Assembly: GCF_902805515.1 (NCBI RefSeq)
Contig: NZ_CADCTE010000016.1
Location: 1-56,806, forward strand
Direction: 5' to 3'
DNA: 56,806 bases
From: an uncultured Arthrobacter sp.
GTDB lineage: Bacteria > Actinomycetota > Actinomycetes > Actinomycetales > Micrococcaceae
The first letter of the stretch is position 1. Each line of letters starts with the position of its first letter. Shown here piece after piece: positions 1 to 56,806 of the stretch. The notes below the pieces were generated by a model. That model worked only from the letters and a program-made list of their open reading frames with translations, did no database searches and was not told the DNA's origin. The translations under genes and the position numbers were made by a program.

Positions 1-169
1 CGGCTGCCGGAGCGACCGGAGCGGCCGGCGGCGCGACGGGCGCCGCGCTCCAGTTCGGACCGGCGGCCGGAGCTGCGGGCGGCGGGCCGGGCACCGGACG
101 CGGCGGAGCGGCCGGCGGTGATGTCCGGCCGGTGGTGGACCGCTCTGCGGGTGTTACCGCTTCAGCCAT
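1..169 (-). CDS. relA: Probable RelA/SpoT (p)ppGpp synthetase, N-terminal fragment
   Basis: Only the first 56 codons are present; the gene runs off the left edge. The ATG at 169 follows an AAGGG-like ribosome site. The visible residues are a Pro/Ala-rich, low-complexity leader with no catalytic motif, so the name rests on position: in actinobacteria the gene after secD-secF is usually relA (sometimes apt then relA), and actinobacterial RelA proteins often carry a disordered Pro/Ala-rich N-terminus. The intact enzyme would make and hydrolyse (p)ppGpp in the cytoplasm during the stringent response. Any other protein with a disordered N-terminus is possible. Confidence 0.5.
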   Translation of the reverse strand, partial: MAEAVTPAERSTTGRTSPPAAPPRPVPGPPPAAPAAGPNWSAAPVAPPAAPVAPAA

Positions 170-236
170 TTCAGCCCTTATCCTCAGCGCGTCGGCTACC
201 TCTCATGCCCTTCGGGAGTGCACACCGTTAAGTCTA

Positions 237-275
237 GCGGTGCCGGCGGCGCAGGAGCTGCACCGCCGGCACCGC
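237..275 (-). terminator. Hairpin after secF, likely terminator
   Basis: A perfect 13-bp inverted repeat (237-249 with 263-275, 13-nt loop) begins five bases past the secF stop codon. There is no long U-tract on the minus strand. It probably ends the yajC-secD-secF message before relA, or stabilises its 3' end. Confidence 0.6.
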
Positions 276-279
276 AGGA

Positions 280-1278
280 TCAGGCGTTTGCGGCCTCGAG
301 GGCCCGCCGCTGGCGGACCTTCTTTTCCTGCTCCTTAATCTCCGGCTCATTCAGCCGCAGCCACGCGTACATCGGCGCGGCAACGAAGATGGTGCTCAGG
401 GTGCCGAGGATGATGCCGATGAACAGCGCCAGGGACAGGTCCCGAAGCGTTCCGGCGCCGAGGAGGTAGGCGCCGATGAACAGGATGGAGGCGACCGGCA
501 GCACCGCCACGACCGAGGTGTTGATGGAGCGCACCAACGTCTGGTTGACCGCGAGGTTGACCTGCTCGGCGAAGGTGCGCTTGGAGGTCACGGACAGTTC
601 CGCCGTGTTCTCCCGGATCTTGTCGAACACCACCACCGTGTCGTACAGGGCGTAGCTGAGGATGGTGAGGAAGCCGATGATCGCCGAGGGGGTCACCTCG
701 AAGTCGCTGAGGGAGTACAGCCCGGCGGTCACGACCATGACGACCACCAGGGCGCTCATGGCGGCCAGCGACATCTTCCAGGTGCGGAAGTACAGGGCCA
801 TGAGCACGGCGGCCAGCAGGACAAACACCACCAGGCCGATCAGTGCCTGCCGGCTGACGTCCTCGCCCCAGGTGGGCCCGACGAAGCTCGAGGTGACCTG
901 TTCCGGCCCGACGCCGTAACCGGCGATGAGGTTGTCGCGCACGCTCAGCGTCTGGTCGTCGCTGAGCCGCTCGGTCTGGACACGGATGGTCTCGGCCGCG
1001 ATGTTGGTGACCCGCGGGACGGCCTCGGGCACGACGTCAGTGACCGCCTTCTCCCCCACCGCGATGTCGGTGTTCGCGGTGTCGGAGACGGTGAACTCGG
1101 AGCCGCCGCGGAAGTCGATGCCCAGGTTGAACCCGCCCTTGACCACCGGAATGATCAGGGCGAGGAGCACGGCGGCTGCGGAGATGATGAACCAGAGCTT
1201 CCGCTTGGCGACGAAGGGGTAGGACCGCTTGCCGGAATAGAGCTCGTTACCGAAGTCGGCGAAGCTGCTGCGCTTCAT
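280..1278 (-). CDS. secF: Protein translocase subunit SecF
   Basis: This is a membrane subunit of the SecDF complex, which uses the proton gradient to pull preproteins across the membrane after SecYEG/SecA. The 332 residues show TM1 at about 29-46, the D1 motif around 50-60 (NLGIDFRGGSEF), a large extracytoplasmic domain, then five TM segments from about 146. The proton-path motif YDTVVVFDKIREN lies at 212-224 and the SINTS motif at 251-255. Length is typical. Its ATG overlaps the secD stop by 4 nt (ATGA), so translation is coupled. No odd features. Confidence 0.97.
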   Translation of the reverse strand: MKRSSFADFGNELYSGKRSYPFVAKRKLWFIISAAAVLLALIIPVVKGGFNLGIDFRGGSEFTVSDTANTDIAVGEKAVTDVVPEAVPRVTNIAAETIRVQTERLSDDQTLSVRDNLIAGYGVGPEQVTSSFVGPTWGEDVSRQALIGLVVFVLLAAVLMALYFRTWKMSLAAMSALVVVMVVTAGLYSLSDFEVTPSAIIGFLTILSYALYDTVVVFDKIRENTAELSVTSKRTFAEQVNLAVNQTLVRSINTSVVAVLPVASILFIGAYLLGAGTLRDLSLALFIGIILGTLSTIFVAAPMYAWLRLNEPEIKEQEKKVRQRRALEAANA

Positions 1279-3023
1279 CGGTTTTCTTCTTTCTCTTCGG
1301 CGGGGCCGCGTCCGGCCAGTGCCTTCTGCTGCTCCGCGATGCGCCGCTCGGCAATGGTCATGCGGCGTTCCGCCTCGCCGGCGGCCGCCTTGTTCTTCGT
1401 CTTGGCCGCAACGGCCGGCCGGGCGGCCGTCTCGGCGGGGCTGCGGAAGCGTCCGGCCCCGCGGTAGAGCGGCGCCACGCCCAGGCGTTCCGGGTCAAGC
1501 CCGGACCACTTGTGGCCCTCGCCGAAGAAGCGGGTACGGGCCAGCAGGCGCAGGACCGGGTGGGTGAACAGGAAGACGACGACGAGGTCCGCGATGGCCG
1601 TAAGGCCCAGGGTGAAGGCGAAGCCGCGGACGTTGCCGACGGCCACGAAGTAGAGGACAAGGGCGGCGAGGAGGTTGACCGCCTTGGAGGCGAGCACCGT
1701 CCGCTTGGCGCGGCGCCACCCGTTCTCCACGGCGGAGATCATGCCCCTGCCGTCCCGCAGTTCGTCGCGGATCCGCTCGAAGTACACGATGAAGGAGTCC
1801 GCGGTCTGCCCGATGGCCACAATCAGGCCTGCCACACCGGCCAGCGACAGCCGGTAGTTCTCGGTCCAGCCCAGGATGGCGATGGCCAGGTAGGTCAGGA
1901 CGCCGGCCACGACGAGCGAGGCGATGGTGACCAGGCCGAGCATGCGGTACTGGAACATCGAGTACACGGCGACCAGCGCCAGGCCGATCAGGCCCGCGAT
2001 GAGGCCAAGGCGCAGCTGGTCGGCGCCGAGGGTCGCGGAGATCTGCTGCTCGCTCTGGATCTCGAAGCTGATCGGCAGGGCGCCGTACTTCAGCTGCTCG
2101 GCGAGGGTGGCGGCCGATTCCTCGGTGAAGCTGCCGCTGATGCTCGGGTTGCCGTCGGGGATCACGGCGTTCGTCGTCGGGGCGGAGACGATCCGGCCGT
2201 CGAGGACGATGGCGAACTGGTTGCGCGGGTCGCCCTGGCCGATTGCGAAGAGCCGCTCGGTGACGCCGCGGAAGACCTTCGTGGCCTCGTCGTTGAAGTC
2301 GATGTTGACGACCCAGCTGTTGAGGGACTGTCCCTGCTGGCCGCGGGCGAGCCCGTGGGTGGCGCCGTCGATGTCGGTGCCGGGCACCTCGACGGGCCCC
2401 AGGATGTACTTGCCCTGGGTTTCGGGCTCGCAGGCGACCATCGGCTGGTCGGCGGGGGCCGGTTCGGTCCTCGGCTCGAGCGCGGCGGGGTCGAGGCAGT
2501 CCAGGGTCTCGAACGCGGTGAAGATCTCCGGGGTGATCCAGTTGGGGTCGCTGGCGTCCGCGGGTTCCGCGGTCGGCTTGGGCAGCTGGTCGGCGGGGGT
2601 GGGAGTCTCCGCGGCGGGCGCCTGGCCCGGTCCGCCCGCGAGCACGGGGCGGAATTCAAGCTGCGCCGAGGCCCGGATCAGCTCACGGGTCTCGGAGTCG
2701 GGGGTTCCCGGGAGGGAGACGATGACGTTCCGGCCTGACTGGGTGGAGATTTCGGCTTCGGCCACGCCGCTGCCGTCGACCCGCTGGCGGATGATCTCGA
2801 CCGCCTGGTCCAGCTGTTCGGGGCTGATCTCGGAGCCGCCGCCCTGCAGCTTGGGCGAGAGGATCAGCTGCGTGCCGCCCTCGAGGTCGAGGGCGAGCTT
2901 CGGGGTCCAGCTCGCGTTGCTCCAGACGGAGCCGGCGCCCAGCAGCGCGGCGAGCAGAGCAAGAAGTACGCCCAGCCAGACGAGGGTTCGTTTGGCTGCC
3001 GTGCCGGGGCCGGTACGTGGCAT
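1275..3023 (-). CDS. secD: Protein translocase subunit SecD
   Basis: SecD is the partner of SecF in proton-driven protein export. The 582-residue protein has TM1 at about 14-31 and the D1 motif LALDLEGGTQLIL at 43-55. A long extracytoplasmic P1 domain follows, with a Pro/Ala-rich insertion near 135-165 that is typical of high-GC actinobacteria. The C-terminal TM bundle contains the SecD motif FERIRDEL. A charged cytoplasmic tail rich in Ala, Lys and Arg ends the protein. It sits between yajC (88-nt gap) and secF (4-nt overlap) in the standard yajC-secD-secF order. Confidence 0.97.
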   Translation of the reverse strand: MPRTGPGTAAKRTLVWLGVLLALLAALLGAGSVWSNASWTPKLALDLEGGTQLILSPKLQGGGSEISPEQLDQAVEIIRQRVDGSGVAEAEISTQSGRNVIVSLPGTPDSETRELIRASAQLEFRPVLAGGPGQAPAAETPTPADQLPKPTAEPADASDPNWITPEIFTAFETLDCLDPAALEPRTEPAPADQPMVACEPETQGKYILGPVEVPGTDIDGATHGLARGQQGQSLNSWVVNIDFNDEATKVFRGVTERLFAIGQGDPRNQFAIVLDGRIVSAPTTNAVIPDGNPSISGSFTEESAATLAEQLKYGALPISFEIQSEQQISATLGADQLRLGLIAGLIGLALVAVYSMFQYRMLGLVTIASLVVAGVLTYLAIAILGWTENYRLSLAGVAGLIVAIGQTADSFIVYFERIRDELRDGRGMISAVENGWRRAKRTVLASKAVNLLAALVLYFVAVGNVRGFAFTLGLTAIADLVVVFLFTHPVLRLLARTRFFGEGHKWSGLDPERLGVAPLYRGAGRFRSPAETAARPAVAAKTKNKAAAGEAERRMTIAERRIAEQQKALAGRGPAEEKEENR

Positions 3024-3111
3024 TGTCGATTGTCCTTAGGAGTGGAGCGCGGTGTCCGCGCCGTGCCGGTGGAACCCGGCCGCCGGGGCTGCCCGGGGCC
3101 GGGACTGAATG

Positions 3112-3588
3112 CTAGTTGTCGTTGTTCCTGTTGTTCTCGCGGTTCAGCCGCGCCACCGTTTCCTCGGGGGTTTCGGCGGCGGTGCTTCCCGCGGTGCCGG
3201 CGGTCCCGGTCGTGGCGATGGTGTCCGGCGCGGCGACGGAGGGCTCGTCATCGAGGTCCCCTGCCGGCTCCTGCTTCACGACCTTGCTCAGGGCCTGGGT
3301 GTGCACGGTGGCGGTGTTGCCCGGGGAGAGTTCGATGACGGCCTTGTTGTTCTCCTGGTCGATCGACACGATGGTCCCGAAGAGGCCGAACTGGGTCATC
3401 ACCTCGGCGCCGGGCTCCATCTGCGAACGCATCTCGGTGACCTGCTGCTTGGCCTTGCGCTGCCGGCGGAACATGGAGAAGATCAGAAACGCCAGCGCGA
3501 GCGGCAGGATCAGGTTGAAGATGTCGAACGAAGAACCGGCGGCATCGCCGGCTTCCGTCGCGGTCGAAGCTACTACGTTTGCGAACAC
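3112..3588 (-). CDS. yajC: Preprotein translocase accessory subunit YajC
   Basis: YajC is a small bitopic membrane protein that associates with SecDF. The 158 residues contain one TM helix at about 25-42, followed by the conserved RRQRKAKQQ region and the motif MEPGAEVMTQFGLFGTIVSID (short basic-to-beta domain). The tail beyond residue 110 is Glu/Thr/Ala-rich and probably disordered, which makes it longer than the roughly 110-residue E. coli protein but normal for actinobacteria. It heads the yajC-secD-secF unit. A terminator-like hairpin lies upstream after ruvB, so this operon probably has its own promoter between 3589 and 3665. Confidence 0.92.
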   Translation of the reverse strand: MFANVVASTATEAGDAAGSSFDIFNLILPLALAFLIFSMFRRQRKAKQQVTEMRSQMEPGAEVMTQFGLFGTIVSIDQENNKAVIELSPGNTATVHTQALSKVVKQEPAGDLDDEPSVAAPDTIATTGTAGTAGSTAAETPEETVARLNRENNRNNDN

Positions 3589-3666
3589 AGAAAAGTTCCG
3601 TTCCTATAACTGGGGTCGGCACAGCCGGCGCAGGTTCAGCCGGCTCACGCCGCGTGTCCTCCCAGT

Positions 3667-3693
3667 GTAAAGGGAAACCGGCCCCCGGCCGGT
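3667..3693 (-). terminator. Rho-independent terminator after ruvB
   Basis: Read on the minus strand, a 7-bp perfect stem (3677-3683 with 3687-3693, loop of three) is followed directly by TTTCCCTTT. It starts 10 nt past the ruvB stop codon and separates the ruvAB and yajC-secDF transcripts. Confidence 0.65.
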
Positions 3694-3702
3694 CAGGCGG
3701 GG

Positions 3703-4811
<1,109 letters not shown>

Positions 4812-4812
<1 letters not shown>

Positions 4813-5450
4813 CAGAGGCTCTTCGCCCGGGCCGAGCTCCGTGCGCCGTCGGAGCCGAGGCGGCGGAGGGTGAGCTTGAGGATCTGGGCGACGTCGCCGG
4901 TGGCCGCGACCTCGGGCGCCTCGGCGGTGGCGGCGTCGATGGCGGCGCCGGCGTCCTTCTCGGACCAGCCAAGGCCGACCATGGCGTTGAGCACCTGGCC
5001 CTGCCAGGTGTTCTTCGGAACGCCGGGCGCCTCGAGGGGCACCAGCTTGCCGGCGAGTTCGAGGACGATCCGGCGCGCCCCCTTGGGCCCGATGCCGGGC
5101 ACCTTGCTGAAGGCCTTGTCGTCCCCAGAGGACGCGGCGATGCGGATGGCTTCGGGGGCGTGCACGGCGAGCACGGCCAGGGCGAGCCGCGGGCCGACGC
5201 CGCTGATGGCCAGCAGGGTGTCGAAGACCTCGCGCTGCTCGGCGTCCTCAAAGCCGAAGAGGGTCATCGAGTCCTCGCGCACGACCATGGTGGTGAAGAC
5301 CTGGGCTTCGCCGCCGACCCGGAGCGTGGCCAGGGTCTGCGGCGTCGCCTGGACCTGCATGCCGAAACCGTTGACGTCGAGCACGGCGGACTGCAGGCCC
5401 ACTGAGGCCACCGTGCCGCGGAGGGAACTGATCATGTCGGGGAGCTCCAA
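4812..5450 (-). CDS. ruvA: Holliday junction branch migration protein RuvA
   Basis: RuvA is the tetrameric junction-binding partner of RuvB. The 212 residues hold the N-terminal OB fold, two helix-hairpin-helix motifs ([13 protein letters not shown] and [16 protein letters not shown], about 79-120) and the flexible-linked C-terminal domain III that contacts RuvB. The chosen ATG has a GGAG site 10 nt upstream. An imperfect LexA-type box lies 22-37 nt upstream of the start, consistent with SOS control. ruvC lies 173 nt upstream on the same strand, a larger gap than in many relatives. Confidence 0.96.
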
Positions 5451-5471
5451 AGAGGTGGTGGGATCGATCGC

Positions 5472-5487
5472 CCGAACCAGCGTCCGA
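5472..5487. promoter_or_regulatory. Possible LexA (SOS) box upstream of ruvA
   Basis: The sequence CCGAACCAGCGTCCGA matches the actinobacterial SOS consensus TCGAAC-N4-GTTCGA at 10 of 12 defined positions. It lies 22 nt upstream of the ruvA start, where a repressor could block the promoter. The match is imperfect and there is no experimental support. Confidence 0.45.
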
Positions 5488-5571
5488 ACATACTTTCTAT
5501 TACGTTACCGTTCCGGGGCTCCGGACGTACAACGCCACACCGGACCATCGCCGTTCGCGCTGCGGGATCCT

Positions 5572-5630
5572 CCGCGGTGCCCCTCAGCGGGCCGATCCTT
5601 CGGCGGGTCCCCCGCGGTGCCGATCAGCGG
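5572..5630. repeat. Two-copy direct repeat containing the ruvC stop codon
   Basis: The pattern CCGCGGTGCC-NN-TCAGCGG occurs at 5572-5590 and 5612-5630 (period 40). The ruvC stop (5624-5626, TGA on the minus strand) lies in the second copy. The first copy supplies another TGA 40 nt downstream, in a different frame. Confidence 0.75.
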
Positions 5631-6199
5631 CGCCGGGCCCTCGCCTCGGCCTCGGCCCACATCCGCTGGGCAGGCGTGGCGGCTCCCGCACCGGAGGCGG
5701 CGGCCGCACCCTGCAGGCCCACTCCCCTGCGCCAGGCGTGGGTGATGGCCAGGGCCAGGGCATCGGCGGCGTCGGCCGGCCGCGGCGGGGCGTCAAGGCG
5801 CAGGATCTTCGTGACCATCTTGGTGACGGCCACCTTGTCGGACTGCCCGTTGCCGGTCACCGCGGCCTTGACCTCGGTGGGGGTGTGCAGTGCAACGGGG
5901 ATTCCGCGCCGGGCTGCGGCGGCGATGACCACCCCGGAGGCCTGAGCGGTTCCCATCACGGTGCTGACATTGAGCTGGCTGAACACCCGTTCGACGGCCA
6001 GCACATGCGGGGAGTGAAGGTCGAGCCACTCGTCGACGGCCTCGGCAATGACCAGCAGCCGCTGGTCGAGGCTGCGCCCGGCCTCCGTACCCACCACGCC
6101 CACGGCGACCAGGGTCGAGTGGCGGTTCGGTTCGACGTCGACGACGGCCAGGCCGCACCGGGTCAGCCCGGGGTCGATGCCCATGACGCGGATCGTCAC
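5624..6199 (-). CDS. ruvC: Crossover junction endodeoxyribonuclease RuvC
   Basis: RuvC is the dimeric resolvase that cuts Holliday junctions using divalent metal. The 191 residues carry the RNase-H-fold acidic residues in [10 protein letters not shown], in [12 protein letters not shown] (Glu) and in [10 protein letters not shown] (two Asp). The start is GTG at 6199; an in-frame ATG five codons later would remove the first strand of the fold, so GTG is preferred. yebC ends 33 nt upstream, giving a pdxT-yebC-ruvC run. The stop codon sits in a duplicated segment. Confidence 0.95.
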
Positions 6200-6232
6200 G
6201 GCTCACCGTCCCGCAGGCCCGCCCGGACGGTG

Positions 6233-6991
6233 CTAATCGTCGGTCTCGAGTTCGGCGAGGACCTCTTCGGAGAGGTCGGCGTTGGAGTACACGTTCTGCA
6301 CGTCGTCGAGCTCTTCGAGGGCGTCAACGAGCTTGAGGAACTTCTTCGCGCCGTCGACATCCAGCTCGACCTGCATCGAGGGAACGAATTCGGCCTCGTC
6401 GGTGTCGTATTCGATGCCGTTCTCCTCGAGCGCGGCCACGACGGCCCGCAGGTCCTGGGGCTCGGAGATCACTTCGAAGGTGTCGGCGGACTCCTTGACC
6501 TCCTCGGCGCCGGCGTCGAGGACCGCCATCAGGACATCGTCCTCGGACAGGCCGTTCTTCGGCAGCGTGACGACGCCCTTGCGGGTGAACAGGTAGGCCA
6601 CCGAGCCCGGGTCGGCGACGCTGCCGCCGTTGCGGGTGATCCCGAGGCGGACCTCGGAAGCGGCCCTATTCTTGTTGTCGGTGAGGCACTCGATGAGCAG
6701 GGCCGAGCCCTGGGGCCCGCGCGCCTCGTACATGATGGTCTGGTAGTCGACGGCGTCGCCGAGGAGCCCGGCACCGCGCTTGACGGCGCGGTTGATGTTG
6801 TCGATGGGGACCGAGGTCTTCTTCGCCTTGGACACCGCGAGCTCGAGGCCCGGGTTGCCGGCGAGGTCCGCGCCTCCGGCCCGCGCCGCCACCTCGATGT
6901 TCTTGATCAGCTTGGCGAAGGACTTCGCGCGCTTGGCGTCGATCGCGGCCTTCTTATGTTTGGTTGTAGCCCACTTAGAGTGCCCCGACAT
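6233..6991 (-). CDS. yebC: YebC/PmpR family protein
   Basis: The 252-residue protein begins [21 protein letters not shown], the signature N-terminus of the YebC family, followed by a three-helix domain and two mixed alpha/beta domains ending in an acidic tail. Members act as DNA-binding regulators or, in some bacteria, help ribosomes at proline-rich stalls; which applies here is not visible. Only 2 nt separate it from the pdxT stop codon, and ruvC follows 33 nt later, matching the conserved actinobacterial order. Confidence 0.95.
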
Positions 6992-6993
6992 GC

Positions 6994-7707
6994 CTACGCT
7001 TCTCCTCTGATCATTCGAATAAACAATTCGTGGACCCGCCGCTCGCCGGTGACTTCCGGATGGAAACTCGTCGCGAGCAGGTTGCCTGACCGCACTGCCA
7101 CAATTCTAGCGACCGTCCCGGACTTATCCGGGCCGCCGTCGTCGGACCCGCCGGGCGGGGGCGTCTCCGGCGCCGGCACCTCGGCGAGGACCTCCACCGA
7201 GGGACCGACCTTCTCCACCCAGGGTGCGCGGATGAAGACGGCCCGCACCGGGTCGTCTCCGCCGGCGCCGACGGTGTCGGCGAGCCCGGTGAAGGCGAGG
7301 TCGGTCTCGAAGGATTCCCGCTGGCGGCCGAAGGCGTTGCGCCGCACCACGATGTCCAGTCCCCCAAGGGTCTGCTGCGGGTTGCCCTGGCGGTCGGTGG
7401 AGGGGTCGGCGATGACGTCGGCGAGCATAATCATGCCCGCGCAGGAACCGTAGGCTGGCAGGCCGCCTTTCAGCAGCGCGCGCAGCGGTTCGGTAAGGTC
7501 GAAGGCCCGGCTGAGCTTGTCGATCGTCGTCGATTCGCCGCCGGGAATGATGATCCCGTCGATGCCCTCCAGCTCGGAGGGCCGCCGGACGGCGATGGCG
7601 GTGCCGCCGAGGGCTTCGATGGTCCGGATGTGTTCGCGCACGTCCCCCTGGACGGCCAGCACGCCGATGCGCACGCCGGAGGAGGGCGAAGGTGAGGAAG
7701 TGGCCAT
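6994..7707 (-). CDS. pdxT: PLP synthase glutaminase subunit PdxT
   Basis: PdxT hydrolyses glutamine and channels ammonia to PdxS for pyridoxal 5'-phosphate synthesis. The 237 residues show the nucleophile motif GSCAGM and the His-Glu pair in SFHPEVTGE, with the GGEST oxyanion segment near the N-terminus. It is longer than the usual 190 residues because of an extended N-terminus and a Pro/Gly/Asp-rich insertion before the final beta strands. Its usual partner pdxS lies about 9.7 kb away in this window, so the two subunits are not co-transcribed here. Confidence 0.95.
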
Positions 7708-7756
7708 CCTCCAATTCTAGGCGGGAGGCCGCGCTGCCGGTGAACCGAGCCGCGGG

Positions 7757-7799
7757 TTGGAGCACCAACTGGTTGGAGCACCAGTTCTTTGGAGCACCA
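7757..7799. repeat. Three direct repeats upstream of pdxT
   Basis: TTGGAGCACCA occurs three times with exact 16-nt spacing (7757, 7773, 7789). The array lies 50-92 nt upstream of pdxT and 13 nt downstream of the tetR stop codon. It could be a binding array for a regulator of pdxT, or another example of the 3'-end repeats seen across this window. Confidence 0.8.
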
Positions 7800-7812
7800 G
7801 CCGGGCGGACGG

Positions 7813-8412
7813 CTAGGCGGACGCGCCGGCTGCCGGAGGTGGCACCACAAGCCGGCGGGCTGCCTCGACGGCGGCACGCCGGTGGGCTCGAGGGTCGTCT
7901 CCGGCGCCCCGGGCCATCAGCGGCGCCTGCGCCCAGGCATGGGCGAGGGAGAAGAGCAGGTGCAGCAGCTCGTCGGCGGCCCACCCCGGATCGATCAGCC
8001 CGCGCCGCTGGCCGTCCCGAATGGCCTCCATCTTCTGCTGGGGAGACGGAACCGCAGCGGGCAGCCGGTAGTCGACGCCCTCAAGCTGAGCCCAGGTCAT
8101 CACCCGGAGGTTCTCGGGATTCGCGTGGATGTGGTCGAACACGGCACCCACGAAGCCGGGAAGATCCGCAGGGTCCAGGGTGACCGCCTCGTGGAATTCG
8201 GAGGCGTTGAGGTCGAGGACGGCCTGGAAGAGGCTCGCCTTGTCGCTGAAGTACGCGTAGAGCCGCTCCTTGCTGGCGCTGGCGCCCCGGGCGATGCTGT
8301 CGATCCGCGCTCCGGCCAGTCCCTTGGCGGCGAACTCGGTGCGGGCAGCGCGGACCACCCTGGTGCGGACGTCGGTCGGGGCGTGTTCCATCCCTTCACT
8401 ATAGTTCCGCAC
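7813..8412 (-). CDS. TetR family transcriptional regulator
   Basis: This 199-residue protein has an N-terminal TetR helix-turn-helix (about 12-58, with ARIDSIARGASASKERLYAYFSDKASLF) and an all-helical ligand domain. It is divergent from a DHA2 exporter gene. A perfect 16-bp palindrome lies in the 88-bp gap between them, 10 bases from its own start. The standard inference is that it represses both itself and the exporter until a drug-like ligand binds. The ligand is unknown. Confidence 0.9.
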   Translation of the reverse strand: MRNYSEGMEHAPTDVRTRVVRAARTEFAAKGLAGARIDSIARGASASKERLYAYFSDKASLFQAVLDLNASEFHEAVTLDPADLPGFVGAVFDHIHANPENLRVMTWAQLEGVDYRLPAAVPSPQQKMEAIRDGQRRGLIDPGWAADELLHLLFSLAHAWAQAPLMARGAGDDPRAHRRAAVEAARRLVVPPPAAGASA

Positions 8413-8421
8413 AACGCACCG

Positions 8422-8437
8422 AACGAACTAGTTCGTT
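8422..8437. promoter_or_regulatory. Perfect 16-bp palindromic operator between tetR and the exporter
   Basis: AACGAACTAGTTCGTT is fully self-complementary. It abuts and overlaps by one base the exporter -35 element and lies 10 bp before the tetR start, so one bound dimer pair could shut both genes. Confidence 0.85.
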
Positions 8438-8465
8438 TGACGTCGGTGAATCTGCTTCCTAAGCT
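8437..8465 (+). promoter_or_regulatory. Sigma-70-type promoter of the DHA2 exporter
   Basis: The -35 TTGACG (8437-8442) and -10 TAAGCT (8460-8465) are separated by 17 nt. The start codon is 35 nt further on, with an AGGAG ribosome site. Confidence 0.65.
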
Positions 8466-8500
8466 GGGACCCTTCCCCCACCGCATCCGACAGGAGCACC

Positions 8501-9973
8501 ATGTCCACCCCTGCCCCCGCCCCGGCGGAATCACTTCCGCCGGGCACCACCGGCAGCACCCGCGCACGCTGGATCGTCCTGGCCGTCGTCGCCCTTGCCC
8601 AGCTGATGGTGGTGCTCGACGGCACCATCGTGAACATCGCCCTCCCCCAGGCGCAGCAGGCGCTGGGCATGAGCGACAGCGACCGCAGCTGGGTCGTGAC
8701 CCTCTACGCCCTGGCCTTCGGCGCGCTCCTGCTCCTGGGCGGGCGCGTCGCCGACTACTGGGGACGCAAGCGGTCATTCCTCACCGGCATGGCCGGCTTC
8801 GCCCTCGCCTCCGCCCTGGGAGGCGTGGCGACGACCCCCGAGATGCTGCTGGCCGCGCGCGGCCTCCAGGGCGCGTTCGCGGCCCTGCTCGCCCCGGCCG
8901 CGCTGGCGATCCTTTCGGTCACCTTCCCCGGGGGCAGGGACCGCGTGAAGGCATTCGCCGTCTACGGGACGATCGCCGGAGGCGGCGCCGCCATCGGCCT
9001 GCTCCTGGGCGGCGTGCTCACCGAATACTTCAGCTGGCACTGGTGCCTGCTCGTGAACGTGCCGATCGCCGCCGTCGCGATCGCCGCAGGAATCCCGCTG
9101 CTCAAGGAAAGCCGCGCCGAAGGGGACACCCGGTACGACCTCCCCGGCGCCGTCCTGGTCACCGCGGGCCTCGCGTCCGTCGTCTACGGATTCTCCCGGG
9201 CGGAATACGGGTGGGCCCGGCCCGACACCATCGCCTTCCTCGCGGCCGGCGCCGTCCTGCTCGCCGTCTTCCTCCGCGTCGAGGCGGTCTCCAACCACCC
9301 GCTGCTACCCCTGCGGGTGCTTGCCGACCGGGTCCGCGGGGGTGCCTACCTCGTCTCGATCCTCGTCGGGGCCGCACTCCTTGGCGGCCTGCTCTACCTC
9401 ACGCTCTACTTCCAGATCGTGCTCGGCCTCAGCCCGCTGGCCTCCGGCCTCGCCTCCCTGCCCATGACGGCCGCCATCATCGTCAGCGCGGCGCTCGTCT
9501 CCAAGGCGCTCCCCGTCGTCGGGCCGCGGATCCTGATGACCGCCGGCCCGCTCACCGCCGCCGCCGGGCTGCTCTACCTGAGCCGGATCAGCGTTGAGGG
9601 CAACTACGTCCTCGAGGTGCTGCCCGGCCAGCTGCTGCTGGGCATCGGACTGGCCCTGGTCTTCGTGCCCCTGCAGAACGTCGCCCTGGCCGGCATCGAA
9701 TCCCGCGACGCCGGGGTGGCCAGCGCCGCCGTCACCGCCACCCAGCAGATCGGCGGATCGATCGGAACCGCCGTCTTCACCGCCCTCTATGCGGCCGCCG
9801 CGGCTACCGGCAGCGGCGAACCGGCCACCCTGGCTCCACTGGTCGAGGGCTACTCGAGCGTCTTCCTCGCCGCCGCCGTCGCCCTCGCGGCAGCCGCGCC
9901 CATCAGCTGGTTTATGGTGCGGGTGGACCGGAGGATGTTTTCCACCTCGAGCGAAGCGGTGCACCTTGGCTGA
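8501..9973 (+). CDS. DHA2-family MFS drug exporter (14 TM)
   Basis: This is a proton-coupled efflux pump of the EmrB/QacA type. The 490 residues begin with a Pro/Ser leader, then a first TM helix with the DHA2 signature VLDGTIVNIALP (motif D1). Motif A GGRVADYWGRKRSF follows TM2, and further TM segments total about 14. The TetR neighbour and operator indicate ligand-induced expression. The start has a good AGGAG site 6 nt upstream. Substrates cannot be told from sequence. Confidence 0.93.
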   Translation: MSTPAPAPAESLPPGTTGSTRARWIVLAVVALAQLMVVLDGTIVNIALPQAQQALGMSDSDRSWVVTLYALAFGALLLLGGRVADYWGRKRSFLTGMAGFALASALGGVATTPEMLLAARGLQGAFAALLAPAALAILSVTFPGGRDRVKAFAVYGTIAGGGAAIGLLLGGVLTEYFSWHWCLLVNVPIAAVAIAAGIPLLKESRAEGDTRYDLPGAVLVTAGLASVVYGFSRAEYGWARPDTIAFLAAGAVLLAVFLRVEAVSNHPLLPLRVLADRVRGGAYLVSILVGAALLGGLLYLTLYFQIVLGLSPLASGLASLPMTAAIIVSAALVSKALPVVGPRILMTAGPLTAAAGLLYLSRISVEGNYVLEVLPGQLLLGIGLALVFVPLQNVALAGIESRDAGVASAAVTATQQIGGSIGTAVFTALYAAAAATGSGEPATLAPLVEGYSSVFLAAAVALAAAAPISWFMVRVDRRMFSTSSEAVHLG

Positions 9974-10009
9974 CCGGTTCCCCCCGGTGCTTGCGCTACG
10001 TTTAACAGC

Positions 10010-11281
10010 ATGAATCCCTTGAGCGTGCTGGTCGGCAAAGCGGTGCGCCGCGCCTCGAAACTGCGGGGTGGCGGCTCGGCCCTTCCCGGCCTCGTCGTCG
10101 AACGGATGGACCCGGGCTTCATGGGCCGGGCCCTGTCCACCCTTGAGCACGGCGTGATGGTGGTCAGCGGCACCAACGGCAAGACCACGACCACCAAGAT
10201 GGTCGTTGAACTGCTCGAGGGTCAGGGCCTCAAGGTTTTCACGAACCGCACGGGCAGCAACTTCACCCGGGGCGTCGCCGCGGCCCTGCTCGGCGAGGTG
10301 GACTGGCGCGGACGCCTCGACGCGGACATCGCCGTCCTTGAACTCGACGAGGCCCACGCCGTGCATTTCGTGAACCTTGTCCGCCCGAAGTACTCCCTGC
10401 TGCTGAACGTCCTGAGGGATCAGCTCGACCGGTTCGGGGAGATCGACGCGACCACGCGCCTGCTGGGCAGGATCGCCGCCGCCACCGCCGGGACGGTGAT
10501 CCTCAACCGCGAAGACCCGCGGGTGGCCGGCCTCGCGCCGACGGTGCGGGACGCCGGCGTCGTCTACTTCGGCCTCGACCCCTCGCTTCGCAGCACCTTC
10601 CCGAACGACGACGAACTCCGGGGCGCCACCGGCGTTCCGGCGCCGTCGGACCTCCCCGCCGATGTCGTGCTGGAGCAGGTCGAAGGCAACGGCGCGGTGT
10701 TCGGCGTCGGCGGGAGGTCGGTGCCGGCCGACCTGCGCCTGCGAGGGGTCTACAACATCTTCAATGCGGCCGCCGCTCTGGCCGCGGCCCGCACCGTGCT
10801 CGGCGGGGCCGCCGACGAGGACGCCCTCTTCGCCTCGCTGTCGGCCGTCGAACCGGCCTTCGGGCGCGGCGAGAGCCTCACCGTGAACGGCCAGCCCCTC
10901 GAACTGGTCCTGGTGAAAAACCCCAGCGGCTTCCGGCTTGGACTCAAGTCTTTCGATCCGGCCGGACACGCCACCATGATTGCGATCAACGACAACTACG
11001 CCGACGGCCGCGACATGTCGTGGCTGTGGGACGTTGACTTCGACTCGCTGCGCGCCGCCGGCGTCGACCTCGTCACCGGGGTGCGCGCCTACGACATGGC
11101 GCTGCGCCTGAAATACGACGACGTCGAGGTCCGCGGCATCGAGCCCGAGATCCCGGCGGCGCTCAAGGAGTTCATCGCCGGCAGCCCGGGTCAGCCAAAA
11201 CGCATCTTCTGCACCTACACGGCGATGCTCGCCGTGCGGCGCGAATTGTCCAAGATCACGACCGTCGAGGTGGTTTCCTGA
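10010..11281 (+). CDS. murT: Lipid II isoglutaminyl synthase, MurT subunit
   Basis: MurT is the Mur-ligase-like ATPase subunit that, with GatD, amidates the D-Glu of lipid II to D-isoglutamine at the inner face of the membrane. The 423 residues carry the P-loop VSGTNGKTTTT (52-62), the central Mur ligase domain and the C-terminal MurT domain with LVKNPSGFRLGLKS and AINDNYADGRDMSWLWD. The four-Cys zinc ribbon known from Staphylococcus and Streptococcus MurT is not visible; the central domain has no Cys. The gatD start overlaps its stop by one base. Confidence 0.94.
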   Translation: MNPLSVLVGKAVRRASKLRGGGSALPGLVVERMDPGFMGRALSTLEHGVMVVSGTNGKTTTTKMVVELLEGQGLKVFTNRTGSNFTRGVAAALLGEVDWRGRLDADIAVLELDEAHAVHFVNLVRPKYSLLLNVLRDQLDRFGEIDATTRLLGRIAAATAGTVILNREDPRVAGLAPTVRDAGVVYFGLDPSLRSTFPNDDELRGATGVPAPSDLPADVVLEQVEGNGAVFGVGGRSVPADLRLRGVYNIFNAAAALAAARTVLGGAADEDALFASLSAVEPAFGRGESLTVNGQPLELVLVKNPSGFRLGLKSFDPAGHATMIAINDNYADGRDMSWLWDVDFDSLRAAGVDLVTGVRAYDMALRLKYDDVEVRGIEPEIPAALKEFIAGSPGQPKRIFCTYTAMLAVRRELSKITTVEVVS

Positions 11282-12003
11282 TGTCCAAGGGCACGATATC
11301 CATCCTTCAGCTGTACCCCCGCGAGATGAACATCTACGGTGACTGGGGCAACGTCCTGGTGCTCAAGCAGCGCCTGGCCTGGCACGGATACGACGCCGTC
11401 ATCTCCGAACACAACGCCGGCGACAGCTTCCCCGACGACGCCGACCTGATCATCGGCGGAGGCGGGCAGGACAGCGGCCAGCTGGTGATCCAGGAGGACC
11501 TTCAGGCCATTGGGCCCCGCCTGCGCGGACTGGCCGAGGACGGGCAGCCGATGCTTGCCATCTGCGGGCTCTACCAGCTGTTCGGCAAATTCTTTCGGAC
11601 CGTGGACGGCACGGTGATCCCGGGCATCGGGGTGCTCGACCTTGAGACCCACGGTGGAAAGGAGCGCCTCATCGGCAACGTCGTCGCCACCAGCGGGGAG
11701 TTCGGCGAGATCCACGGGTACGAGAACCACAGCGGGCAGACCTTCCTGGGCGCCGGAGTGACGCCGCTTGCCACCGTCACCAAGGGTGAGGGCAACAACG
11801 CCCGCGACAACCACGAGGGCGCGCGCCACCACAATGTGGTGGCCAGCTACCTCCACGGCTCGCTGCTCCCGAAAAACCCGGCGATCGCTGACTTCCTTAT
11901 CCGGACCGCAGTCGAGCGGAAGTACGGGACCTTCGAGCCAGGCGAGGTTGACGACACCCTCGCCGACCTCGCCCGGCGCCATGCGGGCAGCCGTCCGCGC
12001 TGA
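11281..12003 (+). CDS. gatD: Lipid II isoglutaminyl synthase, GatD glutaminase subunit
   Basis: GatD hydrolyses glutamine and supplies ammonia to MurT. The 240 residues form a class-I-like glutamine amidotransferase domain with the nucleophile Cys95 in MLAICGLYQLFG and the catalytic His192 in SYLHGSLLPKNP. The motif YENHSGQTFLG is typical of GatD/CobQ-like enzymes. It is translationally coupled to murT (TGATG). Its stop codon lies inside a short direct repeat. Confidence 0.94.
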   Translation: MSKGTISILQLYPREMNIYGDWGNVLVLKQRLAWHGYDAVISEHNAGDSFPDDADLIIGGGGQDSGQLVIQEDLQAIGPRLRGLAEDGQPMLAICGLYQLFGKFFRTVDGTVIPGIGVLDLETHGGKERLIGNVVATSGEFGEIHGYENHSGQTFLGAGVTPLATVTKGEGNNARDNHEGARHHNVVASYLHGSLLPKNPAIADFLIRTAVERKYGTFEPGEVDDTLADLARRHAGSRPR

Positions 12004-12020
12004 CTCCCGCCCGCGCTGAC
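11995..12020. repeat. Direct repeat spanning the gatD stop codon
   Basis: CCGCGCTGAC occurs at 11995-12004 and 12011-12020 (period 16). The TGA of the first copy is the gatD stop; the second copy gives a TGA in another frame. Confidence 0.7.
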
Positions 12021-12070
12021 CCGCGTCCGTTGGCCCCGCCCCTTGGCTCCGCCCAGTAAGCCAGCGGGGT

Positions 12071-12116
12071 CATCCGGGCAGGTCATTCAGGCAGGCCAGT
12101 CAGGCAGCTCATCCGG
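12071..12116. repeat. Degenerate 13-nt tandem array
   Basis: Copies begin at 12071, 12084, 12097 and 12110 with consensus CAT(Y)C(R)GGCAG plus two variable bases; the fourth copy is partial. The array is in the 190-nt gap between gatD and the M3 peptidase gene. Confidence 0.65.
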
Positions 12117-12136
12117 TTCCCGGACCGCTCGGTAGG

Positions 12137-12170
12137 GGCGCCGGAGGGGAACCAGTTCCCGGCCGGCGCC
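12137..12170. repeat. Inverted repeat just upstream of the M3 peptidase gene
   Basis: An 8-bp outer stem (12137-12144 with 12163-12170) encloses, across a 2x2 internal loop, an inner GGGAAC/GTTCCC stem. It lies 23 nt before the chosen start and lacks a T-tract, so it may be an operator, an mRNA leader structure or the gatD terminator. Confidence 0.5.
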
Positions 12171-12193
12171 GCGGCATGCAAAAGTTAAGGCTT

Positions 12194-14203
12194 ATGAGCA
12201 ACCCCTTCCTCGAGCCGAGCACGCTCCCCTACCAGCTGCCGCCCTTCGACCGCATCGAGGACGGGCACTACCTGCCGGCCTTCGAGGCGGGGTTCGCGGA
12301 GCAGCTCGCCGAGATCGGGGCCATCACCGCCACCCCGGAGCCCGCAGACTTCGAGAACACCATCGGCGCCCTTGAGCGTTCGGGGCAGGTCCTGCAGCGG
12401 GTGGCGGCCGCATTCTCCAACCGTTCCTCGGCCGACTCCACGGCCGCCATCCAGGAGATCGAGACGCGGATCGCGCCGCGCCTTGCCGAGCATTCGGACA
12501 ATATCCACCTCGACCGCGCCCTCTTCGAGCGCCTCAAGGCGGTCCCCGCGGACGGCCTCGACGCCGAACCGGCCCGGCTGCTGGCCGAGTACCTTCGGCG
12601 GTTCACGGCCGCGGGCGCCGAGCTCGACGACGCCGCCCAGGCCCGGCTGCGCGGGCTCAACGCCGAGCTGTCCGAACTGTCGACCGAGTACCAGCAGCGG
12701 CTGCTGCGGGACACCAATGCCTCCGCGCTCCTGCTCGACACCGCTGCCGAGCTCGACGGCCTCCCGGCCGATGACATCTCAGCCGCCGCAGCCGCCGCCG
12801 TTGCGGCAGGCCACCCCGGCAAATACCTGCTCACCCTGATCCTTCCGACCAACCAGCCGGCGATGGCGCTGCTGACCGACCGCGCGGTGCGCCGGCGGCT
12901 CTACGAACTGTCGGTGAACCGCGGCTTCCACGACGGCCGGGACAACACGCTTGAGCTGGCCGCACGCATGGCGGCCCTGCGCGCGGACCGCGCCGCCCTC
13001 CTGGGCTTCGACACGTACGCCGCGGCTGCCACGGACGACCAGACCGCACCCTCGCTCGGGGCCATCCGGGAGCGCCTGGCCGCCCTGGCCGGCCCCGCGG
13101 TGCGCAACGCCCGGGCGGAGGCCGCCGAGCTCGAGGCCGACGCCGGGCACCCGCTGGAGCCATGGGACTGGGCCTTCCACTCCGAGCGGGTCCGGCGCTC
13201 GAAGTACGACGTCGACCTCGCCGCGCTCCGGCCCTACTTTGAGCTGGACCGCGTCCTGAAGGACGGCGTCTTCTTCGCGGCCGGTCAGCTGTACGGGCTG
13301 CGCTTTACCGAACGCCCGGACCTCATCGGCTACCATCCCGAGGTGCGCGTGTGGGAGGTCTTCAACGAGGACGGATCCGGCCTGGGCCTGTTCCTCGGCG
13401 ACTACTACACCCGCGACACGAAGAACGGGGGCGCCTGGATGAACTCATTCGTTGACCAGTCGCAGCTCCTGGGCACCCGCGCCATCGTGGTGAACAACCT
13501 GAACATTCCCAAGCCTCCGCCCGGGGAGCCGACCCTCCTCAGCTTTGACGAGGTCGTCACCGCCTTCCACGAGTTCGGCCACGCACTGCACGGCCTGTTC
13601 TCGAACGTCACCTACCCCACCTTTTCAGGCACCAGCGTCCCGCGCGACTTCGTCGAATACCCCTCGCAGGTCAATGAGATGTGGATGCTGTGGCCCGAGG
13701 TCGTGACGAACTACGCCCGCCACCATGAGACCGGGGAGGCCCTCCCGCAGGAGGTCATCGACCGCGTCACAGCGGCGTCGACATGGGGCGAAGGCTTCGC
13801 CACCACCGAGTACCTCGGAGCGACCCTGCTCGACCTCGCCTGGCATTCCCTGACGCCCGGCACTCCCGTTGAGGACCCTGCGGCCTTCGAGCAGCGGGCG
13901 CTCCACGAGGCAGGCGTCGACTTTGCCCTGGTTCCGCCGCGCTACCGGACCGGCTATTTCAAGCACATCTTCGCCGGCGGCTATGCCGCCGCCTACTACG
14001 CCTACATCTGGAGCGAGGTCCTCGACGCCGACACCGTCGAGTGGTTCAAGTCCTCGGGAGGACTCACCCGGGCCAACGGCGACACCTTCCGCACCGAGCT
14101 GCTTTCACGAGGGAACAGCATCGACCCGCTCCAGGCGTTCCGCAACTTCCGGGGCCGGGATGCCGAACTGGAGCCGCTGTTGAAGCGGCGGGGCCTGGCC
14201 TGA
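12194..14203 (+). CDS. M3 family metallopeptidase (oligopeptidase A / Dcp type)
   Basis: This is a cytosolic zinc oligopeptidase. The 669-residue protein is mainly helical. Its catalytic signature HEFGHALHGLF is near residue 460, with the downstream Glu-containing helix (FVEYPSQVNEMWM) typical of peptidyl-dipeptidase Dcp and OpdA. I chose the ATG at 12194 (MSNPFLEPS) because this matches family N-termini and has AAGG just upstream; an in-frame ATG six codons earlier is possible. No signal peptide is seen. The GNAT gene follows after 6 nt. Confidence 0.93.
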   Translation: MSNPFLEPSTLPYQLPPFDRIEDGHYLPAFEAGFAEQLAEIGAITATPEPADFENTIGALERSGQVLQRVAAAFSNRSSADSTAAIQEIETRIAPRLAEHSDNIHLDRALFERLKAVPADGLDAEPARLLAEYLRRFTAAGAELDDAAQARLRGLNAELSELSTEYQQRLLRDTNASALLLDTAAELDGLPADDISAAAAAAVAAGHPGKYLLTLILPTNQPAMALLTDRAVRRRLYELSVNRGFHDGRDNTLELAARMAALRADRAALLGFDTYAAAATDDQTAPSLGAIRERLAALAGPAVRNARAEAAELEADAGHPLEPWDWAFHSERVRRSKYDVDLAALRPYFELDRVLKDGVFFAAGQLYGLRFTERPDLIGYHPEVRVWEVFNEDGSGLGLFLGDYYTRDTKNGGAWMNSFVDQSQLLGTRAIVVNNLNIPKPPPGEPTLLSFDEVVTAFHEFGHALHGLFSNVTYPTFSGTSVPRDFVEYPSQVNEMWMLWPEVVTNYARHHETGEALPQEVIDRVTAASTWGEGFATTEYLGATLLDLAWHSLTPGTPVEDPAAFEQRALHEAGVDFALVPPRYRTGYFKHIFAGGYAAAYYAYIWSEVLDADTVEWFKSSGGLTRANGDTFRTELLSRGNSIDPLQAFRNFRGRDAELEPLLKRRGLA

Positions 14204-14209
14204 ACCCGG

Positions 14210-14920
14210 ATGGTCACAATTGCCCAGGTCCAGCGCCTGCACACCGCCTGGTTCGCGGCGCTTGCGACCGCCACCGGCGGGAAGACCTTCTCCACCCACG
14301 GGTGCACGTGGGCGTGGCTTCCGGCGCGGTCACAGCTTCTGCTCCTGTTCCCGGAGGAGGTCTCGCTGGCCGGCATCCGGCCGGGCCTCGCCGAGGGCAG
14401 CAGGCTGGGAGCGAAGACGGTGGGCGTCTGGCTGAACGGCGCGGTGCGCAGCAGCGCCCTGTCGTCCCTGGGGTTCTCCCCGGGGTGGCAGCCGTGGTGG
14501 ATGGCCGCGCCGGTCGGGATTCCGGCCGCCTATGAGGACGGCGCCGCCGAACTGTCGACGGACGTGCCCGAGTATCTGGGGCCGCTGGCCCGGGAACTGC
14601 GGGTGGTGCGGTCCCAGCCACGGCAGGCCTGGCACGCCGAGACACGGGTCGGCGGGAACGTCGTCGGCGCGGCCTACGCGTTCTACCCCTCCGGGGTTCC
14701 GGGGCTGCGGGGCCTCGGCGGGATCTTCTCGCTCGAGGTCCTGCCGGAGTACCGCCACCGCGGCCTCGGCACCGCGCTGCTGAGCCGCGCGGCCAAGACG
14801 GCGGCCGCCTCCGGGGCCCGGCACCTGGCGGTCAATGCGGCACCCTCCGGGTCCGAGTTCTTCGCGGCCCGGGGCTTCGACCTCGTGGGCCGCGGCAAGA
14901 CCCTGTGGATGGCGCTCTAG
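14210..14920 (+). CDS. GNAT family N-acetyltransferase
   Basis: The 236-residue protein has the acetyl-CoA-binding GNAT motif in its C-terminal half (LEVLPEYRHRGLGTALLSRA, about 177-196) and the usual ending of a predicted substrate-side strand (FFAARGFDLVGRG). The N-terminal 120 residues are less conserved. It starts 6 nt after the M3 peptidase stop with no clear ribosome site, so translation probably depends on coupling. Substrate unknown. Confidence 0.85.
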   Translation: MVTIAQVQRLHTAWFAALATATGGKTFSTHGCTWAWLPARSQLLLLFPEEVSLAGIRPGLAEGSRLGAKTVGVWLNGAVRSSALSSLGFSPGWQPWWMAAPVGIPAAYEDGAAELSTDVPEYLGPLARELRVVRSQPRQAWHAETRVGGNVVGAAYAFYPSGVPGLRGLGGIFSLEVLPEYRHRGLGTALLSRAAKTAAASGARHLAVNAAPSGSEFFAARGFDLVGRGKTLWMAL

Positions 14921-14960
14921 GCCTTGGCCGGCAGGGTGGACGACAGGGGGGACGGCAGCC

Positions 14961-15422
14961 CTAGGCTTCCGGCGCGGGCCGGGGCCGGAACCGCCGGATG
15001 CTGTAAGCGATAAACGCCGCCGCGAGCAGTGCCGAAACGATCAGTCCCGAGCCGACGCTCCAGCCGCCGGGCAGCCACCACTGTGCCTCGAGCGGCCACC
15101 ACCCGGGCGCGGGCGGCTGAATTCCCCAGAGCACGCCGACGAGGGCCAGCACGAGGGCGGCGGTGAAGCTGAGGGCGATATTGCGCCGGGTCCGAACTCC
15201 ATGGGCGGCGGCCGCGAAGGCCCGGGTCTTGACCGGCTGCAGCCACCGGCGGGCCCATTCGTACTGCTGGGCGAGCACCGTGAGTCCGGCGACGAGTGCC
15301 AGCAGGCCGGGGCCGGGGAGGACGAGGGCAGCGAGCCCAATGGCCACGAGGAGCCAGCCCACGACCAGCCCGGCCACACGTTTTGCGCCCCGGGGCCGGG
15401 TCCGTCCTCCAAACCGCGCCAT
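14961..15422 (-). CDS. PGPGW-family (TIGR02611-like) membrane protein
   Basis: This 153-residue integral membrane protein has a basic N-terminus and a first hydrophobic hairpin containing LVLPGPGLLALVAGL (the PGPG motif that defines the family). A second hydrophobic segment lies near 83-102 and a third near 122-142, with an Arg/Pro-rich tail. Function is unknown in the literature I know. It is convergent with the GNAT gene (40-nt gap) and downstream of another membrane protein gene on the same strand. Confidence 0.8.
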   Translation of the reverse strand: MARFGGRTRPRGAKRVAGLVVGWLLVAIGLAALVLPGPGLLALVAGLTVLAQQYEWARRWLQPVKTRAFAAAAHGVRTRRNIALSFTAALVLALVGVLWGIQPPAPGWWPLEAQWWLPGGWSVGSGLIVSALLAAAFIAYSIRRFRPRPAPEA

Positions 15423-15504
15423 TCGAAACCTCCGAAGTTTCCGCCTGCTCCTGCGCCGGCACCGGATGAGCGCCGGCCTTACCGGCCTGCCGGATGGCCG
15501 AATC

Positions 15505-15560
15505 CGACTGGCCCGCCTGCCGCTCCCGCGTTGGGGCGGGAGCGGCAGCGGGGCCAGTCG
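15505..15560. repeat. Long, near-perfect intergenic hairpin
   Basis: A 10-bp outer stem (15505-15514 with 15551-15560), a 2x2 mismatch, then a 13-bp inner stem (15517-15529 with 15536-15548) close a 6-nt loop. It lies between two minus-strand membrane-protein genes. No T-tract follows on either strand. Confidence 0.8.
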
Positions 15561-15578
15561 AGTGCCGGTTGCTGGATC

Positions 15579-15600
15579 AAAGACCCGTTATCGACGGGTC
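15579..15600 (-). terminator. Terminator after the stress-type membrane protein gene
   Basis: Read on the minus strand, a 7-bp stem (15582-15588 with 15594-15600, 5-nt loop) is followed by TTT. It begins 20 nt past the stop codon at 15621. Confidence 0.6.
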
Positions 15601-15620
15601 GTTGCGCCGGCCTGTGTCAG

Positions 15621-16244
15621 CTAAACGTTCAGGCCGGCCGCAGAGTTCGCGCCGACCTGGTCGACCTTGCGGTGGAAACGCATTCCGGCCTTGCCGCCGA
15701 GCACGGCCCCGATCAGGGGGACGATGACGGCGATGACGAGGGCGACGATTCCGCCGGTGGTCAGTGCGCCCTCATTGACGGGGATGCGGGGGAAGCCGTT
15801 GAGGCTGCCGAGGACGTTGAACTGGCTGCCGGCGACGGCGCCGAGGACGGCAAGGAGAATGGCTACGGCGATGGCCCACAGCCAGACCGCGAGGCCCTGC
15901 TTGGCACCGTCGAAGCGCGCCATGCGCCCGGCGACGTACCCGCCGCAGTAGTAGGCGATGAAAAGGATTGCCGCGAGCACGAGTCCGCTGACGATGCCCA
16001 CGGTCTGCAGGTCCTGGGAGGCCTGGTTGGCGACCTGTCCGGCGTCGGCGTTGTTCGCGACCCCAACTCCTGCTCCGACCGCGCCGAGAAGTGCGGTGAG
16101 GACCACCGCGATGCCCGTGGCCGTCATCCAGCCGAAGAAGGCCGAGCCGAACTTCATTCCGCCGAACTGCCGGCGCTCCTCGGCGACCATCTCGTCACGT
16201 CTACCCTTCGGTGTACTCGAACCGGAGGTGTTGTGCTGTGCCAT
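15621..16244 (-). CDS. Actinobacterial four-TM membrane protein of unknown function
   Basis: The start is the ATG at 16244, preceded by a strong AAGGAG site (16251-16256); longer upstream frames lack one. The 207-residue protein has a polar N-terminus (MAQHNTSGSST), then hydrophobic segments at about 34-62, 84-106, 120-140 and 163-187, with Gly/Ala-rich helix surfaces. It resembles small membrane proteins often found beside stress genes in Arthrobacter and relatives. It is divergent from a PRC-barrel/DUF2382 gene across 244 bp, so the two may share control. No function is assigned. Confidence 0.75.
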   Translation of the reverse strand: MAQHNTSGSSTPKGRRDEMVAEERRQFGGMKFGSAFFGWMTATGIAVVLTALLGAVGAGVGVANNADAGQVANQASQDLQTVGIVSGLVLAAILFIAYYCGGYVAGRMARFDGAKQGLAVWLWAIAVAILLAVLGAVAGSQFNVLGSLNGFPRIPVNEGALTTGGIVALVIAVIVPLIGAVLGGKAGMRFHRKVDQVGANSAAGLNV

Positions 16245-16488
16245 GAAAATCTCCTTCAACATGCGGTGCGTGTGTGTTGATCCAACCGGCACGCGCGGTG
16301 CCGATCGCTGATTCAACGCTAGTAGCCAACCGCTAGATGGACTAGTAGTAAGTAAGCTTGCCATTTCTCACATGCGCCCCTAGAGTGGGCGGTGCAAGCA
16401 GCCCGGGGCCTCGTGCCCATGACCTCCACTACGGCGCCGCCCACCGCGGCGGAGCCAGTGAACACCTTCGTGAACACCAAGGAGAAAC

Positions 16489-17277
16489 ATGATTACCCAG
16501 GAAAACCTGAACGACCTGGCCGCCGGCCGCGGAAACGTGTACACCAATGACGGCAGCAAGCTCGGCTCGATCGGCCAGCTTTATGTTGACGACGAGACCG
16601 GGCAGCCCAGCTGGGTCACGGTCAACACCGGCCTTTTCGGCACCTCCGAGTCGTTCGTTCCGCTCCAGGCGGCATCGGTTGACGGCAACGACGTCCGCGT
16701 CCCCTACAGCAAGGACCTCGTTAAGGACGCTCCCAAGGTGGACAAGGACGGCCACCTGAGCCCCGAGGAGGAGGACCGCCTGTACCGGCACTACAGCCTC
16801 AACGGCGGCTCCGACGGGACGCGCGGCGTCGACTACGACACCGCCGGCACGACCACCGGCCGCGAAGCCGTCGGCCACGACACCTCCGGCCCCACCACCG
16901 ACGAGGCGATGACCCGCTCGGAGGAGCAGCTGCGCGTGGGCACCGAGTCGCGCGAAGCCGGCCGGGTGCGCCTGCGCAAGTTCGTCGTGTCCGAGAACGT
17001 CAGCCAGACGGTTCCGGTGCAGCGTGAGGAGGTCCGCCTCGAGCGTGAGCCGATCACCGACGCCAACCGCGGTGCCGCAATGGCCGGCCCGGCCATCAGC
17101 GAGGAGGAGCACGAGGTCGTCCTGCACGAGGAGCGGCCCGTCGTGGAGAAGGAAGCCGTTCCGGTCGAACGCGTCCGCCTCGATAAGGAGACGGTGACCG
17201 AGCAGCACACCGTCAACGAGGAGGTCCGCAAGGAGCAGATCGAGCCCGACGGCGATCTCGGCCGCGGCCGGCACTGA
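16489..17277 (+). CDS. PRC-barrel plus DUF2382 (YsnF/AvaK-type) stress protein
   Basis: The 262 residues contain an N-terminal PRC-barrel (about 14-85; GSIGQLYVDDETGQPSWVTV) and, after a Gly/Thr linker, a C-terminal YsnF-type domain (about 137-255) of alternating charged motifs such as LRVGTESREAGRVRLRKFV and ERVRLDKETV. Proteins of this class are induced by heat, osmotic or desiccation stress in other bacteria; the molecular role is unclear. A GGAG site precedes the ATG and a strong terminator follows. Confidence 0.88.
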   Translation: MITQENLNDLAAGRGNVYTNDGSKLGSIGQLYVDDETGQPSWVTVNTGLFGTSESFVPLQAASVDGNDVRVPYSKDLVKDAPKVDKDGHLSPEEEDRLYRHYSLNGGSDGTRGVDYDTAGTTTGREAVGHDTSGPTTDEAMTRSEEQLRVGTESREAGRVRLRKFVVSENVSQTVPVQREEVRLEREPITDANRGAAMAGPAISEEEHEVVLHEERPVVEKEAVPVERVRLDKETVTEQHTVNEEVRKEQIEPDGDLGRGRH

Positions 17278-17299
17278 TTCCCGGCCCTCCGGGGAACGC

Positions 17300-17337
17300 A
17301 GAAGGGGCACCGCCTGATGGCGGTGCCCCTTCTTTTA
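17300..17337 (+). terminator. Rho-independent terminator after the PRC-barrel gene
   Basis: A perfect 15-bp stem (17300-17314 with 17319-17333, TGAT loop) runs into TTTT. The T-rich end, TTCTTTTATGCC, is duplicated at 17330 and 17345 (period 15). Confidence 0.95.
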
Positions 17338-17377
17338 TGCCTTGTTCTTTTATGCCCTGAGCCTGCTGCGCCGGCTG

Positions 17378-18292
17378 CTACCAGCCGCGCTCGGCGAGGC
17401 GGTGCGGCTGCGGCAGCTCGTCGACGTTGATGCCGACCATGGCCTCGCCCAGGCCGCGGGAGACCTTGGCGACCATGTCCGGGTCGTCATGGAAGGTCGT
17501 CGCCTTGACGATGGCGGCGGCCCGCTCGGCGGGGTTTCCGGCCTTGAAGATGCCCGAACCGACGAACACGCCGTCGGCGCCGAGCTGCATCATCATGGCG
17601 GCGTCGGCGGGGGTCGCAATGCCGCCGGCGGTGAAGAGGACAACCGGCAGGCGGCCCTCCCGGGCGACCTCCTTGACCAGTTCGTAGGGCGCCTGCAGTT
17701 CCTTGGCGGCGACGTAGAGTTCGTCCTCGGCCATTGAGGAAAGCCGGGCGATCTCCGAGCGGATCTTGCGCATGTGCATCGTCGCGTTGGAGACGTCGCC
17801 GGTGCCGGCCTCGCCCTTGGAGCGGATCATCGCCGCGCCCTCATTGAGGCGGCGCAGCGCCTCCCCCAGGTTCGTGGCGCCGCAGACGAAGGGCACCGTG
17901 AACTTCCACTTGTCGATGTGGTTGGAGTAGTCGGCCGGGGTCAGCACCTCGGACTCGTCGATGTAGTCGACGCCGAGCGACTGCAGCACCTGCGCCTCGA
18001 CGAAGTGCCCGATCCGGGCCTTGGCCATCACCGGGATGGACACGGCGTCGATGATGCCGTCGATCATGTCGGGGTCGCTCATGCGCGAGACCCCGCCCTG
18101 GGCGCGGATGTCGGCCGGGACCCGCTCGAGGGCCATGACAGCCACCGCGCCGGCATCTTCGGCGATCCGGGCCTGCTCCGGCGTGACAACGTCCATAATC
18201 ACGCCGCCCTTCAGCATTTCAGCCATTCCGCGCTTGACGCGGCTGCCGCCGGTCGAAGCGGCGGTTGTTGAATTGTCGTCAACGGTGGACAC
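17378..18292 (-). CDS. pdxS: PLP synthase subunit PdxS
   Basis: PdxS condenses ribose 5-phosphate, glyceraldehyde 3-phosphate and PdxT-derived ammonia into pyridoxal 5'-phosphate, as a dodecamer of TIM barrels. The 304 residues include [31 protein letters not shown] and the lysine-bearing [14 protein letters not shown]; the phosphate-binding [30 protein letters not shown] is intact. The start is GTG at 18292 with an AGGGG site upstream. Normal neighbours lie upstream (lipid genes, thrS), but pdxT is not next to it. Confidence 0.97.
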
Positions 18293-18330
18293 AGAAAGCC
18301 CCTAAAGATTGGTAAAAGGTAACGCATCCC

Positions 18331-18336
18331 ATAATA
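18331..18336 (-). promoter_or_regulatory. Probable -10 element of pdxS
   Basis: TATTAT on the minus strand lies 39 nt upstream of the pdxS GTG in the 121-nt gap after the kinase gene. No good -35 is visible, so an activator may be needed. Confidence 0.4.
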
Positions 18337-18413
18337 CGCCCGGACGGGCCGGCGCACCGCTGCCCGTTCCGTTCCCGTCCGGCGGTTCCGGCGGGCCCGT
18401 CCGGAAAGGGCGG

Positions 18414-19379
18414 CTATCCTTCCGCGCCGGCGCGCGGGCGCCCGGGCGCCGCGGCCTGGTTTTCCCGAAGCGCCGGAGAGGATCGCGGCACCAGGACCAG
18501 CACGGCCAAGGGCAGCAGGGTGACCTCGGCGGGGACGGGCCCGACCAGTTCCCCGTCGGCGTAAACATTCAGGCCCGGCGCCGCCGTCAGGCGGACCAGC
18601 CGGCCCCGGGAGGAGGCGACGCCCGGCTGGGTCAGGTGGGCGCCGCGGAAGGCGCGGAGGAACACGGAGGCGAGGCGGACCCTGCCGCCGCCACGCAGGC
18701 GGACGACGTCGAGCAGGCCGTCGTCGGCGGCGGCGTCGGGGGCGATGCGGATGCCGCCGCCGTACTGGCCGACGTTGCCGACCGCGACGAACCAACCGGG
18801 AAAGTCCTCCCGGTCGCCGTCGACCTCGACGCCGAAACCGACGCCCTTCCAGGTGAGAAGTGCCCGCACTCCCCCGGCGAGGTAGCTCAGGGGGCCCAGG
18901 CCGACCCGGGCGGCGTTGGCCAGTTCCGCCGCGAGCCCGTCGAATCCGATGTGGGCGACGCCGAGGAACGGGACCCCGTTCACGCAGCCGAGGTCGAGGG
19001 GGCGCACCGTCAGGGTTGAGAGCGAGCGAACGGCCCGGACGGGGTTGACCGGCAGACCCAGCCGGCGGACCGTGTCATTGCCCCGCCCGCCGCCAAGGGT
19101 CAGCAGCACCGCCGAGGTGCCGCGGATGCCGGCGGCCACGGCGCCGTGGAGGCCGTCGCCGCCGAGGGAGGCGACGAGGGTGTCCGGGCCGGCCGTGGCG
19201 GCGGCCGTGCGGGCGTCGGCCAGTCCTTCAGTCACATGCTCGACGACGTCGTAGCCCTGCCCGGCCAGGGCGCTGCGGACCCCGGCCCGGAATCTCATGC
19301 TGCGGCCGCGCCCGGAGGTGGGGTTGACGATCAGCAGGGCCCGCGGCGGGGCGGGCGCGGCGGCCGGCGGCACGCTCAT
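18414..19379 (-). CDS. Diacylglycerol/sphingosine-kinase-like lipid kinase
   Basis: The 321-residue protein has the DAGK catalytic fold: LLIVNPTSGRGR at the N-terminus, the nucleotide loop SLGGDGLHGAV (the common form is GGDGTxNEV) and the GRGNDTVRRLGLP motif. Family members phosphorylate diacylglycerol or related lipids at the membrane. The start at 19379 (MSVPPAAAP) is chosen because longer frames overlap the PIP synthase gene. That gene ends 31 nt upstream. In mycobacteria this position after PIP synthase is taken by an acyltransferase and PimA. Confidence 0.85.
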   Translation of the reverse strand: MSVPPAAAPAPPRALLIVNPTSGRGRSMRFRAGVRSALAGQGYDVVEHVTEGLADARTAAATAGPDTLVASLGGDGLHGAVAAGIRGTSAVLLTLGGGRGNDTVRRLGLPVNPVRAVRSLSTLTVRPLDLGCVNGVPFLGVAHIGFDGLAAELANAARVGLGPLSYLAGGVRALLTWKGVGFGVEVDGDREDFPGWFVAVGNVGQYGGGIRIAPDAAADDGLLDVVRLRGGGRVRLASVFLRAFRGAHLTQPGVASSRGRLVRLTAAPGLNVYADGELVGPVPAEVTLLPLAVLVLVPRSSPALRENQAAAPGRPRAGAEG

Positions 19380-19410
19380 CGAACTGTACGGCCGCTGGCA
19401 GGCACCGGGT

Positions 19411-20037
19411 TCAGCCCTGCCCGGCGGGGCGGGGGTCCATCGACTGGCGCCGCACGGCGGCGACCCGCTGGAACACTGTGACTCCGCTGGCGAGGGCGAG
19501 CAGGACCAGGACGCCGAGGAGGAACTCCCCCGGCAGGCCAAGGCCGGTCAGTCCGGCGGTGACGAGCACCGACACGAGCCGCTCGGCGCGTTCGGCGATG
19601 CCGACGCTGGCGTCGAAGCCGAGCGCCTCGGCCTTGGCCCGGGCGTAGGAGACGAGCATTCCGAGGACGAGGCACAGCAGGGCCGCGACCGCCGTCGGGA
19701 CGGAGTCCCCGCCGGTGAAGTACCAGATGGCCAGGCCCGCGACCACCGCGCCGTCGGCCACCCGGTCGAGCGTGGAATCGAGGAAGCTCCCCCACGGGCC
19801 GCTGGGTCCCCGCAGCCGGGCCATGATGCCGTCGATGACGTCGGAGAAGACAAACGCGGTGATGAACAGCGTGCCCCAGAAGAGCTCGCCCTGCGGGTAG
19901 AAGGCCAGGGCGCCGACGGCCACGCCGGCCGTGCCGGTGATGGTCACGGCGTCAGGGCTGACCCCCCACCGCAGCAGCAGGGCAGCCAGCGGGGTGAACA
20001 GGGTCGTAAAGAAGGTCCTGGCGTACTTGTTGAGCAT
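19411..20037 (-). CDS. pgsA: Phosphatidylinositol phosphate synthase (CDP-alcohol phosphatidyltransferase)
   Basis: The enzyme joins CDP-diacylglycerol and inositol 1-phosphate to give PIP, the precursor of actinobacterial phosphatidylinositol lipids. The 208 residues have about six TM segments and the full CDP-alcohol motif D-x2-D-G-x2-A-R-x9-G-x3-D-x3-D (starting DVIDGIMAR and ending FLDSTLDRVAD). The inositol specificity is inferred from context: HIT gene upstream by 3 nt and thrS before it, as in Mycobacterium pgsA1. Two further lipid-related kinases occur in this window. Confidence 0.9.
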   Translation of the reverse strand: MLNKYARTFFTTLFTPLAALLLRWGVSPDAVTITGTAGVAVGALAFYPQGELFWGTLFITAFVFSDVIDGIMARLRGPSGPWGSFLDSTLDRVADGAVVAGLAIWYFTGGDSVPTAVAALLCLVLGMLVSYARAKAEALGFDASVGIAERAERLVSVLVTAGLTGLGLPGEFLLGVLVLLALASGVTVFQRVAAVRRQSMDPRPAGQG

Positions 20038-20040
20038 GAT

Positions 20041-20669
20041 TCAGGCACGCCCTTCCGCAGCATCGGCATTCCGCACACCCGCGGCGGCACCGGAGCCGGG
20101 CCAGCCTGCGGCCACCTGCCGGCGCACCTCGTCGAGGGTCTGCGTCACCGCCTTGGTCTGGGCGATGATCGGCAGGAAGTTCCCGTCCCCGCCCCAGCGC
20201 GGGACGACGTGCTGGTGCAGGTGCGCCGCGATGCCCGCGCCCCCGGTGCGGCCCTGGTTCATGCCGATGTTGAAGCCGGTGGGGTTGGACACCGTCCGGA
20301 GCACCCGCATCGCCGTCTGGGTCAGGTCGGCGAATTCCGCCGTCTCGGGCCCGTCGATATCGGTGTAGTCCGGAAGGTGGCGGTAGGGAACCACGAGGAG
20401 GTGACCGGGATTGTAGGGGTAGAGGTTGAGCACCACATAGCAGTGCTCGCCCCGGTGGACGATGAGGGACTCCTCGTCGCTGCGGGTCGGGGCCACACAG
20501 AACGGGCAGTCGTTCTCGCCGGTGACCTGGTCCTGGCCGCCCTTGATGTAGGCGAGGCGGTGCGGGGTCCACAGGCGCTGGAAGGCATCGGGCACGCCGG
20601 CGAGCTGGAAGTCATCCGTCGCCGCGGCATCCCCGGGGTAGTCCGCTCCGGCGTCTGGGGTCCGCTCCA

Positions 20670-20670
<1 letters not shown>
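20041..20670 (-). CDS. HIT domain protein (Ap4A phosphorylase-like)
   Basis: The 209 residues carry the histidine triad HLHQHVVPRW and a CPFC motif near residue 58, as in the mycobacterial Ap4A phosphorylase located in the same gene order. Such enzymes split diadenosine tetraphosphate. Its ATG overlaps the thrS stop by one base, and pgsA starts 3 nt after its stop, so thrS, HIT and pgsA form one translationally coupled run. Ap4A is a side product of aminoacyl-tRNA synthetases, which fits coupling to thrS (inference). Confidence 0.9.
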
Positions 20671-22682
<2,012 letters not shown>

Positions 22683-22867
22683 AGTGGTCTCCTTGCGAAA
22701 GAGGTACGAGCTTATGGCTGGCGTGCATCCGGGGCCGGCGCGCCCGAAATCGGGCGTCGCCGCGGTCCTCTGATCGTATCCGCTGCGCTCGGGCGCGACC
22801 AACAACCGCCGCGCCACGCCCGGGCGTCCGTCCGGCAACCGGGCGGAGGCGGTGAGAGGATCGGGGA

Positions 22868-23302
22868 ATGGATTCAACGGTGAATGTGATCACCCTCGGG
22901 GTGCGCAGCCTCGGGGCCTCCCTCGCCTTCTACGCGGACGGGCTGGGCTGGGCGCCCAAACTCTCCGTCCCGGAGGAGGTGGCCTTCTTCCAGGTGGGCC
23001 ATGGGCTGCTGCTGTCTCTGTTCCGCCTCGACCACCTCGCCGCGGAGGCCGGCGGAGGCGGGCCGGGGAACCCGCAGCTGTTCACCCTGGCCCACAATGT
23101 TGACTCACCGGAGGCGGTCGATGCGGTGCTCCACGAGGCTGCAGCCGCCGGCGGAACGATCGTGGCTGCGGGCACCCAGATGAGCTGGGGCGGGTATTCC
23201 GGGTACTTCGCGGATCCTGACGGATTCCGGTGGGAGGTCTGCTACAACCCCGGCCTGAGGGTGGAGCCGGACGGAACCGTTTCCATCGTCGAAATCGCCT
23301 GA
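22868..23302 (+). CDS. VOC (glyoxalase/bleomycin-resistance fold) protein
   Basis: The 144-residue protein has the beta-alpha-beta-beta-beta repeat of the VOC superfamily: [22 protein letters not shown] at the start and [19 protein letters not shown] near the end. Candidate metal ligands are the C-terminal Glu and Asp, but the substrate is unknown. It is divergent from thrS, with an unconvincing ribosome site (GAGAGGATCGGGGA). Members range from glyoxalases to drug-binding proteins. Confidence 0.8.
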
Positions 23303-23391
23303 CGGAATCGAAACCGGTGCAGCGGCGTTGCATCAGTAGGTACTGAAACCACAACAGCACCACATTTTGCAGCCATCCCAGGAGGAGCACC

Positions 23392-23649
23392 GTGGATTAC
23401 ACACCAGAAAACGGGACCATCACCATGTTCTCGACATCGTGGTGCGGCTACTGCCGCCGGCTGAAGTCCCAGCTCACAGCCCAGGGCATCGGCTTCCGCG
23501 AGATCAACATCGAGGAGACCGAGGGGACGGCCGAACTGGTCGCCTCGCTTAACGGCGGAAACCAGACCGTTCCCACCGTCATCTTCCCCGATGGCTCCAC
23601 GGCGACGAACCCGTCCGTGGCGGAGGTCAAGACCCGCCTCGGCGTCTAG
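23392..23649 (+). CDS. Mycoredoxin-like glutaredoxin
   Basis: The 85-residue protein has the thioredoxin fold with active site WCGYC and the TVPTVIF cis-Pro segment. WCGYC is typical of mycoredoxin-1, which reduces mycothiol mixed disulfides in actinobacteria; mycothiol use is inferred from lineage. The start is GTG at 23392 behind an AGGAGG-type site. It appears monocistronic. Confidence 0.88.
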   Translation: MDYTPENGTITMFSTSWCGYCRRLKSQLTAQGIGFREINIEETEGTAELVASLNGGNQTVPTVIFPDGSTATNPSVAEVKTRLGV

Positions 23650-23795
23650 GCCGCAGCGGCCGGCCGGCGGGCGCGTCCCGCCGGCTGCCGCGCTGCCGGC
23701 CCGACAGGTCCGGCACACCAGGTCCGGGCCTAGCTGCCGTCCCTACAGGCCGTCCAGCAGCAGGTCAGGTCTTCCAGACCCGGCGCGACGGATGC

Positions 23796-23833
23796 GGTTC
23801 TACGGCTGTGGTTCTACAGCTGTGGTTCTACAG
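23796..23833. repeat. 14-nt tandem array containing the lipoate-ligase-like stop codon
   Basis: GGTTCTAC(R)GCTGT repeats at 23796, 23810 and 23824 (third copy partial). On the minus strand each copy has a TAG; that of the copy at 23824 is the stop of the next gene, and the other two fall in the two remaining frames. Confidence 0.85.
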
Positions 23834-24559
23834 ATCCGGCGCCGGTACGAGCCGCACGTGCCGGTCGTAGGCACCGAGAACCGTTTCCTCAAGGTCCCGG
23901 ACCCGAATGCCCGGGCGAAGATCCTCGGCCGCTCCCGCGGTGGCCGGGTCCCACTTCAGGTCAAGGGCCGAGTACGCATCGGTGAGCACAGCCCGCAGGG
24001 GCGCCGCGTCCTCAATGATCAGCACCGACGAGAACAGCCACGCCCCGGCCACCACCCGCTGCGCCGTTCCCACCAGCTTGAGCTGCCCCCGACCGCCCGC
24101 CGGGCCGTGGACACTGAACTCCCCGGGACAGTACTCCCCCGGGATCTCGCCCACCGCGGCGGAGACGCCGGCGTCCCGCAGCGCCCGGGCGAAGAGGCCC
24201 CCGAAGAATTCGAAGCGGGCGCGGGTGGCGGCCACCGGATCGGACGCCGGTTCGATATGGTCCACGACCAGGCAGCCCCGGTGGTATGCGGCGGCCCTTC
24301 CGCCGGCCCGGCGCACCACCGGCTCGAACCCGGCCGCCCGCACCTTGCCGCTGGCCTCAGGAAATCCAGGAAGCCGCGCGTCGCGCTGCCCGAAGGCCAC
24401 CGTCGGCTCCGGCCGGTACAGCCGCAGGGTGGGGCCGCGCTGCCCTGCCGCCACCTCCCTCAGGAGCCCGATGCCCGCGTCGAGGTCCTCTGCGGCACCC
24501 GCCGTGCGGCGCAGCTGGTGCACCTCAAGCGTGTCCGCTCCGTCCCAGGGGTTCCCCAT
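23828..24559 (-). CDS. Biotin/lipoate protein ligase family protein
   Basis: The 243 residues match the LplA/LipM fold: LRLYRPEPTVAFGQRD, the substrate motif RRAGGRAA (83-90), and the catalytic lysine K161 in QLKLVGTAQRVV. Family members attach lipoate, octanoate or biotin to carrier proteins. No separate C-terminal accessory domain of E. coli LplA is present. Substrate is undecided. The stop codon is embedded in a tandem array. No neighbouring lipoate or glycine-cleavage genes help the assignment. Confidence 0.85.
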   Translation of the reverse strand: MGNPWDGADTLEVHQLRRTAGAAEDLDAGIGLLREVAAGQRGPTLRLYRPEPTVAFGQRDARLPGFPEASGKVRAAGFEPVVRRAGGRAAAYHRGCLVVDHIEPASDPVAATRARFEFFGGLFARALRDAGVSAAVGEIPGEYCPGEFSVHGPAGGRGQLKLVGTAQRVVAGAWLFSSVLIIEDAAPLRAVLTDAYSALDLKWDPATAGAAEDLRPGIRVRDLEETVLGAYDRHVRLVPAPDL

Positions 24560-24778
24560 GGCCTCCGGCTCCGTCCGTTCGTTCGTTCCGCCTCGTCCAC
24601 CTGCGCTCCGGCTCTCCAGCGGGCTGGTCGACCCGCCTCGGGGCCGCCTGCGCCCGGCAGCGGGCCCGCGCCCAATCTATATGACAGTCTTGGAGTTGTA
24701 AGGTCCGGGCCGCCCCGGTGCAGTGCCGGCGGCGCACCGGAACCGTTCCGCAGCACCGAACTCCACCGGGGGCACTTC

Positions 24779-25675
24779 ATGGACTCAGCGCGCACCTTCG
24801 ATTCCGTTTCGATCATCTTCAACCCCAACAGCACCGGGGACGCGCCACGGCTCGCCAACGGGCTCCACGACGACCTGACCCGGCTCCTGTCCTACTCTCC
24901 GGAGATCACCCTGCGGCCCACCGAGCGCGCCGGTCACGCCGTTGAACTCGCCCGCGAGGCCGCTCGGCGGGGCAACGCCCTGGTGATCTCGGTCAGCGGC
25001 GACGGCGGGTACAACGAGGTGGTCAACGGGGTGATGCAGAGCGGCAGCAGCGACGTCGTCTGCGCCGTTCTGGCCGCGGGAAACGCCAACGACCACCGCC
25101 GCACCACCGCGACCAAACCCCTTCCCGAGGCGATCGCCGAGGGCGAGGTGCGGCGCCTCGACCTCCTGAAAATCACGATTGGCGATGGAGCGGAGGCCGA
25201 GACGAACTACGCCCACTCCTACATCGGTTTCGGGCTCACGCCCGTGGTGGCGATCGACCTTGAAAAGGGAAGCAAGGGCGCCCTCAAGGAAATGGTGACC
25301 GCGGTGCGTACCTTCGCGAAGTTCAAGCCCTTCGAGATCCGCCAGACCGACGGGGTCCACCGCAGGTTCGACAGCCTCGTGCTGGCGAACATCCCGGAGA
25401 TGGCGAAGTATGCAACCCTGAGCGAGGCAGAGGACCACCCGTCCGACGGACAGTTTGAAGTGGTGGTCTTTCCCCATATGGCCAAGTGGAAGGTGCTGCT
25501 GACGGCACTGCGTGCAGCCTCCAAGGGGCTCGGAAAGCAGCCCAGCGTCAGCAGGTACGAGTTCACCACCGTTAAGCCGATGCCATACCAGCTCGACGGC
25601 GAGGTCAAGTCTGCCCCGGCCGAGACGAAGGTTCTGGTCGAGGCCGCCCCCCGCGCACTGGCCGTCCTCGGCTGA
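24779..25675 (+). CDS. Diacylglycerol kinase catalytic domain protein
   Basis: The 298-residue protein starts at the ATG at 24779 (MDSARTFDSV) behind a G-rich site. It shows the kinase motifs IIFNPNSTG, ISVSGDGGYNEVVNGVM and LAAGNANDHRR, followed by the beta-sandwich domain. Compared with the lipid kinase at 18414-19379 it keeps the usual GDGxxNEV loop, so this is the more canonical of the two. The substrate may be diacylglycerol or another lipid; sequence does not decide. Neighbours are unrelated. Confidence 0.86.
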   Translation: MDSARTFDSVSIIFNPNSTGDAPRLANGLHDDLTRLLSYSPEITLRPTERAGHAVELAREAARRGNALVISVSGDGGYNEVVNGVMQSGSSDVVCAVLAAGNANDHRRTTATKPLPEAIAEGEVRRLDLLKITIGDGAEAETNYAHSYIGFGLTPVVAIDLEKGSKGALKEMVTAVRTFAKFKPFEIRQTDGVHRRFDSLVLANIPEMAKYATLSEAEDHPSDGQFEVVVFPHMAKWKVLLTALRAASKGLGKQPSVSRYEFTTVKPMPYQLDGEVKSAPAETKVLVEAAPRALAVLG

Positions 25676-25847
25676 GCCGCGGTTCAGCCCGGCGCGGGGA
25701 TGGGCGCTGGAGAAGTTTATTGAGAACGCCGCGGCGGGGGAACTAGGATGAAGGTACCGGTCCGCGGAGAACTCCGCAGATCCGAAGGTTCAGCAGAGGG
25801 CCTCTCAAGCCGGGCACAGCGCCCGGCACCATGACGCGAGGCAAACC

Positions 25848-26570
25848 GTGGCACCAGAACCCACGCTGAACGAATTTGAAGTCGTTTTCGGGCGGGTCAA
25901 GGGCCTGCTCCTGACCCGGGAAACGGCCAGCCACGCGGTCGACCTCCTGGCCGAGGCGGCCCGCGACACCATCCCCGGCGCCATGGGCGCCGGTGTGACC
26001 CTGATCGCCGCCGGCACCCCCACCAGCACCGGCTATACCGACCCGCTGGTGGCACGGGTCGACGCCCTGCAATACCGGCTGAACGAAGGCCCCTGCCTCA
26101 CCGCCTGGGCGGAGGCAACACCCGTTCAGGTCGACGACACCCAGACGGAGCCGCGCTGGCCGCGGTGGAGTGCCGCCGCCGCGGGGATCCCGATCCGGTC
26201 CTGCGTGAGCGTCCCCCTGCAGCGCGGCCGCACCACCATCGGTGCCCTGAAGGTGTACTCGGCAGCCCCTGCCGCGTTCGACGCCGGCACCGCGGCCCTG
26301 CTGACCCGGTTCGCCGCGTCCGCCGCGGCCCTGCTCGGCCATATCCAGACGACCGAGACGCCGCAGCGGATCAGCGCCGGGCTCGCGGCCGCCCTGCGCA
26401 GCCGGGACGCCGTCGCCATGGCGCGGGGGGTCCTGATGGCCCGCCTGCACCTGACCGAAGACGAGTCGCTGCTGCGGCTGATCTCCCTGGCGCGCGAGAG
26501 CCGGGCGCCCCTGGCGGCGGTCGCCCGCACGCTGCTGGCCGGCGGACCGAGTACGGCCGGGCCGCGGTAG
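25848..26570 (+). CDS. GAF-ANTAR domain antiterminator-type regulator
   Basis: The 240 residues hold a GAF sensor domain (about 10-165) and a C-terminal ANTAR domain (about 170-236; SRDAVAMARGVLMARLHLTEDESLLRL), a three-helix RNA-binding module that prevents transcription termination by binding paired hairpins. This architecture is common in actinobacteria, where many copies respond to small ligands. The start is GTG at 25848. No ANTAR target hairpin pair is evident nearby. The TAG stop is the first of five TAG triplets carried by a tandem repeat. Confidence 0.88.
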   Translation: MAPEPTLNEFEVVFGRVKGLLLTRETASHAVDLLAEAARDTIPGAMGAGVTLIAAGTPTSTGYTDPLVARVDALQYRLNEGPCLTAWAEATPVQVDDTQTEPRWPRWSAAAAGIPIRSCVSVPLQRGRTTIGALKVYSAAPAAFDAGTAALLTRFAASAAALLGHIQTTETPQRISAGLAAALRSRDAVAMARGVLMARLHLTEDESLLRLISLARESRAPLAAVARTLLAGGPSTAGPR

Positions 26571-26660
26571 GCACCGGCCGGGTCCGGCCGCGGTAGGCAC
26601 CGGTCGGGTCCGGCCGCGGTAGGCACCGGTCGGCGGTAGGCACCGGTAGGCACCGGCCGG
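26564..26660. repeat. 26-nt tandem array containing the GAF-ANTAR stop codon
   Basis: Units GCGGTAGGCACCGGYCGGGT plus CCGGCC begin at 26564, 26590 and 26616 (third partial), then GGTAGGCACCGG recurs twice more. TAG triplets at 26568 (the stop), 26594, 26620, 26637 and 26647 cover all three frames. Confidence 0.9.
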
Positions 26661-26688
26661 CGCAGCGGGCGGACCCGCTGCGCTCGGC

Positions 26689-27720
26689 TCAGCGCCCTCC
26701 GTCGAGCGTCCGGCTGCGCTGTTCCAGCGCCGGTCCGCCGTAGGGGTAGTCGCTGAACCGGGGGGCGCTCACGGCGTCGAGCCGGCCGGCTTCCTCCGGG
26801 GTCAGCTCCAGCCCGGCGGAGGCGAGGTTATCGTTCAGCTGGTCCACCGTCCGCGCCCCAAGGATGACCGAGGTGACGGCCGGCTGGCGCGCCACCCAGG
26901 CCAGGGCCACCTGCGAGGCACTGACGCCGCGGGCCTTCGCGGTCTCTGAGACGGCGTCAATAATCCGCCACGTGCGCTCCTGGGCGTTGCGCTGCTCCCA
27001 GGCCTCCATCCCGCGCTTGGGATTCTCTCCCAGCCGGGTGGCTCCCGTGGGCGGGGTGTCCCGCGAGTACTTTCCGCTCAGCCAGCCGCCGCCGAGCGGT
27101 GACCACGGGAGCAGGCCCATGCCGGCGTCAAGGGTGGCCGGGACGATCTCGGCTTCGATCTCGCGCACCAGCAGGCTGTACTGCGGCTGGAGCGTGACCG
27201 GCGCGCTGTACCCGGCGGCCCGTGCGAGCATCACGGCCTTCGTCAGCTGCCACCCGGTGTAGTTGGAGAAGCCGTAGTAGGAGATTTTGCCGCTGCGCAC
27301 CGCTTCGTCGAGGAATCCGAGGGTTTCCTCGAGCGGCGTGTGGGGGTCCCAGGAGTGCACCTGGTAGAGGTCGAGGTGGTCAACGCCGAGGCGGGTCAGT
27401 GAGGCGTCGAGTGCCCGGCGCAGGTGCCGGCGGGACAGGCCGAGGTCATTGACCCCCTTGCCCATGGGGAACCGGCCCTTGGAGGCGATCACCATTGAGT
27501 CACGCCCGGCCGGATTTCGAGCCAGCCACCGCCCGATGATTTCCTCGGACGTGCCGGCGGTGTAGACGTCCGCGGTGTCGATCAGGTTTCCGCCGGCGGA
27601 GGCGTAGGCGTCGAGGATGCGGTGGGACTCCGCCTCGTCGGCTTCCGCCCCGAAAGTCATCGTGCCAAGGGCCAGCGACGATACCGAGGTGCCGCTGCTG
27701 CCAAGTTTCCGGTACTCCAT
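26689..27720 (-). CDS. Aldo/keto reductase
   Basis: This 343-residue NADPH-dependent oxidoreductase has a TIM-barrel fold. The tetrad is visible: Asp in NLIDTADVYTAG with its Tyr, Lys in VIASKGRFP and His in LYQVHSWDP. The sequence EYRKLGSSGTSVSSLALGTM at the start is typical of the YajO/Kv-beta branch. Natural substrates are unknown. It is probably monocistronic; a GT-rich gap of 143 nt separates it from the upstream DUF427 gene. Confidence 0.92.
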   Translation of the reverse strand: MEYRKLGSSGTSVSSLALGTMTFGAEADEAESHRILDAYASAGGNLIDTADVYTAGTSEEIIGRWLARNPAGRDSMVIASKGRFPMGKGVNDLGLSRRHLRRALDASLTRLGVDHLDLYQVHSWDPHTPLEETLGFLDEAVRSGKISYYGFSNYTGWQLTKAVMLARAAGYSAPVTLQPQYSLLVREIEAEIVPATLDAGMGLLPWSPLGGGWLSGKYSRDTPPTGATRLGENPKRGMEAWEQRNAQERTWRIIDAVSETAKARGVSASQVALAWVARQPAVTSVILGARTVDQLNDNLASAGLELTPEEAGRLDAVSAPRFSDYPYGGPALEQRSRTLDGGR

Positions 27721-27863
27721 GCGATCCCTTCCGTTGCACTTCTCCTGCGGGGCGGCACCATGCCACCGCCCCGGCCCGGGGGCCGGGGCGGAGCAGGTGG
27801 TGCGGTGGTGCGGTGGCGCGGTGGCGCCCGGGCTGGGTCCGGGCGTTCCCGCTGCTTCCGACC

Positions 27864-28148
27864 TTAGTCAGTGACGACGACGTCGCGCCAGAACGCGTAG
27901 TGGTCCTTGATGTTCTGGGCCGCGTCCTTGGGCTGCGGGTAGAACCATCCGGCGTCGACGCTCTGCTTGCCGTCCGCCTCGAGGGTGACGTAGTGGGCCT
28001 GGCCCTTCCACGGGCAGGTGGTCTGTGTGGGGCTCGGCCGGAAGAACTCCTCCTTGACGGAGTCCTTCGGGAAGTAGTGGTTACCCTCGACCAGAACCGT
28101 AGTTGCGGATTCCGCGATGACCTGGTTGTTCCAGACTGCCTTTGGCAT
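27864..28148 (-). CDS. DUF427 single-domain protein
   Basis: The start at 28148 (MPKAVWNNQVIAES) has AGGAAC upstream, and the 94 residues fit the single DUF427 fold: the TVLVEGNHYFPKDSV strand pair, TTCPWKGQAHYVTLEADG and WFYPQPKDAAQNIKDHYAFW. Function is unknown in the family. A two-domain, frameshifted relative lies at 38770-39608. Confidence 0.88.
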   Translation of the reverse strand: MPKAVWNNQVIAESATTVLVEGNHYFPKDSVKEEFFRPSPTQTTCPWKGQAHYVTLEADGKQSVDAGWFYPQPKDAAQNIKDHYAFWRDVVVTD

Positions 28149-28216
28149 AGTTCCTGTTCCTTTGCGTTTGGTGCGCACGGACCGTTCCGGCCCACTTGTC
28201 CCAACGACCGGACGGC

Positions 28217-28271
28217 ACTGACCATTCCGGAATCACTGACCATTCCGGAATCACTGACCATTCCGGAATCA
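28217..28271. repeat. Three perfect 18-bp tandem repeats at the thioesterase stop codon
   Basis: ACTGACCATTCCGGAATC repeats exactly at 28217, 28235 and 28253. Each contains the 10-bp palindrome ATTCCGGAAT. On the minus strand the array reads as repeated in-frame TGA codons, the first being the stop of the thioesterase. Confidence 0.95.
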
Positions 28272-29045
28272 CAGCGGGCGGACCGTGAGGATCTGCTCGG
28301 ACCGGCCGAAGGGCCCATCCAGATCGTGCAGGACACTGGAGGTGAGCCCCACCCCGTCCGCCCCGAACGTCACCCTCGTGTCCAGGCCCAGCCAGGACCC
28401 GGATGGCGGGCGGTGGAAGTGTAATTGGAGGTCGACGTTGGGAAACATCCAGCTGCCCGTGCCCGGCCGGACCCTGGCCGCGATCCCGTTGGCCGCATCC
28501 ACCATTCCGCACAGGCGCACGAGGTCCGGCGTCGGCCCGTCATCAACGAGCTCCAGCGGTGTCCGCAGCCAGATGCGGCCACGGCCCGGGCGGTGGCCGG
28601 GCACCACGCGGAACTCGAGGGATTCGATGAAGCCGCCGGGCCACTGCGTCATGCCGTCGTAGGGACCCGCCTCGTCCGGCCCGGGCATGTCGGCATCCTC
28701 GAGGGCGGCGACCTCGGCGGTGTCGGTCCGCGCCAGCCGCCAGGCCCTCGCGGTGACCGCCGTGCGGCCCTGGGCGCGCAGCTCGGCCTCGAGCAGCTCG
28801 ATCGTGCGTCCGGGCCGAAGGACCCGGGTGGAGATCTCGAACTCGCCGCCGGGAATCATGCCCAGGATGTCGAAGCCCACCCGGGCCAGCTGCAGGTCCG
28901 GGCGGGGTTCGCAGTCGAGCAGGTTTTGCACGAGCAGTCCCGCCACGGGCGCCATGTGCTGCTCCCCGGGATTCCAGGCTCCCTGGGCGTGGACGGTCGA
29001 CTCGTACCGGCCCTCCCCCAACGAGCGGTAGTACGAGCCGGACAT
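28269..29045 (-). CDS. Thioesterase family protein (TesB-like double hotdog)
   Basis: The 258 residues match acyl-CoA thioesterase-like proteins with two hotdog folds: GAWNPGEQHMAPVAGLL and ISTRVLRPGRTIELLEAEL in the first half, and SWMFPNVDLQLHFHRPPSGSWLGLD in the second. They are expected to hydrolyse acyl-CoA thioesters in the cytosol; substrate chain length is unknown. A strong AAGGAG site precedes the ATG. It probably shares a transcript with DUF427, which begins 120 nt downstream beyond the triple repeat. Confidence 0.87.
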   Translation of the reverse strand: MSGSYYRSLGEGRYESTVHAQGAWNPGEQHMAPVAGLLVQNLLDCEPRPDLQLARVGFDILGMIPGGEFEISTRVLRPGRTIELLEAELRAQGRTAVTARAWRLARTDTAEVAALEDADMPGPDEAGPYDGMTQWPGGFIESLEFRVVPGHRPGRGRIWLRTPLELVDDGPTPDLVRLCGMVDAANGIAARVRPGTGSWMFPNVDLQLHFHRPPSGSWLGLDTRVTFGADGVGLTSSVLHDLDGPFGRSEQILTVRPL

Positions 29046-29347
29046 GCGCTGCTCCTTCGGCGATCTGCAGGTGGAAAGCGCTGGGCGGTGCTCCGGCGCA
29101 CCCGCACCATGCTAGTGCAGGCTGCGGGCACCCCCGTCCGGCCCGGACCGGGACACGGGTGCCGGCCCCGTTTCCGGCGACTGTGGCCGGGAACCGATCT
29201 GCCGTTGCCGGAATAGAGCGGCGGATTGCGGGGTTGTCGAAAAATAGGCCCAGCCTTGTGCCGGCGCTCCCGCCCGGGAGTACAGGGGCCGCCGCGGTAT
29301 GCGCGGCAGAAGCAAAAGTAGGCGCCGTCTTAGAAGAAAGAGAACTC
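29046..29347. other. Divergent intergenic region, no gene seen
   Basis: These 302 nt separate the thioesterase start (minus) from the exporter start (plus). Apart from the thioesterase ribosome site and a weak AGAAGAAAGAG site before the exporter, I see no strong palindrome or canonical promoter. Confidence 0.5.
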
Positions 29348-30847
29348 ATGCCTCGCAGCACGTCACCACAGGTGTCCCAAGATCCACCTTCGGCAAAACC
29401 GGCACCGTTGCCGGCCGAGCCCGGGGTGTCGGCGAAGGACCGCCTGGTCATCCGCCTCCTCATCGTCTCGGCGTTCGTCGTCATCCTCAACGAAACGATC
29501 ACCGGCGTCGCGATTCCGCGCCTGGTCCAGGACCTCGGCATCACCGTCAGCGCCGGCCAGTGGCTCAGCACCGCGTTCCTCCTGACGATGGCAGTCGTAA
29601 TCCCGATCACGGGCTTCCTCCTGCAGCGCTTCAACACCCGGCCACTGTTCCTGGTCGCCATGTCGCTGTTCAGCGCCGGCACGCTGCTCGCCGCCCTCGC
29701 GCCGGGCTTCGCCACCCTCGTGGCCGGCCGGGTGATCCAGGCCAGCGGCACCGCAATCATGCTGCCCCTGCTCATGACCACCGTCATGACCCTGGTACCG
29801 GCCGCCTCCCGTGGGCGCACGATGGGGAACATTTCGATCGTGATCTCCGTGGCCCCCGCCGTCGGGCCCACCGCCGCGGGCGCCATCCTCAGCGTCCTGG
29901 ACTGGCGCTGGATGTTCTGGCTCGTCCTGCCCATCGCGCTGGTCTCCCTTTTCCTGGGCGCCACCAAGATGACGAACGTCACCTCCCCCCGCAAGAGTGC
30001 AATCGACGTCCTGTCGGTGATCCTCTCGGCCCTGGCCTTCGGCGGCATCGTCTACGGCTTCAGCCGGCTCGGTGAGGCCGGCGCCGAAGCCGCGGTTCCC
30101 GCCTGGCTCCCCCTGGCGGCCGGCATCGTCTTCCTGGCGCTGTTCATCACGCGCCAGCTCCGGCTCCAGCGCGCCGACCGCGCACTGCTCGACCTCCGCA
30201 CGTTCACCTCACGCAACTTCACCCTCGCAATCCTGACCACGTTCCTCGCCTTCATGGGCCTGTTCGGGACGATCATCCTCCTGCCGATCTACGTCCAGAG
30301 CGTGCTGGGTGAGTCGCCGCTGGTCGCGGGTCTGCTGCTGCTTCCCGGTGGCGTCCTGATCGGTGTCCTCGGACCGTGGACGGGACGGGTCTTCGACCGC
30401 CGTGGACCGCGCGTCCTGCTGGTGCCGGGGGCGCTGCTGATCGGGGTCTCCTTCGTGGCCCTGAGCTTCGCCTCGGAATCCACGCCGATCTACCTCGTGC
30501 TGATCGCCCACATCGTCTGGAGCCTGGGCCTGGCCCTGATGCTGACGCCGCTGCTGACCTCGGCGCTCGGCTCGGTAAAGCCGAACCTGTACTCGCACGC
30601 CAGCGCCGTCTTCGGCACCGTGCAGCAGATCGCCGGCGCCGTCGGCACGGCACTGTTCATCTCGGTGACCACCATCGTCGCGGGCAACCTGGCGGCCGCG
30701 GGGCAGTCGGAGACCGCGGCCCTGGACGGCGGCATCCAGGTGGCCTTCATCTGGGGAGCCGTCATCTCCCTGGCCGCAGTGATCGCGGCCATCTTCGTGC
30801 GCAAACCCGAGAACGCGCCGGACCCCTCGGCCGTGCCGGCGCACTAG
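29348..30847 (+). CDS. DHA2-family MFS transporter (second copy)
   Basis: The start at 29348 (MPRSTSPQVS) is chosen for a purine-rich site and because TM1 follows shortly after. The 499 residues include the DHA2 signature VILNETITGVAIPRL, the TGFLLQRFNTRPLF motif A-like loop and about 14 TM segments, placing it in the LmrB/Lde-type multidrug branch. Unlike the exporter at 8501 it has no adjacent regulator. It converges on the Rieske protein gene with 8 nt between stop codons. Confidence 0.9.
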   Translation: MPRSTSPQVSQDPPSAKPAPLPAEPGVSAKDRLVIRLLIVSAFVVILNETITGVAIPRLVQDLGITVSAGQWLSTAFLLTMAVVIPITGFLLQRFNTRPLFLVAMSLFSAGTLLAALAPGFATLVAGRVIQASGTAIMLPLLMTTVMTLVPAASRGRTMGNISIVISVAPAVGPTAAGAILSVLDWRWMFWLVLPIALVSLFLGATKMTNVTSPRKSAIDVLSVILSALAFGGIVYGFSRLGEAGAEAAVPAWLPLAAGIVFLALFITRQLRLQRADRALLDLRTFTSRNFTLAILTTFLAFMGLFGTIILLPIYVQSVLGESPLVAGLLLLPGGVLIGVLGPWTGRVFDRRGPRVLLVPGALLIGVSFVALSFASESTPIYLVLIAHIVWSLGLALMLTPLLTSALGSVKPNLYSHASAVFGTVQQIAGAVGTALFISVTTIVAGNLAAAGQSETAALDGGIQVAFIWGAVISLAAVIAAIFVRKPENAPDPSAVPAH

Positions 30848-30855
30848 GCTCCGGC

Positions 30856-31731
30856 CTAGGAGGAGCTGATGCTCTCCTCCGCAGCGGCCCGGCGGACGGT
30901 GATCATGCCGTCGTCGACCCGCGCCTCGTACACGGGCTGCGGGTTGCTCGCCGGGCCGCGGACCACGGTTCCGTCGTCGAACCGAAAGGTACTGCCGTGC
31001 CAGGGACAGGTGACGCAGCCATCGGCGATCTCGCCCTCCTCGAGCGGTCCGCCAAGGTGGCTGCACACGCTGTCCATGGCGCGGACGGTTCCGCCGTCGC
31101 GGTACAGCAGGATCGAGACGCCGTCGGCCTCCACCACCCGGCGCTCGCCGTCGGCCAGCTCCCCGTCGGTCAGCACAGGCGTCCACGCCTCCGGGCCTTC
31201 CCGCCAGGCGGTGCGGTTGACGTTCACGCCGCGCGCATAGCTCAGGTGTCCGCCCAGGTAGGCGCTGAACAACAGGGCCCCGCACCCGCCGACACCCAGC
31301 AGGGTGCCGGCGGTGCGGCTGCCCCGGCGCCGGGCCACGGCCGAGAGGCTGTAGAGGGTCAGGGCGGTGCTGTTCCCGATAGCGTGGACCAGCCCCACTC
31401 GACTGTCCTTGCCAACGGTGTCCGCCCAGTCGTTTGCTCCGGTGAGCGCCGTCGGCACGGCTGAGGCGATACCCACCCCCACGAGGAGGTCCGCAGAGTG
31501 CTCCGAGTCCCGGCCGCCCACCAGGTCGAGCAGCGTCGCCATGGTCCAGGCCCCGGTGGGGATGTCGGTCAGCACCGGGTGCAGCCGGTGCCCCAGGGCG
31601 GTGCCGCTCAGGGCGTTGCGCAGGAGGCGCGGCCTCAGGGTCTTCTCAACGGCCGAGGCGACCGGCGCTGCGACGGTATCGAGGGGCTTGAACTTCTCAA
31701 GGGCTTCGACCATCGAGTGCAGCAGGTTCAC
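30856..31731 (-). CDS. DUF2231 membrane domain fused to a Rieske [2Fe-2S] domain
   Basis: The 291 residues combine an N-terminal four-helix membrane region (about 40-170; LGHRLHPVLTDIPTGAWTMATLLD, typical of DUF2231) with a C-terminal Rieske domain (about 185-285) carrying CSHLGGPL and CPWHGSTF, the two Cys-His cluster ligand pairs. The fusion suggests a membrane-anchored electron-transfer protein. The direction of electron flow and the partner are unknown. The His residues in the DUF2231 helices could bind haem. Confidence 0.9.
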   Translation of the reverse strand: MNLLHSMVEALEKFKPLDTVAAPVASAVEKTLRPRLLRNALSGTALGHRLHPVLTDIPTGAWTMATLLDLVGGRDSEHSADLLVGVGIASAVPTALTGANDWADTVGKDSRVGLVHAIGNSTALTLYSLSAVARRRGSRTAGTLLGVGGCGALLFSAYLGGHLSYARGVNVNRTAWREGPEAWTPVLTDGELADGERRVVEADGVSILLYRDGGTVRAMDSVCSHLGGPLEEGEIADGCVTCPWHGSTFRFDDGTVVRGPASNPQPVYEARVDDGMITVRRAAAEESISSS

Positions 31732-31956
31732 GGGGATCTCCTTCGGGTCGGCGGCGCACGCAGGGCTCCCTCGAGCCGGGAGACCGCAGGGCGGTAACCC
31801 TTATTGTCCGTGGCGCCCGCTGGGCCGCAAGCCGTCGGACCGAAGCTAAATTTCCCTTGGTGCAACGGAGCTGCACTGGCACAATGCCGTTTCCCTGCGG
31901 CGCGGCCGCCGCACAACTCCGTCCATAGAATCATCAGTTGGCTTATGGTTGGTTCC

Positions 31957-32853
31957 ATGAGTTTCAACGACAACGTCCGCCTCGACCCTTCGCGCGTCAG
32001 CGACCGGCGCGGCCGCGGCCGCGGCCTGGCCGTGGCCGGCGGCCTCGGCGGCGGGCTGGTCCTGATCCTCTCCCTCCTGTTCGGACCCGAGGTGGGGGGC
32101 CAGCTCGGCCTCGACGACGGGACCGGCCAGGGCAGCGGCGCCGGCGCGCCGGAGACGATCACCTCGTGCCAGACCGGTGCCGACGCCAATGAACGCCTCG
32201 ACTGCCGCATCCTCGCCACCGCTGAAAGCCTCGACAGTTTCTGGCTGCCCTACCTGGACCAGTACGGCGTCGAGTACAGCGCACCCGGGGTGGCCCTGTT
32301 CAGCGGTCAGACGGACACCGGGTGCGGCGGCGCCACCAGCGCCGTCGGGCCCTTCTACTGCCCCGTGGACCAGCAGACCTACTACGACACCGCGTTCTTC
32401 GACGACCTCGTCACCCGGTTCGGATCCTCCGGCGGGCCCCTGGCGCAGGAGTATGTGATCGCCCACGAGTTCGGGCACCACCTCCAGAACCTCACCAACA
32501 CCCTCGAGGCCGGCCGGCAGGACCCCCAGGGGCCGGAGTCCGACGCCGTCCGGGTCGAACTGCAGGCCGACTGCTACGCGGGGCTGCGGGCCGCACACGC
32601 CTCCAGCACCCCCGACCCGGAGACGGGCGAACCGTTCCTGCGGGAATTCACCACCGAGGACCTGCGCGATGCACTGTCGGCGGCATCGGCCGTTGGCGAT
32701 GACCGGATCCAGGAGGCCGCGACCGGCCAGGTCAACCCCGAGGTGTGGACGCACGGCTCCAGTGAGCAGCGCCAGGCCTGGTTCCTCGAGGGCTACCGCA
32801 CCGGTGACATCAACGCCTGCGACACCTTCCGGGCTCCGGACCTGAGCCCCTGA
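31957..32853 (+). CDS. Neutral zinc metallopeptidase, YpfJ-type
   Basis: The start MSFNDNVRLDPSRV at 31957 matches the family's N-terminus. The 298 residues have one TM helix at about 23-43, then an extracytoplasmic domain with the zinc motif AHEFGHHLQNL and the downstream VELQADCYAG helix that supplies the third ligand. Substrates are unknown. It is followed after 53 nt by the DNA ligase gene. Confidence 0.9.
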   Translation: MSFNDNVRLDPSRVSDRRGRGRGLAVAGGLGGGLVLILSLLFGPEVGGQLGLDDGTGQGSGAGAPETITSCQTGADANERLDCRILATAESLDSFWLPYLDQYGVEYSAPGVALFSGQTDTGCGGATSAVGPFYCPVDQQTYYDTAFFDDLVTRFGSSGGPLAQEYVIAHEFGHHLQNLTNTLEAGRQDPQGPESDAVRVELQADCYAGLRAAHASSTPDPETGEPFLREFTTEDLRDALSAASAVGDDRIQEAATGQVNPEVWTHGSSEQRQAWFLEGYRTGDINACDTFRAPDLSP

Positions 32854-32906
32854 CCCCAACCGCTGAACCCCAGCCCCGCCACCGTCTTCCGAGGAGAACG
32901 ATCAGC

Positions 32907-34007
32907 ATGCAGCTACCCGTGATGCCGCCCGTGACCCCGATGCTCGCCAAGTCGGTTGCTCGAATCCCCGAGGGCGGGCTGTTGTACGAGCCGAAGTGGG
33001 ACGGGTTCCGCTCCATCGTCTTCCGCGACGGAGACGAGGTTGAGATCGGCTCCCGCAACGGCAACCCGATGACCCGGTACTTCCCCGAGGTGGTCGAGGC
33101 GGTCCGGGCCAGCCTCCCGGCGCGCTGCGTCCTCGACGGTGAACTGATCGTCGTTCGCGGGGCGCGGCTCGACTTCGAAGCGCTCCAGCAGCGCATCCAT
33201 CCCGCGGCAAGCCGCGTCGCCCTGCTTTCCGGCGAGACCCCCGCCCACTTCGTCGCGTTCGACCTGCTCGCCCTCGATGACGAGGACCTCACGGGCAGGC
33301 CCTTCCGGGAACGCCGGGCGCTGCTCGAGAAGCACCTTGCCGCCGCCCGTCCGCCGGTGCACCTCACGCCCGCCTCCACCGACTCCGCCGTGGCCGCGGA
33401 GTGGTTCGCCCAGTTCGAGGGTGCCGGCCTGGACGGGGTCGTCGCCAAGCCGCTCGACGGGCCCTACGAGCCGAACAAGCGTTCGATGTTCAAGGTCAAG
33501 CACGAGCGCACCGCCGACTGCGTGGTGGCCGGCTACCGCACCCACAAGGCCGACGCCGAAGGCATCGGTTCCCTGCTTCTGGGGCTCTACACCGACGAGG
33601 GTGACCTGATGGCCGTTGGGGTGGTCGGCGCCTTCACGGCCGCACGCCGCCGTGAGCTGTTCCGGGAACTTCAGCCCCTGGTCACCTCGCCGGAGGAGCA
33701 TCCCTGGGCCGCCGCCCGGGAGGACGACGGAATCCGAACTCCTTTCAACGCCGAAGGCAGCCGCTGGGCCGCCGGCCGGGACCTGTCCTTCACTCCCCTG
33801 CGCCCCGAGCGGGTCCTCGAGGTCCGTTACGACCACATGGAGGGCGCGCGGTTCCGCCACACCGCCCAGTTCAACCGCTGGCGCCCGGACCGGGATCCGG
33901 CCTCCTGCACCTTCGGCCAGCTTGAGGAACCCGTGCGCTTCGACCTCGCCACCGTCCTCTCCGGCGGCACACCGGTGGCCGGGACCGCCCCCAACACCGG
34001 GCCCTGA
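32907..34007 (+). CDS. ligC: ATP-dependent DNA ligase, LigC type
   Basis: The 366-residue enzyme has the nucleotidyl-transferase core and C-terminal OB fold only. Motif I is EPKWDGFRS (the adenylated Lys), motif III CVLDGELIV, motif IV GLDGVVAKPL and motif V SMFKVKHERTADCVV. The length matches mycobacterial LigC. No Ku, polymerase or nuclease domain is adjacent, so it probably acts in nick sealing or as an auxiliary ligase. An AGGAG site lies 11 nt upstream. Confidence 0.92.
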   Translation: MQLPVMPPVTPMLAKSVARIPEGGLLYEPKWDGFRSIVFRDGDEVEIGSRNGNPMTRYFPEVVEAVRASLPARCVLDGELIVVRGARLDFEALQQRIHPAASRVALLSGETPAHFVAFDLLALDDEDLTGRPFRERRALLEKHLAAARPPVHLTPASTDSAVAAEWFAQFEGAGLDGVVAKPLDGPYEPNKRSMFKVKHERTADCVVAGYRTHKADAEGIGSLLLGLYTDEGDLMAVGVVGAFTAARRRELFRELQPLVTSPEEHPWAAAREDDGIRTPFNAEGSRWAAGRDLSFTPLRPERVLEVRYDHMEGARFRHTAQFNRWRPDRDPASCTFGQLEEPVRFDLATVLSGGTPVAGTAPNTGP

Positions 34008-34081
34008 CCCGGGCGGGTTGGCCGCCGGAGGGAGGTGCGCCATGCTGGTGCGGTAGCCAGCACCACCGACGAGGGAGCCCC

Positions 34082-34963
34082 ATGATCAGCACCGACCGGC
34101 AGATCGTCTTCGTCACTGGGGCCAGCCGCGGCGTGGGGCGCGGCATCGCCCGCGCCTTCGGTGAGGCCGGTGCCACCGTCTACGTCGGCGGGCGCACCAC
34201 CGAGGAGGGAACCGCGCCCTCGCGGATGCCCGGGACCATTGCCGAAACGGCCCGGCTCGTCACCGAGGCCGGTGGCACCGGCATCCCGCTGCGCCTGGAT
34301 GTCACCGACGCCGACCAGCTTTCTGAGGCGTTCGCCCGCATCGAGTCGGAGCAGGGCCGGCTTGACGTCCTCGCCAACACCGCCTGGGGCGGGTACGAGC
34401 GGTTCACCGACGGCAGCGAGTTCAATCCAGGCCCGTTCTGGGAACAGCCGCTCGGCCTCTGGGATTCGATGCACCGGGCGGGCCTGCGGGCCCACTACGC
34501 CGCCTCGTCCCTCGCCGCGGCGCTGATGGTGCGCGCCGGGAGGGGCCTGATCGTCACCCTTTCCTCCTTCGCAGGGCAGGTCTTCGTCCCTCCGGTTCCC
34601 TACGGCGTCGCCCACGCGGCGATCGACCGCCTGGCCGCCGACATGGCCGTCGACCTTCGTGATCACGGCGTCGCCTCGATCGCCCTCTATCCGGGGCTGG
34701 TCCTCACCGAGAGCGTGGTCGCCAACCTTCAGTACTTCGAGCACGAGACCAACCGGGAGACTCCGCTGTTCGTCGGGCGGACCGTTGCCGCGCTGGCCGC
34801 CGACCCGCACATCCTGCGCCTCAGCGGCCTTGCCCTGGTCGCTGCAGAGGCGGCCGCGGCCTACGGGGTGCGCGACGAGAATGGCCACCTGCCCTCCTCC
34901 AACCGCCAGGCCATCACCGGCGCCCCGACCGCGGCCTTCCCCAACCCCTTCGACGAACTGTAG
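34082..34963 (+). CDS. Short-chain dehydrogenase/reductase with an altered active site
   Basis: The 293-residue protein has the SDR cofactor motif TGASRGVG (12-19), NADP-type GRT after strand 2, the catalytic Ser in TLSSFAG (161-162) and Tyr174. The usual YxxxK reads YGVAH here: the catalytic lysine is replaced by His178 (codon CAC at 34613). It resembles DHRS1-like SDRs. Activity may be changed or lost, so oxidoreductase function is uncertain. Confidence 0.88.
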   Translation: MISTDRQIVFVTGASRGVGRGIARAFGEAGATVYVGGRTTEEGTAPSRMPGTIAETARLVTEAGGTGIPLRLDVTDADQLSEAFARIESEQGRLDVLANTAWGGYERFTDGSEFNPGPFWEQPLGLWDSMHRAGLRAHYAASSLAAALMVRAGRGLIVTLSSFAGQVFVPPVPYGVAHAAIDRLAADMAVDLRDHGVASIALYPGLVLTESVVANLQYFEHETNRETPLFVGRTVAALAADPHILRLSGLALVAAEAAAAYGVRDENGHLPSSNRQAITGAPTAAFPNPFDEL

Positions 34964-35026
34964 GGCGCCCCCGGGCTGCCGGCCACGGACCTCAGCGAGG
35001 CCTCCCCGGCCGCCGGGGCGGGAGCG

Positions 35027-35464
35027 TTACTCGGATTCTTCGTGGACAACCAGCACCGGACACGCCGCATGCGAGACACAGGCGGCGCTGACCGAGCCCA
35101 GAAGAAGGCCCCGGAAGCCGCCGTGTCCACGGCGCCCGACGATCAGCAGGTCGGCATCCCTGCCCTCCCGCACCAGGACCTTCGACGGCCGCCCGAACAC
35201 CACCTTCCGCTCAAGCTGAGCGGGGACCTCCTCTCCGAAGGCCTCGGCGATGGCGTCGTCCATCCGTTTTTTCGTCACTTCGGCGAAGTTGTCGCTGCCC
35301 AGCGGGACGTAGCCGGCGTACTCTTCCGGGTACTCCCAGGCGCCCACGGTCGTAATGTCGGCGTCCAGGGCGGGAGCGATCCGCGCGGCAAGACGCAACG
35401 CTTTCACTGACTGGGCGGAGCCATCAAGGCCCACCACAACACGTCCCCGAACCCCACGCTCCAT
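35027..35464 (-). CDS. Universal stress protein (UspA family)
   Basis: The 145 residues form one Usp domain with VVGLDGSAQSVKAL at the start and the nucleotide-binding GRRGHGGFRGLLLGSVS near the C-terminus, so ATP binding is likely. It is a single-gene unit. Such proteins accumulate in stationary phase or under oxygen limitation in related bacteria. Confidence 0.93.
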   Translation of the reverse strand: MERGVRGRVVVGLDGSAQSVKALRLAARIAPALDADITTVGAWEYPEEYAGYVPLGSDNFAEVTKKRMDDAIAEAFGEEVPAQLERKVVFGRPSKVLVREGRDADLLIVGRRGHGGFRGLLLGSVSAACVSHAACPVLVVHEESE

Positions 35465-35760
35465 GACTGCTCCTTCCGCAGCGGACTTTCCGTCCTCGGT
35501 GGCCCGTCCTCACAGGGTGACTCTGTCGCGCATCACCGCCTAGGGCCTAAGGTCACCGATCCCCTCAAACTGGTGTCAGGCGGCACCATCCGGAAGACGG
35601 CGAATCGGGACCAATGGCCCTCCTGATTGTCGCCCGGGAAGGCGATACTGATCCAGGGGACCGGTCCGGTCTCATACCGGACCGCTGGTCGACACTCCAG
35701 TGCGGGTCCTGGCTTCCCGGATCCGCAGAACCGAAAACCATAGGATCGGACGCCGCTTCC
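35465..35760. other. Intergenic region between usp and the zinc-ribbon gene
   Basis: These 296 nt are non-coding as far as I can tell. A longer frame upstream of the zinc-ribbon start exists but lacks a ribosome site and coding character. Confidence 0.45.
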
Positions 35761-36060
35761 ATGCCCTCCTCCAACGGCGCACTCACCGCGCCCCGTACCC
35801 GGCCCGCGCCAACTCAACAAAGCCCCACCCAACAAAGCCCAACCCGACAAAGCCCGACGCCGCAGGCGTGGGTTCCGTCCTGCCCACAGTGCGGCACGGA
35901 TAACTTCCTGACCTATTCCTCCTATCTGCCGGCCGCAAAGGCGACGGACGGAGGCACCGAGCCGGCACAGGCCTTCTACACGTGTACGCGCTGCGGGACG
36001 GCCCGCGGACATGAGGTCCCCTCCGGGTGGCGGCCGCCCGGCTGGTTCTACTGCACCTGA
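35761..36060 (+). CDS. Small zinc-ribbon protein with a Pro/Thr/Gln repeat
   Basis: Starting at ATG 35761, the 99-residue product has a low-complexity N-terminus with the pentad TQQSP, TQQSP, TRQSP encoded by three 15-nt repeats (about 35811-35855). A C-terminal ribbon follows with CPQCGTDNF and CTRCGTA as two Cys pairs, ending in an aromatic tail PPGWFYCT. The ribbon suggests zinc binding; the partner or target is unknown. The AT-richer repeat stands out against its neighbours. Confidence 0.65.
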   Translation: MPSSNGALTAPRTRPAPTQQSPTQQSPTRQSPTPQAWVPSCPQCGTDNFLTYSSYLPAAKATDGGTEPAQAFYTCTRCGTARGHEVPSGWRPPGWFYCT

Positions 36061-36171
36061 GGGTGCCATTCGCCAGCCACATGGCTTCGGCCAGTGGCAG
36101 TGCGGCGAGCACCGGTTGAGGGCGTACCCTCCGGTTGAGAACGTGCCCCTGCGCTCCGGGCCCCCTGCTGA

Positions 36172-36213
36172 GATCCGGGCCCGCTGCCGCAGTGGGATCC
36201 GGGCCCGCTGCCG
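36172..36213. repeat. Two 18-bp direct repeats
   Basis: GATCCGGGCCCGCTGCCG occurs at 36172 and 36196 (period 24), just before the 14-nt array. Confidence 0.85.
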
Positions 36214-36220
36214 AGGTGTG

Positions 36221-36318
36221 ATCCGGTCAGTGCGGTCCGGTCAAGCCGGTCCAGCCAAGCCGGTCCGGCCAGAACGGTCCAGCCAGAGTGGTCGGGTCAG
36301 GGTTGTCCGGTCAGGGGC
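36221..36318. repeat. Seven-copy 14-nt tandem array ending in the aldolase stop codon
   Basis: Copies start at 36221, 36235, 36249, 36263, 36277, 36291 and 36305, consensus GTCCGGYCARNNNG. The minus-strand TGA of the 36305 copy is the aldolase stop; copies at 36291, 36235 and 36221 give TGA in all three frames. Confidence 0.85.
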
Positions 36319-37027
36319 CGCCGAGGATCGCGCGTGCCCCTGCCGCGATGACGCCGGAGTCCGTCGCGACCACTATCCGGTCGAAACCGCGGGCGCGCAG
36401 GATACGGGCGCGCTCCGGATCGCCGGCGAAGATGCCTGCCGCCTTCCCGGCCGCGGACGACGCGGCGGCGATTTCGGCCAGGGGCCCGTCCTCTTCGGCC
36501 AGCAGGGCGTCAACGGTGGTGCCCAGGGACAGGGCAAGGTCGAACGGCCCGACGAACAGGAGGTCGACGCCGGGCACCTCGGCGATCACACGGACGTTTT
36601 CCAGCGCCGCTGCGGATTCGATCATGACGCCGAGCTGGGGAGCAGCCGCAGCAGGCGGTATTGCCTCGTGGCCCCACAGCGGTGCCAGCGGCCCCCAGCT
36701 GCGGGAGCCCCCTGGCGGATACCTGCCCGCGTCCACGACCCGGCGTGCCTCGTCGGAGGTGTCGACCTGGGGAACGATCACTGTGGAGGCGCCGGCATCG
36801 AGGGCAAGACCGATGCCGGCCGGGTCGGGGCCCGCGGTGCGGACCGCGAAAGCGAGACCGACAGCGGTCAGGGCGCGCCCGTTGGCGATCAGCGAGCGCC
36901 GGTCGAACCTGCCGTGCTGGGCGTCGAGGGCCACCCAGTCGAAACCAGACCGGGCCAGCGCGAGGACGGTGTCCACGTCATCGCGGAAACACCAGACTCC
37001 GGACGAACCGGGACCGATGGCGTTCAT
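36311..37027 (-). CDS. HpcH/HpaI aldolase/citrate lyase family protein
   Basis: The 238 residues include GFDWVALDAQHGRFD (catalytic His), GVMIES (metal-binding Glu) and VDLLFVGPFDLALSLG, typical of class II 2-oxo acid aldolases of the HpaI/GarL branch. Substrates are 2-oxo-3-deoxy acids in general; none can be assigned. The start at 37027 overlaps the CDF gene stop by 4 nt (ATGA), giving translational coupling to a metal transporter. Its C-terminus ends inside the 14-nt array. Confidence 0.87.
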   Translation of the reverse strand: MNAIGPGSSGVWCFRDDVDTVLALARSGFDWVALDAQHGRFDRRSLIANGRALTAVGLAFAVRTAGPDPAGIGLALDAGASTVIVPQVDTSDEARRVVDAGRYPPGGSRSWGPLAPLWGHEAIPPAAAAPQLGVMIESAAALENVRVIAEVPGVDLLFVGPFDLALSLGTTVDALLAEEDGPLAEIAAASSAAGKAAGIFAGDPERARILRARGFDRIVVATDSGVIAAGARAILGGP

Positions 37028-37872
37028 GTGGAGGGTTCCGCCCGCTCGTCGGGGCAGCAGGAGCACGACGGGGCGTCGGTGGCTGCCGGGACCGGCCCCT
37101 CCCGCGGGCCGCCGGCCGTGGGGGCCGCCGGTTCCGCCACCGGTGCCGCCGCCGGTGCCGCCGCCGATGCCATCGGGGCCGCGCAGCAGGTGTCCCCCTT
37201 CCACGCCTCCCGGCCCTCTCTAACTGCAACCGCGGCGATGATCAGCGCGGCGACCGGATCGGCCCAGGACCAACCCAGCGTGGAGTTGAGCAGCAGGCCT
37301 CCAAGCAGGACCGCGGAAAGGTAGGTGCACAGCAGGGTCTGTTTCGAGTCCGCCACGGCGGAGCGGGACCCGAGCTCGCGTCCGGCCCGGCGCTGCGCCA
37401 GGGACAGGAACGGCATCACGACGAGGCTCGCCACGGCCAGGGTGATGCCGACCGGTGAGTGCTGGGCTTCGCTGCCGCCGGCGAACGCGCGCACCGCGTC
37501 AACCGTGACGAAGGCGGCCAATGCGAAGAAGGAGAACGCGATGAACCGCAGCGCCTTCGGTTCGCGGGCGTCGGGGTCGGGTCCGGCGAACTGCCAGGCT
37601 ACGGCCGCTGCGGAGAGCACCTCGACCACCGAGTCGAGCCCAAACGCCAGCAGCGCTCCGGAGGAGGCGACGGTCCCGGCGCCGAGCGCCACCACCGCTT
37701 CAATCGCGTTGTAGGTGATGGTGGCCGCCACCAGGAAACGGATCCGGCGGGCCAGGAGCATCCGGCGGCCATCGGACGCCGGCGGTGCCCCCGCGCCTGC
37801 GCCGCCCGGCCGGCTGCCGGAGGCGGTCCCTGCGGGGAGGACTGGACGGATTGGCATCTCCACCCGCCACAC
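37024..37872 (-). CDS. Cation-transporter-like membrane protein with a Cys-rich tail
   Basis: The 282 residues contain about six TM segments with the CDF-like FGLDSVVEVLSA and the strongly conserved DSKQTLLCTYLSAVLLGGLLLN, followed by WSWADPVAALIIAA. These match actinobacterial cation efflux homologues. The tail adds CC (near 230) and a terminal CSCC, separated by a Pro/Ala stretch, suggesting soft-metal binding (inference). The start is GTG at 37872 with GGGGAG 8 nt upstream; an ATG five codons later is possible. No metalloregulator gene is adjacent. Confidence 0.78.
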   Translation of the reverse strand: MWRVEMPIRPVLPAGTASGSRPGGAGAGAPPASDGRRMLLARRIRFLVAATITYNAIEAVVALGAGTVASSGALLAFGLDSVVEVLSAAAVAWQFAGPDPDAREPKALRFIAFSFFALAAFVTVDAVRAFAGGSEAQHSPVGITLAVASLVVMPFLSLAQRRAGRELGSRSAVADSKQTLLCTYLSAVLLGGLLLNSTLGWSWADPVAALIIAAVAVREGREAWKGDTCCAAPMASAAAPAAAPVAEPAAPTAGGPREGPVPAATDAPSCSCCPDERAEPST

Positions 37873-38017
37873 GATACCCGCTCCCCACGGCGGGAGCTCG
37901 TGGCCGACGGCCCGGGCCGTAGGCTTTCGGCGCCCGTGCCGTTATGCTTCGGCACACCGGGCGGTCCGGTGGCCGTCCGGCGCGTACCGCCGACTCATCC
38001 GGGCACGAGGGGAAGCC

Positions 38018-38647
38018 ATGAGCGCAGGGCACGGGACAGGCACGGCTCCAACGGCTGGCGGGGCCTCGGGCGCTGCACCGGCGCCCCCTCCTCCGCCCTT
38101 CCGAAAGGCCCTGTCCCGAAAAGCCCTGTTCCGACGGGTCCTCCCGGCAGTGGGGCTTGCCGCTGCGGGACTGACCGCCGCCTTGCTGCTTGATCCCGGA
38201 CCGCTGGGAAGGACCCATAACTCGGGTGCAGGCGTTTGCATGCCGAAGCCGGACCAGGGCTCTGCGGCGGCGGGCCAGATTTTCCTGGTCAACAGTTCGC
38301 GGCACCCCGTGACGCTGGAGAAGGTCGAACTGCAGGAGCCGCAGGGCCTCGACCTCGTCGAGGCACACCTGCTGATGGTGCCGGAGGGCGCTGGTGCCAC
38401 CTTCGGTGCCGGGTCGACAGTTCCACGCGATGATCAGCATCGCCGGTGGTGGGCCGCGGCCGAGCCGGCCGTGGGCAGCGAAATTCCTGCCGGGGCCACC
38501 GGGAACCTCATCCTGGCGGTCACCGACGGCGCCGGCGGGGGCGGCGGCGTCACCGAAGGTGCCCGGATTACCTACTCCACCGGATTCCGCAGCTACACGC
38601 TGACGTACGACTTCGGGATCACCCTCGCTTCCGGCGCGTGCCCCTGA
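38018..38647 (+). CDS. Membrane-anchored hypothetical protein
   Basis: From ATG 38018 (GAGGGGAAG site) the 209 residues show a Pro/Gly-rich cytoplasmic N-terminus, a basic segment (FRKALSRKALFRR), one TM helix at about 41-58 and an extracytoplasmic beta-rich domain with NSSRHPVTLEKVELQ and SYTLTYDFGITL. I recognise no family. The domain resembles small Ig-like or copper-chaperone folds in outline only. Confidence 0.6.
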   Translation: MSAGHGTGTAPTAGGASGAAPAPPPPPFRKALSRKALFRRVLPAVGLAAAGLTAALLLDPGPLGRTHNSGAGVCMPKPDQGSAAAGQIFLVNSSRHPVTLEKVELQEPQGLDLVEAHLLMVPEGAGATFGAGSTVPRDDQHRRWWAAAEPAVGSEIPAGATGNLILAVTDGAGGGGGVTEGARITYSTGFRSYTLTYDFGITLASGACP

Positions 38648-38769
38648 GCCCGCCGGGAAGCGAACGCCCCATCGGGGCGCACCGGGAGGAACCGGCGTAG
38701 GCTTGGTTTGCGGTCCGGTCTCCGGTATCCCGGGCTCGAAACCATCATCGCGGAGGGTGGCGAAAGAGG

Positions 38770-39608
38770 ATGGGCGTACGCGTTCGGGACCTGCTGGGCC
38801 GGCACTTGGGCGAGCTGCGGTATGAACCGACCGCCAAGCGCATCCGGGGGATGCTCGATGGCCAGACCCTCTTCGACAGCCGGAAGGCGTTGCTCGTCTG
38901 GGAACCACGGCGTGTCCTTCCCACCTATGCAGTCCCGGTGGGGGATGTTGCCTGCGAGCTGGTGCCGGAGGCCCCCGCTCCGGCTGTGTCGGGCCCCGAG
39001 GCGAAGATTGAACTTCCCGACGTCGCCACGAGCGCTCCGGTGCTGAGTCCCACCGTCCCGTTCCGGGTCCACGCCGGTGCCGGCGTTCCGCTGACGGGGC
39101 GGATGCCCGGAAGCGCCGCAGCCGCCGAGGCATTCCGCCCGGACGATGCGGACCTGCGGGATTACGTTCTCTTTTCCTTCGACTCGCTCGACGCGTGGCT
39201 TGAAGAGGATGAGGAGATCATCGGGCATCCGCGGGATCCCTACTGGCGGGTCGACCGGCGCCGCAGTTCCCTTGAGGTCGAACTGCGGCTCGACGGGCAC
39301 ACGCTCGCCTCGACGAAGCGCCCGATGCTGGTGTTCGAGACGATGCTGCCCGCTACTACTTCCCGGCAGACGCCGTCCGGGTGCCGCTTGTCCCCAGTGA
39401 CACCCGCTCGATCTGCCCGTACAAGGGCCGGGCCCGCTACTTGAACGCCGAGCTGCCCGAACGGACCTACCCCGACCTCGCCTGGACCTATGCCGAGCCG
39501 TTCATCGAAACCGCTGATCTTCAGGGGCTCGTCTGCTTCTTCGAAGAACGGGTAGATCTGCTGCTGGACGGCGTGCCGCAGCCGCGCCGCCGGACACCCT
39601 GGAGCTGA
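38770..39608 (+). pseudogene. Tandem DUF427 protein, frameshifted
   Basis: Two DUF427 domains are encoded. The first (RVRDLLGRHLGELRYEPTAKRI) and the start of the second (EVELRLDGHTLASTKRPMLVFETMLP) are in one frame. The rest (RYYFPADAVRVPL, SICPYKGRARYLNAELP) continues from about 39346 in the -1 frame and ends at 39608. A single missing base in the LPxRYY region explains this. No slippery heptamer is visible, so programmed frameshifting is unlikely; sequencing error cannot be excluded. The last 107 nt overlap the CtaG-like gene on the opposite strand. Confidence 0.8.
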
Positions 39609-40386
39609 CCGGACCGCCGGCAGTCCCGAGCCCGTCACGGTGCTTGCGGACATACTCCTGGGCGCAGAACACGGTAATCAGTGCCGCCTCGACCAGTGCG
39701 CCGCCGTAGTACATCAGGTAGGCCCCGGTTTCGGCCTGGCTTGTGGGAACCCCCGGCGGTGGATACGCGTAGAGGTATTTCGCGAGGACGCCGTGCCCGG
39801 CGAGCGCGGCGAGGAGCACCGCCGTCCGCAGGGGGAACCCGGCCCGGTGCGGGTTCGGGTCGACGCCGATGAGCGCGTTGGTGAAAAGGCACCCCGCCAG
39901 GAGGAAATGAAGCTGAACCGCCGCATGCCCGGCCCCGGAGCCGAGGAGAGCCGCAGCCGGCGTGGTGTACAGAAGCCAGAGCCCGCCGGTGTTCAGGACG
40001 CCGGCCGAAACCGGATGGGCAAGTACGCGCAGGGGCGGAGATCTGAGGAGGCCGGACAGCCGGCGGGCGCGCCCGACGGCGAGCGCCCGCAGGGCCAGCG
40101 TGACCGGTGCGGCCAGAACCAGCAGGAGCGGGGCTGCCATGCCCACCAGAAGATGGGAGCCCATATGGGCCGGAAAGCTCCCTGTGGTCGGACCTGCGGC
40201 CGGGTTGAGGAAACCGAGGGCGGCCGCGCCTACCCCCACCGACCAGAGCACGCTGCGGTACACCGGCCAGGGCCGTCCCGCGCGCCGGGCTCCGGCGGCC
40301 GCTGCCAGATAGAGCGCCAGCGCGGCCAGGAACGGGAGGGCTCCAAGCAGCAGGAAGCCGGGACCCGCGCCGGAGTGCTCATGCAT
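39502..40386 (-). CDS. CtaG-type cytochrome c oxidase assembly membrane protein
   Basis: The 294 residues begin MHEHSGAGPG, followed by about seven TM segments. Family marks are FPAHMGSHLLVGMAAPLLLVLAAPVTLALRAL, HFLLAGCLFTNALIGVDPNPHR and the later MYYGGALVEAALITVF, as in caa3-type (PF09678) assembly factors that help insert copper into oxidase. Several His residues lie in TM edges. The start overlaps the DUF2243 stop by 8 nt. Its 3' end overlaps the frameshifted DUF427 gene. Confidence 0.87.
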   Translation of the reverse strand: MHEHSGAGPGFLLLGALPFLAALALYLAAAAGARRAGRPWPVYRSVLWSVGVGAAALGFLNPAAGPTTGSFPAHMGSHLLVGMAAPLLLVLAAPVTLALRALAVGRARRLSGLLRSPPLRVLAHPVSAGVLNTGGLWLLYTTPAAALLGSGAGHAAVQLHFLLAGCLFTNALIGVDPNPHRAGFPLRTAVLLAALAGHGVLAKYLYAYPPPGVPTSQAETGAYLMYYGGALVEAALITVFCAQEYVRKHRDGLGTAGGPVSSRVSGGAAAARRPAADLPVLRRSRRAPEDQRFR

Positions 40387-40882
40387 CGGGCCGGGCCGCC
40401 CTCGTGCCGCTTCCGGTCCTCCGGCGCCGGCGGGCAATGACTCCGGCAAGGACGGCGCCGAACAGCAGCAGGGCCAGGGCCGCCGCGTTCCAGACCAGGT
40501 CGTAGGGAAGCACGTCCACGCCATACCGGATCTGATGAAACCGGAGCACCTTGTGGTTGATGAGCCCATCGAACAGCTGAAACCCGCCGGCGCCAAGGAA
40601 CAGCCCGGCCAGGGCGGCGCCGGCCGACGCCGTTCCACGGCGGAGTGTGGAGGCCAGCAGAAAGAATCCGGCGATGAGCAGGAACAGTTCAAGGGCGTGC
40701 AGCACCCCGTCCGACACCAGGCCGACTGTGCCTCCGGCCCGGTCGTAGAAGTGATGCCAGGCCAGCAGCTGGTGAAAGACGATTTCGTCCACGGCGGCCA
40801 TCACCCCCACCCCGATCATCACTCCCGCCCACATCGAACGGTCCCGGCGCAGCGGCAGGCGCTCTTTGGCATCGGTTGGCAA
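40379..40882 (-). CDS. DUF2243 membrane protein
   Basis: The 167-residue protein (TTG start at 40882 with GGAGG upstream; an ATG at 40834 is the alternative) has about four TM helices. The conserved His residues are in MAAVDEIVFHQLLAWHHFYD and FDGLINHKVLRFHQIRYGV. DUF2243 proteins commonly sit next to CtaG-like assembly factors, as here, suggesting a shared role in metal or haem handling for respiration (inference). Confidence 0.82.
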   Translation of the reverse strand: MPTDAKERLPLRRDRSMWAGVMIGVGVMAAVDEIVFHQLLAWHHFYDRAGGTVGLVSDGVLHALELFLLIAGFFLLASTLRRGTASAGAALAGLFLGAGGFQLFDGLINHKVLRFHQIRYGVDVLPYDLVWNAAALALLLFGAVLAGVIARRRRRTGSGTRAARPDA

Positions 40883-41187
40883 TCCTCTGTCCTCCCTCCG
40901 GGGCCTGCGTCGATCCCGCGCCGCCCGGCAGCTCACCCCGGCCTCCCACCGGGGCCGGCCCTTTCCCAGCCTCGCACGCCGCAGCCCGCAGGTCCGGGCG
41001 CCGGGCGGACGCGATTTCCCTTGCCGCACGGCGCGGGCAATGGCAGGAGTCCCTACGTGCGGCGTGCCGCTTTACTTTCCTCCCGGGCCGCCGGACATTT
41101 AACGGGACGCACCGCGCCGGGAACCGCCCGGCGATGCCGCACCGGACCGCCGGGCGGGAAGATCACTCCAGGAACGGGTCATCCACA
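40883..41187. other. Divergent intergenic region, no gene seen
   Basis: These 305 nt lie between the DUF2243 TTG start and the DUF2087 GTG start. Only short GC-rich inverted repeats are visible (for example GTCCG/CGGAC at 40992 and 41006); I see no convincing promoter or RNA. Confidence 0.45.
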
Positions 41188-41691
41188 GTGAACAGCTGGC
41201 AACAGGTCCTGGCCGCCCTGGCCAATGAAAAAGTCCGCATTGTGTTTGCCGAACTGGTGCTTGAGGACGCTCGCCGAAGGGGCATTGCGGTGCCCGGGGC
41301 GAAGCGCACCAAGGCGCTGGACCAGCTCGCTGCCGCCGGTCTTGCGGTCCGGGAGGACGGCTGGTCCCCCAACCCCTCGATCTTCCGGGCGCTCCTCGAG
41401 GCCTCCGGAGGCACCGCACGCAGGGAGGGCATCGAGCGTTTCCTCGTGGCCGGCAGGATCGACCAGTACCCGGCGAACAAGCGCCAGCGCCACGACCTGC
41501 TGCGGTGGATCGCCGGGAAGGCGTTCACTCCCGGGGAGGAGCTGTCAGAGAGGGAGGTCAACGAGCGCCTTGAGGGGTACACCTCCGACCACGTCACGCT
41601 GCGCCGCTACCTGGTGGATGCCGAACTCCTTGAAAGGACCCGGACCGGCAGCGCCTACTCCCCCGTCACGGAGGGCTCCGGCGGGAGCTGA
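41188..41691 (+). CDS. DUF2087 domain transcription-factor-like protein
   Basis: The GTG at 41188 gives 167 residues. The N-terminal half (VLAALANEKVRIVFAELVLED) is a winged-helix-like segment resembling ArsR-type domains. The C-terminal DUF2087 includes RHDLLRWIAGKAFTPGEELSEREVNERL and DHVTLRRYLVDAELLERT. The family is thought to be regulatory; its target is unknown. The ribosome site (AGGAA) is rather distant, so the exact start is uncertain. Confidence 0.78.
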   Translation: MNSWQQVLAALANEKVRIVFAELVLEDARRRGIAVPGAKRTKALDQLAAAGLAVREDGWSPNPSIFRALLEASGGTARREGIERFLVAGRIDQYPANKRQRHDLLRWIAGKAFTPGEELSEREVNERLEGYTSDHVTLRRYLVDAELLERTRTGSAYSPVTEGSGGS

Positions 41692-41762
41692 GACCGGCAG
41701 CCGGGAAGGTCGCGCCGGATCAGGACGGGCGTCGGCGGCACGGTGGACATAGACTGCCGTCC

Positions 41763-42482
41763 ATGGAGCGGAATCCGCCGGGCGGCCAGGGTGAGCCGGT
41801 ACTGCTCCGCCTGCCCTTTGACGGAAGGTGGCTGGCACAAAACAGTCCCGCACGGCGGGTGCCCAGCCACGGTACGGACCTGCTGGGCGGGCGGTACGCC
41901 ATCGACTTCGTCGGCGTCGACTCCCGCCACCGGACTGCATTCTCCAGCGACTGGCGGACCTTCGCCGCCACCGAACCCCCCGACCGGTTCGTCGCCTGGG
42001 GCCAGCCGGTGCTCGCCCCTGCCGGTGGCGTCGTCGTCGGAGTCCACGACGGCGAACCGGACCACGCCGCCCGGCGCTCGCAGCTTGCACTCCTGCCCTA
42101 TGCGCTGGGCCAGCCTGCGCGCCTGCGCCAGGGCGTGGCCCCGGTGGCGGGCAACCACGTCGTGATCCGCCTGGGGCACGCGCCGGCCTTCGTCGCCCTG
42201 GCGCATCTGCGGGCCGGATCCATCGACGTGGCCCCCGGCGAGGAGGTCTCCGCCGGTCAGCACCTCGCCGCCTGCGGGAACTCGGGCAACTCGACCCAGC
42301 CGCACCTCCACCTCCAGGTGATGGACGGCCCGGACGCCTCCACCGCCCGCGGTCTTCCGATGGCCTTCGCCCGCTTCCGGGAATGGCCCCGCGGACCGGG
42401 CTCCTCCCGGATCCGCGATGCCGGCCTGCCGCAGGAAGGCGCCGTCGTCGAGGCGCTGCCTCCGGACGGTGCTGGGGGCTAG
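41763..42482 (+). CDS. M23-like peptidase domain protein without a signal peptide
   Basis: The 239 residues contain the LytM/M23 ligand set: H36 in SHGTDLLGG with D48 in YAIDFVG, then H148 in ALAHL and the HLHLQV motif (181-186). The spacing between the first His and Asp (12 residues) is longer than the usual four, with the inserted GGRYAI typical of one actinobacterial subgroup. No signal peptide or TM helix is visible, so export is unclear. It may act on peptides inside the cell or be exported non-classically. Confidence 0.8.
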   Translation: MERNPPGGQGEPVLLRLPFDGRWLAQNSPARRVPSHGTDLLGGRYAIDFVGVDSRHRTAFSSDWRTFAATEPPDRFVAWGQPVLAPAGGVVVGVHDGEPDHAARRSQLALLPYALGQPARLRQGVAPVAGNHVVIRLGHAPAFVALAHLRAGSIDVAPGEEVSAGQHLAACGNSGNSTQPHLHLQVMDGPDASTARGLPMAFARFREWPRGPGSSRIRDAGLPQEGAVVEALPPDGAGG

Positions 42483-42502
42483 GAGCGGCTCCCGGAACTT
42501 GT

Positions 42503-42548
42503 CATACCTAGCACTGCTATGGTTCGATACCCTTTACTTCTAGGTATG
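42503..42548. promoter_or_regulatory. 9-bp inverted repeat upstream of the padR-type gene
   Basis: CATACCTAG (42503-42511) and CTAGGTATG (42540-42548) are exact inverted copies separated by 28 nt, ending 9 nt before the GTG start. The position suggests PadR autoregulation, with two half-sites about three helical turns apart. Confidence 0.6.
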
Positions 42549-42556
42549 GAGGCGCA

Positions 42557-42919
42557 GTGCGCATCGACAAGGACCTGGTCGCCGCTTCGGCAACCCCACT
42601 GGTGCTGGGGATTCTGTCGGACGGCGACCTGTACGGGTACGCGATCCTGAAACGCGTGGGCGAGCTGTCCGGCGGGGGCATGCAGTGGACCGACGGGATG
42701 CTCTATCCCCTGCTGCACCGGCTGGAACGCCTCGGCTACGTCTCATCCTCATGGGGCACCTCGGAGGCCGGACGCCGCCGCAAGCACTACGCCATCACCC
42801 CCGCGGGCCGGGAGGCGTTCGCCGACCGGCAGGAGCAGTGGACGGTCGTGGCGGAGGCCCTTCGCCAGGTCTGGCACACCGCGCAACGCCCGCCCGCCGT
42901 CGTGCAGGGGTGGGCGTGA
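42557..42919 (+). CDS. PadR family transcriptional regulator
   Basis: The 120-residue protein has the PadR winged helix (LVLGILSDGDLYGYAILKRVGEL, MLYPLLHRLERLGYVSSSW and RRRKHYAITPAGREAF). The GTG start follows GGAGG. It overlaps by one base the downstream gene for a membrane protein with a HAAS-type prefix, the usual pairing for this kind of regulator. Ligand unknown. Confidence 0.92.
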   Translation: MRIDKDLVAASATPLVLGILSDGDLYGYAILKRVGELSGGGMQWTDGMLYPLLHRLERLGYVSSSWGTSEAGRRRKHYAITPAGREAFADRQEQWTVVAEALRQVWHTAQRPPAVVQGWA

Positions 42920-44265
42920 TGGAGCACGCGGAACTTGAGGCCCAGATCGACAGGTGGCGCGGCTACGTCCAGCGGCGCCAGGCCATCTCCCCCGCCGACG
43001 TCGATGAGCTGGAGGACCACCTGAGGGAACAGGTTGCCGACCGGCAGGCCACCGGACTGGACGACGAGGAGGCCTTCCTGGTGGCCATCAAGCGCCTGGG
43101 AAACCTCGATGCCGTCTCCCGCGAATTCGCCCGGGAACACTCCGACCGGCTGTGGAAGCAGCTCGTCCTGATGCCCGAGGATCCGGCGGACGCCGGGGCA
43201 CCGCCGTGGCGCGAACTGGCCATCGTGCTCGCGCTCGCCGTCGGCGCCGGCCTCGCCGTCAAGGCCGGCCTCACGTGGATCGAGGGTGGCGGAGTGCTGG
43301 CCCGCAACCTCGGGCTGCTCGTCCTGCCGTTCCTCACCGGATACTTCGCGTGGAAGCGGCGGCTGAACGCCCGGGTGGTGGTGGGCATCCTCGTCCCCTT
43401 CGCCGTCCTGGCCGTCGTCCTCAACGCCTACCCGTTCGCCTCCGGTGGCTCAACCGAAATGCTGGCCGTGCTCCACGCCCCGGTGGTGCTGTGGCTGCTG
43501 GCCGGAATCGCCTACGTCGGCGGCAGGTGGCGCTCGGATGGCCGGCGTATGGACTTCGCCCGGTTCACCGGCGAGCTCGTCATCTACTTCACCCTGCTGG
43601 CCCTCGGCGGGGCCGTCCTGACCGGGCTCACCTTCGCCGTCCTGCAGCTGGTTGGCGCCGACCTTGAACCGGTCCTCGAGAACTGGATTCTGCCGTTCGC
43701 CGTGCCCGGGGCGCTTGTCGTGGCGGCCTGGCTCGTTGAGGCCAAGCAGAACGTCGTGGAGAACATCGCCCCGGTCCTCACCCGGGTCTTCACCCCCCTG
43801 ACAATCGCCATGCTGCTGGCGGTGCTGGCCGTGCTCGCCGCCGTCGGCGGACTCGCGGAAGTCGACCGCGGGCTGCTGATCCTCATGGATGCGATCCTCG
43901 TGCTGGTGCTCTGCCTGCTGCTCTACGCGATCTCGGCCCGTAACTCGCTGGCGCCCCCCGGCGTGTTCGACGTGCTGCAGCTGGTGCTTGTCGCCGCAGC
44001 CCTCGCCGTCGACGCCGTGATGCTGACGGCGATGCTGACGCGCATTGCGGAGTTCGGCTTCAGTCCCAATAAGATCGCGGCGCTCGGGCTGAACCTGCTG
44101 CTGCTGATCCAGCTTGCCCGGACCGGGTGGCTGACGGTCGGATTCCTGCGCGGACGCCGCCCGTTCACCGCCCTGGAGCGCTGGCAGACCCGATATCTGC
44201 CGGTGTATGCGCTGTGGGCGGCCGTCGTGGTCCTGGCCTTCCCGCCCATCTTCGGCTTCGCCTGA
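42919..44265 (+). CDS. Membrane protein with HAAS-type N-terminal domain
   Basis: The 448 residues start at ATG 42919 (TGATG overlap with padR). Residues 1-90 resemble the permease-prefix/HAAS helical domain (LEDHLREQVADRQATGLDDEEAFLVAIKRLGNLDAVSREF), followed by about ten TM segments with no recognised transport motif. In such pairs the PadR repressor controls the membrane protein; the function of the membrane domain is unknown. Confidence 0.82.
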   Translation: MEHAELEAQIDRWRGYVQRRQAISPADVDELEDHLREQVADRQATGLDDEEAFLVAIKRLGNLDAVSREFAREHSDRLWKQLVLMPEDPADAGAPPWRELAIVLALAVGAGLAVKAGLTWIEGGGVLARNLGLLVLPFLTGYFAWKRRLNARVVVGILVPFAVLAVVLNAYPFASGGSTEMLAVLHAPVVLWLLAGIAYVGGRWRSDGRRMDFARFTGELVIYFTLLALGGAVLTGLTFAVLQLVGADLEPVLENWILPFAVPGALVVAAWLVEAKQNVVENIAPVLTRVFTPLTIAMLLAVLAVLAAVGGLAEVDRGLLILMDAILVLVLCLLLYAISARNSLAPPGVFDVLQLVLVAAALAVDAVMLTAMLTRIAEFGFSPNKIAALGLNLLLLIQLARTGWLTVGFLRGRRPFTALERWQTRYLPVYALWAAVVVLAFPPIFGFA

Positions 44266-44270
44266 GCGGG

Positions 44271-44678
44271 TCAGCCAAGGGCTGCGGCCAGTTCCCGGCA
44301 GGCGTTCTCGCACCGTCGGCAGGCCTCGGCGCAGATCCTGCAGTGTTCGTGCATCGAGGCGTGGGTTTCGCATTCGTCGGCGCACGTGCGGCAGGCCGCC
44401 TCGCAGGCGGCCAGTACCGCCCGGGTGAGGTTGGCGTCGTAGGCGGTGTGGCGGGACAGCACCTTGCCGGTGGCTGCACAGATATCGGCGCAGTCGAGGT
44501 CCGTGCGGATGCACTTGGTGAGGTGCGCCACGGAGTCCTCGCTCAGGCACGCGTCGGCACACGCGGTACAGGTCTGGGCGCATTCGAAGCACGCAGTGAT
44601 GCATTCGATGAGCCGGTCCCGGTCGATACCTCCCAGGTCCTTGGGGTACGTCTCAAGCATTGCGGCAATGGTGCTCAT
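44271..44678 (-). CDS. Four-helix-bundle copper-binding (Csp-like) protein
   Basis: The 135-residue protein has 18 Cys spaced mostly as CxxxC/CxxC on predicted helices (CITACFECAQTC, CEAACRTCADEC, CRICAEACRRCENAC), plus a few His. This matches the DUF326/copper storage protein family, whose members hold many Cu(I) ions inside a four-helix bundle. There is no Tat or Sec signal, so a cytosolic Csp3-type role is inferred. It converges on the membrane-protein gene (5-nt gap). Confidence 0.9.
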   Translation of the reverse strand: MSTIAAMLETYPKDLGGIDRDRLIECITACFECAQTCTACADACLSEDSVAHLTKCIRTDLDCADICAATGKVLSRHTAYDANLTRAVLAACEAACRTCADECETHASMHEHCRICAEACRRCENACRELAAALG

Positions 44679-44973
44679 GGGTCTGCTCCTTCTGCGGAAG
44701 TCCGGGGTGTGGCCGGCGGATCCGGCCGCCCGTGGCCACCACGGTAGCCATCGGCGCCCTGCGCTGCCAGCAGATTTCGGAAACTGCGTGCGCGGGCAGG
44801 TGGTCGGATTCCTGTGCTCCGCATCGCGTAGTTGGGGGCCCTCGGGTTAGGCCCTCTCCAGCCGGTGTGCAAGGGAAAAACAAGGGCACACGTGGTGGGC
44901 GCGAGGGCTAGGGTCGGTAGCGTCGGAGCCCCGGGCACACCCTTGAAGAGCCCTTACCGGGAAGGTGAGATCC
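44679..44973. other. Divergent intergenic region between csp-like and esterase-like genes
   Basis: In 295 nt I see an inverted repeat GTGTGC/GCACAC (44865-44870 with 44886-44891), which may be an operator, and otherwise no gene. Confidence 0.4.
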
Positions 44974-46287
44974 ATGGATGAAGAGGCAGCATCGATCCGG
45001 GCAGCGGCGCGGCCGCTGTCCTCGGAGACCGACCTTGACCCGCTGCTGGAGCGCATCGGCGATGCCCGGTACGTCCTTATTGGTGAAGCGTCGCACGGCA
45101 CCCACGAGTTTTATGCCTGGCGGGCGGCGCTCTCCCGGCGCCTGATCGAGGAAAAGGGATTCTCCTTCGTCGCAGTGGAGGGCGACTGGCCGGACTGTTA
45201 CGCCGTCCAGCGCTCTGTGACCTGCGCGCAGGAGGCGCCGGAGGATCCGCGTGAGGCCCTGAGGGGCTTCGACCGCTGGCCGACCTGGATGTGGGCCAAT
45301 GACGAGGTGGCGGACTTCGCCCGGTGGCTGCGGAATGGAAATGCCGCCCGTGAGCCGGACCGGCGGGTCGGTTTCTACGGTCTCGATGTCTACAGCCTGT
45401 GGGAGTCGCTTCGGGCGGCCCTTGAATACCTTGAGGAGCACCACCCGCAGCACGTCGGGGCCGCACATGAGGCCTTCCGCTGCCTTGAGCCCTACGCCGA
45501 AGATCCCCAGTCCTATGCCCGCGCCGCGCAATGGGTTCCCGATGGGTGCGAGCCCGAGGTCCTGAGACTGCTGGCTGAACTCCGTTCCTCCATCGCCGAC
45601 GACGGCGGAGGCGACCGGTCCAGCCGCTTCAATGCCGAACAGAACGCCCGGTCCGCAGCGGGGGCGGAGGCCTACTACCGGGTGATGGTGAAGGGCGGAC
45701 CCGATTCCTGGAACGTGCGGGACCGGCACATGGTGGAGACGCTCGAGGAACTGATGAAGCATCACGGCCCCGATGCCAGGGCCATCGTGTGGGAGCACAA
45801 CACCCACATCGGTGATGCCCGCTGGACGGACATGGCCGACGCAGGCATGGTCAACGTCGGCCAGCTGGTCCGCGAGGCCCATGCCCCGGAGGACGTGGTG
45901 CTCGTCGGTTTCGGCACCCACTCCGGACACGTGCTCGCCGCCTCACGGTGGGGCGCACCCGTCCGATCAATGACTCTGCCGGCGGCGCGGAAGGGAAGCG
46001 TCGAACGCCTCCTCCACAATGTCCTGGGGGCAGGCAGTTCGGCCCTTTTCGTTTTCGATGGCGGGGAAGCCGAATGGGCCGCGGACTTCAGGGGCCACCG
46101 AGCCATCGGTGTGGTCTACCACCCCCATGCGGAGCGGTGGGGAAACTACGTGCCGACCGTGCTCAACCGACGGTATGACGCCTTCCTGTGGCTCGATGAG
46201 ACGACGGCGCTGGCACCGCTGCAGGAACCCTCCAAGACGGGAGCGGACCGCTCCGGCGAGTTGGAAACCTGGCCCAGCGGCACCTAG
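44974..46287 (+). CDS. Erythromycin esterase family protein
   Basis: From ATG 44974 the 437 residues show the family motifs VLIGEASHGTHEFY (35-47; Glu38, His41, His44), VAVEGDWPDCYAVQ (67-79) and WEHNTHIGDARWTDM. EreA/EreB-type enzymes hydrolyse macrolides, but most members of this broad family have other or unknown substrates, so no resistance phenotype should be assumed. It is a single-gene unit. Confidence 0.88.
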   Translation: MDEEAASIRAAARPLSSETDLDPLLERIGDARYVLIGEASHGTHEFYAWRAALSRRLIEEKGFSFVAVEGDWPDCYAVQRSVTCAQEAPEDPREALRGFDRWPTWMWANDEVADFARWLRNGNAAREPDRRVGFYGLDVYSLWESLRAALEYLEEHHPQHVGAAHEAFRCLEPYAEDPQSYARAAQWVPDGCEPEVLRLLAELRSSIADDGGGDRSSRFNAEQNARSAAGAEAYYRVMVKGGPDSWNVRDRHMVETLEELMKHHGPDARAIVWEHNTHIGDARWTDMADAGMVNVGQLVREAHAPEDVVLVGFGTHSGHVLAASRWGAPVRSMTLPAARKGSVERLLHNVLGAGSSALFVFDGGEAEWAADFRGHRAIGVVYHPHAERWGNYVPTVLNRRYDAFLWLDETTALAPLQEPSKTGADRSGELETWPSGT

Positions 46288-46362
46288 TCGATACCGCCTG
46301 ACGGGGTGGTCCTGGGGCGGTCCGGCTGGCCCGGGCGGCGCCCGCCCCGGGGGGCCGCCGGA

Positions 46363-47007
46363 TCAGTGGGCGGCGTGGAAGCGGCGGCGGCGGTACCGGG
46401 GCTCCTCGATCTCGTCGAGGACCGCCAGGGCGAGGTCGGCCGCGGAGATTGTCGATTTCCCCTCCGCGTCGGCGAGCAGGACGTCGTCACTGAGACGGTA
46501 GCTGCCCTTTTCCTCCGCGGGGGCCCAGGCGCCGAAGCTCACCGGAGGACTGACGTAGAACCAGTCGACGTTTTCCGGCGAATTCTTGAGCATCTCAAGG
46601 AGCGCGATGCCGGTCTCCACCTCCAGGCGCACGGGCTCGGGCACCGTGCTGACGTCGTAGAGCCGGGGCCCCTCCGGTGCGACAAGGAGCGAGGAAGCGC
46701 CTCCCATGACGCCGAGGCGGATCCCGGTTCCGGCGGTCAGTGCGATCAGGCCCTCCACCAGACCTTCCTCCTGGCCCGCCATCTCTCCGCGGGGGGCCAC
46801 GCTCTCGAAGACGACATCACTTCCGGCCACGACCGTTTCGAGGAAATCCGGGTTAAGCACCGATCCAGGAGTATAAGTGACCCCCGGAAGCGGGTCCGCC
46901 GGCCGGTTCCGGCTCACTACGACGACGTCGTGGCCGCGCCGCTGCGCCTCCCCGGCGACGGCGCTTCCTGTATAGCCGGTTCCCCCAAGTACGGTGATGC
47001 GCGCCAT
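46363..47007 (-). CDS. NAD(P)-binding, NmrA/SDR-like protein
   Basis: The start at 47007 (MARITVLGGTGYTGSAV) has AGGGAG upstream. The 214 residues show the Rossmann GGTGYTG motif, R-N after strand 2, a conserved acid-rich region and the YVSPPVSFGAW segment typical of atypical SDRs of the YwnB/azoreductase-like group. There is no YxxxK. Role unknown; it may be a redox or quinone-responsive protein. Confidence 0.86.
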   Translation of the reverse strand: MARITVLGGTGYTGSAVAGEAQRRGHDVVVVSRNRPADPLPGVTYTPGSVLNPDFLETVVAGSDVVFESVAPRGEMAGQEEGLVEGLIALTAGTGIRLGVMGGASSLLVAPEGPRLYDVSTVPEPVRLEVETGIALLEMLKNSPENVDWFYVSPPVSFGAWAPAEEKGSYRLSDDVLLADAEGKSTISAADLALAVLDEIEEPRYRRRRFHAAH

Positions 47008-47251
47008 CTGCTGCTCCCTCTCGTCTGTTGTCCGGGCTCCGGTGGTCCGGGCCTCGGTGGTCCAGGTCGTCCCGGCTGCGTGGCCCAGCCTGCCTGCACC
47101 AGCTTTCGGTGTCCAGACTTTGTGGTCTCCGATCCATCCTCCGCCGCCCCCCGGGAGATCCCAAGCACCGCCCGCACCACGGCGCACTGCGGGTGCGTGC
47201 TCGCACAAGCGGGTGGACGCAGGAATCTTCAGCCCTCCCCGGCCGTCCCCC

Positions 47252-48133
47252 TTAGCGGAGGACCGCTGCCGCGCCGCGGATGGCCGCAGCCACCTCATCG
47301 AGCGCCGCCGAGCCGTGACGCCACTGCTGCCAATGCAGGGGAACGTCGACGAATGCCCCGCCGTCGAAGGCGGCAAGGGCCCGCCGGCGGGGATCGCGGG
47401 CCAGCTCCAGTTCCGGAAGCAGCCCCCACCCCATGCCCAGGGCGATGGCCTCCCCGAATTCATGGGCAGCCGGAATGTAGTGGCGGGGCGTGCTCCCGGG
47501 CTGAATGCCCCGGCCCCGCAGGTACTGGTCCTGCAGATCGTCCTTCCGGTCGAAGACGACCACCGGGGCGCGGGTGAGTGCCCCGGAAGTCACTCCGTCC
47601 GCGAACCACTCCTGCCGGAACTCCGCGGTGCACACCGGGAGGTAGCGCATCACGCCCAGCGGCCGGGCGGAGCAGCCTTGGATCGGGACGCCGGTGGAGG
47701 TGATGGCGGCAGCGGCTGCACCGTTGCGCAGCAGCTCGAGCGAGTGTTCCTGGTCCTCCCGGAGCACCTCAAGCTGCAGGGTCCGGGCCAGTGGCGCCAG
47801 GGCAGGCAGAGCCCAGGTGTTGAGGGAATCGGCGTTGATGACGATCGTGAGCCCGCGGCCCGTGGCCGTGTCGTCTGATCCCAGCTCGGTGAGGACATCG
47901 GCGGAGAGCAGTTCGAGCTGCCGGGCAAAGCGCACCACGGCCTGGCCGGCGTCGGTCAGTTCGACGGGACGGGTCCGCCGGAGCACCGGCCGCCCGATGG
48001 CGGTTTCGAGGGCCCGGATGCGCTGACTCACCGCAGACGCCGTCACGGACAGGGCGGCCGCGGCCCCCTCGAAGCTGCCGGTCGAGATAATGGCGGCCAG
48101 CGTGCGCGCCTGATGCGGGTCGATTTCCTTCAT
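47252..48133 (-). CDS. lysG: LysR-type regulator of lysine/arginine export (LysG/ArgP)
   Basis: The 293 residues begin with a winged HTH (ISTGSFEGAAAALSVTASAVSQRIRALETAIGR) and a LysR effector domain. It is divergent from lysE with 68 nt between start codons, the arrangement known in Corynebacterium, where LysG activates lysE when lysine, arginine or histidine is high. ArgP/LysG identity is inferred from both sequence and neighbour. Confidence 0.91.
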   Translation of the reverse strand: MKEIDPHQARTLAAIISTGSFEGAAAALSVTASAVSQRIRALETAIGRPVLRRTRPVELTDAGQAVVRFARQLELLSADVLTELGSDDTATGRGLTIVINADSLNTWALPALAPLARTLQLEVLREDQEHSLELLRNGAAAAAITSTGVPIQGCSARPLGVMRYLPVCTAEFRQEWFADGVTSGALTRAPVVVFDRKDDLQDQYLRGRGIQPGSTPRHYIPAAHEFGEAIALGMGWGLLPELELARDPRRRALAAFDGGAFVDVPLHWQQWRHGSAALDEVAAAIRGAAAVLR

Positions 48134-48152
48134 TAGCTCTTCTTATCATCCT

Positions 48153-48177
48153 TTAGAAAGATGAGCTGTTCTAATCT
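48153..48177 (+). promoter_or_regulatory. Operator/promoter region between lysG and lysE
   Basis: TTAGAA (48153-48158) and TTCTAA (48169-48174) form an inverted repeat with 10-nt spacer, overlapping a -10-like TAATCT (48172-48177). Additional arms TCATC/GATGA (48146 and 48160) overlap. The lysE GTG is 25 nt downstream. No good -35 is seen, as expected for an activator-dependent promoter. Confidence 0.5.
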
Positions 48178-48201
48178 TCGAGCGGTGCCTACCGTAGAAG
48201 G

Positions 48202-48804
48202 GTGATCCTTCCTGTTGCGGCCGGCCTGACCGCCGGCCTGTCCCTCATCATTGCCATCGGCGCCCAGAACGCCTTCGTCCTGCGGCAGGGGCTCCAACGC
48301 TCCCATGTCGCGCTGGTGGTCGCCGTCTGCGCCCTGTCGGATCTGGTCCTCATCGTGCTGGGCGTGGGCGGGCTCGGCGTGGCCATCGAGCGGGCCCCGC
48401 TGCTTCTCGAGGTCGTCCGGTGGGCCGGTGCGGCATTCCTGCTTGGCTACGCGGTCCTTGCCGCCGTCCGGGCCATCCGCGGGGAGCATCTCGACGTCGC
48501 CGGCGCGCAGGAGAAACGCACCTGGAAGGCCGCCCTGGGAACGTGCCTGGCGCTCACCTGGCTTAACCCGCACGTCTATCTGGATACGGTGCTTCTTCTC
48601 GGGTCGTTGGCGAGCTCCCACGGCGCCGACGGACGGTGGTGGTTCGCCGCGGGTGCGGGCCTGGGCAGCATCGTGTGGTTCTCGGCCCTCGGCGTGGGCG
48701 CCCGGTTCCTCGCACCCGTCTTCCGCCGCCGCAGCGCCTGGCGCGTCCTGGACGGGGCGATCGCCGTTCTCATGGCGGCGCTGGCGGTGTTCCTCGTCGT
48801 CTAG
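48202..48804 (+). CDS. lysE: LysE-type amino-acid exporter
   Basis: The 200-residue protein has about six TM helices, with the typical start LTAGLSLIIAIGAQNAFVLRQGL and the middle motif ALTWLNPHVYLDTVLLLGS. LysE exports lysine and arginine when intracellular levels rise. Start GTG at 48202 has a very close AGAAGG. The adjacent lysG supports the assignment. Confidence 0.94.
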   Translation: MILPVAAGLTAGLSLIIAIGAQNAFVLRQGLQRSHVALVVAVCALSDLVLIVLGVGGLGVAIERAPLLLEVVRWAGAAFLLGYAVLAAVRAIRGEHLDVAGAQEKRTWKAALGTCLALTWLNPHVYLDTVLLLGSLASSHGADGRWWFAAGAGLGSIVWFSALGVGARFLAPVFRRRSAWRVLDGAIAVLMAALAVFLVV

Positions 48805-48850
48805 GCCCGTTCGGGGTTCAACAGTGGCACCCCGCCGGCTGCCGGAAACG

Positions 48851-48886
48851 ACGAAGGACCGCCCCAGAGCCGGAGCGGTCCTTCGT
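48851..48886. terminator. Bidirectional hairpin between lysE and cycA
   Basis: A perfect 12-bp stem (48851-48862 with 48875-48886) with a 12-nt loop lies between two converging genes. There is no T-tract on either side. Confidence 0.75.
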
Positions 48887-48929
48887 GTGCGCGGTGCCTT
48901 GCCGGTGACCGGCGCGGGCGCCTGGGGGC

Positions 48930-50411
48930 CTAGCGGGAGAGGCCTTCGAGCTCGGCGGCCCGTACTGCCTTGTGCTCCTCGATCCGTGCCTGCTGCACCG
49001 GGGTCTGCCGGTTGAAGTACCAGGCGACACCGAGGATCAGGAACCAGACGGGCGCGACGACGAGGGCCAGCCGCGTGTCGGCCGCCTGGGCCAGGGCGAC
49101 GAGCATGAAGCCGAAGAATGCCAGCACCACGTAGGGCATGAACGCCGATCCGGGCATCTTGAAGGCCGATGCTTCGTGCAGCGCGGCGCGGCGGCGGCGG
49201 AACACGATGTAGCTGATGAGGATCATCGACCAGACAAACATGGTCAGCACCGAGGCCACCGAGGTGACGACGGTGAACGCCTCAATCACCGAATCGCCTG
49301 AGTAGAGCAGGACGAGTCCGGCCAGGAGGAAGATGCAGGAGAACAGCAGCGCGTTCTGCGGGACCTTGCGCGGGCTGAGCCGGCCGAAGGCCTTCGGCGC
49401 GTTGCCGTCCTGGGCGAGCCCGTAGACCATGCGCGACGTGGAGTAGATTCCGGAGTTGGCGCTGGAGGCGGCGGAGGTCAGGACCACGAGGTTGATCACC
49501 ACTGCCGCAATGCCGAGGCCGGCGAGGGAGAACATGCCGATGAACGGGCTGGTGGCCGGGTCGATGTTGCGCCACGGGTTGACGGCCATGATGACCACGA
49601 GCGCTCCCACGTAGAACAGGAGCACGCGGACCGGAATGGAGTTGATCGCCCGGGGCAGGTTCTTCTCTGGGTTCTTCGTTTCGGCGGCCGCGGTGCCGAC
49701 GAGTTCAATGCCCGCGAAGGCGAAGATGGCGATCTGGAAACCGAGGACGAAGCCGAAGATCCCGTGCGGGAACATGCCGCCGTCGTTCCAGATGTTGGCC
49801 AGGCTGGCCTCCTGGCCGCTGGGCGAGGTGAAGTTGGTGAGGATCATGATTGCACCGGTGACGATGAGTGCCACGATCGCGACGACCTTGATGATGGCGA
49901 ACCAGAATTCCGCCTCGCCGAAGGCCTTCACCGTCGGAAGGTTCAGGAGCACCAGGACCACCGGGGTGATCAGTGCGGGAATCCACAGCGGCGTTCCGGG
50001 GGCAAGCACATCGACGTAGCTGGCGATTGCCACAATGTCGGCGACGCCGGTGACCACCCAGAAGAACCAGTAGGACCAGCCGGTGAAGAACCCGGCCCAG
50101 GGGCCGAGCAGGTCGCCGGCGAAGTCGCTGAAGGACTTGTAGCTGAGGTTGGACAGCAGGATCTCGCCCATGGCGCGCATGACGAAGAACAGCATGAAGC
50201 CGATGATCATGTAGACGAAGATGATCGAGGGACCGGCGAGGGAGATGGTCTTTCCTGATCCCATGAAGAGACCGGTGCCGATCGCCCCGCCGATGGCGAG
50301 CAGCTGGATGTGGCGGTTGCTCAGGGCCCGCGAGAGGTGGGGTTGGTTGCTGCTTGAGCCTGCGGTGGCAGGCGCGGATACGGGCGCAGCGTTGGCTGTG
50401 GGTTCGGGCAT
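48930..50411 (-). CDS. cycA: D-serine/D-alanine/glycine permease (CycA)
   Basis: The 493 residues are strikingly close to E. coli CycA over most of their length, for example in GGAIGTGLFMGSGKTISLAGP, EILLSNLSYKSFSDFAGDLLG and VVLTSAASSANSGIYSTSRM. Twelve TM helices of the APC fold are expected. It imports D-serine, D-alanine and glycine (and D-cycloserine in other species). The start at 50411 has an AAGGA site. The second permease gene lies 153 nt upstream, same strand, but is not obviously co-regulated. Confidence 0.93.
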   Translation of the reverse strand: MPEPTANAAPVSAPATAGSSSNQPHLSRALSNRHIQLLAIGGAIGTGLFMGSGKTISLAGPSIIFVYMIIGFMLFFVMRAMGEILLSNLSYKSFSDFAGDLLGPWAGFFTGWSYWFFWVVTGVADIVAIASYVDVLAPGTPLWIPALITPVVLVLLNLPTVKAFGEAEFWFAIIKVVAIVALIVTGAIMILTNFTSPSGQEASLANIWNDGGMFPHGIFGFVLGFQIAIFAFAGIELVGTAAAETKNPEKNLPRAINSIPVRVLLFYVGALVVIMAVNPWRNIDPATSPFIGMFSLAGLGIAAVVINLVVLTSAASSANSGIYSTSRMVYGLAQDGNAPKAFGRLSPRKVPQNALLFSCIFLLAGLVLLYSGDSVIEAFTVVTSVASVLTMFVWSMILISYIVFRRRRAALHEASAFKMPGSAFMPYVVLAFFGFMLVALAQAADTRLALVVAPVWFLILGVAWYFNRQTPVQQARIEEHKAVRAAELEGLSR

Positions 50412-50564
50412 GGAGAGGTTTCCTTCAGCAGGCGGGTGGTGCCGGGCACTCGCCGCCTGCGCGATTTGTGACGAACATGACAGACCTAAAACCCTGCATT
50501 CTGTCCGATCGAGAGTCAAATCAGACGCTTGCCGGGTCTACGGTCTGCAGGTCCGTGCGGAAGG

Positions 50565-52007
50565 TTACTCCTGCCGGTCCACGGCGGCGTTCGTCCTCTT
50601 GTTGACGAACCAGGTGATAGCCCACAGCACCACGCCGATCGCCAGCAATCCGCCGGCGATCTGGTACTGGATCACGTCACGGCCGACCCAGGGTCCGGCG
50701 AGGAAGGCACACAGCACTGCAGCAATCAGAGGCAGCGGGCCCGGCGAGGTGAAGAACACCTTGCGGTTGGGGTCCCGCTTGCGCCGCAGGATCACGCAGG
50801 CCACGTTCACGACGGTGAAGACGCACAGCAGCAGGAACGCGGTGGTTCCGGAGAGGTTCGCGACGACGTTGCTGTCCGGGTCGCTGGTGACGTACAGGAT
50901 CAGCCCCAGGGCGAGAACCGTGGAGAACAAGATGCCGGCCCACGGGGTGCGGCGTCCCGGGAGCACCTTGCCCAGGGGCCGCGGCAGGACGTTCTGGCGG
51001 GCCATGCCGTAGATGAGCCGGCTGGCCATCAGCATATTGATCAGGGCGGTGTTCGCCACGGCGAAGACGGCAAGGAACGGGAAGATGTTGTCGATCGGGA
51101 AGTCCGGGGAGCCTTTCTCCACCACCTCGAGAAGCGCGGCGCCTTCGGCCTCCCGGATCCCCTCGAGCTCCGTGGGGGTAAGCACCGTCACGACGGAGAC
51201 CGCCACCAGCATGTAGAGGATCACCGCGATGCCCAGGCCGGTCAGCATGGTCCGCGGGAAGATCCGCTCCGGATTCTTGACCTCCTCGACCATGTTCACC
51301 GAATCCTCGAAGCCGACCATCGCGAAGAAGGCGATGGAGGTGGCTGCCGTGACCGCAAGGAACAGGCCCTTGTCCTCGTAGTCATTGAAAACGGTGATCT
51401 GTTCGAGGTTCCCTCCGCCCTGGGCGATGACGAAGAAGCCGACCCCGATCACGATGCACAGGGCGGTCATCTCCACCACGGTGAGCACCACATTGAACTT
51501 GACGCTCTCCCCCACCCCGCGCAGGTTGATCAGCGCGAGCAGCAGCATGAAGCCGATGGCGACCGCCGTGATGACGCCTTGACCCGGCACGTCCATCCAC
51601 CCGTTGATCTCGAGCCCGCCAAAGAAGTTCTGGGCGAGGACGTTCGCGGAGGTCGAGGCGCTGGTGATGCCGGAACAGACGACGGCGAAAGCGACGAGGA
51701 AGGTGATGAAATGGATCCCGAATGCCTTGTGGCAGTAGAGCGCCGCCCCCGCCGCCTGGGGGTACTGCGTGACCAGCTCGAGGTAGGAGAACGCGGTCAT
51801 CGTCGCGACGACGAAGGCCAGGAGGAACGGGAGCCACACGATGCCGCCGACCGTCCCGGCCATGGTGCCGGTCACGGCATAGACGCCGGCACCCAGAATG
51901 TCCCCGACGATGAACAGGAGCAGGAGTTTTGGCCCGAGGACCCGCTTAAGCGCCGGTTCCTCCCCCTCGCGGGCCGGCTCGGTTACTGGTTCAGAAGTCG
52001 TGCTCAT
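50565..52007 (-). CDS. APC family amino-acid permease
   Basis: The 480 residues have about 12 TM helices with the APC signature IVGDILGAGVYAVTGTMAG in TM1 and GFEDSVNMVEEVKNPERIFPR in the TM6/loop region. It belongs to the cationic-amino-acid-transporter-like branch by resemblance, but substrate is not certain. The following gene on the strand is cycA. The 252-nt upstream gap (52008-52259) separates it from a divergent VOC gene. Confidence 0.9.
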   Translation of the reverse strand: MSTTSEPVTEPAREGEEPALKRVLGPKLLLLFIVGDILGAGVYAVTGTMAGTVGGIVWLPFLLAFVVATMTAFSYLELVTQYPQAAGAALYCHKAFGIHFITFLVAFAVVCSGITSASTSANVLAQNFFGGLEINGWMDVPGQGVITAVAIGFMLLLALINLRGVGESVKFNVVLTVVEMTALCIVIGVGFFVIAQGGGNLEQITVFNDYEDKGLFLAVTAATSIAFFAMVGFEDSVNMVEEVKNPERIFPRTMLTGLGIAVILYMLVAVSVVTVLTPTELEGIREAEGAALLEVVEKGSPDFPIDNIFPFLAVFAVANTALINMLMASRLIYGMARQNVLPRPLGKVLPGRRTPWAGILFSTVLALGLILYVTSDPDSNVVANLSGTTAFLLLCVFTVVNVACVILRRKRDPNRKVFFTSPGPLPLIAAVLCAFLAGPWVGRDVIQYQIAGGLLAIGVVLWAITWFVNKRTNAAVDRQE

Positions 52008-52259
52008 GGTGACCTCCCTAGCGGGTGCGCGGTTCCGACACCGTCCAGCGGCCGGACTCCGGCTTGAATATGGGACCTACTTCACTCCCTTGGCGGCTCC
52101 TTGGCAACAAGCAACGGCCAGAATTTTGGCGGACGCCGTCCCCGTGCGGGCCGCGGTGGTCCGAAGGCTGCGCGGTATCCCCTGTTGCACGGGCGCGCAC
52201 AGTGCCATTCTGGGGCTACCGGCCGCGGTGCAGCGGCCCAGATGAGGAGGAGATGAACC

Positions 52260-52631
52260 ATGTTCGCTGATACCAAGGCCTTCAGCGGCCTGGCGGTCCG
52301 CAGCCTTGAGGATGCCAGGCGGTTCTACGGTGACACCCTCGGGCTCAGGACGTCGGAGGAGAACGGCCTGATGTGGCTTCACCTCGCCGGAGGACGGGAC
52401 ACCCTCGTGTACGAGCAACCCGACTCGACTCCGGCGAGCTACACGGTCCTGAATTTTGAAGTGGACGACATCGACGCCGCCGTCGGCGCCCTCACCGAAC
52501 GGGGTGTGCGCTTCGAACGTTACGACGGCATGACCCAGGACGACGCCGGTGTCATGCGGGAGGGCGGCCCCTTCATCGCCTGGTTCAAGGACCCGTCGGG
52601 AAACGTGCTGTCGGTGCTGCAGGAGCGGTAG
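52260..52631 (+). CDS. VOC family protein
   Basis: The 123-residue protein has one glyoxalase-type half: FSGLAVRSLEDARRFYGDTLGL, then YTVLNFEVDDIDAAVGALTERGV, and the C-terminal FIAWFKDPSGNVLSVLQE. Substrate unknown. A GAGGAGG site precedes the ATG. Its stop is only 9 nt from the converging methionine-aminopeptidase remnant. Confidence 0.85.
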   Translation: MFADTKAFSGLAVRSLEDARRFYGDTLGLRTSEENGLMWLHLAGGRDTLVYEQPDSTPASYTVLNFEVDDIDAAVGALTERGVRFERYDGMTQDDAGVMREGGPFIAWFKDPSGNVLSVLQER

Positions 52632-52640
52632 CTCTGCGTC

Positions 52641-53221
52641 TCAGGCTGCCTGCCCACCGGTGGCTCGGTTCCGGGTGAGCACGATGGGCTGGTCGCTGGT
52701 GACGGCGATCGTGTGCTCCGAGTGGGCGCCGCGGCTTCCATCGGCGCTGCGCAGCGTCCACCCATCGGGGTCGACGCGGAGCCTGTCCGTTCCGCGCATG
52801 AACCAGGGTTCGATGGCCAGCACCAGGCCCGGCTTGAGCGGGAAGCCCCGGCCAGGCCGGCCCGCGTTGGGGATGTGCGGGTCGCCGTGCATCGTCCGTC
52901 CGACACCGTGCCCGCCGAACTCAAGATTGACCGTCAGGCCCGCCTCCCGCGCGATGCTCCCGATCGCGTAGGAGATGTCCCCGGTCTTATTACCGGGGAC
53001 GGCGGCGGCGATCCCGGCCTCCAGCGCGCGCTCGGTGACCTCGATCAGCTCAAGGTCACCGGCGTCGGCCGTGCCGACCACCATGCTGACGGCGGAGTCA
53101 GCGACCCACCCGTTTGCGTTGGCCGCGAAGTCGAGGCTCAGCAGGTCCCCGTCCCGGAAGAGACGAATTCCCCGGCGGCGGCCATTTCGGCGGTTTCCTG
53201 GTCCGTGTGCAGTTCGATCAA
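52641..53221 (-). pseudogene. Type I methionine aminopeptidase with internal deletion
   Basis: The downstream part (LFRDGDLLSLDF onward) is a good type I MetAP: metal ligands Asp in SLDF and VADSA, His in GGHGVG, Glu in LAIEPWF and SEHTIAV. Upstream, in another frame from a TTG at 53221, IELHTDQETAEMAAAGEFV matches the usual MetAP N-terminus. The two join near 53166-53176 out of frame. About 70 codons between them, including the substrate-binding His loop, are missing. The open frame through the metal site gives 199 residues at most (from 53240), so the product is probably inactive. Confidence 0.75.
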
Positions 53222-53276
53222 TGCGTCGCTGGCCCTTCACTTCCGGGCGTGCGTTCCAGAGGGCGTTCCCAGGAGT

Positions 53277-53603
53277 TCAGGCGCCGGGCGGGCGGTATCG
53301 GACCTCGCCGGCCCTGCGCAGGGCGGTGAGGGTTTCGTCGACCGTCAGAAGCACTGTCGTGTCCAGTGAACTGAGGGCGCCGCCTCCGCTGAGGGCCATG
53401 GCAACCGCTGCCATCGACACATTGTCCGGTGCCTCCCAGAGGGTGTAGCCGTCGTGCGATCCGAAGGCGTACCAGAAGCCGTGGAGGCTTCCTCCAACCG
53501 ATTCGATGTAGGTCCGGGCGGCCTCCCGCCGGTCCTCCGGGTTGCCGATGAGCCGGGCCCAGGATTCGGGGGTGTAGTTGAATTTCGACAGATAGAGCGG
53601 CAT
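53277..53603 (-). CDS. GYD domain protein
   Basis: The 108 residues (start at 53603 after GGAGGAACC) fit the small GYD family of ferredoxin-like fold proteins: MPLYLSKFNYTPESWARLI and the central GSHDGYTLWEAPDNVSMAAVAMA. Function unknown. It lies directly upstream of the MetAP remnant on the same strand and may have shared its transcript. Confidence 0.85.
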   Translation of the reverse strand: MPLYLSKFNYTPESWARLIGNPEDRREAARTYIESVGGSLHGFWYAFGSHDGYTLWEAPDNVSMAAVAMALSGGGALSSLDTTVLLTVDETLTALRRAGEVRYRPPGA

Positions 53604-53785
53604 CCTCGGTTCCTCCCGTGTGCTGCTGGCGGCCGCGGTTCCCTCAAGAATGCCAGCCCGCTCTTCGACCGGCAATGGCCATGCCGGGCACAATGACAGT
53701 GGCAGCGGCAACGATGGTGAGGCTCAATCGCCCGGCCCGCAGATCTGCGGCACGGCGAAGTTTCTCCAGAAAGGGACCGCTCACC

Positions 53786-54637
53786 ATGATGGGAGCCCAC
53801 CACGCAGCCTGCGGCGCAGCCGCCTGGGTCGCTGTCACCACCCGGATCGAGGTGGCCGGGCCGCTTCCGGTTCCGCCCGGATCCCTCAGCCTCGGGTTCG
53901 GCCTGTTCGACGTCAGCCCCATCGGCGTCGTGACGGGCGCCCTGGTGACCGCCGGGGCCGCACTGCTCCCGGACGCGGACCACCGCAGCGCGACGATCGC
54001 CAACTCACTGCCCCCGGTGTCGAACTTCGTCTGCACCGGCATCGGGAGGATCGCCGGCGGGCACCGCCGCGGCACCCACTCCCTGCTCGGCGTCCTGGCT
54101 TTCGTGGGCGTGGCCTTGCTGGCAGGCATGTGGACCGCGGAAACCGCAGCGTATGGGACCGTCTATCCCGGAGCGGGCGTGCTGACCGTCCTGCTTGTCT
54201 CCTTCGCCGCCAAGGCGCTGAAGATCATCCCGGATACCATGCGCAAGTTCCCCTGGGCGGTGGGCCTGGCCGCCGGTGCCTTCGTCACCGCCTTCGCACC
54301 CGAGGAGCAGTTCTGGTTTCCGATCGCCGTCGGGCTCGGCGTCGTCGTGCACATCGTCGGCGACATGATGACGACAGGGGGCTGCAACCTCCTCTACCCG
54401 CTTCGGATTCGACCGCCGCGGGTCGTGGCGTCACTGCCGGTGGTGGGCTGGATGTGGAAGCGGAACGGCCATTTCGCCGTGCCCATCCTGGGCAACGCGG
54501 GATCCCTTCGGGAGTGGTGCCTGCTGGTGCCGGTCTCGCTGTATGCGGTGGGCGGTATCGGGGCATCGCTGCTCAGGATCGATAACCCGGAGCTGCAGGC
54601 CCTGGGCGTGCTGGGCGCATCGGGCTGGGGCGGGTAG
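53786..54637 (+). CDS. YdjM-type membrane metal-dependent hydrolase
   Basis: The 283 residues show DADHRSATIA and GGHRRGTHSLLG, the conserved His/Asp-rich motifs of the family, and several TM helices (about 20-40, 55-75, 100-120 and more). E. coli YdjM is SOS-controlled; I see no LexA box here. The ATG at 53786 (second ATG at 53789) follows AAAGGGA. The hydrolytic substrate is unknown. Confidence 0.85.
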   Translation: MMGAHHAACGAAAWVAVTTRIEVAGPLPVPPGSLSLGFGLFDVSPIGVVTGALVTAGAALLPDADHRSATIANSLPPVSNFVCTGIGRIAGGHRRGTHSLLGVLAFVGVALLAGMWTAETAAYGTVYPGAGVLTVLLVSFAAKALKIIPDTMRKFPWAVGLAAGAFVTAFAPEEQFWFPIAVGLGVVVHIVGDMMTTGGCNLLYPLRIRPPRVVASLPVVGWMWKRNGHFAVPILGNAGSLREWCLLVPVSLYAVGGIGASLLRIDNPELQALGVLGASGWGG

Positions 54638-54698
54638 GAGCCGGGTTGGCGCGGCCTTCCCGGGCGGACGCGCTGCTTCCCGAAGGGCGCCTGCCGCG

Positions 54699-55388
54699 TC
54701 AGCGGGAGCGGAGGTAGGAGCCGCGGGTTGGTGTATCGAGCTTCTCGATGGCCGCCCGGACTCCTGAGCGCGACATCGAGTCCGCGTACCGGTCGAGGTG
54801 GGCCAGCAGCCTTGTCCGGTCGATGTCTCCGACATAACGGAGCATCCAGCCGACCCCCTTCTGCACGAGCTCTTCGGGATCTCCGGCGAGCGCTGCAGCG
54901 ATCCTCAGGGTGTCATCAACTTCCTTCCGCTTCAAGAACGCGGCAGTCGCGACGATGGCGCTGCGCCGTTCGGGCCAGAAGACGGATTCGGCCAGCCGGT
55001 CGAGCGGAGTCCGGGGCTTGTCGAGAAGCCACGTGCCGAGCACCTGGTGGGCGGCCAGGTCCACAAGGTCCCAGGTGTCGATGCGGTCGTGCCGCCGCAG
55101 ATACAGCTCATACAACTCAAGGTGGCGCCCGGGCCGGATCTTCCTGGCCGTGGCCGCCTTACCCATGATCGAGCAGGCGCCCACGCGCACTTCGTGGGTG
55201 GGGCTCTCGAGCAGTGCCTCGAGCTCGTCCGCGGACAGGTCAAGGGCGGTCTTGGCCAGGTTGAAGACGTCTCCCATCCTCACGCCGATGAAGGAGTCGT
55301 CCCCGGGGAAGAACCGTTCATATTTGGCCCGCTGGTCCTCGGTGGCGAGCGCACGGAGTGCGCCTTCGAAGTCGGCAGCAGTCCTCAT
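54699..55388 (-). CDS. AlkD-like DNA alkylation repair protein
   Basis: The 229 residues are all-helical, with HEAT-like repeats typical of AlkC/AlkD glycosylases (RMGDVFNLAKTALDLSADELEALL and later DLAAHQVLGTWLLDKPR). They are expected to excise N3- or N7-alkylated purines. The start at 55388 has GAGGAGG upstream. Key aromatic/Asp residues are plausible (WDLVD) but I cannot align them exactly. Confidence 0.85.
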   Translation of the reverse strand: MRTAADFEGALRALATEDQRAKYERFFPGDDSFIGVRMGDVFNLAKTALDLSADELEALLESPTHEVRVGACSIMGKAATARKIRPGRHLELYELYLRRHDRIDTWDLVDLAAHQVLGTWLLDKPRTPLDRLAESVFWPERRSAIVATAAFLKRKEVDDTLRIAAALAGDPEELVQKGVGWMLRYVGDIDRTRLLAHLDRYADSMSRSGVRAAIEKLDTPTRGSYLRSR

Positions 55389-55543
55389 TGATGATGCCTC
55401 CTCAATCCGGCGTCTTCCCCGGATGATAGTCTCCCGGACCGCGGTGGTGAAGGCAGCACCCGCCGGGTCGGTCAGGCAGCACAGCGGCACATCCGGTGGA
55501 GGAACCACCGGTACGGGGCGGTCGGATCCCCGTACCGGTGGCC

Positions 55544-55574
55544 GCCGCCTATCGGGGGCCGGCCGCCTATCGGG
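55544..55574. repeat. 13-bp direct repeat containing the glycerophosphodiesterase stop codon
   Basis: GCCGCCTATCGGG occurs at 55544 and 55562 (period 18). On the minus strand the TAG of the second copy is the stop codon at 55567-55569, and the first copy gives a second TAG in the same frame. Confidence 0.85.
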
Positions 55575-56475
55575 TGGCCGCGGCGTCCGCCTTCAGCAGG
55601 TCACTGAGCAGGGCCGGCTTGTTCGTGATGATGCCGTCGACCCCGAGGGCAGTCAGGGCGCGCATGCGCTGCGGGTCATCGACGGTGTACGGCCAGGTTT
55701 CCATCCCGTACTGGTGGACCAGGTCCACGAACCCGCTGGTGACCCGGGTGTGGCTGGGGTTGATCTGATCGGCCCACGTGGACAGCTCAGCGTATTCGGC
55801 CGGTGCGGGCGGACCACCCAGCAGCCCGGCCGGGACCTCGGGCGCAAGGGCATTGAACTCCCTCATGAAGTCCCAGTTGAATGACTGGACGACCAGGCGT
55901 CCGGCCCGCGCGTCGGCGTTCAGCCACCCCTCCGAGTCCAGCTCGGCTGCGATGTCGGCGCCGATGCCCGGGTAGAGCTCGGGACTCTTGACCTCGAGCA
56001 GCAACCCCGCCCTGCCGTGCAGGGTATCGAGGACCTGCTGGAGGGTCGGAACCTGGGTCCCTGCGAACCCCGGACCGAACCAGGACCCCGCATCGAGCGT
56101 CGAAATTTCCGCATAGGTGAAGTCAGCGACGCGGTAGGGAGCCCGGCCGGCGAATTTGGTTTCCACGTCCGTGGTGCGGCCGAGCGTGGTGTCGTGGATG
56201 ACGACGAGTTCGCCGTCAAGGGTGCGCTGGACATCGATCTCGACGAAGTCGGCCTTCACCGCCGCCCCGAGGTCGACGGCGGGAAGCGTGTTCTCCGGGG
56301 CGTCCGCTGAGGCCCCGCGGTGGGCGATCACGGTGGTCCTGCCCTCCTTGGCGGGTTCGGCGGCGGCTCCGCTGACACCTGCGGCGAGGGTCGCCAGGGT
56401 CATCACGCCGGTGAGGAGGGCCCGAAGGGGTTCCTTCCGCCGGGGTGTGCTTACTTTTGCGGTGGAATGCGTCAC
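55567..56475 (-). CDS. Secreted glycerophosphodiester phosphodiesterase
   Basis: The 302-residue protein (GTG start at 56475 with AAGGAG 7 nt upstream; a TTG two codons earlier is too close) has a Sec signal peptide (basic region then LLTGVMTLATLAAG, cleavage likely after SGAAA). The GDPD TIM barrel shows IAHRGASADAPENT, FVEIDVQRT and VIHDTTLGRTTD. It splits glycerophosphodiesters into glycerol 3-phosphate and alcohol outside the cell, supplying phosphate or glycerol. Confidence 0.94.
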   Translation of the reverse strand: MTHSTAKVSTPRRKEPLRALLTGVMTLATLAAGVSGAAAEPAKEGRTTVIAHRGASADAPENTLPAVDLGAAVKADFVEIDVQRTLDGELVVIHDTTLGRTTDVETKFAGRAPYRVADFTYAEISTLDAGSWFGPGFAGTQVPTLQQVLDTLHGRAGLLLEVKSPELYPGIGADIAAELDSEGWLNADARAGRLVVQSFNWDFMREFNALAPEVPAGLLGGPPAPAEYAELSTWADQINPSHTRVTSGFVDLVHQYGMETWPYTVDDPQRMRALTALGVDGIITNKPALLSDLLKADAAATR

Positions 56476-56806
56476 AGGCAATCTCCTTGGTCGACAAGCC
56501 GGTTCTCGTGGTCATCAGCCGTAACAGCTGACCCACGGGACTCTTCCGGCTCCAGGTGGCCGGCCGGAGACGGGCGCCCAACGTGTAAGTGAATCCGGGT
56601 GGACAAGGGAGATCCGGTGGACAACGAGGGCCATGGCGACGAAGGACCCGGGTCACATAAAGACGACGGTGAATAAGGACCGGGTGATTAAGTACGGGGT
56701 GAATGAAGACGACGATGTTGCCATCCCCCGGCCTCCCGCCCTCCCGGCCCAGCCGGGCTCCTGTGCCGGGCCGGGCTCCTGTGCCGGGCCGGCCGCGACG
56801 GTTTCG
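56476..56806. other. Right-end intergenic region with short repeats
   Basis: No gene is supported in these 331 nt. The region has the glycerophosphodiesterase ribosome site, three variants of GGTGAnTnAAG around 56668-56711 and a perfect 18-bp tandem duplication (56752-56769 and 56770-56787, GCCGGGCTCCTGTGCCGG). A reading frame beginning near 56703 runs off the edge but has no support. Confidence 0.5.

What the first reader, a model, noticed from the sequence alone, without database searches (positions are those of the whole stretch)
5572..55574. Repeats that carry the gene's own stop codon occur at seven or more loci
In ruvC (period 40), gatD (16), lipoate-ligase-like (14), GAF-ANTAR (26), thioesterase (18), aldolase (14) and glycerophosphodiesterase (18), the annotated stop lies in a direct or tandem repeat. 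In every case the array extends downstream of the gene, on both strands. The copies supply further stop codons, in all three frames for three genes and in-frame for two. This regular placement is hard to ascribe to random low complexity. It may reflect slippage tolerated only beyond the stop, selection for back-up stops, or a role in 3' end formation. I know of no described system like this.
Basis: partly seen in the sequence, partly recalled or inferred. Interest (0 to 1): 0.75.

Follow-up and report, generated by a model that had tools for sequence, protein, structure and literature searches.

The report
Ordinary intergenic tandem repeats spanning stops
Several genes in this Arthrobacter genome end inside short tandem repeats, but this looks like the ordinary build-up of small duplications in the DNA just behind genes, where a duplication that spans the stop codon usually does no harm.

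Summary
The repeats are real. At six of the seven genes the stop lies in a repeat far above composition chance; gatD is weaker, but clear in a relative. The window is Arthrobacter, near A. crusticola. Relatives at mostly 90-94% DNA identity carry fewer units at most of these loci, so many copies are recent tandem duplications. In 412 kb of this genome 12 arrays hold a predicted stop, 0 a start. No peak sits on the stop: 7 of 164 stops lie in a repeat against 11, 13, 13 of 164 positions 20, 40, 60 nt downstream. Stop triplets are no better kept among copies than other bases (147/179, 762/941) and arrays do not fold unusually. In-gene periods are multiples of three in 26 of 30. Best reading: slippage duplications surviving where harmless. 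Against it, array counts exceed uniform placement in 3' flanks about 1.4-1.6-fold with the window left out (17 of 34 against 10.9, p=0.018; 20 of 52 against 14.5, p=0.055). Stop-spanning repeats are already described in Yersinia pestis and Xanthomonas. No new system is needed.

The parts
5568..5630 (-). ruvC stop (5624-5626) in a period-40 two-copy direct repeat; the alignment to A. crusticola shows one copy, G013 is too diverged here
   Evidence: Pfam
11996..12027 (+). gatD stop (12001-12003) in an imperfect period-16 two-copy repeat; clear TRF array at the same stop in G013
23788..23833 (-). lipoate-ligase-like stop (23828-23830) in a period-14 array; both relatives also have an array at this stop (G007 period 28, G013 period 14)
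26560..26660 (+). GAF-ANTAR stop (26568-26570) in a period-26 array; A. crusticola has about one unit
28216..28272 (-). thioesterase stop (28269-28271) in 3.2 perfect copies of an 18-nt unit; both relatives have one copy
36222..36316 (-). aldolase stop (36311-36313) in 6.8 copies of a 14-nt unit; the stretch is 94 and 72 nt longer than in G007 and G013; G007 has about two copies. The G013 orthologue is 12 aa longer
55536..55580 (-). glycerophosphodiesterase stop (55567-55569) in 2.5 copies of an 18-nt unit; one copy in the alignment of both relatives

Best explanation
These are short tandem arrays (mostly 13-26 nt units) born as tandem duplications, probably by slippage between short direct repeats, which then gain and lose copies. 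They survive where they do no harm. Inside genes the unit must as a rule be a multiple of three. Around start codons they are removed. Behind a gene any unit length is tolerated, and a duplication that spans the stop leaves the protein unchanged because the gene-proximal copy keeps the original end. A stop inside an array is therefore mostly the edge of an array population living in 3' flanks. Shown: copy-number differences between relatives, start avoidance, triplet periods inside genes, no coverage peak at stops, no extra conservation of stop triplets. Inferred: the slippage mechanism, and that purifying selection is the filter.
For: Copy differences of about whole units between relatives. 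12 stop, 0 start, 26 intergenic and 31 in-gene arrays in 411,535 nt of G000; 32 stop and 0 start among arrays that are less than half coding over eight genomes. Repeat frequency in G000 with 80 nt of free flank: 7/164 at stops, 11/164 at +20, 13/164 at +40, 13/164 at +60, 0/237 at starts. Periods divisible by three in 26 of 30 in-gene arrays against 8 of 32 stop arrays. Stop-triplet bases 147/179 kept, other unit bases 762/941. Perfect 2-3-copy non-coding arrays run on average 4 nt beyond two full units, n = 15, no control run. Protein ends at the same residue in 13 of 17 comparisons.
Against: The per-position profile is a weak test, because arrays hardly enter genes and coverage must fall at the gene end anyway. 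By array counts there is an excess at stops: in G000 11 of 37 seen, 3.5 expected over all non-coding DNA; over 3' flanks only, 11 of 18 against 5.0 in G000 (p=0.002), 9 of 16 against 5.2 in G007 (p=0.04), 4 of 13 against 3.6 in G013, pooled over five Arthrobacter 26 of 52 against 15.4 (p=0.001). With the window and known homologues left out: 13 of 26 against 8.4 (p=0.038), or 14 of 34 against 9.9 (p=0.082) at score >=40; with 400 kb more, 17 of 34 against 10.9 (p=0.018), or 20 of 52 against 14.5 (p=0.055); the new 400 kb alone 4 of 8 against 2.6 (p=0.22) and 6 of 18 against 4.6 (p=0.28). These p values are one-sided and not corrected for the number of sets. That DNA next to the stop is the most tolerant would explain the excess but was not tested. 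Four of 17 protein ends differ. One G013 array that is mostly coding holds a predicted start, and two arrays in L071 do. In Y. pestis the authors found low diversity at some stop-spanning VNTRs and suspected constraint.
Confidence: 0.8

Rival explanations
1. Selection for back-up stop codons: copies are kept because they supply further stops when the first is read through or lost.
For: Copies give stops in all frames or in frame at five window genes. In G013 the aldolase orthologue is 12 aa longer and ends further downstream.
Against: Stop triplets are not better kept than other unit bases (147/179 against 762/941); 34 of 59 downstream triplet copies are still stops, and 8 of the 32 arrays have none (copies compared at the TRF period without gaps). 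Positions 20-60 nt downstream lie in repeats at least as often.
Confidence: 0.05
2. A role in 3' end formation: the arrays work as tandem terminators or RNA-stability elements.
For: Some units hold short palindromes, for example the thioesterase unit (seen in the sequence).
Against: Folding z of stop arrays (-0.78, n=32) does not differ from non-array non-coding DNA (-0.37, n=153; p=0.32). The consensus terminator scan of 20000-39900 finds 7 sites against 7.7 by chance, none in the four stop arrays there; one lies in the intergenic array 37910-37962. Units differ between loci. Rho-dependent ends were not testable.
Confidence: 0.05
3. Gene ends are slippage hot spots, for example where the ribosome leaves the transcript, so arrays form there more often.
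For: Residual 1.4-1.6-fold excess of stop-containing arrays over 3'-flank placement. In convergent pairs of five Arthrobacter, array edges are denser at -20..-1 and 0..19 (2.65 and 1.99 per 1000) than at 20..39 and 40..59 (0.88 and 0.67); at 60..79 the density is 2.53 again, probably the other gene's end.
Against: The excess is borderline outside the window and not significant in the new data alone; greater tolerance next to the stop explains it too.
Confidence: 0.08

Closest known systems
VNTRs (minisatellites) of Yersinia pestis that overlap ORFs (PMC3689786; passages seen)
   Same: Of 88 VNTRs, 48 are intergenic, 24 lie in ORFs with units divisible by three, 16 overlap an ORF end: 10 the stop, 6 the start (one of these a CRISPR). 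The authors argue that stop overlap has less effect on the gene. 84.1% of units are 7-21 bp.
   Different: There the arrays vary between strains of one species; here variation is shown only between species. Here start overlap is much rarer: none in G000, one mostly coding array in G013, two in L071.
GGGAATC heptamer repeats of Xanthomonas and Nostoc (PMC4692102; passages seen)
   Same: Intergenic tandem repeats, many within 50 bp of the stop codon and some overlapping it.
   Different: One shared motif with quadruplex potential; here each locus has its own unit.
TAACTGA repeats of marine Beggiatoaceae (PMC4679880; passages seen)
   Same: In 13 cases repeats overlap an upstream gene's stop; forward repeats carry stops in all three frames.
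   Different: One motif, mostly placed before start codons.
MIRU-VNTRs of mycobacteria (PMC2734929; passages seen)
   Same: Intergenic tandem repeats in a high-GC actinobacterium, variable between relatives.
   Different: A dispersed family of 40-100 bp units; not so here.

Membership tests
Bacterial VNTR / minisatellite | Head-to-tail copies of a short unit beyond chance | tested here: met
   69.2 non-coding arrays per 100 kb non-coding DNA in G000 against 1.5 in Markov-2 sequence
Bacterial VNTR / minisatellite | Copy number differs between close relatives | tested here: met
   between species; strains of one species were not compared
Bacterial VNTR / minisatellite | Units inside genes are mostly multiples of three | tested here: met
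   26 of 30
MIRU or other dispersed repeat family | Same unit sequence at many loci | tested here: not met
   38 units of G000, 703 pairs: 74 pairs share a word of 7 nt or more against 52 for shuffled units, longest 12 against 10
Xanthomonas-type G-quadruplex heptamer repeats | Shared heptamer motif | tested here: not met
   32 of 38 G000 non-coding periods are 13-26 nt; units unlike each other
Tandem intrinsic terminators | Stem-loop with T tract in the unit | tested here: not met
   none in the four stop arrays scanned; folding not unusual. Only 20-39.9 kb of the window was scanned

The most novel reading that the evidence does not exclude
The stretch around the stop codon is a genuine hot spot of tandem duplication, perhaps because transcript and template are exposed where the ribosome leaves, so that gene tails are continually re-edited by slippage. 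This would account for the residual excess of arrays with an edge just inside the stop and for changed protein tails such as those of the aldolase in G013 and the gene at C1:16934.
Probability: 0.08. Interest if true: 0.5.

Novelty: new member of a known kind. Interest (0 to 1): 0.2.

Why it matters
It is an ordinary result with a modest use: the arrays show where short duplications survive in a compact high-GC genome (3' flanks yes, start regions hardly, inside genes mostly in threes) and would serve as typing markers. It also warns that a stop inside a repeat is expected wherever 3' flanks carry arrays.

Tried and rejected
Back-up-stop selection, hairpins or terminators, and a dispersed repeat family were tested and not supported. 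A first polarised indel scan from BLAST gaps found 4 tandem insertions over three species, probably because alignments break at arrays; it was replaced by flank anchoring. In one search arrays that were unanchored or anchored in one relative only are left out of the copy-number claims; of the 8 anchored G000 stop arrays one (C8:18877) is shorter than in both relatives and one (C8:48461) equals G013. In one search the +20/+50 control used plus-strand genes only by a coding slip; one search repeats it on both strands and is the one cited. The low-GC group (10 loci) had a poor gene model (45% coding) and is left out of the counts given here. Literature: one search found no paper; 43, 44 and 51 listed 3, 1 and 12 papers, none closer by title than those cited; PMC4029610 (passages) had nothing on stops.

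Limits. Gene ends come from my own gene finder, not from curated annotation; seven window genes and one TetR gene were checked with Pfam. Arrays shared by the three close species were counted in each in the pooled figures. leave out the window, which was picked because it looked striking, and the stretches known to be homologous; other homologous stretches among G000 and G007 may remain.

Full report
What was claimed. Seven genes were said to end inside direct or tandem repeats that run on downstream and supply further stops, as a possibly new system.

Is it there. Yes. Six of 58 window stops score >=24 in a self-alignment measure, where a Markov-2 control of the same composition expects 0.03. 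gatD scores 22 and is weak in the window, but its 98.75% identical orthologue in G013 ends in a period-16 TRF array. The statements about frames are right.

Where it comes from. The window is the whole contig C16 of a 3.74-Mb, 207-contig genome. DNA identity over the window is mostly 90-94%, with some stretches at 76-90%.

Age of the arrays. At thioesterase both relatives hold one 18-nt unit against three; at GDPD one against two; at aldolase the stretch is 94 and 72 nt longer than in G007 and G013, and G007 has about two units; at GAF-ANTAR A. crusticola has about one unit; at ruvC A. crusticola lacks the second copy. Of 8 anchored G000 stop arrays, 5 are longer than in both relatives, 2 longer than in one, 1 shorter than in both. 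At lipoate-ligase-like and two genes of contig C8 both relatives also have an array at the same stop, and at aldolase G007 does, so some arrays are older and turn over.

How common. In 411,535 nt of this genome TRF (score >=50, period >=8) finds 12 arrays with a predicted stop, 0 with a start, 26 intergenic and 31 in genes. Over eight genomes of the order, among arrays less than half coding, 32 hold a stop and 0 a start; one further G013 array, mostly coding, holds a predicted start. In the 51 loci of the two higher-GC groups fetched, 20 arrays hold a stop and 2 a start, both in L071. Non-coding arrays are 69 per 100 kb of non-coding DNA in G000 against 1.5 in Markov-2 sequence; the other seven genomes range from 21 to 97.

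Is the stop special. Per position there is no peak: among stops with 80 nt of free DNA behind them, 7 of 164 lie in a repeat, against 11, 13 and 13 of 164 positions 20, 40 and 60 nt further, and 0 of 237 starts; G007 plus G013 give 9, 17, 14 and 15 of 327, and 0 of 487 starts; G009 plus G010 give 0, 3, 2 and 2 of 134; three outgroups 5, 6, 5 and 5 of 97. This is a weak test, because arrays hardly enter genes and coverage must fall at the gene end. Per array there is an excess. Uniform placement over permitted non-coding DNA expects 3.5 of 37 in G000; 11 are seen. Placement in 3' flanks only expects 5.0 of 18; 11 are seen; pooled over five Arthrobacter, 26 of 52 against 15.4, p = 0.001. With the window and known homologues left out, 13 of 26 against 8.4, p = 0.038, and after 400 kb more 17 of 34 against 10.9, p = 0.018, or 20 of 52 against 14.5, p = 0.055, at a lower TRF cut-off. 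The new stretch alone is not significant (4 of 8 against 2.6, p = 0.22). So a 1.4-1.6-fold excess at the stop may be real. The simplest reading is that the last codons and the first bases behind a gene are the most tolerant place, since a duplication spanning the stop keeps the protein, while terminators and promoters lie further out; this is inference.

Tests of function. Stop triplets are kept in copies no better than other bases (147/179, 82%; 762/941, 81%), and 34 of 59 downstream triplet copies are still stops. Stop arrays do not fold better than other non-coding DNA (p = 0.32). The terminator scan of 20-39.9 kb is at chance. Periods are divisible by three in 8 of 32 stop arrays and in 26 of 30 in-gene arrays. 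Proteins end at the same residue in 13 of 17 orthologue comparisons over nine loci; the aldolase of G013 is 12 aa longer, ruvC of G013 one residue longer, and the gene at C1:16934 is 4 aa longer in G000 than in both relatives. The other G000 stop arrays (contigs C6, C9, C10) had no relative's stretch at hand.

Known kinds. Yersinia pestis VNTRs include ten that hold a stop codon and six that hold a start (PMC3689786, passages). Xanthomonas heptamer repeats sit near or over stops (PMC4692102, passages). The Arthrobacter arrays are the same kind of thing with locus-specific units. Search 43, the only one naming Arthrobacter, listed no paper on such arrays in that genus; this does not show that none exists.

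Noticed in passing
window 7721-9958: About 2.2 kb with a TetR-family gene (7813-8391, minus) and a predicted 490-aa gene (8501-9973, plus) is missing at this place in both close relatives; the period-16 array 7756-7801 lies in it.
   Followed up: partly
L093 (record titled Vibrio cholerae strain 35D): A contig at 68.8% GC encoding a 73% identical Arthrobacter-type thioesterase; probably a mislabelled or contaminated assembly.
   Followed up: no
window 44494-45890: About 1.4 kb of the window does not align to the fetched G013 stretch, though it does to G007.
   Followed up: no
window 34983-35582: About 600 nt, holding the predicted gene 35027-35437, do not align to the fetched G007 stretch but do to G013.
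   Followed up: no
G000 C10:14178-14635: Three neighbouring arrays with periods 21, 54 and 45, all multiples of three, counted as intergenic; probably a repetitive protein gene missed by my gene finder.
   Followed up: no
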